64,000 nucleotides of DNA, from NCBI GenBank assembly GCA_948144175.1, contig CANXME010002517.1, forward strand, positions 1,178,001 through 1,242,000, written 5' to 3'. The position numbers and the translations under genes were made by a program. Under the pieces are notes generated by a model. That model ran no database searches. It saw nothing but the letters and a program-made list of their open reading frames with translations, and was not told the origin of the DNA. Position 1 is the first letter of the stretch. Each line of letters starts with the position of its first letter. This stretch comes from Closterium sp. NIES-65 (lineage: Eukaryota; Streptophyta; Zygnematophyceae; Desmidiales; Closteriaceae). Shown one piece after another: positions 1 to 64,000 of this stretch.

Positions 1-1145
1 CCGCCGGAATACGCGACTACCAGCGAAAACTGGGCTGTCTGCTCTTCGCAGCCATCACCTGCCGCCCAGACCTGTCCTACTCCGCTAGCCAACTCGCTAC
101 CTATCTCAAGAGGCCCGAAGCAGAACACCTAGCAGAACTCGACCGTGCTCTTCACTACTTCGTGAGCACCGCAACGATCGGCCTGACGTACTACAAAGAC
201 ACAACTACGCCGACGAAACTAATCGGCTATGTCGATGCCGATCACGCCGGCGACTCAGATAACAGGCGCTCTCGCACTGGCTACATCTATCGCCTAGAAC
301 CTATCGGACCTATTTCCTGGCAATCGAGCAAGTAGGAACTAATTGCGCTCTCCTCAGCTGAAGCAGAATATATCGCCCTTTGCTCAGCCACCAAGGAAGG
401 ACTCTACCTTCGCGAGCTGCTGGAAGAAGCAAAGTTAGCCGAGTTACCCAACTTCACCTTGTTCTGCGACAACCAATCCGCAATTCGCATCGCCAACAAG
501 AGCGGATTCGCGAACAGAACGAAGCATATCGCCCTGCGATACTTCTTCGTGAAAGACGAAATCGAGAAAGGGAAACTCGATCTATCCTACTGTCCCACGT
601 CCGAGATGGCAGCCGACTACTTGACCAAGAAACTTGGAAAGCAGAAGTTCGAGTACTGCATGCTGCTGACTGGACAAAGCCACGTCACCATCAGCGACAC
701 TCCAGAAGCGAAGGGGAGTGTTGGGAACAAATAAGTTAAGCGCCTCTGTCGTGTCAGTACTCAAGACACAAAACGAAGCAGCTCAAGTTGAAGCAGCGCG
801 AGTCAACCAACGAGGTTAACGTAACCGTCGGAGGTTACGGGAAAGTCAAAGGGCAGCGACCTTTGACCTGACGCAGCGCGACAGCAAGGACAAACAACTG
901 ACTCGACATCGAGCAGTTGCCCGAGTCGCACTGTATCGAACCGCAACAGTAAAATTAGTTATAATGTCTCTTCATATTCTCTGTACTCATCTATTTATAT
1001 TCTTGTATCTCTTTGTTTTTATCAACTTACTTTGCCCTCACATACTAGCGCAAGGTGGTTCAAGAGCTTTATTCAACGCTTCCGCTATTACAACATCTAC
1101 TCAGACTTTAACTCTACAAAGATCCTAGGGCGTTTCAGCCCAACA
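1..1145 (+). mobile_element. 3' end of a Ty1/copia element (family B, copy B'), cut by the window edge
   Basis: The window opens inside the reverse transcriptase/RNase H part of a copia polyprotein. RNase H motifs readable at about 230-640 include the DADHAGD core, the SSAEAEYIAL segment and the KHIALRYFFVKDEI tail. The same protein is encoded at 53060-53770 in element B, so the two belong to one family. The coding part is followed directly by an LTR (719-1145). The copy is a broken fossil (at least one break) and its 5' part lies outside the window. It is clearly diverged from the other B copies, so probably an older insertion. Confidence 0.9.
719..1145 (+). repeat. 3' LTR of copia copy B'
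   Basis: It begins TGTTGGGAAC and ends CCCAACA, the TG...CA termini of family B. It aligns along its length with the LTRs at 24072 and 53773 (shared blocks include GTCGGAGGTTACG, AAAGTCAAAGG, CGAACCGCAACAG and CTAGCGCAAGGTGGTTCA). It is visibly more diverged from them than they are from each other. Confidence 0.88.
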
Positions 1146-2102
1146 ACCCACAGCTCATTACCGTTACCAACTTACCACTGTAGTTTCGCTATATATTCTT
1201 TGCTCATGCCTTAGCTCATTGTACTCTTGCTTCGATAGTGCAATTCTCGCTCGATCACTCGATTGCACTCGTAACAAGTCTCAACAACGAAGCGAGACGG
1301 AACTGCCTCGCGAACGCAACAAAGACAGGGCTGCCGTGACGTGATGCCTTTGCCCATGATGGTGACCCACTTTGCGGACCCGCCACGCAATCAATCTGAG
1401 GGCGTCTTATTTTAGGATGCTCAAACCCAAACCCGCCACGCCAGGCTGCCATGATGCTGACGTTTTTTTGCGGCCCCGCCACGTAATCACAGATCTGGGC
1501 CGCGACCAACCTCGCCGATGCCTGCCTTCGCGACACGACGAGCCATGGCGGCGCGCCCGGCGGGGGAAGCGCTCCGCCGACAAGCAGAACGCCGACAAGC
1601 AGAACGCAAGCATCGTGGTGTCTCTCCGGAAGGGTGGGAGCCAAGCAAGGCCCTTCCCTTGGTGCTTGGCGAAGAACGGACTCTTGCACAGTCCCGGTTG
1701 CCTTCTTGTTTCAACCGCACCTGCGCAGATGGTTCTTTTGAGTTCGCGGCTCCAGCAGCAGCAGCACGAGGAGTTCCACCGCCAAGCCATTTGGAATCTT
1801 GATCACGTCGATAATCTCAATCGCCTCAACAGGGATCTCAGCCCCGTAGTAAGCCTGTTGCCCACCTCGTCGCGCAGCTCGTCGCCCATCTCGTCGCCCA
1901 TCTCGTCGCCCATCTCGTCGCCCACCTCGTCGTCGCGCAGCCCGTATTGAACGGAAAGCCCAGCCCGTCGCCGTCGCGGCGAGATCTTCTTTGTGAGAGC
2001 AGAAGCGAGTTGCGGCAGCACGTATGAGGGAGCTCTGTGCGATGTCGCGACTGCCTCCGCCGCTGGCTCACATTTGAGTCGACTTAAAGAGGACAGCGCA
2101 GT
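1146..2102. other. Gene-poor flank between B' and the F-box gene
   Basis: About 960 bp without a convincing gene. It holds two related GC-rich segments near 1372-1500 (both containing GCGG(A/C)CCCGCCACG), a duplicated CCGACAAGCAGAACG near 1578-1606, and a 12-bp tandem repeat (CGTCGCCCATCT and variants) at about 1868-1933. Open frames here are explained by GC-rich composition. One coding-like stretch on the minus strand is listed separately. The F-box gene's promoter must lie in the right-hand part, but I see no clear TATA box. Confidence 0.6.
1711..1854 (-). CDS. Possible orphan terminal exon, unknown protein
   Basis: On the minus strand a GGGCAACAG acceptor-like site is followed by a 48-codon open stretch ending in TGA. 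It reads A-Y-Y-G-A-E-I-P-V-E-A-I-E-I-I-D-V-I-K-I and continues into a Leu/Val-rich segment. The alternating hydrophobic and acidic pattern looks more protein-like than the neighbouring frames. I do not recognise the family, find no upstream exon, and the divergent F-box gene lies only 250 bp away. It may be a gene remnant or chance. Confidence 0.2.
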   Translation of the reverse strand, partial: AYYGAEIPVEAIEIIDVIKIPNGLAVELLVLLLLEPRTQKNHLRRCG

Positions 2103-5006
<2,904 letters not shown>

Positions 5007-5487
5007 GAACATTGATATGATCCAATGTGGCTGTACATAGGGGGGTGAACTGAGTTGCTTGCTACTGATTCTTTGAGAGGTTTGTCTAGTAAATGATGTG
5101 GAAGCAGAGTTGCGTTCTCCCTTTCTCTAGAGCTCCAGAGCTCTGTTTGTTTAGTGCATTCTGACTGTCGTAAAGTCCTGGTACAATGCCCATGGTCAAA
5201 AGGAGCTCAAACTTGTTTGATTGGCATGGCAGCGGAGAGATCCTCCCTACACAAAGGAAAGGAAGTTGTCATTGTAGTGCTGGCGCCCTAATTTCCTTAC
5301 AGCTCTTGTTTTCCCAGTAAACGCACTGCAATGCAATGCAGTGAATTGGGTGGGTGAGACTCCCATTCAAAATGAATTTCCTAGCTCTCGATCCATTACA
5401 CGTGCTTGCATCTGCAACAATCGACGGCACGCTCCTTCCTCCTACAAATGAATCCATGCAGCTGCAGTGAGCACATGACATCATGCT
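5007..5487. other. Convergent 3' intergenic region
   Basis: About 480 bp between the stop codons of the F-box gene (+) and the coiled-coil gene (-). It should contain both 3' UTRs. I see a short AATGCAATGCAGTG repeat near 5331 but no ORF or RNA gene that I can support. Confidence 0.6.
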
Positions 5488-8400
5488 TCACGCCCGCCTG
5501 AGAGCAGCAGCCCTCATGGCTTCCACGAGCTCCAGCATCTGAGCGCCATGGCATACAGGCGCATGACGGCATGCGAGGGAGAATGATGGTACGGTAGCAT
5601 CAGGAAGGGAGAGGAGGGGCGAGGGGCGAGGGAGACGGGCAGGAGCAGGAAACCATGACTTGTATGCTTTGCTGACCTGACTTGCTCAATGCCCATGTGG
5701 TTCTGAGTGGGCACGCGTGTGGGTAGGCGTGTGGGCAGGCAGGCAGGTGAGTGGGGGCCAAGGACGTCTGGTGTGGTATGCTGTGCATGTGTGCCCGTGT
5801 CTCAGGTGCAGGTGCCTGCATGGGCCATGTGTGCCCTCATGTGCATGTGTGTGCCCTCATGTGCATGTGTGTGCCCTCATGTGCATGTGTGTGCCCTCAT
5901 GTGCATGTGTGTGCCCTCATGTGCATGTGTGCCCTTAACATGGGGGCGTGGTGTGCCCAGCGCACAGCAGCCTCCTCTACAGCTCGCTCAGCACATATGT
6001 GAGTGTGCGGGGGTGCATTGCAAGTGTGCATGTGCTTGTGCATGGTGCATGCATCCCCCTTCCCCACTCACCAAAGAGGCCCCAACTCACCCCAGGGAGG
6101 CCTCTTAACATGGGGGAATGGTGAGCGAGTCTCACAGCAGCCTCCTCTATCAGCTCACTCAGCGCGTGCACCTCATCCCCCAGCATGTGTGGGTGCGTGG
6201 GGGTGCATTACATGTGCCTGTGGATGCTGCAAGCATCCCCCTCCCCAACTCACCCCGGGCAGGCCTCTTAACATGGGCGCGTGGTGCGCGAGGCGCACAG
6301 CAGCCTCCTCCACGAGGTCGCTCAGCGCGTCCACCTCGTCCCCCAGCAGCTGCACCTCCCTCTCCGCCCGCCCCAGGTTCGCCACCGCCACCCGCACCGC
6401 CTCCTGCTGCTGCCGCCACTTGTCCTCCGCTGCTTGCAGCAGGCTGGCGGGCACGGGGAGGCGAGAGGGCGCATGAAGGGGAGGCGAGAGGGCGCATGAA
6501 GGGGAGGCGAGAGGGCGCATGAAGGGGAGGCGAGAGGGCGCATGAAGGGGAGGCGAGAGGGCGCATGAAGGGGAGGCGAGAGGGCGCATGAAGGGGAGGC
6601 GAGAGGGCGCATGAAGGGGAGGCGAGAGGGCGCATGAAGGGGAGGCGAGAGGGCGCATGAAGGGGAGGCGAGAGGGCGCATGAAGGGGAGGCGAGAGGGC
6701 GCATGAAGGGGAGGCGAGAGGGCGCATGAAGGGGAGGCGAGAGGGCGCATGAAGGGGAGGCGAGAGGTTGCATGAAGGGGAGGCGAGAGGGCGCATGAAG
6801 GGGAGGCGAGAGGGCGCATGAAGGGGAGGGAGGGGCAAGGGGATGAGAGAGAGGCGGCAACAAGTGGAGGGGAAAGGTGGTTCAACTCAAACTGCCGCTA
6901 CCACTCCTCTGGTGCTTGCAGCAGACTGGATGAAAAAGTTAAGAGTACGGACTGACCGAAAAAGAGGGCAGACTGACCGGAACGAAAAAGAGGGCAGACT
7001 GACCGGAACGAAAAAGAGTGCAGACTGACCGGAACGAAAAAGAGTGCAGACTGACCGGAACGAAAAAGAGTGTAGACTGACCGGAACGAAAAAGAGTGCA
7101 GACCGACCGGAACGAAAAAGAGTGCAGACTGACCGGAAGGGAGTGGCATCGCCTGGAGACGCCACACTACTGGCAGGCGACCACGGCTGTAGCTGTCCAT
7201 GCCTGCCGGTCCCTGCTGGCGTGGAAGCTGTAGCAGGAGTAACTGCAGACGGCGTGAAAAACGCCGGTGTCTTGCCACCGCCAGGTGTATACGTTGGCGT
7301 CCCTCCACCTGCCCCTCCAGGTGTTTCTTCAGGTGCCCCCTGATGCAGCACCAGCGCACCCGTGCCTGCCTGGTCCAGCGCCCCCAACAGGTTCTTCTGC
7401 ACACTGCCCACATCCCCCACCCCCTGCCCTCGCCCGCCTGCCCCCTGTGCCGTGAAAAATGCCGAGCCAGAGGCACGCACAGCACAAGGATGGGCAGCAC
7501 AACTACCACCACCCGCAGCAGCAGCGGCGGCAGTGGCAGCGGCAGCGGCAGCAGCAGCAGTGGTGGCACCGGCAGCAGCACTGGCAATGGCACTGGGACC
7601 AAAGAGGGGCGGAGAGGAGGGCCAGGCGAGCTGCAGCTTGAGGCGACTCTCAATCTCCTTCAGCTTCTCCTCCGATTCCCCCCTCCTCCTCCTCTCCCCT
7701 TCCCTCTCCTTCTCCGCCCGCTCCCTCTCGCCCATCACCCGCTCCACCTCCCTGCCCACCCGTGCCACCTCCCCTTCCATGCGCGCCACCTCCTGCCGCC
7801 ACCGCTCCCTCTCCTCACCTGCCTGCCTCTCCCGCTCCGCCAGGGCAGCAGCGGCACCTGCAGCAGCACTGGCAGCGGCCTTTCTGGTCTCCTCTAGTGT
7901 CTGCAGCGCAGCTCTCACTCTCTCCTCCGCTGCTCTTGCCTCTTCCTCCCCACGCTGCTGCTCCCTCACAATCGCCTGCTGCCCTGCCTGCACCTGCTGC
8001 AGCAACTGGTGCGCCTGCCCTTGCCACTCCTCAACCTGCCCCTGCAGCCCGTACACCTGCCCTTGTAAGTCCTCAATCTGCCCGTGCATCTCCTCCACCT
8101 GCCCTAGAAACCCGTTCACCTGCCCGTAAAGCACTCTCTTGTGCTCTCGCAGCTCACCCAACTCACCCTGCAACCGCCCCACCTCCTCGCCCTTCACCCC
8201 CACCTCCTCCTCCACCTCCCCCACTCTCATCTGCAGCTCCCCCACTCTCCTCCGCGCCTCACACACCTCCTCCTCCAACTCGCCAACTCTTCCCTTCAGC
8301 TCACAGACCTCCCCCTGCAGCCCCTCCCGCTCCCCCACCAGCTCCTCCCTCTCCCTCGCTGCTGCCACCTCAGCCACGCGCCTTTGCTCCTCCAGCATCT

Positions 8401-11400
8401 CACTCCACTCCTCCGCCTCCCGCCTCTCCTCCTCCCTCCGCCGCCGCTCTCTCACCAGCTCTCTTCTCACCGCCTCGCCCCACCCCTCGCCCTGCAGCAC
8501 CGCTTCACGCGCCACCAGCAGCTGGAGCGCACAGCACCGCAGCGCTCTCCTCACTGCATCCACCTCGTTATTCAGAGCCACCGCCCCCTCGGGTTCCCCG
8601 TCGGGCCCGCACTGGCACTGCTGTGCTGCGGCCCCATCCTCCTCCGTCTGCTGCAGCGCCTGCAACACAATGAACGATTCCAAGTCCCGCGCCCTCGCTT
8701 CTTGCTCCCACCCCGCCGTGCCCTCCCGCTTCCCCTCCTCCCATCCACCACCCTCCCTCCTTTCCTGCTCATCCTTCCTCCCATCTTTCCCCAACCTCCC
8801 CCCGTCTCCCTCGCCCCTCTCGTCCCTCCCATCAGCCTCCCCTCTCCCATCAGCCTCCCCTCTCCCTGCAATCCTCTCACCTGTCCCCCCATCGACGCTC
8901 CTCCCCAGCCTCTCCTCTGCTTCTTCCAGTGCCAACTGCATCACCAGCAGCTGCAGCTGCAGACCCAACACCATCTCCTCCCTCCCCTTATCCTCAACCT
9001 CGCATCTCACTCCCCCCTTTTCCCCACCCACCGATCCCACACCCTCCCTCCCCTCCTCCCCTTCCCCTCCTAACCTCACCCCTTGCCGAGCCTCTCCCCG
9101 AGCCTCTTCCAGGGCCTTCCGAGCCTCGGCCAGATCAGCCAAGTACTGCCGAAGCTGGGAGGCCTGATCCAGCCTGGCTGCTCGCTCCTCCCCCCAAGCC
9201 TCCTCCATGCCTCTCACCGCTTCCTCTAACACTGCCACGTGTACGCCCTCCCCCACCACACTCCCCACCGCTGCCCCTGCCACGTCACCAGCCTTGCCCA
9301 GCTGGCATGCCGCTTCGCACGCCAGCTGGCGCCGGCGCTTCCTCAGCTGGCTGACAGCTGTCGACACAGAGCGCAGCCGCTGAGTCAGCGTTTTTCTAAG
9401 CTGACTCAACCGGTGCTGCTGGCTTTCTGCTGCCACAGCTGCTGCATCCCACTCCTGCCTCTCCCTCGCCACCCTCTCTTCACTCCTCTCTATCCCTTCC
9501 AACCGCTCTGCCACATCTGCTCCTTCCTGCCCCCTGTCACCACCTGCATCCCCCACCATGCCCGTGTCACTCAGCCGTTTCAAGGCCTGGGAGCAGTTCA
9601 GCAGCTGCAGCGCTGCCACCCCTGCGTTTCCCCCAGCCTCTGCACCACCACTGGTAATGCTACTGGCAGTGGCAGTGGCACTGGCAGTGGCAGTGGCACT
9701 GGCAGTGACACCCGCACCTGTACCTGCATCCTTGCCCACACCTGCATCCTTGGCCACACCTGCATCCTTGCCCACACCTGCATCCTTGCCCACACCTGCA
9801 TCCTTGCCCACACCTGCATCCTTGCCCACACCTGCATCCTTGCCCACACCTGCATCCTTGCCCACACCTGCATCCTTGCCCACACCTGCATCCTTGGCCA
9901 CACCTTCGCCCGCTCTGCTGTTGCCCGCACACCACAGCGCATCCCCCACTTGCCTCCACCATGCCCTATCCCTCTCCACCGCATCCAGCTCCTCCCCTAA
10001 CGCCTTACAAACTTGCTCCATCTCCGCTGCTGCTCGCTCCACCAGCTGCTGCCAGTCTTCGCCCGCACCCAACTCTCCCGTCCCCCACTCCACCCCTCGT
10101 CCCCCCTTCTTCCCCTCCCACTCCCCCTGCTCCCGCCCCCCCCCGCCACCCTCCGCCTTCTCCTTTTCCAGAGCGTCCAATTGCTGTTGCTGCGCCTCTA
10201 CCTCCTTCTCCAGACTCGTTACAATCACATTCAGCTTACTCACCTCCTCTCTCGCCCTCTCTAGCTCCCCCTCCGCCTCTCTCCTCCCCCTCTCCGTTTG
10301 CTGCGCTGCTTCCACTGCCCTCTCACACTCCCCACCCACTCGCTCCACCTCCTCTTGTAATTCTCCCTCTCTCTCCCTCGCTCGCTCCAACTGTTCCTCC
10401 AGCCGTCCTTTCTCCCTCTTATGCTCTCTCTTCCGCTCCTCCTCCTCCTCCTCCCACCCAACCAGCACCTGCTGCCAGTCCCGCCTCACCCCCTCCATCT
10501 CCTCCTCCTTCTCCCGCGCCACCGCTCTCAACTCCTCCACCTCCTCTCTCAACCCCCTCATCTGCTGCTCGCTCTCAGCAGCAAACGCACACAGCCGCTC
10601 CTCCTTCTCCACCACAGCGCGCAGCAGACTCGCCACCTTCTCCCTCTCCTCCCTCACCTCCCTCTCCAACCCCCTCACCTTCTCCCTCTCCTCATCCGCC
10701 CTCTCCCTCTCCTCATCCGCAGCAGCCTCCCACTCCTCCGCCGCCCGCTTCGACTCTCTCCAGTACTGCTGCAGCTCCACCATCCGCTCTCGATACACCT
10801 CCTTCTCCTCCTCCGCTTCCGCCACCTTCCCCCGCCACTCCGCCTCCACCTCACCCAACCGTCGTCTGCACTCATCAGCCTCCTCTCTGGCAGCGTCCAG
10901 CTCGTGGTAGCTGCGGGCGATCTGAGAGACAGCGGCCTTGCTGGCGTGCAGGCGGCCCTCCAATGCAGCAATGCGCTTGTTGTTGCTCATGAGCTCCAGG
11001 TTAAGGATCTTCACCCGCACACTCGCTGCCTCCGGCTCCCCTTCCCCGGATTCACCCATCCCAAATTCACCTGCCCCAGAACTACCCGCCCCAGATTCAC
11101 CTCTCTCTGCAGCACTGGCAGGGCCCCCACCTTCTGCAGCAGCGAAAGCATCATCCACCCGTACTGCCACAGACTCAGCAGAAGCAGCAGCAGCAGCAGG
11201 ATCAGCGGCAGCAGGAGGAGCAGCAGTGGTGTCAAGAGCGCGCAGCTGGTGAGTCTGAGTGCCCTCCACGTGTGCCTCCAGCCGCCTCACAGCATCCCTC
11301 AGCGCGTGGGCCTCCTGCTGCCGCCGCTCCGCCTTGCCGCGCCACGCCTCCACCTGCGCCAGCATGGCACTCATCGCCTCCTCCAACTCCTCCACCCGCC

Positions 11401-14400
11401 TCTCCGCACACCACCTGCTATCCCCCGTCATCAAACTTCCTGTCATCACACTCCCCCCTCCTGTCATCACACTCCCCCCTCCTGTCAGTGCACTCTCCCC
11501 TCCTGCTGTCCTGCCTCCTGCTGCTGCTGCTGCCCCTGACTCTGCACCTGCCCTCACCCCAGACGCTCCCGTGCCGCCCTTTCTCGCTTGAGCACTACAC
11601 GCCTCATCATCCCCAACCCCCTCGCTCCCTTCCACGCCCACCGCCACCCCCGTCCCCTCATCCACCGCCACCCCCGTCCCCTCATCCACCGCCACCCCCG
11701 TCCCCTCATCCACCTCCACTCCCGGTCCCTCCCCCTCCCCCTCCCCATCACCACTTGAACCGCCCTCCCTCCTCACCCGCCCTTCAATGTTCCCTGCAAA
11801 TCCGCGCCCCTGTGGCCGCTTGCCCTTCACAGCAGACCCAGCACCGTCCTCCAGTGTCCCCAGCCCCGTGCCTGCCACCGCCCTTGCTGCACCTTGCCCT
11901 GCCCCATCGCCAACACTCCCACTGCTCTCTTCCACCTTCTCCCGCTCCCCATCCTCTCCCCTTTCGGTCCTCCCCTCCGCTTCTCCCCCTCCATCCCCTC
12001 CCTCGCCTGCACTCTCCCGCGCCACCACCTGCGCCATCTCCAGCAGCAGCGCCACCCCATCCTCTTCCTCCGCCTCTCCCTCCTCCCTCTCCCCACCCAC
12101 CTCCCTCCCCTCCTCCTCCTCATCCCCGTCCCCACTCCCTGCTCTCACCCACGGCGCAATCCTCACACGTGCTCGTATCTCAGGTGATCTTAACGAGGGT
12201 GACACGTCACCCTCCTCTGACACAGGCCCCACGCTCCCCTCACTCCCATCACTGAACCCCCCCTCGCTACTGTCACTCCCACCATGCCACACACCCCCAT
12301 TCCCACCAAAAAACCTCCCTCCCTTGACTCTGAACCCACCCCCACCACCACCACCTCCACCCCCACCGCCTCCTCCTCCTGGCCCGCGGCCAGCTATCCG
12401 GGGCATGGGTGTGGCCCCAACAGACGCCGGTCGCCGCGCCTTACCCCCCTCCCTCGCCTCCCGCACCTCCCGCGCCTCCCCTCCGCGCCCCTCACTCCCC
12501 GCGCCGCCCAGCTTCACCGTGCCGCCAGTGCTGCCCGGGCGCACCACAAACGCGCGCCCTGCAAACTGCCCAGACTGCTGCTCCCGCCCAGACTGCTGCT
12601 CCCGCCCAGACTCCTCCTCGTCCAGCAGCATTGACAGCCCTGCCCGTGCCCCTGCTCCCGCCCCTCCCCCCCACCTGAGCCCTCTCACGCCCACGCCCAC
12701 CCTCGCCCTGCCCTGCTCCTCTCTCCTGCTCTCCACCTCCTCCCCTTCCTCCTCCTCCTCCTCCTCCGCTCGCTCCCCCTCCCCTCCCACCGACTCTTCT
12801 GAACCTCTACCTGCTTTCCCTCCTCTTTCCCCCTCTCTCTCTCCCTTTCCCCGTCCCCTGCTTCCCCCCTTCCTCTCCAGCACCCTCACCCTCTCCCTCA
12901 ATCCCTCCTCCACCTCCCTTCGCTCTGCCACGTCAGCTTCCAGCTCAGCAATCCGCCTGTCACAAGCGCGCTTCACCTCGTCCAACTCACCCTGAACCGC
13001 ACTGCACCGCTGCTCCCGCCCACTCGAGATACACCGTTCACTAAACAGCTCCTGATTCAAAGCCGCCACCTCACCCTCCAACTCAACCACCCGCCTCTCC
13101 TTCTCCCGCACCTCCCCCTCCAGCCGGCCAATCAGAGCGTCGCAAGCTGCCAGCCTTGCAGCACCATCTGCCACCTGCCTCTCCGCTGCTCTCAGCTGCT
13201 CCAGCAGCTTCCCCTGCCGCCCCTCCTCCTCCTTCCGCGCGTCCCTCTCCCTCTCCGCCACCTCAACCCTTCTCTGCAACTGCTCCACCTCCTCCTCCAA
13301 CGCCCGTGCCTGCTCCTCCGCCTCTCTCGCCCTCGCTTCCTCTGCTCTCAGCCTCTCCTCTACTGCCCTCGCCCGCTCCTCTGCCTCTCTCACCCGCTCC
13401 TCAAGCTGAGTTCTCTCAGCGTCCCACACTGCTTCGCGGTCAGTCAGTTCGCCCCACAGCTCAGCAGCCTCTGCTGTGCGCTCCTGCTGCTGCTCCGCTG
13501 CCCCTGCCTCCGCTGCTTCCGCCCTCGCCTCCGCCTCTCCCCTCCCCACCTCCGCTGCTCTCACCCTCTCCTCCGCCTCGCCCCTCGCCGCCTCTGCTGC
13601 TTCCGCCCTCGCCTCTGCAGCAGCCGCCCTCTCTTCTGCTCGCCCCACCAGCGCCTCAGCTGCGGCTGCTCTCCTCTCTAGAGCAGCAGCGTTGGCCTCA
13701 GCAGCAGCCACACGGGCCTGCCACTCCTCCTCTGCCTGCTGCATCGCCACTCCCATCACTTCCACCATCACTTCCCCACCCATCCTGCCTTCAGCCTCTC
13801 TCCGTTCCCCCTCCTCCTCCCCCTCTTCAACTGGTCTCACCTCCGGCTGCTGCTGCTGCTCTAGCTGCTGCCTCTGTAACTCCCTCTCCCGCCCATGCCA
13901 CGTGGCAGCAGCCTGTTGGAGCGCCGTCTGCAGCACCACCTCCACCAGATCGCCCTTCGCCGCCCACTCCTCCCTCTCCTCAGCCACAGCAGCCGCTACA
14001 GCCGCCGTTACAGCCGTACCCTCCCTCTCTCCCACCATCCTAGCCTGTTCCGCCACAGCCCTTCCAGCTGCCTCTACTCTCACCGCCTGCTCTGCAGCAG
14101 CCAGTCGACCCAGCAGCTCTCGCCGCTCCCCCCCACTCCTCTCCTCCAGTCCACGCCAGCCGCCTTCCACCTGCTCCAGTGCCGCCTGCAGCGCCGCCTG
14201 CACCAAATCGCCCTTCGCCACCCACTCGTTCCTCTCCTCAGCTACAGCCGCCGCTGCAGCCGCTGCTACAGCCGGCGCTACAGCCGCAGCGGCCTGTAGG
14301 GCGGCCACCTCCACGACCTTGTCCACCAGATCGTCTCTCATCTTGCACTCGTCGCTACGCTCCGCTACAGCCGCTACAGATGAAGCGTCTCCTGCTGATG

Positions 14401-15771
14401 AGTACGCTACAGCTGAAGCTTCTCCTGCTGCTGAAGCTGCTGCTACAGTTGCTACAGCTGAAGCCGCAACAGCCGCTACGGCTTGCTCCAAGGCGATCGC
14501 CAGCACCTGCTGCTGCAGTGACGCCGCTGCTGCTGCCGCTGCTGCTGCTGCCACCTCGTCTCTCGGATCCACCCCTTCCTCCTCCCGCTCCCCTCCCATC
14601 CGCACCTCCCCCCTCTGCTCCCCCCTCTGCTCTCCTTTATGCGTCCACGTGGCATGCCAGCTGGCAGCCGCCTGCGCTACAGCCGCCTCCACCACGTCCG
14701 CCTGTAGCTGCTCTGCCGCCTGTAGCTGCTCTGCCGCCTGTAGCTGCTCTGCCGTTACGGCAATAGCAGTGCGTGTGGTGGCAGCAGATCGAGGCGGAGA
14801 AGCGGCAGCAGCAGCAGAGGAACTGTATTCGTTCCTCTTATCTGGCTTCTTCAATCTGCTTCCCTCCTCCTTTACGTCTGCTGCTGCGGTGGGATCTTCC
14901 AATTCAGATCCGCCAAGTGTGCCCGCCGCTGCAATAACCCCCAAATCAGACCCTCCGAACGTCCCTCCGATCGCTTGTTCAGTCGCAGGACCAGTCGCCA
15001 GAGCCCGCGACTCTAGCGACGCCTGGGTAGCTCCAGACGACACCGGCGATTGCTCTTCCCCGCCGGACCCGCGCGCTGAATTATCCGCATCGCCCGCCTT
15101 GCTTTGCGCCTCCGCATCGGGGGGCGGGGATGAGGGGGGCGCATCTGCGTCGGGGGGCGGGGAGGTGGGCGACATCCACGCGCCCAGAATCCCCCCAAAC
15201 GGTAGCCACGTGGAGGAGGGTGAGGGGGTCAGGGCAGCGCGCGACGGAGTGTGTGCACCGGGCAAGGGGGTATTTGCGGCCGCGGAACCTCCTTTCGCAC
15301 TCGCGGGCGTGCTGGGTTGCGAGGATCCCGCCGGTGATTGAGCCGGCGACGGCGATGCGACTAAATCTGTCGCATGTGAATCTGTCGCCTGGTTATCTTC
15401 ACCCATGGCGTCGTCTGCCCTTTTGGCATCATCCAACCGGGGCTCTGTCTCCATCGTCGCATCCACACCGTCGATCGCAGCGATCAGTTTCGCCACTTCT
15501 CTCTCCGCTTCCGCGATCTCGTCCGCGCGTTCGCGGTTTTTAGCCGTTGGGATTCCGAATAGCCCTTGTCGCACGGCCGGTGTGTGCTCTCGCAGCTGCT
15601 CTAGCGACACCTCGAGAATCAGCTTCTGTAACTATTTCGCCAACACTTCGCCGCCTACGTCTCGGGACATCCTACGGCCGAGAGGAGCTCTCCCTACATG
15701 CTTTGAAAAGTACTCAATCCTGAGAAGCTCACGAGGTGGCGCACGCAGCGGACGACCAGATAAGAGATCAT
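5488..15771 (-). CDS. Giant coiled-coil protein, four-exon model (about 2,923 aa)
   Basis: Model on the minus strand: exon 1 15733-15771, exon 2 7134-15625, exon 3 6254-6443, exon 4 5488-5538. Every junction is GT-AG (donors GTGAGC, GTCAGT, GTGAGT) and phases fit, giving 2,924 codons with stop. Exon 2 is one unbroken 8.5-kb frame. It begins with an acidic, Ser/Pro/Ala-rich 350-residue part. Long heptad-like stretches of Glu/Arg/Ala/Leu follow (roughly 9.5-14.8 kb), then more coiled coil at 7.6-9.4 kb and a low-complexity tail. Exon 3 is also coiled coil (DKWRQQQEAVRVAVANLGRA) and exon 4 ends MLELVEAMRAAALRRA. I see no motor, kinase or membrane segment, so scaffold, golgin-like or cytoskeleton-associated roles are guesses. 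The 5' end is uncertain: without the first intron, a frame from ATG 15670 (MSRDVGGEVLAK) meets TAG at 15632-15634, and the next in-frame ATG is at 15454. Exon 2 is certain as coding; exons 1 and 4 are the weakest. Confidence 0.7.
5820..5938. repeat. 20-bp minisatellite in the last intron of the coiled-coil gene
   Basis: About six head-to-tail copies of a 20-bp unit (GTGCCCTCATGTGCATGTGT on +). It lies in the intron 5539-6253, directly beside a decayed copy of exon 3. Confidence 0.9.
5935..6187 (-). pseudogene. Two decayed copies of exon 3 inside the adjacent intron
   Basis: Minus-strand segments at about 6097-6187 and 5935-6000 repeat the 3' half of exon 3 (6254-6443). The first reads LGDEVHALSELIEEAAVRLA, then HHSPMLRGLPG and a GTGAGT donor; exon 3 has LGDEVDALSDLVEEAAVRLA, then HHAPMLRGLPG and the same donor. 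No AG acceptor precedes it in frame, and an in-frame TAA lies upstream. The second copy is more eroded, with an in-frame TAG, and runs into the 20-bp minisatellite. They look like tandem exon duplications that never became, or stopped being, exons. Confidence 0.65.
6444..7133 (-). repeat. Intron of the coiled-coil gene made largely of two minisatellites
   Basis: The 690-bp intron contains about 16 copies of a 23-bp unit (core GGCGAGAGGGCGCATGAAGG on +) at 6459-6830. It also contains about seven copies of a 26-bp unit at about 6950-7133 (core GACCGGAACGAAAAAGAG on +). On the transcribed strand each 26-bp unit repeats the CCGGTCAGTCTGC of the donor itself. The repeats produce long spurious Arg/Ser/Pro/Leu frames on both strands. 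Confidence 0.85.
9719..9902 (-). repeat. 18-bp coding minisatellite in the coiled-coil gene
   Basis: About ten tandem copies of an 18-bp unit (CATCCTTGCCCACACCTG on +) in frame, encoding repeats of G-V-G-K-D-A (with some A-K variants). It sits between coiled-coil blocks and probably makes a flexible linker. A second, shorter in-frame repeat (DEGTGVAV, about three copies) lies near 11640-11715. Confidence 0.85.
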
Positions 15772-16148
15772 GAACGAAAGAACCTTTTTTCACAGTCGGG
15801 TGTGTGCGTGGCGTGGATTTGCGATCTAGGCCGTCTATTGCATGGATCGTGATGGTGGTGCTGCTCTTTGTTGTTCTCGATCCGTTGTACTTCACTTCGT
15901 TTTACGTTACTGTTGAAGCACATTGTAGCGAACCCTGAACTTATATATACACGAGAACACGTAGCATTTGCAGAGAAATTTGTACAGAAGACACAGTATG
16001 ATTAACAAAGCACTATAACATATATATCCAACTAGTAGCCAGCCCTTATAGATGCCGTTCTGGAATTAGAAACTAATCGGGTCCAAGAGGTTGCCCCTGA
16101 AAAAAAAAAAAACAACACAAGCTAAGAGCCTCTCGCTTCAAGTCTGTT
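15772..16148 (-). promoter_or_regulatory. Promoter region of the coiled-coil gene, with TATA-like box
   Basis: This 377-bp interval separates the stop of the CONSTANS-like gene (16149) from the first exon of the coiled-coil gene. On the minus strand GTATATATAA lies at 15941-15950, about 170 bp upstream of the modelled ATG (15771) and 270 bp upstream of the alternative ATG (15670), suitable for a TATA box. An A-run at about 16100-16112 and TATATATA near 16020 are the only other marked features. The interval also has to hold the 3' UTR of the neighbouring gene. Confidence 0.4.
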
Positions 16149-16961
16149 TCAAGTACAGGTTGCTTCTGCGCCGTCAAGAGTCTTCACAAACCTGCCCTTC
16201 ACCCGTTGCCTCCCGTCCGCGCGTGTCTTGCGTGACTCGTACCGAATCTTCTTGGCAAACCTGCAGCATTTCCCAGGGCAAGTGGATGGAGACTGAGGTG
16301 GGTGAGATGCACAGCTCCTTGAGCATCAGAAGAACAGGGATGCGGCTGCGGTGTACACACAGAAACCCAACACTAGTGAGCGGCCAAGAGGAGATATCAC
16401 GGAGCAGGGACAGGCAAGGAAGGGAAGGGGAGCAAATGGAATGGGGAAGGCAAACGAAGGCAAGGGAAGGCAAGGGACTGCGAAGGAAGGGAAGAGTAGG
16501 GAAGGGAAGAGTAGGGAAGGGAAGAGTAGGGAAGGGATACTGACGTGCGGTGCTTCTTCTTCTCCATGTATCGCATCACTGCCTCGTCCCTGGCTGCTGC
16601 TGCTGACACCGCCACCATGGCTGATAGCACCGTGCCGCCCATCATTTGGCCCCCGCCCATCACCCCGCCGCCCGCCCCCTGCATGCTCCTCGCCCGGCAC
16701 AACCAGGGGTCCGCAAGAAACCCGTTGACCGAGTTGACTGGGTTGACCGCATTAACTGAGTTGACTGCGTTCCCGTTGACTGCATTGACTGGGTTGACTG
16801 GGTTGGCGGAGTTGAGAGCATGGAGGGCGTGGGCCATACTCATGGGGCCAGCAGGGTGCATGGCACTGCCACCAAACAGCGTGGCAGCACTGCTGGGACC
16901 GGCTCTCTCAGAGCCAGAAAATGCCTCTGATTTCACCTCCACTGGCGCTGTTGCTGCCACC

Positions 16962-16993
<32 letters not shown>

Positions 16994-19984
16994 TGCCGCC
17001 ATTTCTGCAGCCACAAGCCCTGCCATGCCCATGGCCTCACCCTCGCTGCCTCCCCCCCCTGCTTGTGCGTCTGGGGTGGCAGTGCCTCTGCTGCTGCGCC
17101 CATCGCGCATCATCTGCCCCTCCAGCGCCTGGAACAGCGCCAGCTCCCTCTCCTCCTGCCCCGCCTCCCCCGCCACCCCACCCGCACCTCCCGCCGCACC
17201 TGCCAAGGAGCTGGACGCCGAAGCTGTGGACAAGGTTCGGATGGCAGCATTGTTCCACACCGCTCCGTTCCTCCAAGGCACACGACCAGAGGCGTCTGCG
17301 GCAGCAGCTGCACCGAAAAGAGTGGCAGGGGTGGTGAGGTCACTCGGGCCATTGGCATTGGGTGCGGTGACGGCAGAACCGCCTAGTCTGCGGTCCAGCA
17401 GAGCGCACGTGGTGGGCGATGCACTGCCATCCATGCCTGCTGCGCTGCCGCCCGCCTCCCCCACCACCCTCGCTAGCAGACAGTTCATGCCGGCCATAGA
17501 GGACGGCGGGCGGGCGGCGAGCCAGTCAACAGTGTCCTGATCCAGTGGCTGCATGAGCGCACCTGCTGCTGCCATGCCCCCCAGAGGCTGGGCAGCACAG
17601 CTATCAGCACCTAGGCCAGTAACACCCATGCCACCTGCACCCATGGCGATCCCATCCTCCCCCTCCTGCTCCTCCCGACCCCCCCGCTCTTCCTGCTCTC
17701 CCCCCGCCTCCTCCTCCTCCCTCACCACCTCCTCGCCCCCGTCTCGCCCCAGCTGCCCGCCAAACTCGCTGTTGTTCTCGCCAAACGAGAAGATATCCTC
17801 ACATGACGACATGGACATACCCATGCCCATGTCCATGCCCCCCATCTCCATGCCCATATCTATGCCCATGCCCATCATCCCCACCATGTCCATGCCCGCG
17901 CTCCCCACCCGCCCCTCCTCTTCTGAGCCCTCCTCCGCGCCCATTTCCCTCTCCCTCTCCAGGTTCCTCTCAGCCTCGGCGAAAATCGCATCGCCGATGC
18001 GCGAAACGAGCAGCTTCTTATCGGCTTTTTTCTCCGGAGCCCTGTCCTCCCCTGCCTTGCCACTCCTCTGGTTCTCCACTGTTCCTGCTGCCTCTCCTGT
18101 TTCCACCGAGCCGCCAGCAGCCGAACGGAGAGAAGCCCTGGCGGAGGCAGGGGAGGAGCTAGAAGGACATGCACTGTCCGCAGGGCACAGAGCAGCACCG
18201 CACGCCCTGCCACTGGCACAACCAGCAGCACCAGCAGCACCTGATGCGCCACTAGCACCGCTGCCAGCCACAGTGACAGCGGTCTTGCCACCACTACCAG
18301 CAGCAGCAGCTGCTGCAACTGCAGCAGCGGAAGAGGCGAAAAAGGGGACCTTGTGGGGCGGAGAGGGGCGTGCAGGCATGCCCACACCCACACCCGCTAG
18401 AGCAGCGGGAGGAGTGGGCGCGGCGGACGCAGCAGAGGCAGGCGCGGAACGGGGCGTGGCGGGCACGCGAGCAGCTCTGAGCGTGGCGGCAATGGCAGCC
18501 ATGGCCGGGGAGAAGGGGCTGCCAGGCGGGGGGATGGGCAGGAAGACGCTGGGACTCGCAGGCGCGCGGGAAGCGGGCGCGTGCAGGGGAGCTGGGGGGA
18601 GCGCGGGGGGCGTGCAGAAGGGCGGGAAGGGGGTGGCGGAGGGGGGTGCGGATTGGGGAGCGGAGGGGAGAGGGGGTGGATGGGCGGCATGGGCTGTGCT
18701 TGGCGTGGGAGGGGATGGGAAGGCTGAGACGCGGTCTACAGTCACGCCCTCCGCAGTCACAGTGCTCTGGCCGAGACCTGGGGAGGTGAATGCGTTGCTC
18801 TTATTCGCAGGGCTATCCCTCACTGCAGCGTCATGCACCTTCCCACCGCCGTCGCCAGTGCCACCGGCTCCTCCGCCCTTATCCTCCACCCTCCTCCTAA
18901 GCGCATTCCCATCCTCGATTGTCCAATTCTCCTGCTCCGCCTGCTCACCCTGCTCCGCCTCCTCCCCCTGTTCCGCTTGTTCCCCCTGCTCCGCGCCCAG
19001 GTCCCTCATTACCACGGGCGACCACGACTCCCGCCCCCTCTCCCCGCCGCCGCCCTGCTCCTCCTCCGCAATCCGCACAGGCGACGCCTGTGCCGAGCCC
19101 ATTGGCGCACCCACAGCCGCAGGCACGGGCGCAGGCACGGGCAGGGACCAGGGGGAGGTGCGCGCGAGCTTGTGGCGCGGGGAGACGAGCGGGGAGGCGG
19201 CGGAGGTGATGCTGTGAGAGCGCTTGCCAGCGAGGCGCGGCGACGTGAGGAATGCAGACGGTGCGGCGGCGAGCGCAGCCGCCACGGCGTTGGGGATCCC
19301 TGCTGCAACCACGCTAGCTGTAGGCGCCGCAGTTGCTGCAGGTGGTGGCAAGGAGTGGTTGTCGATGAGGGGACCCTTGAGCCCCTTGGCGTCCTTGGGG
19401 TTGAGGCGCACGGGTGGAAGCAGAGGGCTCGCCCCACCAGCTCCCTGCACCACCTGCCGCTGCTGCTGCTGCTGCTCCTGGTGCTGCTGGTGCTGCTGCG
19501 AGTTGGCGTGCTCGTGGTGGTCAAGGTGCAACTGGCGCTGCCACACCATCTCCATCTCCTGCTGCTGCCGTGTGCGCTGCCGCTCGTGCTCCACCTTCTG
19601 CTGCGACAGCAGCAGCTCCTGCTGCTGCCTGTGCCGCAGCGTCAGCATCTGCTGCTGCTGCTCCTGCAGCAGCGTCAGCCGCTCCTGCTCCTCCACCTGC
19701 TGCTCCTCCTGCAGCACCTGCTGCTCCTCCTGCTGCTTCGCTATTGCCTTCTCCGTTAGCGGCCACTTCCCCTCTGATGTCTCCAGAGCGGACAGCTGCT
19801 GCCCTTGTCCGCGCAGCCACTGCTGCTGCTGTTGCTGCTGCTGCTGTAGCATCTGCCATTGCTGCGGTTGCTGTTGTTGCTGCTGTTCGTCCTGCTGCTG
19901 CTGCGAGCGTTGCTGCTGCTGTTGTTGCTGCTGCCATTGCTGCTGCAGCTGCTGTTGCTGCTTCTGTTGCTGCAGCCAATGCTG

Positions 19985-20015
<31 letters not shown>

Positions 20016-21918
20016 CATTGCTGCTGCTGCTCCTGCTGCTGTTGCCATTGTTGCTGTTGCTGCTGCTGCTGCTGGTGCTGCTGATGCTGCTGCTGCTGAA
20101 ACACCTGCGCGGCATGCGCTGCCTGTGCAGCCTGTGCGGCATGCGCGGCGGCGTTCATGGCATGAGCGTGCGCCTGCATCTCCTTCGCCTGCTGCTCTTG
20201 CAGCTGTAGCCGCTGCTGCTGCAGCCGCTGATGTAGCTCCTGCTGTAGCTGCTGCTGCTGCTGCTGCTCACCAACACCGAACATCAGACCCATCTCCAAG
20301 TCCACACGCTGGTTCGGCATCCTCTCCTCTCGCCCCATGCCTGGACCGAAGCTCGGGCCGAGGTTCGGGTGAGTCACAGACCATCCGGGAATGGATTGGA
20401 GGAGGCCCAGGTTCGGTTGCGCAGCAGAGAGATGCCCGCCGGGAAAGAAGTAACGATTGCCTTGCGCGAGCTCCGCTTGTCTCTCCATCTCCACCTTTTG
20501 CAGCGCGCCTGCCTGCATGCCCTGCTGCGTGCCTTGCTGCCCCGCAAAGCCGAAGTCCGCCGGGAAATGCGGAGGCGGCATCTGGTTCAGCTGTTGCGGC
20601 TGCTGCGGCGGCTGTGGGTAAAACGGACCTCGGTCGGCGGCGGTGCTGGGAAGAGCGCGGGGGGAATAGGCTGGCGGAGACATGCGCGGCGCTCTTTGCC
20701 CAGAGTAGGAAGAAGGCGCAGGCGATGTCATTCCGGGGGCGCACGCGGAGGGTCGGTGCTGCTGTCCGGACGGCTGCTGAACACGCAGTAGCGGCAAACA
20801 CGGACAGAGGAATATAAGTTCAGACTTCATATGCAGGAACATATGACACGCGTTGGTCAGATGAAGAATGGCACTAACGCGTACCCTACAAACAATTGAC
20901 TCACTGCGGACACGCATGCACCGGACCTCACCTTGCCTGCCCTCGGGCTTTCCGCCAGATGCGCCGCGCTCCCTGCGCGCGCAGAGTCCCGGAACGACTG
21001 CGACGCGTCGCCCTGCGCGACAGCTGCTGCGAAGCCGTGCGACAGGCTCCGCTGCAGCACTGCTTCCATCATATCCGCATCTCCCACCGCATCTCCCGCC
21101 GTCGTCACCGCCGTCGACGTCGCAACGGTGCTCACCGGTGGCAAACCCACCGACGTGCTCGACATCGCTCGTCTCGCCGGCACCGTCCTCCCCGCGCCGC
21201 TCGTTGCTGCCGCCGCTGCGCCGCATCCAGCCGCTCCGCGGGCTCCCGCCGTTCCGCTTAGCCCCGCCGCCCCCCACTGCTTCCGCGGAGCGGAGGCACA
21301 GACCGTGGCGGTGCTGGGTTCCGGCGCAGCGGGCTTGGAGAGCGACGGGTGCTGCACGGAGCTCGTTAGACTCATAGTCGCCGCCGGCGTTACTAACGGT
21401 CGCAGGCTCTTCACGGAACCAGAGGTTAACCGCGTCGCACGGCCAGAATCTGGCGACGGCAGCGCGTCGTCGTGCGACAGCCTGGTAGTGTGCGACGCGA
21501 TGAGCGACGTCGTGGCGCCTGTTGACGTGGAGCACGCGGGGCGAGAGTGCTTCTGATGAACTTGGAGCAACGGCGGGGGTGGTTTCGCCAACTCGCAGCC
21601 CCAGAGCTGAGCAAGATCTGCTGCGGACGGGCAGCCCGTGAAATTTTCGAACGCATGGCGTCTGTGTAATTGCGAGGAGGATAACTTGCCGTGAATCGCG
21701 CTATCGCAAGCGATGCAGAGAGAGAGGTTTTCGTCAACGCAGCGAAAAGCTGCCGGTTGGAGATTACAGCCGTCGCACAGGAGAGTCCGCTGATGTCTCA
21801 ACGACAGGTTATTGGCAGAGTGCACGACGCGATCGCAGGAAAGGCACAGCCTAGCGGAATCGGCGCGGCAGTATACGGTGGCTCTTCCCTTCTCGCAATA
21901 CTCGCACGTACTATCCAT
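16149..21918 (-). CDS. COL: CONSTANS-like transcription regulator (two B-boxes plus CCT), very large
   Basis: Nuclear regulator of the BBX/CONSTANS-like family, which controls light, clock and photoperiod responses in plants. Exons on minus: 20932-21918, 16545-20776, 16149-16260. The introns (155 and 284 bp) have GTGAGG and GTCAGT donors and CAG acceptors, and phases fit for 1,776 residues. Exon 1 holds B-box 1 (C5, C8, C17, D20, C25, C28, H33, H42) and B-box 2 (C48, C51, C60, C68, C71, H76, H85). The CCT domain is split by the last intron: exon 2 ends [15 protein letters not shown] and exon 3 continues [20 protein letters not shown] and KGRFVK, an almost canonical CCT with its basic motif. 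Exon 2 adds about 1,410 residues, with a Gln-rich zone encoded at about 19440-20270 and Ala, Ser, Met-Gly and Asn-Ala-Val-Asn stretches. Usual family length is 300-500 residues. Family assignment is firm; orthology to a particular BBX clade is not. Confidence 0.9.
19440..20270 (-). repeat. Poly-glutamine coding tract in the CONSTANS-like gene
   Basis: Imperfect CAG/CAA repeats (CTG/TTG on +) encode several Gln runs broken by Met, Leu, His, Trp, Glu and Arg. The CAA interruptions suggest a long-standing tract. It gives spurious poly-Ala, poly-Cys, poly-Leu and poly-Ser frames in the region. Confidence 0.9.
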
Positions 21919-23665
21919 CTTAAAACGCGAAAACCAACCGTCGAAACCTAGCGCAAGAGCGATTTCTACAAGCTACAAAGTCTAAGCGACGCGAATAACA
22001 GGAAACTAGCTGGTGAATCCCAAGCTAACAGTTGTCTTGAGAGTCGGCGCAAGTCTTGGTAGCAGTATCTGGGTTGCACAATCTTAAGAGTTGAAATGAG
22101 AGCAACTGTTGTAGCTCTCAGAATGAAACCCCCTTCCCTGCCACAGAGATGCCTGCCTCGGGACCTCCTCAAGGCTCACCATTCACCTGGGGCGTGGTCG
22201 CTTTTTCGGGTTGAAACGTCTGGTCGACACTCAGTCAACACGAAGTCGGTTAAGTTCGCAAGTTTGGAAAGGAAGAATCCCATTCTCCTCGGCAACGAGA
22301 AACCTCACGACGCTAACGAACATTGTAACCCCAGTGTATGTCGATTTCAGAACGTACGGAGCTGCGCTACATGCTCTAAACGCGGCCTATTCGCAAGCCT
22401 TTTCATTCATTCCCCCTGGGAGTCAGTGTTCCGCCTTAGGGTAGCGGTTGGGGAAAAAGCATCGCCATTTTTCCCGAACAGCGGAGAGTGGATAACAAGG
22501 GTTGGTGAACTGTGCGGAAAAGCACACTTCTGCAGTTCCGCTGGAGGAACTTTTGCGCGGGAATCGTGCTCCAAGATTGGGGGGAGCTCTCTGAAGCACC
22601 CATTCATCGCGTTGCTCCCCGCCAACTCTCACTCACGGTCTCCGCTCACCCGCACCACGAACTTGCCGCGCTGGCGGAACCAGGAGGTGCTGTCTTCGTA
22701 GAGCCAACGTGAGACGAGGGGCAGAGAAGAAACAAGTCTTTCAGCGTAAACGCGTGCGCAAGAAAGGGATATGGCTGACGTGGTAGTCCTGAAAAAGAGC
22801 AGTTGCTGACGAAAAAAGTGCCTCTGCACGCGCAGTGCTGGATTTCTGTTGCGATGGTGGGACAACAATATCGCCCTTATCCAGATCTGGGCTCTTTTGG
22901 TTCAACCACGAAGAGCTTTTCACGTGGATCGAAACTTTATGAGAAAAGCTGCCATCCGCGCACAAACCAGTGAAATCCCTTCCGCCACAAAACCCTAGGC
23001 GCACTTTTACGCTTTTCGGCGCTCAGCGTGGCAATGTCCACAGTGGCGTCCAGATGTAGGTGCAGCAGAAGTTGCCATGTGGAATAAACTTGTGGTCTCA
23101 TCGTAGGTGGCAGATACGCTTTACCTCACAGCCCTGAGATTAGGTACAGCCGCAACTGCCATTCACCAATTGAGGCTATAATTCTCCACGTGTCAGACAT
23201 TTACTGGGACTTGTCACCAGTGGACAATTGTTCCGCCAACTTCAGTGCACTCTGGGAGGCAACCAGTGAGTCAGCCAAGGTGGATACTTCGTAAAAGCGT
23301 AAAATTATCAGCTGCCCATTCAAGATGATGGGGAAACCCGCACGCAACCGCAACTGCAACCGCCAAGACGGATGAACTCAAGGCAGAAGAGATGGCGGGA
23401 GGGAGGGGTGTCAGCTTGTCTGCAGTATGTTCCGTAAGGTATGTATAGACGAACCAATGGTTGAATTCTCAAAAAACTGAATCCTGGACACGGTCCCCCA
23501 AGATCGGTGTCGTTACGACAAATGAGACAACAAAATGAAGCCGGGACAAAATAAACTGCCAGCACAAAAATATATATAATACATAAATATAAATACAGCT
23601 ACACAGGAACCTTGGGTGCAGGTTGGGCATGTGAAGAGAACCGCAAGCGACACCGAGGTAGTCTC
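21919..23665. other. Intergenic region upstream of the CONSTANS-like gene
   Basis: About 1.75 kb without a gene I can support. The first few hundred bases should hold the promoter and 5' UTR of the CONSTANS-like gene; no clear TATA box is visible. The composition is less GC-rich than the gene island and becomes AT-rich at 23565-23605. A 201-codon open frame on + (22096-22701) has no recognisable domain. A short coding-like patch on - at about 22651-22715 is discussed as a finding. It ends at the B0 LTR. Confidence 0.55.
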
Positions 23666-24071
23666 TGTTGGAAACAAGTAATTTGAACGCTTCTGTTGTG
23701 TGTCGAAACACTAAGTCGTAAACTAGGTGAAGCACAGCGAAGCATCGGCGAGTCAACACTTGGAGGTTGAGAAGTGAAGAAACCGCTGGAGGTTACGCGA
23801 AAGTCAAAGGTCAGCGACCTTTGACCTGACAAAGTACAGCGCGACAGCAAGGACAAACAACTGACTCGCTATTGAGCAAATGCCCGAATCGTCACTGTAT
23901 CGAACCGCGACAGCAACAGTAAAACAGTTATAAGTTACATCTTTTCATATTCCTTGTACTCTTATAAAAAGCCATGTATCTCTTTGATTAATCAATATAC
24001 TTTGTCCTCACATACCAACGCAAGGTGGTTCAAGACTTATCATTTTACGCTTCCGAATTTACAACAACTCC
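23666..24071 (+). repeat. 5' LTR of copia copy B0, left part (interrupted)
   Basis: It starts TGTTGGAAACAAG and follows the family-B LTR consensus up to ...TTACAACAACTCC, where element B begins. The last 50-odd bases of the same LTR are found after B, at 54223-54274, ending CAGCCCAACA before a primer-binding site. The left flank is GTCTC; the matching right flank lies outside the window. Confidence 0.85.
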
Positions 24072-24517
24072 TGTTGGAAACAATCGGTCCTAAGCGCCTC
24101 TGTCGTGTCGAAACACCAAAGACACAAGCGAAGCAAAACACTATCGAAGCACCAGCGAGTCAACCCTCGGAGGTTGAAGTAACTGTCGGAGGTTACGCGA
24201 AAGTCAAAGGTCAGCAACCTTCGACCTGACAAATACAGCGCGACAGCAAGGACACACAACTGACTCGTTACAGAGCAATTGCCCGAGTCGTCACTGTATT
24301 GAACCGCAACAGCAACAGTAAAGTAGTTATAAAGTGTGTCTTTTCATATTCCCTGTATTCATGTATAATCTTGTATCTCTTTGCTTTAATCAACTTACTT
24401 TGCCCTCACATACTAGCGCAAGGTGGTTCACAACCCTTTAGTTAACGCTTCCGCTACTACACCAACTCTACCCAGAGTTGACCCCTGCAAAGATCCTAAG
24501 GGTTTTTCAGCCCAACA
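24072..24517 (+). repeat. 5' LTR of element B
   Basis: TGTTGGAAACAATC...CAGCCCAACA, 446 bp, preceded by the TSD copy ACTCC and followed at once by the primer-binding site. Confidence 0.92.
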
Positions 24518-24529
24518 TGGTATGAGAGC
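24518..24529 (+). promoter_or_regulatory. Primer-binding site of element B (tRNA-iMet type)
   Basis: TGGTATGAGAGC directly follows the LTR. It differs by one base from TGGTATCAGAGC, the usual plant initiator-Met tRNA complement. The same sequence follows B0's LTR at 54275-54286. Confidence 0.85.
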
Positions 24530-24731
24530 AATCAGGGGGAATTCAACTTCTATACCGACAATATCAATCAGCATGGCTACACAAAAGGAAAGGAGCAACT
24601 CCAACGGCTCCCAGGGCACTACTCCTACTCCACCTCTGGCCTACAAACAGAGGAGGGCACGGCAACAAGACCCAGAGCAACATCTACCGAGACTCCCGCG
24701 AATCAACCTGCACACTTCGACCAGAGCATGA

Positions 24732-24862
24732 TGTCAGAACATTATAGCTTATGCTTTTGTGTAGGCTGTAGTGGGGTAGCCCATATGGGGTACAACCCAA
24801 TTAGGGTTAGTACTTGTACCCAACTGTTTCATATATCATTCATTCTCGTTCTCATCTTCTCA
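24732..24862 (+). repeat. 5' LTR of A1
   Basis: 131 bp, TGTCAGAACATTATAGC...CATCTTCTCA. It is followed by the primer site TGGTATCGAGCAGG at 24863. Confidence 0.9.
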
Positions 24863-24989
24863 TGGTATCGAGCAGGTTCCCCCGTGGGAACTGTGCCTAG
24901 GGCCCACCACATCGACCTTTTTTTTTCCTGCCCGAAGCGCGCTCCGCCCGAGTCGCACTTCGTCGAGCCGCCCTAGCGGCCCTTTCCCC

Positions 24990-25512
24990 TAGCGGCCCCG
25001 CTGCACGTCGCCTCGGCCCCGCCGCCCGTCGCTTCTGTCCCGTCGCCCGTCGTCGCGGCCCCGCCGCCCTACCTCGCGGCCCCGCCGCCCTACCTCGCGG
25101 CCCCGCCGCCCTACCTCGCAGCCCCGCCGCCCTACCTCGCGGCCCCGCCGCCCTACCTCGCGGCCCCGCCGCCCTACCTCGCGGCCCCGCCGCCCTACCT
25201 CGCGGCCCCGCCGCCCTACCTCGCGGCCCCGTCGCCCTACCTCGCGGCCCCGCCGCACTACCTCGCGGCCCCGCCGCCCTACCTCGCGGCCCCGCCGCCC
25301 TACCTCGCAGCCCCGCCGCCCTACCTCTCGGCCCCGCCGCCCTACCTCGCGGCCCTGCCGCCCACGCGGCCCCGCCGCCCTACCTCGCGGCCCCGTCGCC
25401 CTACCTCGCGGCCCCGCCGCCCTGCTCAGCGGCCTCGCCGCCCTTCTGCACCGGCCCCTGCCGCCCTACTCCTGCGGACCCGCCGCCCTACTCCTGCGGC
25501 CCCGCCGCCCTA
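24990..25512 (+). repeat. GC-rich tandem repeat in A1's first leader
   Basis: About twenty copies of a 21-bp unit (CCTACCTCGCGGCCCCGCCG plus one base) fill the leader between the first LTR and the extra internal LTR. It yields Arg/Gly-rich frames on - and Ala/Pro-rich frames on +, which I do not regard as genes. Confidence 0.9.
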
Positions 25513-25643
25513 TGTGAGAACATTATAGCTTATGCTTTTGTGTAGGCTATAGTGGGGTAGCCCATATGGGGTACAACCCAATTAGGGTTAGTACTTGTAC
25601 CCAACTGTTTCATAGTTCATTCATCCTCGTTCTCATTTTCTCA
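25513..25643 (+). repeat. Extra internal LTR copy within A1
   Basis: 131 bp, TGTGAGAACATTATAGC...ATTTTCTCA, closely matching the A1 end LTRs. It is followed by its own primer site (TGGTATCGAGCAGG at 25644) and a second GC-rich leader. No TSD pair marks it as a separate insertion. Confidence 0.85.
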
Positions 25644-25799
25644 TGGTATCGAGCAGGTTCCCCTGTGGGAACTGTGCCTAGGGCCCACCAAATTTCGATT
25701 TTTTTTTCCTGCCCGAAGCGCGCTCCGCCCGAGTCGCGCTCTCACCTCGTCGAGCCGCCCTAGCGGCCCCTATGCCCTAGCGGCCCTCCCTACCTTAGC

Positions 25800-26700
25800 G
25801 GCCCCGTCGCCCGTTCGTGCGGCCCCGCCACCTACTAGCGTGGCCACGCCACCCGCATTCGCGGCCCCGCCGCCCTACGTCGCGACCCCGCCGCCCTAAC
25901 TGCGGCCTCGCCGCCCTACTCCTGCGGCCCCGCCGCCCTACTTCGCGGCCCCGCCGCTCTACGTCGCGGCCCCGCCGCCCTGTTCAGCGGCCCCGCCGCC
26001 CCACTTCGCGGCCCCGCAGCCCCACTTCGCAGCCCCGCCGCCCTGCTTCAGCGGCCCCGCCGCCCGTCTGCTGTGGCCCCGCCGCCCCACTTCGCGGCCC
26101 CGCCGCCCTTCTTCAGCGGCCCCGCCGCCCGTCTGCTGCGGCCCCGCCGCCCCACTTCGCGGCCCCGCCGCCCCACTTCGCGGCCCCGCCGCCCCACTTC
26201 GCGGCCCCGCCGCCCTACTTCAACGGGCCCCGCCGCCCTACTTCAGCGGCCCCGCCGCCCTACGTCTGCGGCCCCACCGCCCGTCTGCTGCGGCCCCGCC
26301 GCCCTACACCTGCGGCCCCGCCGCCCTACACCTGCGGCCCCGCCGCCCTACTTCAAGGGCCCCGCCGCCCTACTTCAAGGGCCCCGCCGCCCTACTTCAC
26401 CGGCCCCGCCGCCCTACGTCAACGGGTCCCGCCGCCCGTCTGCTGCGGCCCCGCCGCTCTCCCCTCCTGCAGCAACGAGCCGCAGACCACCGCGCCGCCC
26501 TGTACCAGAGGAGCCGAGCCGCCCTGCCGCCGAGCCGCCCGGCCGCCCACCAGCCGAGCCACCGTGCAGCCGAGCCGCCCAGCAGCCGAGCCGCCCCGCA
26601 GCCGAGCCGCTGAGCCGCCCCGCAGCCGAGCCGCTGAGCCGCCCAGCAGCCGAGCCGCCCAGCCGCCGAGCCGCCCTACAGTTGAGCCGCCCGAGCAGCC
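25800..26700 (+). repeat. GC-rich repeat leader preceding gag in A1
   Basis: Degenerate repeats of CGGCCCCGCCGCCCTACTTC type, shifting to GAGCCGCCCAGCAGCC type near 26520-26700. The repeats end just before a GGTGAGC motif and the gag start (ATGGCTACCCCTAG, 26774). Confidence 0.85.
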
Positions 26701-29700
26701 CTGTCCGGTGAGCACAACCTCTCTGTCACTGCGTGCCCTTCCCCTACTGCTTGCACTGCTAGTCTACCGTCGTCATGGCTACCCCTAGTGTCCTCGCTTT
26801 TGACGCTGAGGGTCGAGCCATTGACTTTGAGGTCTAGGTCGACGACCTGCAGCTGTTCTTACAGTGCGATAGGGCGGACGGTCTTTCTCTCTTTGACCTC
26901 ACCTCTGGCGCCTCTCCTGCCCCTGCTGCTGATGCTGACCCCACTGTTCGCTCTCAGTGGGCCACCCGCGATGCTGCTGCACGTCTTGCTGTGCGTCGCC
27001 ACCTGCCTACCACTGAGCGCGCGCACTTTAGTCAGTACAAGAGTGCTCAGACCTTGTACGACGCTGTAGTTGCGCGCTACTCTTCCCCTGCCACTGCTGC
27101 ACTGAGCCGCCTCATGCTACCGTACCTCTTCCCTGACCTTGCTGCATTTCCCACAGTTGCTGACCTCATTACGCACCTCCGCACTAGTGACACTCGCTAC
27201 CGCGCCGCGCTGCCTGCTGAGTTCTGCGCCAAGAACCCCCCCCCCATGTACATCACTCTCTATCACATAGTCACTCGCCTCCCTGACTCCCTTCGCGTAG
27301 TCAGGGACCACTTTCTCTCAGTCTGTCCCACCACTCTCACTGTTGACCTCCTAGAGAAGGCCCTCCTAGCAGCGAAGAAGAGCATAGTCGCTGTAGGAGC
27401 CTCTCGTGGTGACCCTCGCACCCCCATCTTTGAGGGGTGTTCCCCTTCCCCCCTGTTGCCCTCTGTCGCCTCTGCTGCTGCGGCCGACCTACTTGGTCTT
27501 GAGTCGGTCAGTGCGGCGTCTGCCCCTAGCGGGAGACGTCGCTCTGGCAAGGGCAAGGGGGGCAAGGGCGTGGGTGGAGCTAGCGGGGGTGGTGGAGGTG
27601 GCGGTGGAGGCGGCGGAGGGAGTGGGGGTGGCGGTGGGAGTGGTGCCGGTGGTGGAGGTGGCGGTGGCAGCGGCGGAGGCGGAGGCGGCGGTGGCGGTAG
27701 CGGTGGGAGCGGAGGCGGCGGTGGCGGCGGAGGTGGAGGCGGCGGTGGTGGAGGAGGTGGAGCTGGTCGAGGTGGTACTTCTCAGCGGAGCGGCTCCAGG
27801 AGTGGTCAGCGCCAGCAGCAGCAGCAGCGTTCTCGGGACATCCCCCCTCCTCAGCAGCTCCGTGAGTGGTACACGCAGCGTCAGCGTGGTGGGGGTTTTG
27901 GCCCGTGCACCTACGTCCTCCGCTCCAGCGACCGCACGGGTGAGCAGTGTGGGGGTGCTCACCCCACCCAGCGCTGCTTTGGCCGCCTGACGGACGCTTG
28001 GCGTCAGCAGTTCCCGGAGGCTAGTGAGATCCCCCGCTGGGGAGAGCTGTCTAGGGCAGGCGTAGCTATCTTTGATCTTGACTTTGATGCTATCCTTGCT
28101 GCCATGTATGCTGTGACTATTAGTGATGAGGGTGACTGTTACCGGTGTTTCCCGCCCGACCCGGGCATTGCTACTGCTGCTCTAGGTACTGGTGAGGCTG
28201 CTGCTCTAGGTGCCAGTGCGTCCGCGCCCTCAGGTGCTGGTGAGTCTGCGCTCTCAGGTACCACGTCGGCTTCGGCCTCCCTCACCTTCACACTTGACTC
28301 AGGGGCTTCTCGCTCCTTCTTTCGAGACCGCACCACACTCACGCCGCTTGGTCGGCCAGTTGAAGTCTCCCTGGCAGACCCCTCTGGGGGTCCTGTCCTC
28401 TCTCACTACTTTCAGACCTTCTCTCCCACCCCGAAGATGACCACTCTTCGGGTGCTGCTACACGTAGCCGCTCAGCGTGACTACGAGCTTCACTCCCTTG
28501 ACTTCAGCACTGCTTTCCTGCAGGGTAGCCTGCACAAGGAGATCTGGTTGCGCCGTCCACATGGCTTCACTGGGACTTTCCCTCCTGGCACCCAGTGGAG
28601 CCTCCGACGACCAGTCTACGGTCTCCGCCAGGCACCGCGCGAGTGGCACGACACACTGAGGACTACGCTTGCGGCTCTTGGGTTTGCTCCGTCTACTGCT
28701 GACCCGTCGCTGTTTCTGCGCACCGACACTTCACTGCCGCCGTTCTACATCCTGGTGTACGTCGACGACTTGGTCTTTGCCACAGCTGACACTGCTGGAC
28801 TCGCCCACGTGAAGTCGGAGCTGCAGAAGAGACACACGTGCACAGACCTGGGTGAACTGCGCAGCTACCTTGGCTTGCAGATCACCCGTGACAGAGCACG
28901 CCGCACCATTACCCTGACTCAGTCACACATGGTGCAGCAGGTCCTTCAGCGCTTCGGCTTCACGTACTCCTCGCCTCATGCCACTCCTCTGTCTACTCGC
29001 CACTCGCTCTCAGCTCTGCCTTCGGATGAGTCCGTAGAGCCGAGTGGCCCGTACCTAGAGCTTGTTGGCTGCCTCATGTACCTGATGACCTACACACGAC
29101 CTGACCTTGCATACCCTCTTAGCATTCTTGCACGCTAGTGAGATCCCCCGCTGGGGAGAGCTGTCTAGGGCAGGCGTAGCTATCTTTGATCTTGACTTTG
29201 ATGCTATCCTTGCTGCCATGTATGCTGTGACTATTAGTGATGAGGGTGACTGTTACCGGTGTTTCCCGCCCGACCCGGGCATTGCTACTGCTGCTCTAGG
29301 TACTGGTGAGGCTGCTGCTCTAGGTGCCAGTGCGTCCGCGCCCTCAGGTGCTGGTGAGTCTGCGCTCTCAGGTACCACGTCGGCTTCGGCTTCGCTCTCA
29401 GTTGCAGTCTCCCTGGCAGACCCCTCTGGGGGTCCTGTCCTCTCTCACTTCTCCACTGTCCTCCCGTGTCCGGCTGCCTCCTCTGGCACCTTGTCTGGTC
29501 TTTACCTCCCCTCGTTCTCTACAAACTTGGTGAGTGGTGCTGACCTGCAGGATACGGGGGTTCACCAGTTCACTCCTGCGAGTCAGCGGGTGACCCACTG
29601 CACGGACGCTCGGACAGGCCGACACCTGGCCACGTTTACACGTCGGTCAGGGTCGAGCCTGTACACACTGACCACTGAGTCTCCTCCAGTCACTGCATCT

Positions 29701-31787
29701 GGTCAGGTAGCTGCGTCTGGTCAGGTGTTTGCTGCAGCGTCCAGGTTTGGTCCTGAGTCTGCCCCCTGCTCGTGTCGCCTCCTGTCTCACGAGACTCTCC
29801 TCTGGCACCACCGTCTTGGTCACCCCTCCCTGCCTCGTCTTCGAGGCATGGCTTCCCGTGTCCTTGTCTCTGGTCTTCCCCGGTCCCTCCCTCCCCTTCC
29901 TCCGGGGCCTGGTCCTTCCAGTGTCCCCTGTGTCGAGGGGCGGCTCCGAGCTGCCCCTCACTCCTCTCAGTTTCCCCCGACAGATGCCCCGCTGCAGACG
30001 CTTCACATGGACGTGTGGGGCCCGGCCCGCGTCCGTGGACAGGGTCACGAGCGATACTTCCTGCTGGTGGTTGACGACTACTCGCGTTACACCACAGTCT
30101 TCCCCTTGCGCAGCAAGGGTGATGTTGCTGAGGTGTTGATCGACTGGATCCGCGCAACTCGTCTCCAGCTCAGGAAGAGCTTCGGCTCGGACTTTCCTGT
30201 TCTGCGTCTGCACTCTGACCGAGGCGGAGAGTTCTCCTCTGGCCTTCTGCGAGCCTACTGTCGTGCGCGAGGCATCCGCCAGACCTTTACGCTTCCAGAC
30301 TCTCCACAGCAAAATGGGATTGCTGAGCGCCGCATTGGCATGGTCATGGACGTCGCTCGTACGTCCATGATGCATGCGGCTGCCCCCCATTTTCTGTGGC
30401 CGTTTGCGGTTCGGTACGCGGCGCATCAGATCAACCTTCACCCCAGGGTCTCCAGACCGGAGACCTCCCCAGCCTTGCTGTGGACGGGGAAGGTCGGCGA
30501 TGCGTCTGCGTTCCGTGTCTGGGGATCTCGGGCGTTTGTCCGCGACTTGTCTACGGACAAGCTGTCCCCTCGTGCTGCTCCCTGTGTCTTCCTTGGCTTC
30601 CCCCCTGACGCCCCTAGGTGGCAGTTCTACCACCCCACCTCTCGGCGTGTTCTGTCCTCCCTGGACGTCACGTTCGATGAGTCAGTACCCTACTACCGCC
30701 TCTTCCCCTACCGCACTCCTTCCCTCCCCCCGCCACCGCACTTCCTTGTGCCAGGTCCCCCCCCGGTAGACCCCCTCCCCCCTCAGGGTCCTGCCCCTTC
30801 AGGTGTGTCCCAGGTAGATGCAGTTGAGCCGGTCGAGGTTGCTGGTGACTCTTGTACTGCTGCGGGTGCTGAGCCTGGGGGTGCTGACTTTGGGGGTGCT
30901 GCGCGCGTGGGTGCTGAGTCCGGGGGTGCTGCGTCTGGGGATGCTGCGACTTGGGATGCTGAGCCTGGGGGTGCTGAGCCTGGGGGTGCTACGACTGGGG
31001 GTGCTGAGTCTGGGGGTCCTTCGCCTGGGGGTGCTGCGTCTGGAGCTGCTGAGCCTTGGGGTGCTGGGTCTGGAGCCACTGAGCCTGGGGGTGCGGAGCC
31101 CGCGGCCGCTGGACCTGCTCGTGTGGCGTCTGGCGGTGCTGGGCCTGCTGGTTCTCCGAGTGCTTCGTCTCGACGGGAGCCACTCTCTCCACAGGAGCTG
31201 CGCGAGTGGTTTGCCCGGCGCTGGAGGCGTACTACTGGAGCTGGTGCTTCTTCGGCTGCTGAGGGTGCTGGTGCCGCCGGTCTCGGAGGTGCTAGTCCTG
31301 CGAGTGCTACTGGAGTCGGAGCTGCTGAGGGTGTTGGCGCTGAGGCTACTGCTGTCAGTCCTGGCGGCGGTCCTGCTGCGGGTGCTACTGGTGCTGCTGG
31401 AGGTACTGGAGCTGGAGGTGTTGTTGACGCTGCTGCTGCCGCTGGGGGTACTGGTGCTGTCCCTGCTGTGTCTGGAGTCGCCGCGCGGCCTCGGCCGTAC
31501 TTTGTTCCGCTCCTTCAGCAGGTTCTTGGTCTTCCTCCTCCCTTAGAGTGTCCACCGCCTGTCCAGTCGCAGTCGCAGTTACCACCGGTCTCCCCACTGC
31601 CTTCTCCTTCTCCGTACACTGGTCCTACTGGAGGTCTTGCTGAGCGTCGTGAGCCTGCGTGTCGTCCTGCGTCGCCTGTTTGTGCTGCTCGCACTAGTGG
31701 TCGCAGTTCGCGTCAGCGTCCTCCTCCTGTCCCTGGCATGCACCGGATGTCTCTGCGTCCGTCCACTGCTCCTCTTCGTGCCCCTTT

Positions 31788-31919
31788 TGTCAGAACATTA
31801 TAGCTTATGCTGTTGTGTAGGCTATAGTGGGGTATCCCATAGGGGGTACAACCCAATTAGGGTTTCATATTTGTACTCACTTCGTTCATAGTTCATCCAT
31901 TCTCGTTCACTTCTTCTCA
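31788..31919 (+). repeat. 5' LTR of A2
   Basis: 132 bp, TGTCAGAACATTATAGC...CTTCTTCTCA. By eye the same as the 3' copy. Confidence 0.92.
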
Positions 31920-32029
31920 TGGTATCGAGCAGGTTCCCCTGTGGGAACTGTGCTTAGGGCCCACCACTACTTCGAACTTTTTTTTTCTGCCCGGAGCGCA
32001 CTCCGGGCTCTCTCTTACTCTGTCGACCG

Positions 32030-32700
32030 GCCTTTAGCCGCCCGCGCGCTGCCCGTTCAGGCCTCACGCCGCCAGCGCGCCGCCCTAGACGCTAGCGCGC
32101 CGCCCGTCCAGGCCCTGTGCAGCCCGCGCGCCGCCCTTTGCAGCTCGCGCGCCGCCCTTAGAAGCCCGCGCGCCACCCTAATCAGCCCGCGCGCCACCCT
32201 AATCAGCCCGCGCGCCGCTCGCTAGGCCCCAGGCAGCCCACGCGCCGTCCACGCGTTGCCCTTAGCCGCCCGACGAGCCGCCCGTGAGCCGCCCGTGGGC
32301 CGCCCGTCAGCCGCCCGTGAGCCGTCAGTGCGCCGCCCGACGCGCCGCCCGTGCGCCGCCCTCGGCTGCCCGTGAGCTGCACGTGCACTGCACGTGCACC
32401 ACCCGTGCGCCACCCGACAAGCCTCCCGTGCAGCCGCCCGTGCAGCCGCCCGTTCAGCCGCCCGTGCAGCCGCCCATCGTGCCGCCCGTGAGCCACCAGT
32501 GCCGCCCGTGCAGCCGCCCGTGAGCCGCCCGTGAGCCGCCCGTGAGCAGCCCGTCACGACGCCCGCGCCGCCCGTGTCACCCGCGTCACCCGAGCCGCGC
32601 GCGCCGCCCGAGCAGCAGAGCCGCCCGAGTCGCCCGTGCCGCTGAACGCCCGAGCCGCCCGAGCCGCCCGAGCCGCCCGAGCCGCCTACGATGCCGAGCG
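32030..32700 (+). repeat. GC-rich repeat leader of A2
   Basis: Degenerate repeats of GCCCGCGCGCCGCC type, then CCGCCCGTGAGCCG type, then CGAGCCGCCCGAGCCG. It differs in unit from the leaders of A1, A3 and A4 but has the same position and composition. Confidence 0.85.
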
Positions 32701-33877
32701 CCGGGTCCTGTGGGGCTGCTGCTACTCCTGGGCCGGCGGAGTTGCTGAGCTGCCGTGTTGCTGTCCTACTGAGCTGCTCGACCCTTCCTCTCTGGTGAGA
32801 CTGTCGACTGCTATCATGGCCACCCCTAGTGTCCTGGCCTTTGACGCTGAGGGTCGCGCCATTGACTTTGCGGTCTGGGTCGAGGACCTGCAGCTGTACT
32901 TGCAGTGCGATTCGGTAGATGACATCTCTCTCTTTGACTTTGCCTCTGGCGCTGTCCCTGCCCCTCCTGCTGATGCTGACCCCACTGTTCGCTCCAAGTG
33001 GGCCCCACGCGATGCTGCTGCACGTCTTGCTGTGCGTCGCCACCTCCCTTCCTCTGAGCATGCACACTTTAGTCAGTGCAAGACCGCTCAGGCCTTGTAC
33101 GACGCTGTAGTTGCGCGCTACTCCTCCCCTTCCACTGCTACACTGAGCCGCCTCATGCTACCTTACCTCTTCCCTGACCTTGCTACCTTTCCTACAGTCG
33201 CTGACCTCTTTACCCACCTTCGCGCTAGTGACACTCGCTACCGAGCTGCGCTTCCTGCTGCCTTCTGCGCCGAAAACCCCGCTCCCATGTACATCACCCT
33301 CTACTTTCTAGTCACCCGTCTCCCTGAGTCCCTTCGTGCTGTTAGGGACCAGTTTCTCTCTGTCTGTCCCACCACCCTCACTGTCGACCTCCTCGAGAAG
33401 TCCGTGCTAGCGGCCGAGAAGAGCATAGTCGCTGTAGGGGCCTCTCGTGGTGACCCCCGCACCCCCATCTTTGAGGGGTGTTCTCCTTCGCCCCTGTTAC
33501 CCTCTGTCGCCTCTGCTGCTGCGGCCGACCTCGTTGGTCTAGAGTCGGTCGGAGCGGCGTCTGCCCCCAGCGGTAGGCGCCGCTCTGGCAAGGGCAAGGG
33601 GGGCAAGGGAGCGGGTGGAGCTAGCGGGGGCGGTGGCGGAGGAGGTGGGGGCGGCGGGGGGAATGGGGGTGGCGGTGGAGGTGGGGGCGGGGGTGGAGGT
33701 ACTAGTGGCGGCAGTGGAGGCGGAGGTGGAGGCGGAGGTGGCGGTGGAGGTGGCGGTGGGAGCGGCGGGGGCGAGGGTGGCGGTGGCGGCGGTGGCGGCG
33801 GAGGCGGGGGTGGCGGTGGTGGAGGTGGTCGGAGTGGCTCGTCCCAGCGGAGCAGCACTGGGGGTGGTCAGCGCCAG

Positions 33878-33916
<39 letters not shown>

Positions 33917-36900
33917 TCTCGCGACGTCCCCGCCCCTCAGCAGCTCCGTGAGTGGTACTTGCAGCGTCAGCGTGGTGGGGCGTTCGGTCCCTGCACCTAC
34001 GTCCTTCGCACCGGCGACCGCGCGGGTGAGCAGTGTGGGGGCACCCACACCGCCCGCCGCTGCTTTGCCCGCCTGACCGACGCTTGGCGCCAGCAGTTTC
34101 CGGAGGCCTCTGAGATCCCCCGCTGGGGAGAGCTGTCTAGGGCTGGTGTAGCTATCTTTGATCTTGACTTTGATGCTATCCTTGCTGCCATGTATGCTGT
34201 GACTGTTAGTGATGAGGGTGACTGTTACCGGTGTTTCCCGCCCGAACCGGGCATTGATACTGCTGCGTCAGGTGCCAGTGAGGCTGCTGCTCTAGGTGCC
34301 AGTGCGTCTGTGCTCTCAGGTACTGGTGAGTCTGCACTCTCAGGTACTGTGTCGGCTTCGGCCTCTCACACCTTCACCCTTGACTCTGGGGCGTCTCGCT
34401 CCTTCTTTCGGGACCGCACCACTCTCACGCCGCTTAGTCGGCCGGTTGCGGTGTCCCTGGCTGACCCCTCTGGGGGTCCTGTCCTGTCTCGTTTCTCCAC
34501 AGTCCTCCCGTGTCCGGCGGCTCCCTCTGGCACCCTGTCTGGTCTCTACCTCCCCTCGTTCTCTACGAACCTGGTGAGTGGTGCTGACCTACAGGATGCG
34601 GGTGTCCACCAGTTCACTCCTGCTTGTCAGCGGGTGACACACTGCACAGAGGCTAGCACAGGTCGCCACCTGGCTACGTTTACACGTCAGCCAGGGTCGA
34701 GCCTGTACACACTGACCACTGCTTCTCCTCCAGGTGCTGAGTTTGGTAGGGTCTCTTCGTCTGGTCAGGTGTTTGCTGCAGCGTCCAGGTCTGGTCCTGA
34801 GTCTGCCCCCTGTTCGTGTCGCCGTCTGTCTCACGAGACCCTCCTCTGGCACCACCGCCTTGGCCACCCCTCTCTGCTTCGGCTCAGAGGCATGGCCTTC
34901 CGTCTTCTTGTGTCTGGTCTCCCCCGGTCCCTCCCTCCCCTTCCTCAGGGCCCTGGCCCTGCCTGTGTCCCGGTCGCGTGCTGCCCCTCACTCCTCCCAG
35001 TTTCCTCCGACAGAGGCTCCGTTGCAGACGCTTCACATGGACGTGTGGGGCACTGCCCGCGTCCGTGGACTCGGTCACGAGCGCTACTTCCTGTTGGTGG
35101 TTGACGACTACTCGCGTTACACCACAGTCTTCCCCTTGCGCAGCAAGGGTGATGTCACTGAGGTGCTGATCGACTGGATCCGCGCAGCTCGTCTCCAGCT
35201 CAGGCAGAGCTTTGGCTCGGACTGTCCTGTGTTGCGTCTGCACTCGGACAGAGGCGGAGAGTTCTCCTCTGGCCTTCTGCGTGCCTATTGTCGTGCGCGA
35301 GGCATCCGCCAGACCTTCACGCTTCCGGACTCACCGCAGCAAAATGGGATTGCAGAGCACCGCATTGGCATGGTCATAGACGTCGCTCGTACGTCTATGA
35401 TGCATGCGGCTGCCCCCCATTTTCTGTGGCCGTTTGCAGTCAGGTACGCGGCGCATCAGATCAACCTCCACCCCAGGGTCTCTAGGCCGGAGACCTCCCC
35501 AGCCCTGCTGTGGACGGGGAAGGTTGGCGATGCGTCGGCGTTCCGGGTCTGGGGATCTCGGGCGTTTGTCCGCGACTTGTCTGCGGACAAGCTGTCCCCT
35601 CGCGCTGCTCCCTACGTCTTCCTGGGGTTCCCCCCCGACGCCCCTGGGTGGCAGTTCTACCACCCCACCTCTCGACGTGTTCTGTCCTCCCAGGATGTTA
35701 CGTTCGACGAGTCGGTACCCTACTACCGCCTCTTCCCCTACCGCACTCCGTCCCTCCCCCCGCCCCCGCTCTTCTTGGTACCAGGTCCCCCCCCGGTCGA
35801 CCCCCTCCCCCCTCAGGGTCCTGCCCCTTCAGGTGTGTCCCAGGTAGACGCGGTTGAGCCTGTCGAGATCACTGGTGACTCTGGTGCTGCTGCGGGAGCT
35901 GAGCCTGGGGGTGCTGGGACTGGAGGTGCTACGCCTGGGGGTGCTGAGACTGGGGGTGCGGAGTCTGAGGGTGCTGGGCCTGGGGGTACTGAGCCTGGGG
36001 GTGCTGAGCCTGGGGGTACTGAGTCTGGGGGTGCTGAGCCTGGGGGTGCTGGGCCTGGGGGTGCTGAGTCTGGGGGTGCTGTGCCTGGGGGTGCTCTGCC
36101 TGGAGGTGCTTTGCCTGAGGGTGCTGAGCCTGGAGGTTCTTCGCCTGGAGGTTCTCCGCCTGGAGGTGCTTCGTCTCGCCGAGAGCCACTCTCCCCACAG
36201 GAGCTGCGTGAGTGGTTTGCCCGGCGCTGGAGGCGTGCTGCTGGTGCTGGAGGTTCTTCGGCTGCAGAGGGTACTGCTGCCGCGCGTCCCGGAGGTGCTC
36301 GTACTGGGGGTACTGGAGCTGCTGGGCCTGAGGGTTCTTCTGGAGCTGGTACTGCTGAGGGTGTTGGCGCTGAGACTACCGCTAGCGGTCCAGCTGGCAG
36401 TGCTCCTAGTGCTGCTGGGGGTTCTGGGGCTTCTGGAGGTGCTGCTGGGGGTTCTGGAACTACTAGAGGTGCTGCTGGAGGTGCTGCTGGAGCGGATACT
36501 CCTGCTGGGGGTACTGGTGCTGTCCCTGCTGTTTCTGGAGTCGCCTCGCGGCCCCGACCGTACTTCGTTCCGCTCCTGCAGCAGGTTCTTGGTCTTACAC
36601 CTTCCCCTGGTCCTCCTCCTCCTCCTCCCTTAGAGGGTCCACAGACTGTCCAGTCACAGCTACAGCCTGCCTCCCCTTTACCTGCTCCTTCTCCCTACGC
36701 TGGTCCGACTAGAGGTCTTACTGAGCGTCGTGAGCCTGCGTCTCATCCTGCGTCGCCTGTTCGTACTGCGCGCACTAGTGGTCGCGGTTCGCGTCAGCGT
36801 CCTCCTCCTGTCCCTGGCACGCACCGGATGTCTCTGCGTCCGTCTACTGCTCCTCTGCGTGCCCCTTTGCCTTCTCCTCCTGCTTCCTCTCTTCCTGCTC

Positions 36901-38771
36901 TTGCCGACCCGGAGTCGGACTCTCTTCGTGCTGCCAGTCCTACTGTCACGCGTCTCCTTGCTACTGCTGTCACTGACCCTTCATTCGAGTCTTCTGCTGC
37001 GTCTGCCCTTGTCACTGAGCTCGTCGACTTTGCTGCGCGCTGTCGTCTAGACTACGCTGCTAGTCTTGTCGCTGAGTCTGAGTCTGTCTGTCCTCCGTCC
37101 GTCGGGGGTGAGTGTGCCCTTGGCACGGACGTACTTGAGGACAGGCAGGAGGAGTTCCAGTGTCTGGTCGCCGCTTCACCTCATCTCGCGTCTGTACTGC
37201 TAGCCCCTGAGGGAGACCCGGATGCAGTTGACATCCCGACTCCGCGCTCTTACGCGGAGGCGATAGAGGGTCCTGCTGCACGTTGCTGCTCACCGTGACT
37301 ACGAGCTGCACTCTCTCGACTTCAGCACTGCTTTCTTGCAGGGCAGCCTGCACGAGGAGATCTGGCTGCGTCGCCCACCTGGCTTCACTGGGTCTTTCCC
37401 TCCTGGTACCAAGTGGAGTCTCCGGCGTCCAGTCTACGGTCTCCGCCAGGCGCCGCGTGAGTGGCACGACACACTGAGGACTACGCTGGCGGCACTTGGG
37501 TTTGCTCCTTCTACAGACGACCCGTCGCTGTTTCTGCGCACCGACACCTCTCTGCCGCCGTTCTACATCCTCGTGTACGTCGACGACTTGGTCTTTGCCA
37601 CAGCTGACACTGCTGGACTCGCCTACGTGAAGTCCGAGCTGCAGAAGAGACACACGTGCACTGACCTGGGTGAACTGCGCAGCTACCTTGGCTTGCAGAT
37701 CACCCAGGTCAGAGCACGCCGCACCATTACCCTGACTCAGTCACACATGGTGCAGCAGATCCTTCAGCGCTTCGGCTTCACGTACTCCTCGCCTCAGGCC
37801 ACTCCTCTGCCTACTCGCCACTCGCTCTCAGCTCTACCTTCGGATGAGTCCGTAGAGTCGAGTGGCCCGGATGCAGAGCTTGTTGGCTGCCTCATGTACC
37901 TGATGACCTGCACACGACCTGACCTTGCATACCCTCTTAGCATTCTCGCACGCTATGTTGCTCCTGGGAGACACCGACCAGAGCACTTGGCTGCAGCGAA
38001 GAGGGTGTTGCGCTACTTGTGCAGTACGTCGGGCATGGGGCTAGTGCTTGGAGGGCGCAGTCCAGTGGTCCTCACTGGGCACGCGGACGCTTCTTGGGCT
38101 GACAACCAGGCTACGCGGCGGTCGTCACAAGGTTACACCTTCAGCCTTGGTTCCGGCTCTGTTTCGTGGCGGGCTACCCGCTCGTCTTCTGTTCTCGGCT
38201 CCAGTTGTGAGGCTGAGATCTACGCCGGGGCTATGGCTGCCCAGGAGCTTCGCTGGCTCACCTACCTGCTGACCGACCTTGGAGAGCCGCCGCGTTCTCC
38301 TCCAGTCCTGTACGTAGAGAACAAGGCCATGCTGGCCTTGTGTCGAGAGCAGCGACTGGAGCACAGGACAAAGCACATTGCTCTCCGCTACTTTCTTGCT
38401 CGTGAGCTGCAGCAGCGTGGACAGTTGCGACTTGCGTACGTTGCCTCTGAGGCCAACACTGCTGATGTCTTCACCAAGGCACTCGCGCCTTGTGATCATC
38501 AGCGTTGCTGCACGCAGCTGGGTCTTGTGCCTGTCTTGCCTCACTTGCTCACTTCTTGACCTTGCTTGTACCTTCACCTATATATACTCTTGCTCTTGCT
38601 TGCTTGACTCTTGTATATCTCTATATGTGATCTTGCATGTGAACTGGCCTTTTGGCCTTTGAACTTGTGCTCGGAATGTGTGGTGACTTTGTGATCCACC
38701 CTGAGCTTTGCTTTGCTTTGCTTGACTGGTCTTGTGACCCCTTGTTCTCCCCCACTTTGCCTATGGGGGTG

Positions 38772-38903
38772 TGTCAGAACATTATAGCTTATGCTGTTGT
38801 GTAGGCTATAGTGGGGTATCCCATAGGGGGTACAACCCAATTAGGGTTTCATATTTGTACTCACTTCGTTCATAGTTCATCCATTCTCGTTCACTTCTTC
38901 TCA
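38772..38903 (+). repeat. 3' LTR of A2
   Basis: 132 bp. It is preceded by CCTATGGGGGTG, a short purine-rich stretch that may serve as the polypurine tract, and followed by the TSD CCTTT. Confidence 0.92.
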
Positions 38904-41044
38904 CCTTTGCCCTCTCCTCCTGAGTCGTCTCTTCCTGTGCTTGCCGACCCTGAGTTGGACTCTCTTCGTGCTGCCAGTCCTACTGTCACGCGTCTCCTTG
39001 CTACTGTCGTCAGTGACCCCTCCTTTGAGTCCACTGCTGCGTCTGCTCTTGTTGCTGAGCTCGTCGACTTTGCTGCTCGCTGTCGTCTAGACTACGCTGC
39101 TAGTCTTGTTGCTGAGTCTGCGTCTGTCTGTCCTCCGTCCGTCGGGGGTGAGTGTGCTCTTGGCACGGACGTCCTTGAGGACAGGCATGAGGAGTTCCAG
39201 TGTCTGGCTGCTGCTTCACCTCATCTCGCGTCCGTACTGCTTACCCCTGAGGGAGACCCGGATGCACTAGACATCCCGACACCGCGCTCTTACGCGGAGG
39301 CAGTAGAGGGTCCCTACTCCTCTCAGTGGCAGGCAGCTATGGATGCAGAGATGGCTTCCTGGAAGTCCACAGGCACCTACGTTGACGCGGTTCCCCCTCC
39401 TGGGGTGAACATCGTCAGTGGCATGTGGATCTTCAGGGTGAAGCGGCCGCCGGGCTCTCCACCTGTCTTCAAGGCGCGGTACGTGGCTCGTGGCTTCAGT
39501 CAGCGGCAGGGAGTTGACTACTTTCAGACCTTCTCTCCCACCCCGAAGATGACCACTCTTCGGGTGCTGCTACACGTAGCAGCTCAGCGTGACTACGAAC
39601 TTCACTCCCTTGACTTCAGCACTGCTTTCCTGCAGGGTAGCCTGCACGAGGAGATCTGGTTGCGCCGTCCACCTGGCTTCACTGGGACTTTCCCTCCTGG
39701 CACCCAGTGGAGCCTCCGACGGCCAGTCTACGGTCTCCGCCAGGCACCGCGCGAGTGGCACGACACACTGAGGACTACACTTGCGGCTCTTGGGTTTGCT
39801 CCCTCTACTGCTGACCCGTCGCTGTTTCTACGCACTGACACCTCTCTACCGCCGTTCTACATCCTCGTGTACGTCGACGACTTGGTCTTTGCCACAGCTG
39901 ACACTGCTGAACTCGCCCACGTGAAGTCCGAGCTGCAGAAGGGACACAACTGCGCAGCTACCTTGGCTTGCAGATCACCCGGGACAGAGCACGCCGCACC
40001 ATTACCTTGACTCAGTCACACATGGTGCAGCAGGTCCTTCAGCGCTTCGGCTTCACGTACTCCTCGTCTCAGGCCACTCCTCTGTCTACTCGCCACTCGC
40101 TCTCAGCTCTGCCTTCGGATGAGTCCGTAGAGTCGAGTGGCCCGTATCCAGAGCTTGTTGGCTGCCTCATGTACCTGATGACCTGCACACGACCTGACCT
40201 TGCATACCCTCTTAGCATTCTTGCACGCTATGTTGCTCCTGGGAGACACAGACCATAGCACATGGCTGCAGCGAAGAGGGTGTTGCGCTACTTGTGCAGT
40301 ACGTTGGGCATGGGGCTAGTGCTTGGAGGGCGGAGTCCAGTGGTCCTCACTGGGCATGCGGACGCTTCTTGGGCAGACGACCAGGCTACGCAGCGGTCGT
40401 CACAGGGTTACACCTTCAGCCTTGGTTCCGGCTCTGTTTCGTGGCGGGCTACTCGCTCGTCTTTTGTTCTCCGCTCCAGTTGTGAGGATGAGATCTACGC
40501 CGGGGCCATGGCTGCACAGGAGCTTCGCTGGCTTACCTACCTGCTGACTGACCTCGGAGAGCCGCCTCGTTCCCCTCCGGTGCTGTACGTAGACAACAAG
40601 GCCATGCTAGCCTTGTGTCGGGAGCAGCGCCTGGAGCACAGAACGAAGCACATTGCTCTCCGCTACTTTCTTGCTCGTGAGCTGCAGCAGCGTGGACAGT
40701 TGCGACTTGCGTACGTGGCCTCTGAGGCCAACAGTGCTGATGTTTTCACCAAGGCCCTTGCGCCTTGTGATCATCAGCGCTTCTGTACTCAGCTTGGTCT
40801 TGTGCCTGTCTTGCCTCACTTGCTCACCTCTTGACCTTGCTTGTACTGTTACATATATATACACCTGCTCTTGCTTGTCTAGCTTTCTATATATATGTAC
40901 TCATGCATGTGAACTGGCCTTGTGGCCTTGAACTTGTGTTCGGAATGTGTGGTGACTTTGTGATCCACCCTGAGCTTGCTTTGCTTTGCTTTGCTTGACT
41001 GGTCTTGTGACCGCTTGTTCTCCCCCACTTTGCCTATGGGGGTG

Positions 41045-41175
41045 TGTCAGAACATTATAGCTTATGCTTTTGTGTAGGCTGTAGTGGGGTAGCCCATATG
41101 GGGTACAACCCAATTAGGGTTAGTACTTGTACCCAACTGTTTCATAGTTCATTCATTCTCGTTCTCATCTTCTCA
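41045..41175 (+). repeat. 3' LTR of A1
   Basis: 131 bp, TGTCAGAACATTATAGC...CATCTTCTCA, followed by TSD CATGA. Beyond it the gag of element B resumes. Confidence 0.92.
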
Positions 41176-41455
41176 CATGATGGAGAAGATTTTCTCCTTC
41201 ATGTCCTTCTACGAGCAACACCAGCAATTGGCACCTGCGCAGTCACACAACAGCAACAACAACGGAGCAACACCCATGAGTCTCGACGGCTCATCATATG
41301 CATGAGGAAATCAACAACAGCAGCCTACCTTCGCTCCGTACGAGCGCGGATCCATCAGCTTTATGCCACACCCACAGCCTTCACGTGGACAAGAAAAATC
41401 ACTGGACGTATTACAAGTTCAGTCGCAGTTCGCACACCTTTGAAGATGCAGACGT

Positions 41456-41589
41456 TGTCAGAACATTATAGCTTACTTATTTGTGTAGGCTATAGTGGGG
41501 TATCCCATAGGGGGTACAACCCAGCTAGGGTTTCCTATTTGTACTCACTTCGTTCATAGTTCACACATTCTCTCGTTCACTTCTTAACA
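41456..41589 (+). repeat. 5' LTR of A3
   Basis: 134 bp, TGTCAGAACATTATAGC...CACTTCTTAACA. TSD GACGT on its left. Confidence 0.93.
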
Positions 41590-41639
41590 TGGAATCAGAG
41601 CAGGTTCCCCTGTGGGAACTGTGCTTCGGGCCCACCACC

Positions 41640-42740
41640 TAGAACTTTTTTTTTCTGCCCTGGCGCCCGCCCTAGTGCCCGCCCTAGCGCCCGCCCTAGC
41701 GCCCGCCCTTTCGAGCCGCCCGTTCGCGCCGCCCGTTAGCGCCGCCCGTTAGCGCCGCCCGTGCGGCTGCCCGTTCGCGCCGCCCTTTGCGCAGCCCGTA
41801 GCGCCGCCCGTGCGGCCGCCCGTTAGCGCCACCCGTGCGGCCGCCCGTAGCGCCCCCCGTGAGCCGCCGCCCGTAGCGCCGCCCGTGAGCTGCCGCCCGT
41901 CGCCACCCTTTAGCGCCGCCCGTGAGCGCCGCCCGTGACGCAGCCGCCCGTGAACCGCCGCCCGTGACGCCGCCGCCCGTGACGCCGCCGCCCGTCCCGT
42001 CGCCCCCCCCCCCCCGTGACGCCGCCGCCCGTCCCGCCGCCTGCCCGTCACGCCGCCCGCCCGTGAGCCGGCGCTGCCCGCGAACCGCCCACCCGTGGGC
42101 CTTCAGCCCGCCCGTGAGCTGCCGACGCCGCCCGTGAGCAGCCGACGCCGCCGCCGCCACCCGTGAGCCGCCGACGCCGCCGACGCCGCCCGTGAGCCGC
42201 CGACGCCGCTGCCGCTGCCGTCGCCCGTGAGCCGCCGACGCCGCCGCCGCCGCCCGTGAGCCGCCGACGCCGCCGCCGCCGCCCGTGAGCCGCCGACGCC
42301 GCTGCTGCTGCCGTCGCCCGTGAGCCGCCGACGCCGCCGCCGCCGCCCGTGAGCCGCCGACGCCGCTGCCGCTGCCGTCGCCCGTGAGCCGCCGACGCCG
42401 CCGCCGCCGCCCGTGAGCCGCTGACGCCGCCGCCGCCGCCCGTGAGCCGCCGTCGCCCGTGAGCCGCCGACGCCGCCGCCGCCGCCCGTGAGCCACCCTG
42501 GCCGCCCGCCCAGCCGCCGGTGAGCTCCCCGCGCGCCGTCCCAGCCGCCCGTGAGCCGCCACCGAGCTGCCCCAGCCGCCCGTGCCGCCGCCCGAGCCGC
42601 CTGAGCCGCCCGAGCCGCCCGGGCCGCCCGCGCCGCCCTAGCCACCCGAGCCGCCCGAGCCGCCCTAGCTGCCCGAGCCGCCCGCGCCGCCCGAGCCGCC
42701 CGAGCCGCCCGAGCCGCCCGAGCTGCCCGAGCCGCCAGAG
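41640..42740 (+). repeat. GC-rich repeat leader of A3
   Basis: Units of about 6 to 30 bp built on GCCGCCCGTGAGCCGCCGACG. The most regular part is 42125-42490; it ends in CGAGCCGCCCGAGCCGCC near 42590-42730. It is open for long distances on - as an Arg/Ala/Gly-rich frame, which I regard as a composition effect. Confidence 0.88.
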
Positions 42741-42845
42741 GAGCTGCTCTCCTGCTCCTGTCGGGCTACTGCTGCTCCTGGGCTGTGTACCTGCGCCGCT
42801 GACCTACCCGACTCTTCCTGCCCGGTGAGACTGTCAGCTGCTGTC

Positions 42846-43907
42846 ATGGCCACCCCCAATGTCCTAGCTTTTGACGCTGAGGGTAGAGCCATTGACTTTG
42901 CGGTCTGGATTGAGGACCTGCAGCTGTACTTACTGTGTGATGCGGTCGATGAGGTCTCTCTCTTTGACTTTGTCTCTGGCGCTGTCCCTGCCCCTCCTCC
43001 TGATGCTGATTCCGCCGTTCGCTCCAAGTGGGCGACCCGCGATGCTGCTGCACGTCTTGCTGTGCGTCGCCACCTCCCTTCCTCCGAGCGTGCCCACTTT
43101 AGTCAGTGCAAGACCGCTCAGGCCTTGTACGACGCTGTAGTTGCACGCTACTCCTCCCCTTCCTCCGCTACGCTGAGCCGCCTCATGCTACCTTTTCTCT
43201 TCCCTGACCTCGCTGCCTTTCCCACTGTCGCTGACCTCATTACCCACCTCCGCGCTAGTGACGCTCGCTACCGCGCTGCCCTTCCTGCTGAGTTCCGCGC
43301 CGCCAACCCTCCTCCCATGTACATCATTCTCTACTTTCTTGTCACCCGTCTCCCTGAGTCCCTCCGTGTCGTTAGGGACCAGTTTCTCTCTGTCTGTCCC
43401 ACCACCCTCACTGTCGACCTCCTTGAGGAGTCCCTGCTAGCGGCTGAGAAGAGCATAGTCGCTGTAGGGGCCTCTCGGGGTGACCCTCGCACCCCCATCT
43501 TTGAGGGGTGTTCTCCTTCCCCTCTGCTGCCCTCTGTCGCCTCTGCCGCTGCGGCCGACCTCGCTGGTTTTGAGTCAGTCGGTGCGGCGTCTGCCCCCAG
43601 CGGTAGACGCCGCTCTGGCAAGGGCAAGGGGGGCAAGGGAGCGGGTGGAGCTAGAGGGGGCAGTGGCGGAGGAGGTGGGGGTGGCGGGGGGAGTGGGGGT
43701 GGCGGTGGAGGTGGTGGCGGGAGTGGAGGTACTGGTGGAGGCGGTGGAGGCGGAGGTGGCGGCGGGGGCGGTAGCGGAGGAGGCGGGGGCGAGGGTACCA
43801 GTGGGGGCGGTGGCAGTGGAGACGGGGGCGGTGGTGGAGGCGGGAGTGGCGGTGGCGGCGGGGGTCGGAGTGTCTCGTCCCAGCGCAGCAGCTCTGGGGG
43901 TGGTCAG

Positions 43908-43947
<40 letters not shown>

Positions 43948-46900
43948 GCGACCGTGCGGGGGAGAGGTGTGGAGGCACCCACACGGCCCGCCGCTGCTTT
44001 GGCCGCCTGACCGACGCCTGGCGTCAGCAGTTTCCGGAGGCCGCTGAGATCCCTCGCTGGGGGGAGCTGTCTAGGGCTGGTGTAGCCATTTATGATCTTG
44101 ACTTTGATGCTATTCTTTCTGCTATGTATGTTGTGACTGGTAGTGATGAGGATGACTGTTACCGGTGTTTCCCGCCCGACCCGGGCATTGGTACTGCTGC
44201 GTCAGGTACTAGTGAGGCTGCTGCTCTAGGTGCCAGTGCGTCTGAGCTCTCAGGTACTGGTGAGTCTGCCCTCTCAGGTATTGTGTCGGCTTCAGCCTCT
44301 CACACCTTCACACTTGACTCTGGAGCGTCTCGCTCCTTCTTTCGGGACCGCACTACTCTCACGCCGCTGAGTCGGCCGGTTGCGGTGTCCCTGGCTGACC
44401 CCTCTGGGGGGCCTGTCCTGTCTCGCTTCTCCACGGTACTTCCGTGTCCGGCGGCCCCCTCTGGCACCCTGTCTGGTCTCTACCTCCCCTCGTTCTCGAC
44501 GAACCTGGTGAGTGGTGCTGACCTACAGGATGCGGGTGTCCACCAGTTCACTCCTGCTCGTCAGCGGGTGACCCACTGCACGGAGGCTAGCACGGGACGC
44601 CACCTGGCTACGTTTACACGTCGGCCAGGGTCGAGCCTGTACACGCTGACCACTGCTTCTCCTCCAGGTACTGAGTCTGGTACGGTCCCTTCGTCTGGTC
44701 AGGTGTTTGCAGCAGCGTCCAGGTCTGGTCCTGAGTCTTCCCCCTGTTCGTGTCGTCGTCTGTCTCACGAGACCCTCCTCTGGCACCACCGCCTTGGCCA
44801 CCCCTCTCTGCTTCGGCTCAGAGGCATGGCCTCCCGTCTTCTTGTGTCTGGTCTCCCCCGGTCCCTACCTCCCCTTCCTCAGGGCCCTGGCCCTGCCTGT
44901 GTCCCCTGTGTCGAGGGGCGCCAGCGTGCTGCCCCTCACTCCTCCCAGTTTCCTCCGACAGAGGCCCCACTGCAGACACTTCACATGGACGTGTGGGGCC
45001 CGGCCCGCGTCCTTGGACAGGGTCAGGAGCGCTACTTCCTGCTCGTTGTTGACGACTACTCGCGTTACACCACAGTCTTCCCCTTGCGCAGCAAGGGTGA
45101 GGTTACTGAGGTGCTGATCGACTGGATCCGCGCAGCTCGTCTTCAGCTCAGGCAGAGCTTTGGCTCCGACTTTCCTGTGTTACGTCTGCACTCTGACAGA
45201 GGCGGAGAGTTCTCCTCTGGCCTTCTTCGTGCCTACTGTCGAGCGCGAGGCATCCGCCAGTCCTTCACGCTTCCGGACTCCCCACAGCAAAATGGGATTG
45301 CTGAGCGCCGCATTGGCATGGTCATGGACGTCGCCCGTACGTCCATGATGCATGCGGCTGCCCCCCATTTTCTGTGGCCGTTTGCGGTCAGGTACGCAGC
45401 GCATCAGATCAACCTCCACCCCAGGGTCTCCCGGCCGGAGACCTCCCCAGCCCTGCTGTGGACGGGGAAGGTTGGCGATGCGTCGGCGTTCCGGGTCTGG
45501 GGATCTCGGGCGTTTGTCCGCGACTTGTCTGCGGACAAGCTGTCCCCTCGCGCTGCTCCCTGCGTCTTCCTGGGGTTCCCCCCCGACGCCCCTGGGTGGC
45601 AGTTCTACCACCCCACCTCTCGACGTGTTCTGTCCTCCCGGGACGTCACGTTCGACGAGTCGGTACCCTACTACCGCCTCTTCCCCTACCGCACTCCGTC
45701 CCTCCCCCCGCCCCCGCTTTTCCTGGTACCAGGTCCCCCCCCAGTAGACCCCCTCCCCCCTCAGGGTCCTGCCCCGTCAGGTGTGTCCCAGGTAGACGCG
45801 GTTGAGCCTGTCGAGGTCACTGGTGACTCTGGTGCTGCTGCGGGAGCTGAGCCTGGGGGTGCAGAGTCTGGGGGTGCTGAGCCTGGAGGTGCGGAGTCTG
45901 GGGGTGTTGAACCTGGGGGTGCGGAGTCTGGGGGTGCGGAGTCTGGGGGTGCTGAGTCTGGGGGTGCTGAGCCTGGGGGTGCTGAGCCTGGAGGTGCTGT
46001 GCCTGGGGGTGCTGTGCCTGGGACTGCTGTGCCTGGGGGTGCTTCGTCTCGCCGGGAGTCACTCTCCCCACAGGAGCTGCGTGAGTGGTTTGCCAGGCGC
46101 TGGAGGCGTGCTGCTAGTGCTGGTGGCTCTTCGGCTGCAGAGGGCACTGCTGCCGCGCGTCCCGGCGGTGCTCGTCCTGTGGGTGCTGGAGCTGTTGGGT
46201 CTGCGAGTTCTCCTGGAGCTGGTGCTGCTGAGAATGTTGGCGCTGAGCCTACTGCTGGCGGTCCGACTGACAGTGCTCCTAGTGCTGCTGCTGGAGGTTC
46301 TGGAGCTTCTGGTGGTGCTGCTGGAGGTGCTACTGGAGTGGGTGCTCCTGCCGAGAGTGCTGGTGCTGTTCCTGCTGTTTCTGGAGTCGCCGCGCGGCCC
46401 CGACCGTACTTCGTTCCGCTCCTGCAGCAGGTTCTTGGTCTTCCACTTTCTCCTCCTCCCTTAGAGGGTCCGCAGCCTGTCCGATCACAGCCACAGCTAC
46501 AGCCTGCCTCCCCTTTGCCTGCTCCTTCTCCCTACGCTGGTCCGACTGGAGGTCTTACTGAGCGTCGTGAGCCTGCGTCTCGTCCTGCGTCGCCTGTTCG
46601 TCCAGAGCGCGCTAGTGGTCGCGGTTCGCGTCAGCGTCCTCCTCCTGTCCCTGGCACGCACCGGATGTCTCTGCGTCCGTCCACTGCTCCTCTGCGTGCC
46701 CCTTTGCCTTCTCCTCCTGCTTCCTCTCTTCCTGCTCTTGCCGACCCGGAGTCGGACTCTCTTCGTGCTGCCAGTCCTACTGTCACGCGTCTCCTTGCTA
46801 CTGCTGTCACTGACCCTTCCTTCGAGTCGTCTGCTGCGTCTGCCCTTGTCACTGAGCTTGTTGACTTTGCTGCGCGCTGTCGTCTAGACTACGCTGCCAG

Positions 46901-48650
46901 TCTTGTCGCTGAGTCTGAGTCTGCCTGTCCTCCGTCCGTCGGGGGTGAGTGTGCCCTCGGCACGGACGTCCTTGAGGACAGGCAGGAGGAGTTCCAGTGT
47001 CTGGCCGCCGCTTCACCCCATCTCGCGTCTGTACTGCTAGCCCCTGAGGGAGATCCGGATGCACCAGACATCCCGACTCCGCGCTCTTACGCGGAGGCGA
47101 TAGAGGGTCCCTACTCCTCTCAGTGGCAGGCAGCTATGGACGCAGAGATGGCTTCCTGGAAGTCCACAGGCACCTACGTCGACGCTGTCCCCCCTCCTGG
47201 GGCGAACATCGTCAGTGGCATGTGGATTTTCAGGGTGAAGCGGCCGCCGGGTTCTCCGCCTGTCTTCAAGGCGCGTTACGTGGCTCGTGGCTTCAGTCAG
47301 CGGCAGGGGGTTGACTACTTTCAGACCTTCTCCCCCACCCCGAAGATGACCACTCTTCGGGTTCTGCTGCACGTTGCTGCTCACCGTGACTACGAGCTGC
47401 ACTCTCTCGACTTCAGCACAGCTTTCTTGCAGGGCAGTCTGCACGAGGAGATCTGGCTGCGCCGCCCACCTGGCTTCACTGGGTCTTTCCCTCCTGGTAC
47501 CCAGTGGAGTCTCCGGCGTCCAGTCTACGGTCTCCGCCAGGCGCCACGTGAGTGGCACGACACACTGAGGACTATGCTCGCGGCACTTGGGTTTGCTCCG
47601 TCTACTGCCGACCCGTCGCTGTTTCTGCGCACCGACACCTCTCTGCCGCCGTTCTACATCCTCGTGTACGTCGACGACTTGGTCTTTGCCACAGCTGACA
47701 CTGCTGGACTCGCCTACGTGAAGTCCGAGCTGCAGAAGAGACACACGTGCACTGACCTGGGTGAACTGCGCAGCTACCTTGGCTTGCAGATCACCCGGGA
47801 CAGAGCACGCCGCACCCTTACCCTGACTCAGTCACACATGGTGCAGCAGGTCCTTCAGCGCTTCGGCTTCACGTACTCCTCGCCTCAGGCCACTCCTCTG
47901 CCTACTCGCCACTCGCTCTCAGCTCTGCCTTCGGATGAGTCCGTAGAGTCGAGTGGCCCGTATGCAGAGCTTGTTGGCTGCCTCATGTACCTGATGACCT
48001 GCACTCGACCTGACCTTGCATACCCTCTTAGCATTCTCGCACGCTATGTTGCTCCTGGGAGACACCGACCAGAGCACATGGCTGCAGCGAAGAGGGTGTT
48101 GCGCTACTTGTGCAGTACGTCTGGCATGGGGCTAGTGCTTGGAGGGCGCAGTCCAGTGGTCCTCACTGGGCACGCAGACGCTTCTTGGGCTGACGACCAG
48201 GCTACGCAGCGGTCGTCACAGGGTTACACCTTCAGCCTTGGTTCCGGCTCTGTTTCGTGGCGGGCTACCCGCTCGTCTTCTGTTCTCGGCTCTAGTTGTG
48301 AGGCTGAGATCTACGCTGGGGCTATGGCTGCACAGGAGTTACGCTGGCTCACCTACCTGCTGACCGACCTTGGAGAGCAGCCTCGTTCTCCTCCAGTCCT
48401 TTACGTAGACAACAAGGCCATGCTGGCCTTGTGTCGAGAGCAGAGACTGGAGCACAGGACAAAGCACATTGCTCTCCGCTACTTTCTTGCTCGTGAGCTA
48501 CAGCAGCGTGGACAGTTACGACTTGCGTACGTGGCCTCTGAGGCCAACACTGCTGATGTGTTCACCAAGGCACTTGCGCGTTGTGATCATCAGCGTTGCT
48601 GCACGCAGCTGGGTCTTGTGTCTGTCTTGCCTCACTTGCTCACTTCTTGA
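42846..48650 (+). CDS. Gag-Pol polyprotein of copia element A3
   Basis: A single frame of 1,934 codons from ATG 42846, the start shared with A1, A2 and A4 (MATP.VL.FDAEGRA). Order is gag, protease, integrase, RT, RNase H, as in Ty1/copia. Gag has a Gly-rich run (about residues 270-340) and a Gln run. The aspartic protease motif DSGAS is at about residue 491. HHRLGHPS (pre-integrase) is near 648. The integrase triad is D715, D784, E820 with the classic 35-residue spacing. The RT has YVDD at about 1608. RNase H begins near GHADASWAD (about 1776) and runs to the end, including KHIALRYF and NTADVFTKAL. It encodes the proteins of virus-like particles and reverse transcription. No break seen. Confidence 0.92.
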
Positions 48651-48864
48651 CCTTCCGTGTACCGTCACATATATATAGTCTTGCTCTTGCTTGCTTGACT
48701 CTTGTATATCTCTATATATATGATCTTGCATGTGAACTGGCCTTGTGGCCCTTGAACTTGTGCTCGGAATGTGTGGTGACTTTGTGATCCACCCTGAGCT
48801 TTGCTTTGCTTTGCTTGACTGGTCTTGTGACCCCTTGTTCTCCCCCACTTTGCCTATGGGGGTG

Positions 48865-48998
48865 TGTCAGAACATTATAGCTTACTTATTTGTGTAGGCT
48901 ATAGTGGGGTATCCCATAGGGGGTACAACCCAGCTAGGGTTTCCTATTTGTACTCACTTCGTTCATAGTTCACACATTCTCTCGTTCACTTCTTAACA
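48865..48998 (+). repeat. 3' LTR of A3
   Basis: 134 bp, by eye identical to the 5' copy; TSD GACGT follows at 48999-49003. Confidence 0.93.
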
Positions 48999-51900
48999 GA
49001 CGTCAAGACCCTTCGATGAAAAGGACTTCTTCACCTGGTCGTTCGAGTTCGAGCTGATGATGGAAGGCGCGCAGATACTTGGGTTCTTCGACGGGTCTCT
49101 GCCATACCCAACAAACGGCACACAGTACGAGAAACAGCAGTACACCAAAAGTCAATGATGGCGTATACGATCCTACTGAGGAATATCACCCCAACTCAAC
49201 AGCAGAACATAAGGTCTTACCGAGGTTACGGCAACTCCGCGGAGCTCGCGTACAACCATCTGAAGAGCCTGTATCAAGCAACAGACAACGTAAGCCAAAG
49301 TCGGTTAATGGCGCAACTAACAACGGTTGAAATGAAACTAGGGGAGAAAGGAATGGCGTATATCAGTCGATGTCGCGAGTTGCGCGACAAGCTTCTTCGA
49401 TGCGGAGGGTCGATTTCTGAAGACGCCTTCGTGACAGTCATCATCGGCGGCCTCGGTCCTCAATGGCGCGCCACAAAGGCCATTCTCCGAGCTCACGGAA
49501 GAATCTCCGAAGCAGCGCTCTGCGCCGAAATCCACGCCGAGCAGCAAGACATGGACCTGCAAGAAAAACGACACAAAAAGAAGACATCAGCACCGGAATT
49601 CGCGTTCCACACTCAGCGACGCTACAACAACAACAACAACCGGCAGCAACAACCGAAGCCAGTACCTCTATTCTGCCACATCTGCAAAACTTCAGGACAC
49701 CCGCGTACGCACTGCCCGAATCGTCAACAGTCAACAACTCCATAGCGGCAACTTCGACCTTCAAGCAGCCGAATCGCCTCAACGCAAGCAAATCCCACGA
49801 CTCAGATTCAAGCCTCAATGACCTCAACAGGAAAACATGCACAAGGAGCAAGAAACATCGTCAGCTGCATGGCAAAGCTGAGTGACTCCTGCATCACCGA
49901 GTCACCACCACACTACTCACCGGAAGAACAACTCGATGAAACCACACCCCGCCGCGAGTCACTTCAGCCGAACCCGACATACGCCGCCATCGCCCAAAGC
50001 GAACCATCCGGAAAGGACACATGGTTCTTGGACAGTTGCTGCGGACAGCACATGTGCTCCTCGGGACGCTTCGTTCAACGAGAGCACCAACTTCAATGCG
50101 AAGTTGTCATTATAGTCGTCAACAATCAGAACCTGCGAACACGATGACAAGGCGTAGTTCAACTTCAGTCAAGGGAAACAAATGTTATACTGCAGATGTC
50201 AAAAGTACTAATCGCGGAGGGACTTGGCTACAACTTACTGAGCGTCAGTCAGCTAATGGCGAAAGGGATTCACCTCGAAGCAGACAGCACCACCCAAGAA
50301 TTCAAGCTGTATCACGGGAGAGGAGGACTCTACATCGGCAAGGCGGTCCTCAAGAACAACGTCTTCGTTCTTGACTTCGTTCCTGATCTTGGCACCGCCG
50401 ACAGCGAAGCCATCGTTAACTTCACCAACTGGACACACCCTCCAGACCTTGATCCAGACTTCAGTCCAGAAGGCTTCTGGTATTCACACACCATCCCCGA
50501 AGCAGAAAGAACAAGGGCGTTAGCAACAATTCAGACAACATCAGCAGCAGCAGAGACAACATCAGCAGCAGCAGAGACAACATCAGCAGCAGCAGAGACA
50601 ACATCGGCAGCAGCAGAGACAACATCGGCAGCAGCAGAGACAACATTGGCAGCAGCAGAGACAACATCGGCAGTAGCAGAACCATCAACGGCAGCAGCAG
50701 GAACGTCAACACCAATTGCTGGTCCTTCAACGACACGGCTCCTCATCGACGATACACCACCGACACCCGCGCAACAAGTACACCCAGCACCACGAGAAGT
50801 TCATCATAGCGCCAACTTCACCGCCAACTTCTACTCCAACTCCGATATGTACCGACGATCACCCGGACATCGCGCCGACGAAAGCACCTGGCACGCAAGG
50901 ATGGGACACCCAAGCAACACAGTATTAAACAATACGATAAGAGCAGGAGTACTCGACAAGGCTTCACTCCTACTGACCGACGGACGAGAACTTCAACGAG
51001 TACGCGGAACGTGCTTCACCTGCCCTGAAGGTGACTTACCACATCGACCGTTTGCATCTCATCACAACCCGAGCGCACCCGCGTACGCACCACTCAAGAA
51101 GGTGTATAGCGACATCCTGTTCAATCGGGAACCAGGACAAGTAATATACAACTATACAATCACCTTCATCGACGCCGCCACCCGTTACGTCTGGCACCTA
51201 AACCTCCCTAGCCGCGACATGGCATTCGAAGCCTTCGTTGCCTGGCTACCAGTAGCAGAGAGAGAATCGGGCGTGAAACTGAAAAGCTTCCAGTCAGACG
51301 GAGGAGGAGAATACACCTCTCAGCGATTCAAGCAGTACCTGGCGGAAAGGGGAATCAAGCAGCTCATCTCCCTTCCCTACGCCCATCAGCAGCAAGGTGT
51401 AGCAGAAAGAATGAACAGGACCTTGCAGAACAGCATGCGCAAACTGTTACGTGGCGTGCGGCTACCAAACCACCAGTGGCCTGCGGCAATGGACCACGCC
51501 GTCATGCTGCACAACCTGCTCTCGTCATCATCGCTTCCAAACAACGCATCACCGCATCTGCTATGGACAGGGAAACAGGGCAGCACAAAAATGTTACGAG
51601 TATTCGGATGCATGGTACAGTACCGACCCCCAGCAGCACGAGCGGGCCGATTTTCTCAACGAGCACAGTGGGGACTACACCTGGGCATCGAAAAGAACTA
51701 CAACGCGTGGAAAATCTTCGACGTCCATTCCAAGGAAACAGTAGCAGCACGTGATGTAATTTTCTACGAACGACTCACGCTCCAGACATACCTTGCCAAC
51801 CTGCAAGAAGACCAGGATCCCACAGGTGGTTTTCGCGGTGACCGAGCCTTCGCCTCAACAGCGGACGAAGCTGACTGGGACGAGCAGAATGTGGACAACG

Positions 51901-53772
51901 CATCAGAAGAAGCCGGACCTCTTCCGTTCTGCTCCGTCGACGTTCCCATGGACGAAGATAACCCTCGCGAAAGTGTCAACGCTGAAACCTTCTACTATTT
52001 CGCCGACAACGGTTACGTAACACCTGCGACAGTCAACACCAACAAAGTAGAACGAGTAGGACCGAACTTCATACCTGATCCAGAAGCGGGAGATGAAGCA
52101 GCTTATCCCGAGGACGCAAATCTTCCCCGCTACTCACAGAGTGAACTGCAAATTCTCGGACTCGTCACCGCAGTCCACGGCACCGCCATTCCTAAAGAGC
52201 CTGCGACAGTTCAACAGGCTCTGGGGGGGGAGCATAAGGAAAAATGGCGCGAAGCCATGGACAAGGAGCTGAAGGCACTGGAGGAACGCAACACGTGGAA
52301 AGTGGTTCCTATCGGCGTGGCACGGAACAAGACAGTGCTCACCGGGAAGTGGGTCTTCCGTGTGAAGACAAAGGCTGACGGCACCATTGACAAATTTAAA
52401 GCTCGCTGGGTTGTACACGGCTTCGACCAAGAACACGGACGAGACTTCACCGAAACTCTCGCTCCGGTTAGCCGCCACACCTCACTACGCATTCTCCTCG
52501 CAATCGCCGCCATGAAGAAGAAGAAGCTGCGACAAATTGACGTCGCGAACGCGTTTCTCTACGCACCTGTTGATGCAGAAATTTTTGTCGAGCTACCGCA
52601 CGGCTCCCACAGAGAACCCAACCAAGTCTGCCAGCTACTCAAGTCACTCTACGGCATCAAGCAGGCTCCGCGACTGTGGCAACAGTACCTGCACGCTCGC
52701 CTCATCCGCATCGCCTTCAAGCAACTACCGCACGATCAAGGCATGTGCCGGCTCACAAAAAAAACGACGACTACATCGTACTAATCGTCTACGTGGACGA
52801 TCTCCTTTACATCGGCTCAACTGACGGCATCACTACCTGGTTCGAAGGGGAGCTGCATCGAGATCTCACGCTCACAGTTTCATCTACCGTCACTCAGTAC
52901 CTCGGCCTCAACATCCGGTAAGAGGAGGACGCGATCTACCTCAGCGCCAAGAAATATGCCGACACTATCGCCAAACGCTTTACGCTCACACCGACACCCA
53001 TCTCCACGCCATACCGATACAGGGCAGGGAACGACAAAGGAAGCTCTGCTCTACTTAAGCCCGCTGGCATACGAGACTACCAGAAGAAGCTGGGATGTCT
53101 TCTCGTCGCAGCCGTCACCTGTCGCCCCGACCTCTCATACTCCGCAAGCCAGCTCGCCACCTACCTCAAGAAGCCTGAAGTAGAACATCTGGCGGAGCTC
53201 GACCGCGCTCTACACTACTTCGTCAGCACCCCAACGATCGGCCTAACTTACTACAAGAACGCAACCACACCGACTAAGTTAATTGGCTACGTCGACGCTG
53301 ATCACGCTGGCGACTCCGACAATAGGCGCTCCCGCACCGGCTACATCTACCGCCTCGAACCTATCGGACCTATCTCTTGGCAATCGAGCAAGCAGGAGTT
53401 AATTGCTCTCTCGTCAGCTGAAGCAGAATATATTGCACTCTGCTCTGCCACCAAGGAAGGACTCTATCTTTGCGAGCTGCTGGAAGAAGCGAAGTTAGCC
53501 GAGTTACCCAACTTTACCCTGTTCTGCGACAACCAGTCGGCAATTCGCATCGCCAACAAGAACGGCTTCGCGAACAGGACGAAACACATTGCCCTGCGAT
53601 ATTTCTTCGTGAAGGACGAGATCGAGAAGGGAAGGCTCGAGCTGTCATACTGTCCCACGTCCGAGATGGCAGCTGACTACCTGACCAAGAAGCTCGAAAA
53701 GCAGAAGTTCGAATACTGCATGCTGCTGACTGGACAGAGCCACGCCAGCGACACTCCAGAAGTGAAGGGGAG
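48999..53772 (+). pseudogene. Remainder of element B: gag (3' part) and pol
   Basis: After A3 the gag of B resumes (related sequence is uninterrupted in B0 at 54780 onward). Readable parts in order: UBN2-type gag core with RNNIT, MAQLTTVEMK and SRCRELRDKLLRCG; a CX2CX4HX4C knuckle (CHICKTSGHPRTHC) near 49675; protease-region sequence (WFLDSCCGQHMCSS) near 50025; a short Thr/Ala/Glu repeat near 50530-50690; integrase with HARMGHPS, FQSDGGGEY and QGVAERMNR; RT with KARWVVHGFDQ and YVDDLLYIGS; RNase H to about 53760. Broken, with several breaks. It is the best preserved guide to family B in the window. Confidence 0.85.
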
Positions 53773-54217
53773 TGTTGGAAACAATCGGTCCTAAGTGCCT
53801 CTGTCGTTTCGAAACACCAAAGACACAAGCGAAGCAAAACACTATCGAAGCACCAGCGAGTCAACCCTCGGAGGTTGAAGTGACTGTCGGAGGTTACGCG
53901 AAAGTCAAAGGTCAGCAACCTTCGACCTGACAAATACAGCGCGACAGCAAAGACACACAACTGACTCGTTACAGAGCAGTTGCCCGAGTCGTCACTGTAT
54001 CGAACCGCAACAGCAACAGTAAAGTAGTTATAACCGTGTCTTTTCATATTCCCTGTATTCATATATAATCTTGTATCTCTTTGCTTTAATCAACTTACTT
54101 TGCCCTCACATACTAGCGCAAGGTGGTTCACAACTCTTTAATTAACGCTTCCGCTACTACACCAACTCTACCCAGAGTTCACCACTGCAAAGATCCTAAG
54201 GGTTTTTCAGCCCAACA
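53773..54217 (+). repeat. 3' LTR of element B
   Basis: TGTTGGAAACAATC...CAGCCCAACA, followed by the TSD copy ACTCC and then by the severed right end of B0's 5' LTR. Confidence 0.92.
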
Positions 54218-54222
54218 ACTCC

Positions 54223-54274
54223 TACCCAGAGTTTAGCCTTGCAAAGATACTAAAGGCTTTTTCTCAGCCCAACA
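54223..54274 (+). repeat. 5' LTR of copy B0, right part
   Basis: TACCCAGAGTTTAGCC...CAGCCCAACA completes the LTR begun at 23666. The primer site TGGTATGAGAGC follows at 54275. Confidence 0.85.
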
Positions 54275-56879
54275 TGGTATGAGAGCTATCAGGGCAAACT
54301 CAACTACTTTCAAGACACCTACAACATCAGAAGGCATGGCAACACAGAAGGAGAGGAGTTCCTCTAACGATTCTCCCGGTACTACTCCTACTACACCTCG
54401 TGCCTCTGGCCTCCAAACAGAGGAGGGCACAGCAACAAGACCAGCAGCTGGGTCCACTGAAACTCCCGCAAATCAAGCCGCGGGCCTTGACCCAAGCATG
54501 ATGGAGAAGTTCTTCTCCTTCATGTTCTTCTATGAATAACACCAGCAAGGGGCACCTGCGCAGTCAAACAACAGCAACAACAATAACGATGTGACACCGA
54601 AGAGCCTCGACGGTTCATCCTACGCGCAAGGAAATCAGCAACAGCAACCTACCTTCGCCTCGTACGAACCCCAGCGCGGTTCCGTCAGTTTCATGCCGCG
54701 CCAGCAGCCTTCACCTAAGCAAGAGAAGACATTGGATGCACTTCAAGTTCGGTCGCAGTTTGCGCATGTCTTAAAACTGCAGACATCAAGACCGTTCGAC
54801 GGAAAAGACTTCTTTACCTGGTCGCTCAAATTCGAGCTAATGATGGAAGGCACACAGATTCTTGGCTTCTTCGACGGGTCTCTGCCATATCCAACACACG
54901 GGACGCAATAGGACAAACAGCAGTACACATACCAGTCGATGATGGCGTACACGATCTTGCTGAGGAACATAACTCCAAACCAGCAACAGAACATTCGGTC
55001 TTACCGAGGATACGGCAACTCCGCTGAGCTCGCGTACAACCACTTGAAGAACATGTATCAAGCAACGAACAGCGTCAATCAAAGTCGGTTAATGGCACAA
55101 CTGACAACAGTGGAAATGAAACCGGACGAAAAGGGGATGGCGTATATCAGCCGCTGTCGCGAGCTGCGCGACAAGCTTCTTCGATGCGGATGGACGATAT
55201 CCGAAGACGCCTTCGTCACAGTCATCATCGGCGGTCTTGGTCCTCAATGGCACTCCACCCGAGCCATTCTCCGAGCCCACAGGAAATTCTCCGAAGCAGC
55301 ACTCTGCGCCGAGATTAACGCCGAGCAGCAAGACATGGACCTGTAAGAAGAAAAGCAGAAGAGGAAGACGTCAGTACCTGAGTTCGCTTTCCACACTCAG
55401 CGGCGCTGGAACAACAACAATCACCGGCAGAACAAGTACCAAGGACAGCAACCCGTACCACCGTTTTGTCATCTCTGCAAGACGTCGGGTCATCCCCGCA
55501 CACACTGCCCAAACCGGCAGCAGTCAACGCAGCGGCATCTTCGACCTTCAGGCAGTCAAGTAACATCCACGCAGACGCACCCCATGAGTCAGCCGCAGTC
55601 CTCAACAACATCACCAACGCAACCTGCACAAGGAGCAAGAAACATCGTCAGTTGCATGGCAAGACTGGGAGATTTTTGCATCACTGAATCACCGCCACAT
55701 TACTCACCGGAAGAGCAACTCGACAACAGCACTCCTCGCCGCGGATTACTTCAACCGAACGTACGCAACCATCGCCCAAAACGAACCATCCGGGAAGGAT
55801 ACCTGGTTCTTGAACAGTTGCTGCGGGCAGCATATGTGCTCCTCGGGTCGCTTCGTTGAACGGGAATACCAACTTCAACGAGAAGTCGTGATCACCATCG
55901 CCAACAACCAGAACCTGCGCACACGACGACAAGGCGTGGTTCAACTTCAATCACGGGAAACGAACGTTATACTACAGATGTCGAACGTAAGTTGTAGCAG
56001 AAGGACTCGGCTACAACTTACTGAGCGTCAGTCAGCTGATGGCGAAAGGCATCCATCTCGAAGCAGACAGCACCACTCAGGAGTTCAAGCTGTACCACGG
56101 GAGAGGCGGGCTTTACATCGGGAAGGCGGTCCTAAAGAATAACGTCTTTGTCCTCGACTTTGTTCCAGATTTAGGCACCGCCGATAGCGACGGAATCGTC
56201 ACCTTCACCTCCTGGACGCACCCACCGGATCTTGATCCTGACTTCAGCCCCGAAGGCTTCTGGTATTCGCACACTATTCCTGAGGCAGAACGAACAAGAG
56301 CATTAGCAACGATTCAACACTTGGCAGCAGCAGAGACAACATCGGCAGCAGAAGAGACAACACCGGCAGCAGCAGAGACAACATCGGCAGCAGCAGAGAC
56401 AACATCGGCAGCAGCAGAGACAACATCAGCAGCAGCAGAGACAACACCAGCAGCAGCAGAGACAACATCGGCACCAATCGCGGGTCCTTCAACTGCACCA
56501 GCCCCAATCGATGGCGACACTCCACCGACTCCTGCGCAACAACAGAATCCAACTCCAAGAGAAGTCCATCGAAGCGCAAATTTCACCGCAGGCTTCCACT
56601 CCAACTCCAATTTATACCGTCGCTCACCCGGACATCGAGCTGGCGAAGATATCTGGCATGCATGAATGGGACATCCAAGCAACACAATCAGAGCAGGCGT
56701 GCTCGATAAAGACTCACTGCTTCTAGCCGACGGAAGCGAACTTCGACGAGCTCGCGGAACTTGCTTTACCTGCCCCGAAGCCGACTTACCACATCACCCG
56801 TTTGTACCTCATCACAACCCTAGTGCTCCAACTTACGCGCCTCTGGAGAAAGTGTACAGCGACATCCAGTACAATCGCG
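54275..56879 (+). mobile_element. Copia copy B0, gag to integrase part (internal to the oldest element)
   Basis: Same order as B: primer site, gag start near 54336 (MATQKERSS), gag core (MMAYTILLRNITP, SRCRELRDKLLRCG), a Cys/His knuckle region near 55470, protease region near 55810, a Thr/Ala/Glu repeat near 56330-56470 and the beginning of the integrase. It then gives way to A4 at 56880. Broken, with many breaks, in keeping with being the first layer of the nest. Its pol end and 3' LTR lie outside the window. Confidence 0.85.
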
Positions 56880-57005
56880 TGTACGGCATATATGCTATAG
56901 TCTGTGTAGGATGTAGTGGGGCAGTTCATATGGGGTACAACACTTTAGGGTTTACTACTTGTACTCCTCATTCTGCTCAATGCATTCATTCTTCGTTTCT
57001 TATCA
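56880..57005 (+). repeat. 5' LTR of A4
   Basis: 126 bp with TG...CA ends, placed between B0 integrase sequence and the A-type primer site. Confidence 0.82.
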
Positions 57006-57119
57006 TGGTATCGAGCAGGTTCCCTAGTCTGAACGCTACCAAGGGCCCACCACGATTTTTTTTTTCCTGCCCGGAGTGCGCTTCACTCCTGCCCGAGTCG
57101 CGCTCTCTGTGCCCTCCCT

Positions 57120-57990
57120 ACCTTCGCGCCGCCCTTAGTGGCCCCTCTCACGGCCCCTTACGCCGCCCTTACGGCCCCTAGCGCCGACCTCTGCGGCCCC
57201 TCGCGCCGCCCTTACGGCCCCTTACGGCCCCTCGCGCTGCCCTTACGGACCCTTACGGCCCCTCGCGCTGCCCTTACGGCCCTCGCAAGGCCCCCTTTCG
57301 GCCCCTCGCGATGCCCTTTCCGGCCCCTTACGGCCCCGTCGCCGCCCCGTTTCGGCCCCTTGCGGCCCCTCTGCGGCCCCGTCTAGGCCCCTTGCGGCCC
57401 CTCTGCGGCCCCTCTGAGACCCCGTCGCCGCCACCTACTACCCCGTCGCCGCCACCTGCGGCCCCGTCGCCGTCACCTGCGGCCCCGTCGCCGCCACCTG
57501 CGGCCCCGTCGCCGCCACCTGCGGCCCCGTCGCCGTCACCTGCGGCCCCGTCGCCGCCACCTGTGACCCCGTCGCCACCACCTGCGGCCCCGTCGCCGCC
57601 CCCTGCGGCCCCGTCGACGCCACCTACGGCCACGCAGCCGCCACCTGCGGCCCCGCCGCCACCTGCGGCCCCGTCGCCGCCACCTGCGGCCCCGTCGCCG
57701 TCACCTGCGGCCCCGTCGCCCTCCCCTAGCGGCCCTGTCGCCGCTCAGCCGCCCAGCGACCGAGCCGCCGAGCAACCCTGCAGCCGAGCCGCCCACCTGC
57801 CGAGCAGCCGAGCCGTCCAGCAGCCGAGCCGCCCAGCAGCCGAGCCGCCGAGCAGCCGAGCCGCCCAGCAGCCGAGCCGCCCAGCCGCCGAGCCGCCGAG
57901 CCGCCCAGCAGCTGAGCCGCCCAGCCGCCGAGCCGCCCAGCAGCCGAGCCGCCCAGCAGCCGAGCCGCCCTGCCGCCGAGCCGCCGAGCC
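57120..57990 (+). repeat. GC-rich repeat leader of A4
   Basis: Three successive repeat types: TACGGCCCCTCGCGCCGCC-like (57150-57400), a 21-bp CACCTGCGGCCCCGTCGCCG unit (57440-57720, about 14 copies), and 16-18-bp CGAGCCGCCCAGCAGC units (57770-57980). It ends in GGTGAG at about 58045, 30 bp before gag. Confidence 0.88.
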
Positions 57991-59821
57991 GCCCTACTGT
58001 CGAGCCGCTGCTGTCCCTAAACCCCGGCCCTCCTTCCTCGGACTGGTGAGTTCACTCCCTCCTAGGCCACTTCAGTCATGGCTACCCCCAGTGTCCTTAC
58101 TTTTGATGCTGAGGGCCGTGCCGTTGACTTTGAGGTCTGGGTCGATGACCTCCAGCTGTTTCTCCAGTGCGATAGGGCAGACGGACTCTCTCTGTTCGAT
58201 CTCACCTCTGGTGCCTCTCCTGCCCCGCCTGCTACTGCTGACAGTACTGTTCGCTCACAGTGGGCCACACACGATGCTGCTGCTCGCCTTGCCGTGCGTC
58301 GCCACTTACCGACCACTGAGCGTGCACACTTTAGCCAGTACAAGAGTGCCCAGACCTTGTACGACGCTGTAGTTGCACGCTACTCTTCCCCTGCCACTGC
58401 TGCACTGAGCCGCCTCATGCTACCGTACCTCTTCCCTGACCTTGCTGCCTTCCCCACAGTCGCTGACCTCATTACGCACCTCCGCACTAGTGACACTCGC
58501 TACCGCGCTGCGCTTTCTGCTGAGTTCTGCGCCAAGAACCCCCCCACCATGTACATCACCCTCTACTACATAGTCACCCGGCTCCCTGACTCTCTCCGTG
58601 TAGTCAGGGACCACTTCCTCTCAGTTTGCCCCACCACTCTCACCGTTGACCTCCTCGAGAAGAGCCTCCTAGCAGCAGAGAAGAGCATAGTCGCTGTAGG
58701 AGCCTCTCGTGGTGACCCTCGCACCCCCGTCTTTGAGGGGTGTTCCCCCTCCCCCCTCTTGCCCTCTGTTGCCTCTGCTGCTGTGGCCGACCTCGTTGGT
58801 TTCGAGTCGGTCGGCGCTGCGTCTGCCCTGAGCGGGAGACGCCGCACCGGCAAGGGCAAGGGGGGCAAGGGCGCTGGAGGGGTTGGCGGGGGCGGTGGAG
58901 GTGGTGGTGGAGGCAGTGGAGGGGGTGGGGGTGGTGGTGGGAGTGGTGGCGGGGGTGGAGGTGTCGGTGGCAGCAGTGGAGGCGGAGGAGGCGGCGGCGG
59001 TGGCGGAGGGAGCGGAGGCGGCGGAGGTGGTGGAGGCGGCGGAGGCGGCGGAGGTGGCGGAGGCGGCGGCGGCAGCAGTGGACCTGGTCGCAGCTCTGCG
59101 CAGAGGAGTGGCTCCAGTGGTGGTACGCGCCAGCAGCAGCAGCGCAGTCGTGAGACTCTTTCCGCTGAGCAGCTTCATGAGTGGTACGCTGCGCGTCAGC
59201 GCGGTGGGGGTACGGGTCCCTGCACCTACGTTCTCCGCACCAGCGACCGCGCTGGTGAGCAGTGCGGGGGCCCGCACTCCACCCAGCGCTGCTTCGGCCG
59301 CCTGACGGACGCGTGGCGTCACCAGTTCCCTGAGGCCTCTGAGATCCCTCGCTGGGGAGAGCTGTCTAGGGCGGGGGTTGCTATGTTTGATCTTGATTTT
59401 GATGCTATTCTTGCTGCCATGTATGCTGTTGCTGATAGTGTTGAGGGTGACTGTTACTTGTGTGTTCCGCCTGACCAGGGCATTGACCCTGCTGCTCTAG
59501 GTGCTGGTGAGGCTGCTGCTCTAGGTGCTAGCGCGTCTGCTGCCCCAGGTGCTGGTGAGTCTGCCCTCTCAGGTACCACGTCGGCTCAGGCCTTACACAC
59601 CTTCATCCTTGACTCGGGTGCTTCCCGTTCCTTCTTTCGAGACCGCACCACACTTACGCCGCTTAGTCGGCCGGTTGCTGTCTCCCTGACGGACCCCTCT
59701 GGGGGTCCTGTCCTTGCTTGCTACTCCACTGACTTACCATGTCCGGCAGCCCCCTTTGGCACCCTGTCAGGTCTCTACCTCCCCTCGTTCTCTACAAACT
59801 TGGTGAGTGGAGCTGATCTAC

Positions 59822-60036
59822 TGTTAAGAAACTAGCGAGAGTTTGGCTTAGGAGCCATAGTAGCTTAGGTGACTTGGTGAAGTTCGAGGGTGTAGGGTGT
59901 AAGGAAAATGTCGAGAGAATTGTGGAAGGAGAATGTGGAAACTAGAAAGGAGGGGGATACAAGTAGTAAGCCCTAAAAGGGTTATACTCACTTTTGAGTA
60001 CCCCACTACAGACTAGACATGCATTATGATCTGACA
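59822..60036 (+). repeat. Solo LTR of an unrelated family (C) within A4
   Basis: 215 bp beginning TGTTAAGAAACTAG and ending TGATCTGACA, flanked by TSD TCTAC (59817-59821 and 60037-60041), interrupting A4 between its protease and integrase parts. It has no coding capacity and is AT-richer than its surroundings. No primer site follows it, as expected when LTR-LTR recombination has removed the body. The strand is assumed. Confidence 0.82.
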
Positions 60037-63000
60037 TCTACAGGATAGGGGGGTTGACTAGTTCACTCCTGCGAGACAGCGGGTGACCCACTGCACGTGT
60101 GCTCGGACAGGCCGACACTTGGCCACGTTCACCCGTTGGCCGGGGTCGAGCCTGTACACCCTGACTACTGAGTCTCCTCCGGCTGCTGAGCCTGGTCAGG
60201 TCGCTGCGTCGAGTCAGGTGTTTGCTGCAGCGTCCAGGTCTAGTCCTGAGTCTGCTCCCTGCTCGTGTCGTCTCCTATCTCACCAGACTCTCCTTTGGCA
60301 CCACCGCCTTGGTCACCCCTCTCTGCCTTGTCTCCGAGGCATGGCCTCCGGTGTCATTGTCTCTGGTCTCCCCCGGTCTCTCCCTCCCCTACCTCCGGAG
60401 CCTACCCCTACCTGCGTCCCCTGCGTCGAGGGGCGACACCGCGCCGCCCCTCACTCCTCCGAGTTTCCTCCGACAGAGGCTCCGTTGCAGACTCTTCAGA
60501 TGGACGTGTGGGGCCCCGCCCGCGTCCGTGGCCAGGGGCACGAGCGTTACTTCCTGTTGGTGGTTGACGACTACTCGCGTTACACCACGGTCTTCCCCTT
60601 GCGCAGCAAGGGTGAAGTCACTGAGGTGTTGATCGACTGGATCCGCGCAGCTCGTCTCCAGCTCAGAGAGAGTTTCGGCTCGGACTTTCCTGTTCTGCGT
60701 CTGCACTCTGACAAAGGCGGGGAGTTTTCCTCTGCCCGTCTGGGAGCCTTCTGTCGTGCACAGGGCATCTGCCAGACCTTCACGCTTCCGGCCTCTCCAC
60801 AGCAAAATGGGATTGCTGAGCGCCGCATTGGTATGGTCATGGACGTCGCTCGTACGTCCATGATCCATGCGGCTGCCCCCCATTTTCTGTGGCCGTTTGC
60901 GGTTCAGTACGCGGCACATCAGCTCAACCTTCAACCCCGGGTCTCCTTGCCAGAGACCTCCCCCACCTTGCGGTGGACGGGGAAGGTTGGCGATGCGTCT
61001 GCGTTTCGGGTCTGGGGATCTTGGGCGTTTGTCCGCGACTTGTCTGCGGACAAGCTGTCTCCCCGTGCTGTTCCCTGCGTCTTCCTTGGCTTCCCCCCTG
61101 ACGCGCCTGGTTGGCAGTTTTACCACCCCACCTCGCGCCGTGTTCTGTCCTCCCAGGACGTCACCTTTGACGAGTCGGTGCCTTACTACCGTCTCTTCCC
61201 CTACCGCACTGCGCCCCTTCCCCCGCCGCCGCGCTTCCTTGTGCCACGTCCTCCCCCGGTAGACCCCCTCCCCCCTCAGGGTCCTTCCCCGTCAGGTGTG
61301 TCCCAGGTAGACGCACTCGAGCCTGTCGAGGTAGCTGTTGACTATGGTGCTGCTAGAGGTGCTGAGCCTGCGGGTGCCGGGTCTGGAGGTGCTGAGCCTG
61401 CGGGTGTTGAGTCTAGGGGTGCTGAGCCTGGGGGTGCTGAGCCTGGGGGTGCTGAGCCTGGGGGTGCTGAGCGTGGGGGTGCTGAGTCTGGAGGTGCGGA
61501 GCCTGGGGGTGCGGAGCCTGGGGGTGCGGGGCCTTGGGGCGCTGAAGCTGCTCGTGTGACCGCCGGCGGTGCTTCGTTGAGGCGGGAGCCACTCTCTCCG
61601 CAGGAGCTGCGCGAGTGGTTTGCCCGGCGCTGGAGCCGTGCTGCTGGAGCTGGAGGCACTACTGTTGCAGCTAGTTCCGGAGGTGCTCGTACTGGCGGTG
61701 CTGGAGCTGCTGGGCCTGGGGGTGCTGCTGGGGCTGCTAGAGTTGGTCCTACTGGAGCTGCTGGCGGTACTGGAGCCGCCGGTCCTGCTGGAGTTGGTGC
61801 TGCTGGAGCTGCTGGAGCTGGAGCTGCTGGGGGTGTTGGCGCTGGTGGTTCTGCTGACGCTGGTGCCTCTGAGGGTGCTGGAGTTGGCGCTGTTGGAGCT
61901 TGAGGTGCTGCTGGCGCTGGTGCTGCCGCTGGGGGTACTGGTGCTGTCCCTGTTGGTTCTGGAGGCGCTGCGCGGCCGCGGCCATACTTCGTTCCGCTCC
62001 TTGCACAAGTTCTTGGTCTCCCGCCTTCTACTGGTCCTGCTCCTCACTTAGAGTGTCCACAGCCCGTCCAGTCGCAGTCACAGTTACAACCCGCCTCCCC
62101 TCTACCTGCTCCTTCTCCCTACACTGGTCCTACTAGAGGTCTTACTGAGCGTCGTGAGCCTGCGTCTCGTCCTTCGTCGCCTGTTCGTGCTGCTCGCGCT
62201 AGTCGTCGTGCTCCACGTCCTCCTGCGGTCCCAGACACACCCCGGATGGCACTTCGTCCTTCCACTGCTCCTCTGCGTGTCCCGTTGCCGTCTCCTCCAG
62301 AGTCCTCTCTTCCTGTTCTCCCTGACCCGGCCTCTGACTTTCTTCGTGCTGCCAGTCCTACTGTCACGCGTCTCCTGGCCACTGTTGTCACTGACCCTCC
62401 TTTGAGTCCACTTCTGCGTCTGCCTTAGTGGCAGAGCTTGTCGACTTCACTGCTCGTTGTCGTCTAGACTACGCCACTAGTCTTGTTGCTGAGTCCGAGT
62501 CTGTCTGTCCTCCGTCCGTCGGGGGTGGGTGTGCTCCTAGCACGGACGTCCTTGAGGACAGGCAAGAGGAGTTCCAGTGTTTTGCTGCTGCTTTGCCTCA
62601 TCTCGTGTCCACGCTAATTGCCCCTAAGGGAGACCCAGATGCACCAGACATCCCGACTCCTCGATTGTACGCTGAGGCGATCGAGGGTCCCTACTCCTCT
62701 CAGTGGAAGTCAGCCATGGACGCAGAGATGGCTTCCTGGAAGTCCACAGGCACCTACGTCAACGAGGTTCCCCCACCTGGGGCGAACATCGTCAGTGGCA
62801 TGTGGATTTTCAGGGTGAAGCGGCCGCCGGGTTCTCCGCCTGTCTTCAAGGCGCGTTACGTGGCTCGAGGCTTCAGTCAGCGGCAGGGAGTTGACTACTT
62901 TCAGACCTTCTCTCCCACCCCGAAGATGACCACTCTTCGGGTGCTGCTGCACATAGCCGCTCAGCGCGACTACGAGCTTCACTCTCTTGACTTCAGCACA

Positions 63001-63602
63001 GCTTTCTTGCAGGGCAGCCTGCACGAGGAGATCTGGCTGCGCCGCCCACCTGGCTTCACTGGGTCGTTTCCTCCTGGTACCCAGTGGAGCCTCCGGCGGC
63101 CAGTCTACGGTCTCCGCCAGGCGCCCCGTGAGTGGCACGACACACTGAGGACCACACTTGCGGATCTTGGGTTTGCTCCTCCTACAGCCGACCCGTCGCT
63201 GTTTCTGCGCACCGACACCTCTTTGGCGCCGTTCTACATCCTCGTGTACGTCGACGACTTGGTCTTTGCCACTGCTGACACTGCTGGACTCGCCCACGTT
63301 AACTCCGAGCTGCAGAAGAGACACACGTGCACAGACCTGGGTGAAATGCGCAGCTACCTTGGCTTGCAGATCACCCGGGACAGAGCACAGCGCACCATTA
63401 CCCTGACTCAGTCACACATGGTGCAGCAGGTCCTTCAGCGCTTCGGCTTCACGTACTCCTCGCCTCAGGCCACTCCTCTGCCTACTCGCCACTCGCTCTC
63501 AGCTCTGCCTTCGGATGAGTCCGTAGAGCCGAGTGGCCCGGATGCAGAGCTTGTTGGCTGCCTCATGTACCTGATGACCTGCACACGACCTGACCTTGCA
63601 TA

Positions 63603-64000
63603 TGCGGAGATAACTGCAGCAACGGGAGTTAGACTACGGGCTAGGCACGTGTGCTCGTGTGATCTCTACGTTCTCTGTTCCTTAGTCGTTTTCCTTGTGC
63701 ACACACTACATGCTAGTTCACGGGGAAAATTGGCAAGAGTTTCACTAGGAAAAGTTCATAACAATTGGTACAATGAAGTTGGCACAGCAAGACTACATCA
63801 GAGCAAGCATTCAGGTCGGCCAACTGCCAACGCAGCTTGGTCGACCGTGCTCCAGCACGACTTGGTCGACCGCGCTCCAGCAAGGCAAGGTCGACGGCGT
63901 GCCAACGTCACAGGTTGACGGCGTGACAGCGTTGCTCACGCAGGACAGCAGTGCACCCTGCTTCGCAGTTGCGTGCAGGTGATTGGCGTGCAGAGTCTCG
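63603..64000. mobile_element. Left end of an unidentified insertion (D) cutting A4's RNase H
   Basis: At 63603 the A4 sequence stops (the other copies continue ACCCTCTTAGCATTCT) and unrelated sequence starts with TGCGGAGATAACT. An LTR-like block could run to ...CATAACA at 63763, after which ACAATGAAGTTGGCACAGC opens a 69-codon frame containing repeats of a GGTCGACCG motif. No primer site or domain is recognisable and the right end is outside the window, so an LTR element is plausible but unproven. Confidence 0.45.

Follow-up and report, generated by a model that had tools for sequence, protein, structure and literature searches.

A 64,000-nucleotide stretch of the genome of Closterium sp. NIES-65 (hereafter the window, on contig C2219) contains a stack of copia retrotransposons, each landed in another, in a plant-type genome. 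A second, slightly diverged copy of this nest lies elsewhere in the assembly, on contig C2383. We consider it highly probable that the locus is a nested copia LTR retrotransposon cluster that has been reworked by recombination and exists as two diverged copies, most likely haplotypes. The nest would have been built by successive integrase-made insertions and later reworked by ordinary recombination.

Insertions, their order and their class

We recognized eleven insertions: Bm, B0, B, A1, Y, A2, A3, A4, C, D and A5 (Table 1). B lies in the LTR of B0, A1 in B, Y in the leader of A1, and A2 in the pol of A1; A4 and A5 lie in B0, and A4 in turn contains D and the solo LTR C. A5 is a further minus-strand copia copy and lies beyond the window. 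The five TSDs that the preliminary description had claimed within the window are all exact at ends set by homology. When the flanks of each insertion were joined with one TSD copy and aligned to an uninterrupted relative, the site was continuous in 5/5 cases, with the relatives of A3 and B showing a one-base difference or gap within the 5-base TSD word. On the basis of these TSDs and empty-site tests, the proposed nesting order stands: B0 > B > A1 > A2, B > A3, and B0 > A4 > C and D. The placements of A4 in B0 and of D in A4 were unprovable within the window, and both were proved by 30 kb of flank (TSDs TCGCG and GCATA). The TSDs that close the nest in the flanking DNA are GTCTC, TCGCG, GCATA and TTACC, and B0 and Bm each show a TSD of their own there. 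Closed in this way, B0 spans 23666-82131, with 20/454 differences between its LTRs over both parts of the 5' LTR.

Table 1. Features of the nest, in window coordinates
Feature	Position	Strand	LTRs	TSD (copies)	Remarks
Bm, 3' part of another B-family copia element	1..1145	+	5/427; LTR at 719-1145	ACCCA, exact	starts 4,952 bases before the window
B0 left TSD	23661..23665	.		GTCTC	right copy 82132-82136, outside the window
B0 5' LTR, first part, cut by B	23666..24071	+			matches B0 3' LTR 81674-82131
B, copia element in B0's 5' LTR	24072..54217	+	24072-24517, 53773-54217 (13/445)	ACTCC (24067-24071 / 54218-54222)
A1 (X), copia element in B's gag region	24732..41175	+	24732-24862, 41045-41175 (2/131)	CATGA (24727-24731 / 41176-41180)
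Y, second copia element in A1's leader	25513..29137	+		CCCTA (left target site 25508-25512)	lacks the stretch between protease and RT; 3' end lost in the window
Y protease stretch, probable gene conversion tract	28031..28373	+			mostly A1-like bases in the window, not in C2383
GCTA microhomology	29134..29137	+			where Y's RT meets A1's protease
A2, copia element in A1's pol	31788..38903	+	132 bp, 0/132	CCTTT (31783-31787 / 38904-38908)
A3, copia element in B's gag region	41456..48998	+	134 bp, 0/134	GACGT (41451-41455 / 48999-49003)
B0 resumed	54223..56879	+			5' LTR end (to 54274), then internal region; runs past the window to 82131
A4, copia element in B0	56880..64000	+	6/125	TCGCG	end 72149, outside the window
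C, solo LTR in A4	59822..60036	-	215 bp	TCTAC (59817-59821 / 60037-60041)	reverse complement related to A-family LTRs
D, copia element in A4	63603..64000 (whole 63603-71191)	-	1102 bp, 11/1102	GCATA

The earlier inventory was correct in its nesting and too low in its count of six copia copies, since Y had been missed, D is itself a copia element, and Bm and A5 are added. D had been described as an unidentified insertion; its Pfam domains identify it as a minus-strand copia element. A3 shows the Pfam order gag_pre-integrs, rve, SH3 and RVT_2, that is, integrase before RT, which is the copia order, and D shows the same order with its RVT_2 match split across two neighbouring frames. B has rve, SH3 and RVT_2 domains at 50148-52784. 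A1, A2, A4 and A5 were placed by DNA homology to A3, and B0 and Bm by homology to B. Paired LTRs with TG...CA ends and 5-bp TSDs were found in all nine elements with both ends read (Bm, B0, B, A1, A2, A3, A4, A5 and D), and Y shows the same features on C2383. TGG starts follow the 5' LTRs of A1, A2, A3 and B and may suit the initiator Met tRNA as a putative primer binding site. A search of viral contigs for relatives of the A3 RT gave three pattern matches, none of which was confirmed.

C was correctly recognized as a solo LTR: it reads TGTTAAG...CTGACA, with TG...CA ends, a TSD and no internal region. Its reverse complement scored 51-60 against the A-family LTRs in 5/5 cases tried (largest of 500 shuffles, 26-32), compared with 17 against the LTR of B (shuffles up to 27), and its forward strand scored 16-19, inside the shuffle range.

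The composite structure of A1

A1 had been read as one element; it is two, with Y inside it. At 25513, A1 contains a second LTR and leader, followed by an RT block (28405-29137) and then a duplicated protease sequence. This odd structure is explained by the collinear copy on C2383, where Y occupies 86493-90996, internally deleted, with both LTRs and with CCCTA on either side, the same five bases that precede 25513 in the window. The protease-to-RT junction within Y was detected twice in the genome, once in each nest copy, and this inner deletion could be a template switch. The junction between Y's RT and A1's protease was a single find in a pattern search of the genome, which returned none beyond the window copy. 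After the split, the window copy would have lost the 2,653 bp between these two points by microhomology-mediated deletion.

It is extremely improbable that A1 is instead a single insertion whose extra LTR-leader and RT block arose by template switching in reverse transcription or from tandem cDNA, even though the window provides several observations in its favour. Only one outer TSD pair surrounds A1, microhomologies (ACT and GCTA) occur at its two joins, and the RT block differs from A1's own RT at 19/456 positions, equal to A3's 19/456, whereas the duplicated protease differs at only 2/264. Template switching was our initial reading of these disagreeing distances, and it was overturned by C2383 for the RT-to-protease join. 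There, Y lies in A1's leader, bounded by two LTRs and a TSD of its own, and the 2,653 bp have been retained; the proteases of Y and A1 differ at 11/264 positions, comparable to the distances of the 5' LTR (7/131) and the RT (25/714).

Because the protease distance of Y on C2383 is in line with its LTR and RT distances, the low value found for it in the window points to conversion. The tract in Y's protease is A1-like at 10/13 informative sites, compared with 3/76 upstream; Y's base is retained at three sites (28039, 28157 and 28363), which counts against this reading. We regard gene conversion from A1 as the probable origin of the tract, and the short conversion from A1 to Y would have occurred in the window copy after the split.

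Two copies of the nest

C2383 (160 kb) and C2219 are collinear throughout the nest and at both ends of C2383, in a comparison that left out C2383 stretches 5501-51005 and 148028-158046; the counterpart of the former on C2219 is approximately 6.5 kb longer. Ten of the eleven insertions are common to both copies, and A3 alone is specific to the window copy. At 13 sites in B, 6 in A4, 4 in A5, 5 in D and 2 in Bm, same-side LTRs share a base between the copies against the opposite side; a single contrary site occurs, in D, and none groups both LTRs of one copy. This sharing indicates that B, A4, A5, D and Bm predate the split.

Several differences would postdate it. A3 is absent from C2383, which has an empty site with one GACGT, and the window copy would have gained it after the two copies parted. 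Approximately 248 bp of RT sequence, present in C2383, are missing from A2 in the window (join near 37273), suggesting a loss from the window copy after the split. In C2383, the last LTR is the 3' LTR of A1 (1/131), and the sequence switches between 38670 and 38740, being A2-like at 99/104 sites before and A1-like at 16/16 after. Homologous recombination, with the 3' ends of A2 and A1 as partners, would have removed approximately 2.27 kb from C2383.

The complex A1 region and the copy differences could in principle be assembly artefacts in repeats, as the repeats are long and near-identical and a first look gave 70,632 RVT_2 candidates in the genome. We consider this very unlikely as their source, because the presence and absence of A3 agree to the base with its TSD and empty site, and the TSD of Y in C2383 equals the flank kept in the window; artefacts would not be expected to yield either. 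Local assembly errors could exist in either contig.

We infer that C2219 and C2383 are most likely alleles, representing two haplotypes. A recent segmental or whole-genome duplication is the less likely origin of the two copies, although zero substitutions were counted in the 82-94 kb block, compared with about 1.0-1.35% in the nest, which would favour it. C2383 matches the order of C2219 at both ends tested, as an alternative-haplotype contig would, an exon of a B-box gene occurs in two near-identical copies, and among presumed nuclear Rpb2 relatives, 3/4 genes occur a second time with their exons similarly ordered and spaced.

The second copies of the Rpb2 relatives fit either a whole-genome duplication or a diploid assembly left uncollapsed. 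The B-box gene, identified by Pfam, is accompanied by a CCT-like motif recognized by eye, which points to a streptophyte alga or a green plant as the host.

The two copies also differ in their amount of change. Within the nest, C2383 has 134 derived changes and the window copy 49 (approximately 2.7 times), of which 87 and 24, respectively, are C>T or G>A, whereas Bm, just outside the nest, has 16 versus 15. It is doubtful that the C2383 nest has been changing approximately 2.7 times faster, as if mutagenic or methylation-linked silencing had affected the repeats of one haplotype only.

LTR divergence and comparison with known nested and tandem elements

LTR divergence had been proposed as an internal clock for the nest. 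It followed the nesting in 6/8 parent-child pairs (6/7 before the Y-in-A1 pair was added) and was reversed, not significantly, in B0/A4 (p = 0.81) and A1/Y (p = 0.28 or 0.50). Only two ordered pairs reached p < 0.05, uncorrected: B > A3 (0.046) and A4 > D (0.005). The A-family LTRs, at approximately 132 bp, are too short for a fine clock, and the case shows the weakness of short LTRs in this role. A suggested insertion hotspot in the gag of B was not borne out: with four A-family insertions in B-family elements, at approximately 660, 935, 3059 and 5050 of 6149 bp, a closest pair at 275 bp or less has a chance probability of p = 0.44.

Nested copia clusters are already known, and this nest is ordinary in kind; the useful part is its two-copy history. 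In a survey of nested LTR retrotransposons that covers 25,144 elements in 15 plant species, LTR elements likewise lie in one another and nesting gives an absolute order (PMC7251063). Nested copies with LTRs more diverged than those of their hosts make up 1042/4126 (25%) in that survey, compared with 2/8 here. Unlike the clusters it describes, every element of our nest that has both LTRs is, judged by homology, copia or copia-like, and events can be dated relative to the split from the second copy of the entire nest. The two copies provide an independent time mark, making the nest a worked example in which insertions before the split are separable from those after it.

A1 in the window also resembles the tandem LTR retrotransposons of rice in having an LTR-leader-LTR-body-LTR structure within one outer TSD pair and in being polymorphic between copies (PMC11899658). 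There, template switching is argued to be the source of tandem LTR elements, and a tandem insertion was judged single partly for want of an inner TSD. In the present case, CCCTA flanks Y in C2383, so that the absence of a TSD around the inner element, as expected of a single tandem insertion, does not hold. Unlike the rice case, the inner TSD survives here in the other copy, and nesting followed by deletion has produced a look-alike; in the rice arrays, moreover, entire internal regions alternate with LTRs that they share, which is not the case in A1 (PMC11899658). Once the inner TSD has disappeared, a nested copy with a small deletion can mimic a single tandem insertion, and this matters for the diagnosis of tandem LTR structures.

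Architecture of the nest

We delimited the elements by self-comparison of the window (C2219:1178001-1242000; genome, 874 Mb) and then fixed their LTR ends to the base; the nest was closed using 30 kb of right flank, where window numbering runs on beyond 64000. The preliminary description had placed six copia copies, together with a solo LTR and an unknown insertion, between position 23666 and the end of the window, in up to four levels of nesting, with five target site duplications (TSDs) read at the junctions. The nest was borne out and all five TSDs (ACTCC, CATGA, CCTTT, GACGT and TCTAC) were exact, but a second copia element inside A1's leader, Y, had been overlooked, and the unknown insertion, D, is itself copia. 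Because element ends had been set by homology beforehand, we infer a chance match of about 1 in 1024 for each five-base TSD. All five junctions were continuous when the flanks and a single TSD copy were aligned to an uninterrupted relative.

Within the B-family element B0 lies B, which holds A3 and A1, the latter containing A2; A4 and A5 also lie in B0, and D and solo LTR C in A4. The end and TSD of B0 give its insertion a present length of 58.5 kb. No insertions were seen within Bm, a B-family element just outside the nest. A3 and D show copia domain order (integrase upstream of RT), and an open frame downstream (49020-49745), terminating in a zinc-knuckle-like stretch, supports the assignment of B's gag region.

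Long G+C-rich minisatellite arrays, with units of ~9-93 bp, are present in the leaders of A-family elements and differ strongly among copies. The A3 frame lacks, at 43900-43990, the first cysteine stretch of the gag zinc-knuckle-like motif, present in A1 and A2. The RT region of A5 is missing ~616 bp, and the A2 and Y breakpoints fall in the same region.

Elements and arrays in window numbering, with differences between paired LTRs
Feature	Position	Strand	LTR differences	TSD	Description
Bm	1-1145		5/427	ACCCA	B-family; its end, at left edge of window
B0	end at 82131		20/454	GTCTC	B-family
B			13/445		B-family
A1			2/131		A-family
A2			0/132		A-family
A3			0/134		A-family
A4	end at 72149		6/125	TCGCG	A-family
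A5	74068-81025	minus	4/133	TTACC	A-family, inside B0
D	63603-71191	minus	11/1102	GCATA	copia; two LTRs, 1102 bp; RVT_2 match spread over two frames
Minisatellite arrays	24993-25512, 25788-26700, 32044-32686, 41657-42740, 57143-58008				A-family leaders

Element Y within A1

A1 begins with an LTR and leader (24732-25512), and another LTR starts at 25513. A protease region then joins RT sequence at 28404/28405, and after this RT block (28405-29137) protease sequence begins again from 29134. The two protease stretches differ at 2/264 positions; the RT block differs from A1's own RT at 19/456, equal to the distance between the A3 and A1 RTs (19/456). Taken alone, the window, with its distant RT and near-identical proteases, looks like template switching. 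For the RT-to-protease join this is ruled against by Y and its TSD on C2383, a 160-kb contig with a second, diverged copy of the nest. There, Y occupies 86493-90996 in A1's leader, with both LTRs and CCCTA on either side, followed by the remainder of the leader and A1's protease region at 92701. Compared with C2383, where Y has both LTRs, the window has lost 2,653 bp, from Y's RT to A1's protease. The loss sits at a 4-base microhomology (GCTA), and the resulting RT-to-protease join was found once genome-wide. In a genome-wide search allowing up to two mismatches, the protease-to-RT join occurred at two places, the window and C2383; Y lacks the protease-RT interval in both.

On C2383, Y differs from A1 at 11/264 protease and 7/131 5' LTR positions, and its RT differs from that of the window's A1 at 25/714. 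Because these distances are about 3.5-5.3% throughout, the near identity of Y and A1 in the window is local only. Window Y carries A1's base at 10 of 13 informative sites in 28031-28373 and at 3 of 76 upstream, so that, from these bases, we read the interval as a putative gene conversion tract.

Nested arrays are known in maize and barley (PMC11899658). In the same paper, a rice tandem LTR element is judged a single insertion, partly for want of an inner TSD, and the authors' discussion leaves the mechanism open. Compared with that element as described there, the present locus is a look-alike produced by nesting and deletion.

Two copies of the locus

Compared outside C2383 5501-51005 and 148028-158046, the two contigs are collinear over the entire nest and both ends of C2383, with one substitution in ~4,000 aligned bases at C2383:1524-5500 and a 97.7% match at 158047-159627. 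An exon of the neighbouring B-box gene has two near-identical copies, on C2219 and C2383, and two further partial matches (~70%). Among 77 genome-wide matches to Rpb2 domain 6, the exon groups, taken as four nuclear genes, comprise three pairs (C1346/C2109, C783/C1266 and C1969/C2027), whose exon spacing is similar but not identical, and the unpaired C1872. Excluded from this count were weak matches on C165 and C841 (three in all) and matches in long frames, presumably plastid copies, on C824, C97, C1848 and other contigs. We favour a two-haplotype assembly as the most probable explanation; a whole-genome or recent segmental duplication is a less likely source of the second copy.

Same-side LTR bases are common to both copies at 13 sites in B, 6 in A4, 4 in A5, 5 in D and 2 in Bm, with one contrary site (D), and thus these elements are older than the copy split. 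On C2383, TSDs are exact for Bm, A4 and D, with one mismatch each for B and A5. At the position of solo LTR C the two copies remain collinear, without a gap reaching 20 bp. C2383 lacks A3, showing a single GACGT and unbroken B sequence, and retains ~248 bp of A2's RT missing from the window. It also lacks A2's 3' LTR, ~2.27 kb being missing in total. Its last LTR is A1's (1/131 against A1's 3' LTR, 14/130 against A2's), and its bases switch from A2-like to A1-like between 38670 and 38740. Homologous recombination between the 3' ends of A2 and A1 would yield such a pattern.

Substitution density between the copies varies along the locus: ~2 per kb for 7-24 kb, 9 per kb for 3.6-6.7 kb, 5-11 per kb near Bm and ~10-13 per kb within the nest. 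No substitution was counted in the 12 kb at 82-94 kb (substitutions only; gaps not located), and because this adjoins a nest with ~1.2% difference, divergence is blocky. Using family relatives, we polarised changes in seven nest blocks (29000-82000 against C2383 93000-135000). Of 208 differences, 183 were assignable; 15 had a third base and 10 a gap in the relative. Derived changes numbered 134 on C2383 versus 49 in the window (~2.7-fold, p = 2.5e-10), including 87 versus 24 C>T or G>A. In Bm the counts were 16 versus 15, with 4 unassigned (p = 1.0); the imbalance differs between nest and Bm (p = 0.02). Private changes in the D LTR quartet were 29 versus 5 (p = 4e-5). Any one of three causes could account for the excess on C2383: mutation that is unequal between the copies, homogenisation of the window copy, or errors in the sequence.

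LTR divergence, insertion sites and flanking genes

The preliminary description had proposed the nesting order as an internal clock for judging LTR divergence, which followed it only in part. Order was as nested in 6 of 7 parent-child pairs, B0/A4 being reversed (p = 0.81), and Y (6/131 on C2383) against A1 (3/131 on C2383, 2/131 in the window) adds a second, non-significant reversal, leaving 6 of 8. Uncorrected, just two of the ordered pairs reached significance: B > A3 (p = 0.046) and A4 > D (p = 0.005). In a 15-plant survey, 1042 of 4126 nested pairs (25%) had reversed LTR divergence (PMC7251063). The suggested local insertion hotspot was not upheld: the four A-family insertions into B-family elements fall at ~660, 935, 3059 and 5050 of 6149 bp, and a closest pair within 275 bp has p = 0.44 under chance placement.

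A minus-strand gene at 16150-21972, ~1.7 kb from B0, encodes two B-box zinc fingers (Pfam) and, by eye, a CCT-like exon, and is putatively CONSTANS-like. In an F-box protein gene (2088-5006), a CAG-type repeat at 3509-3734 underlies a long run of serines.
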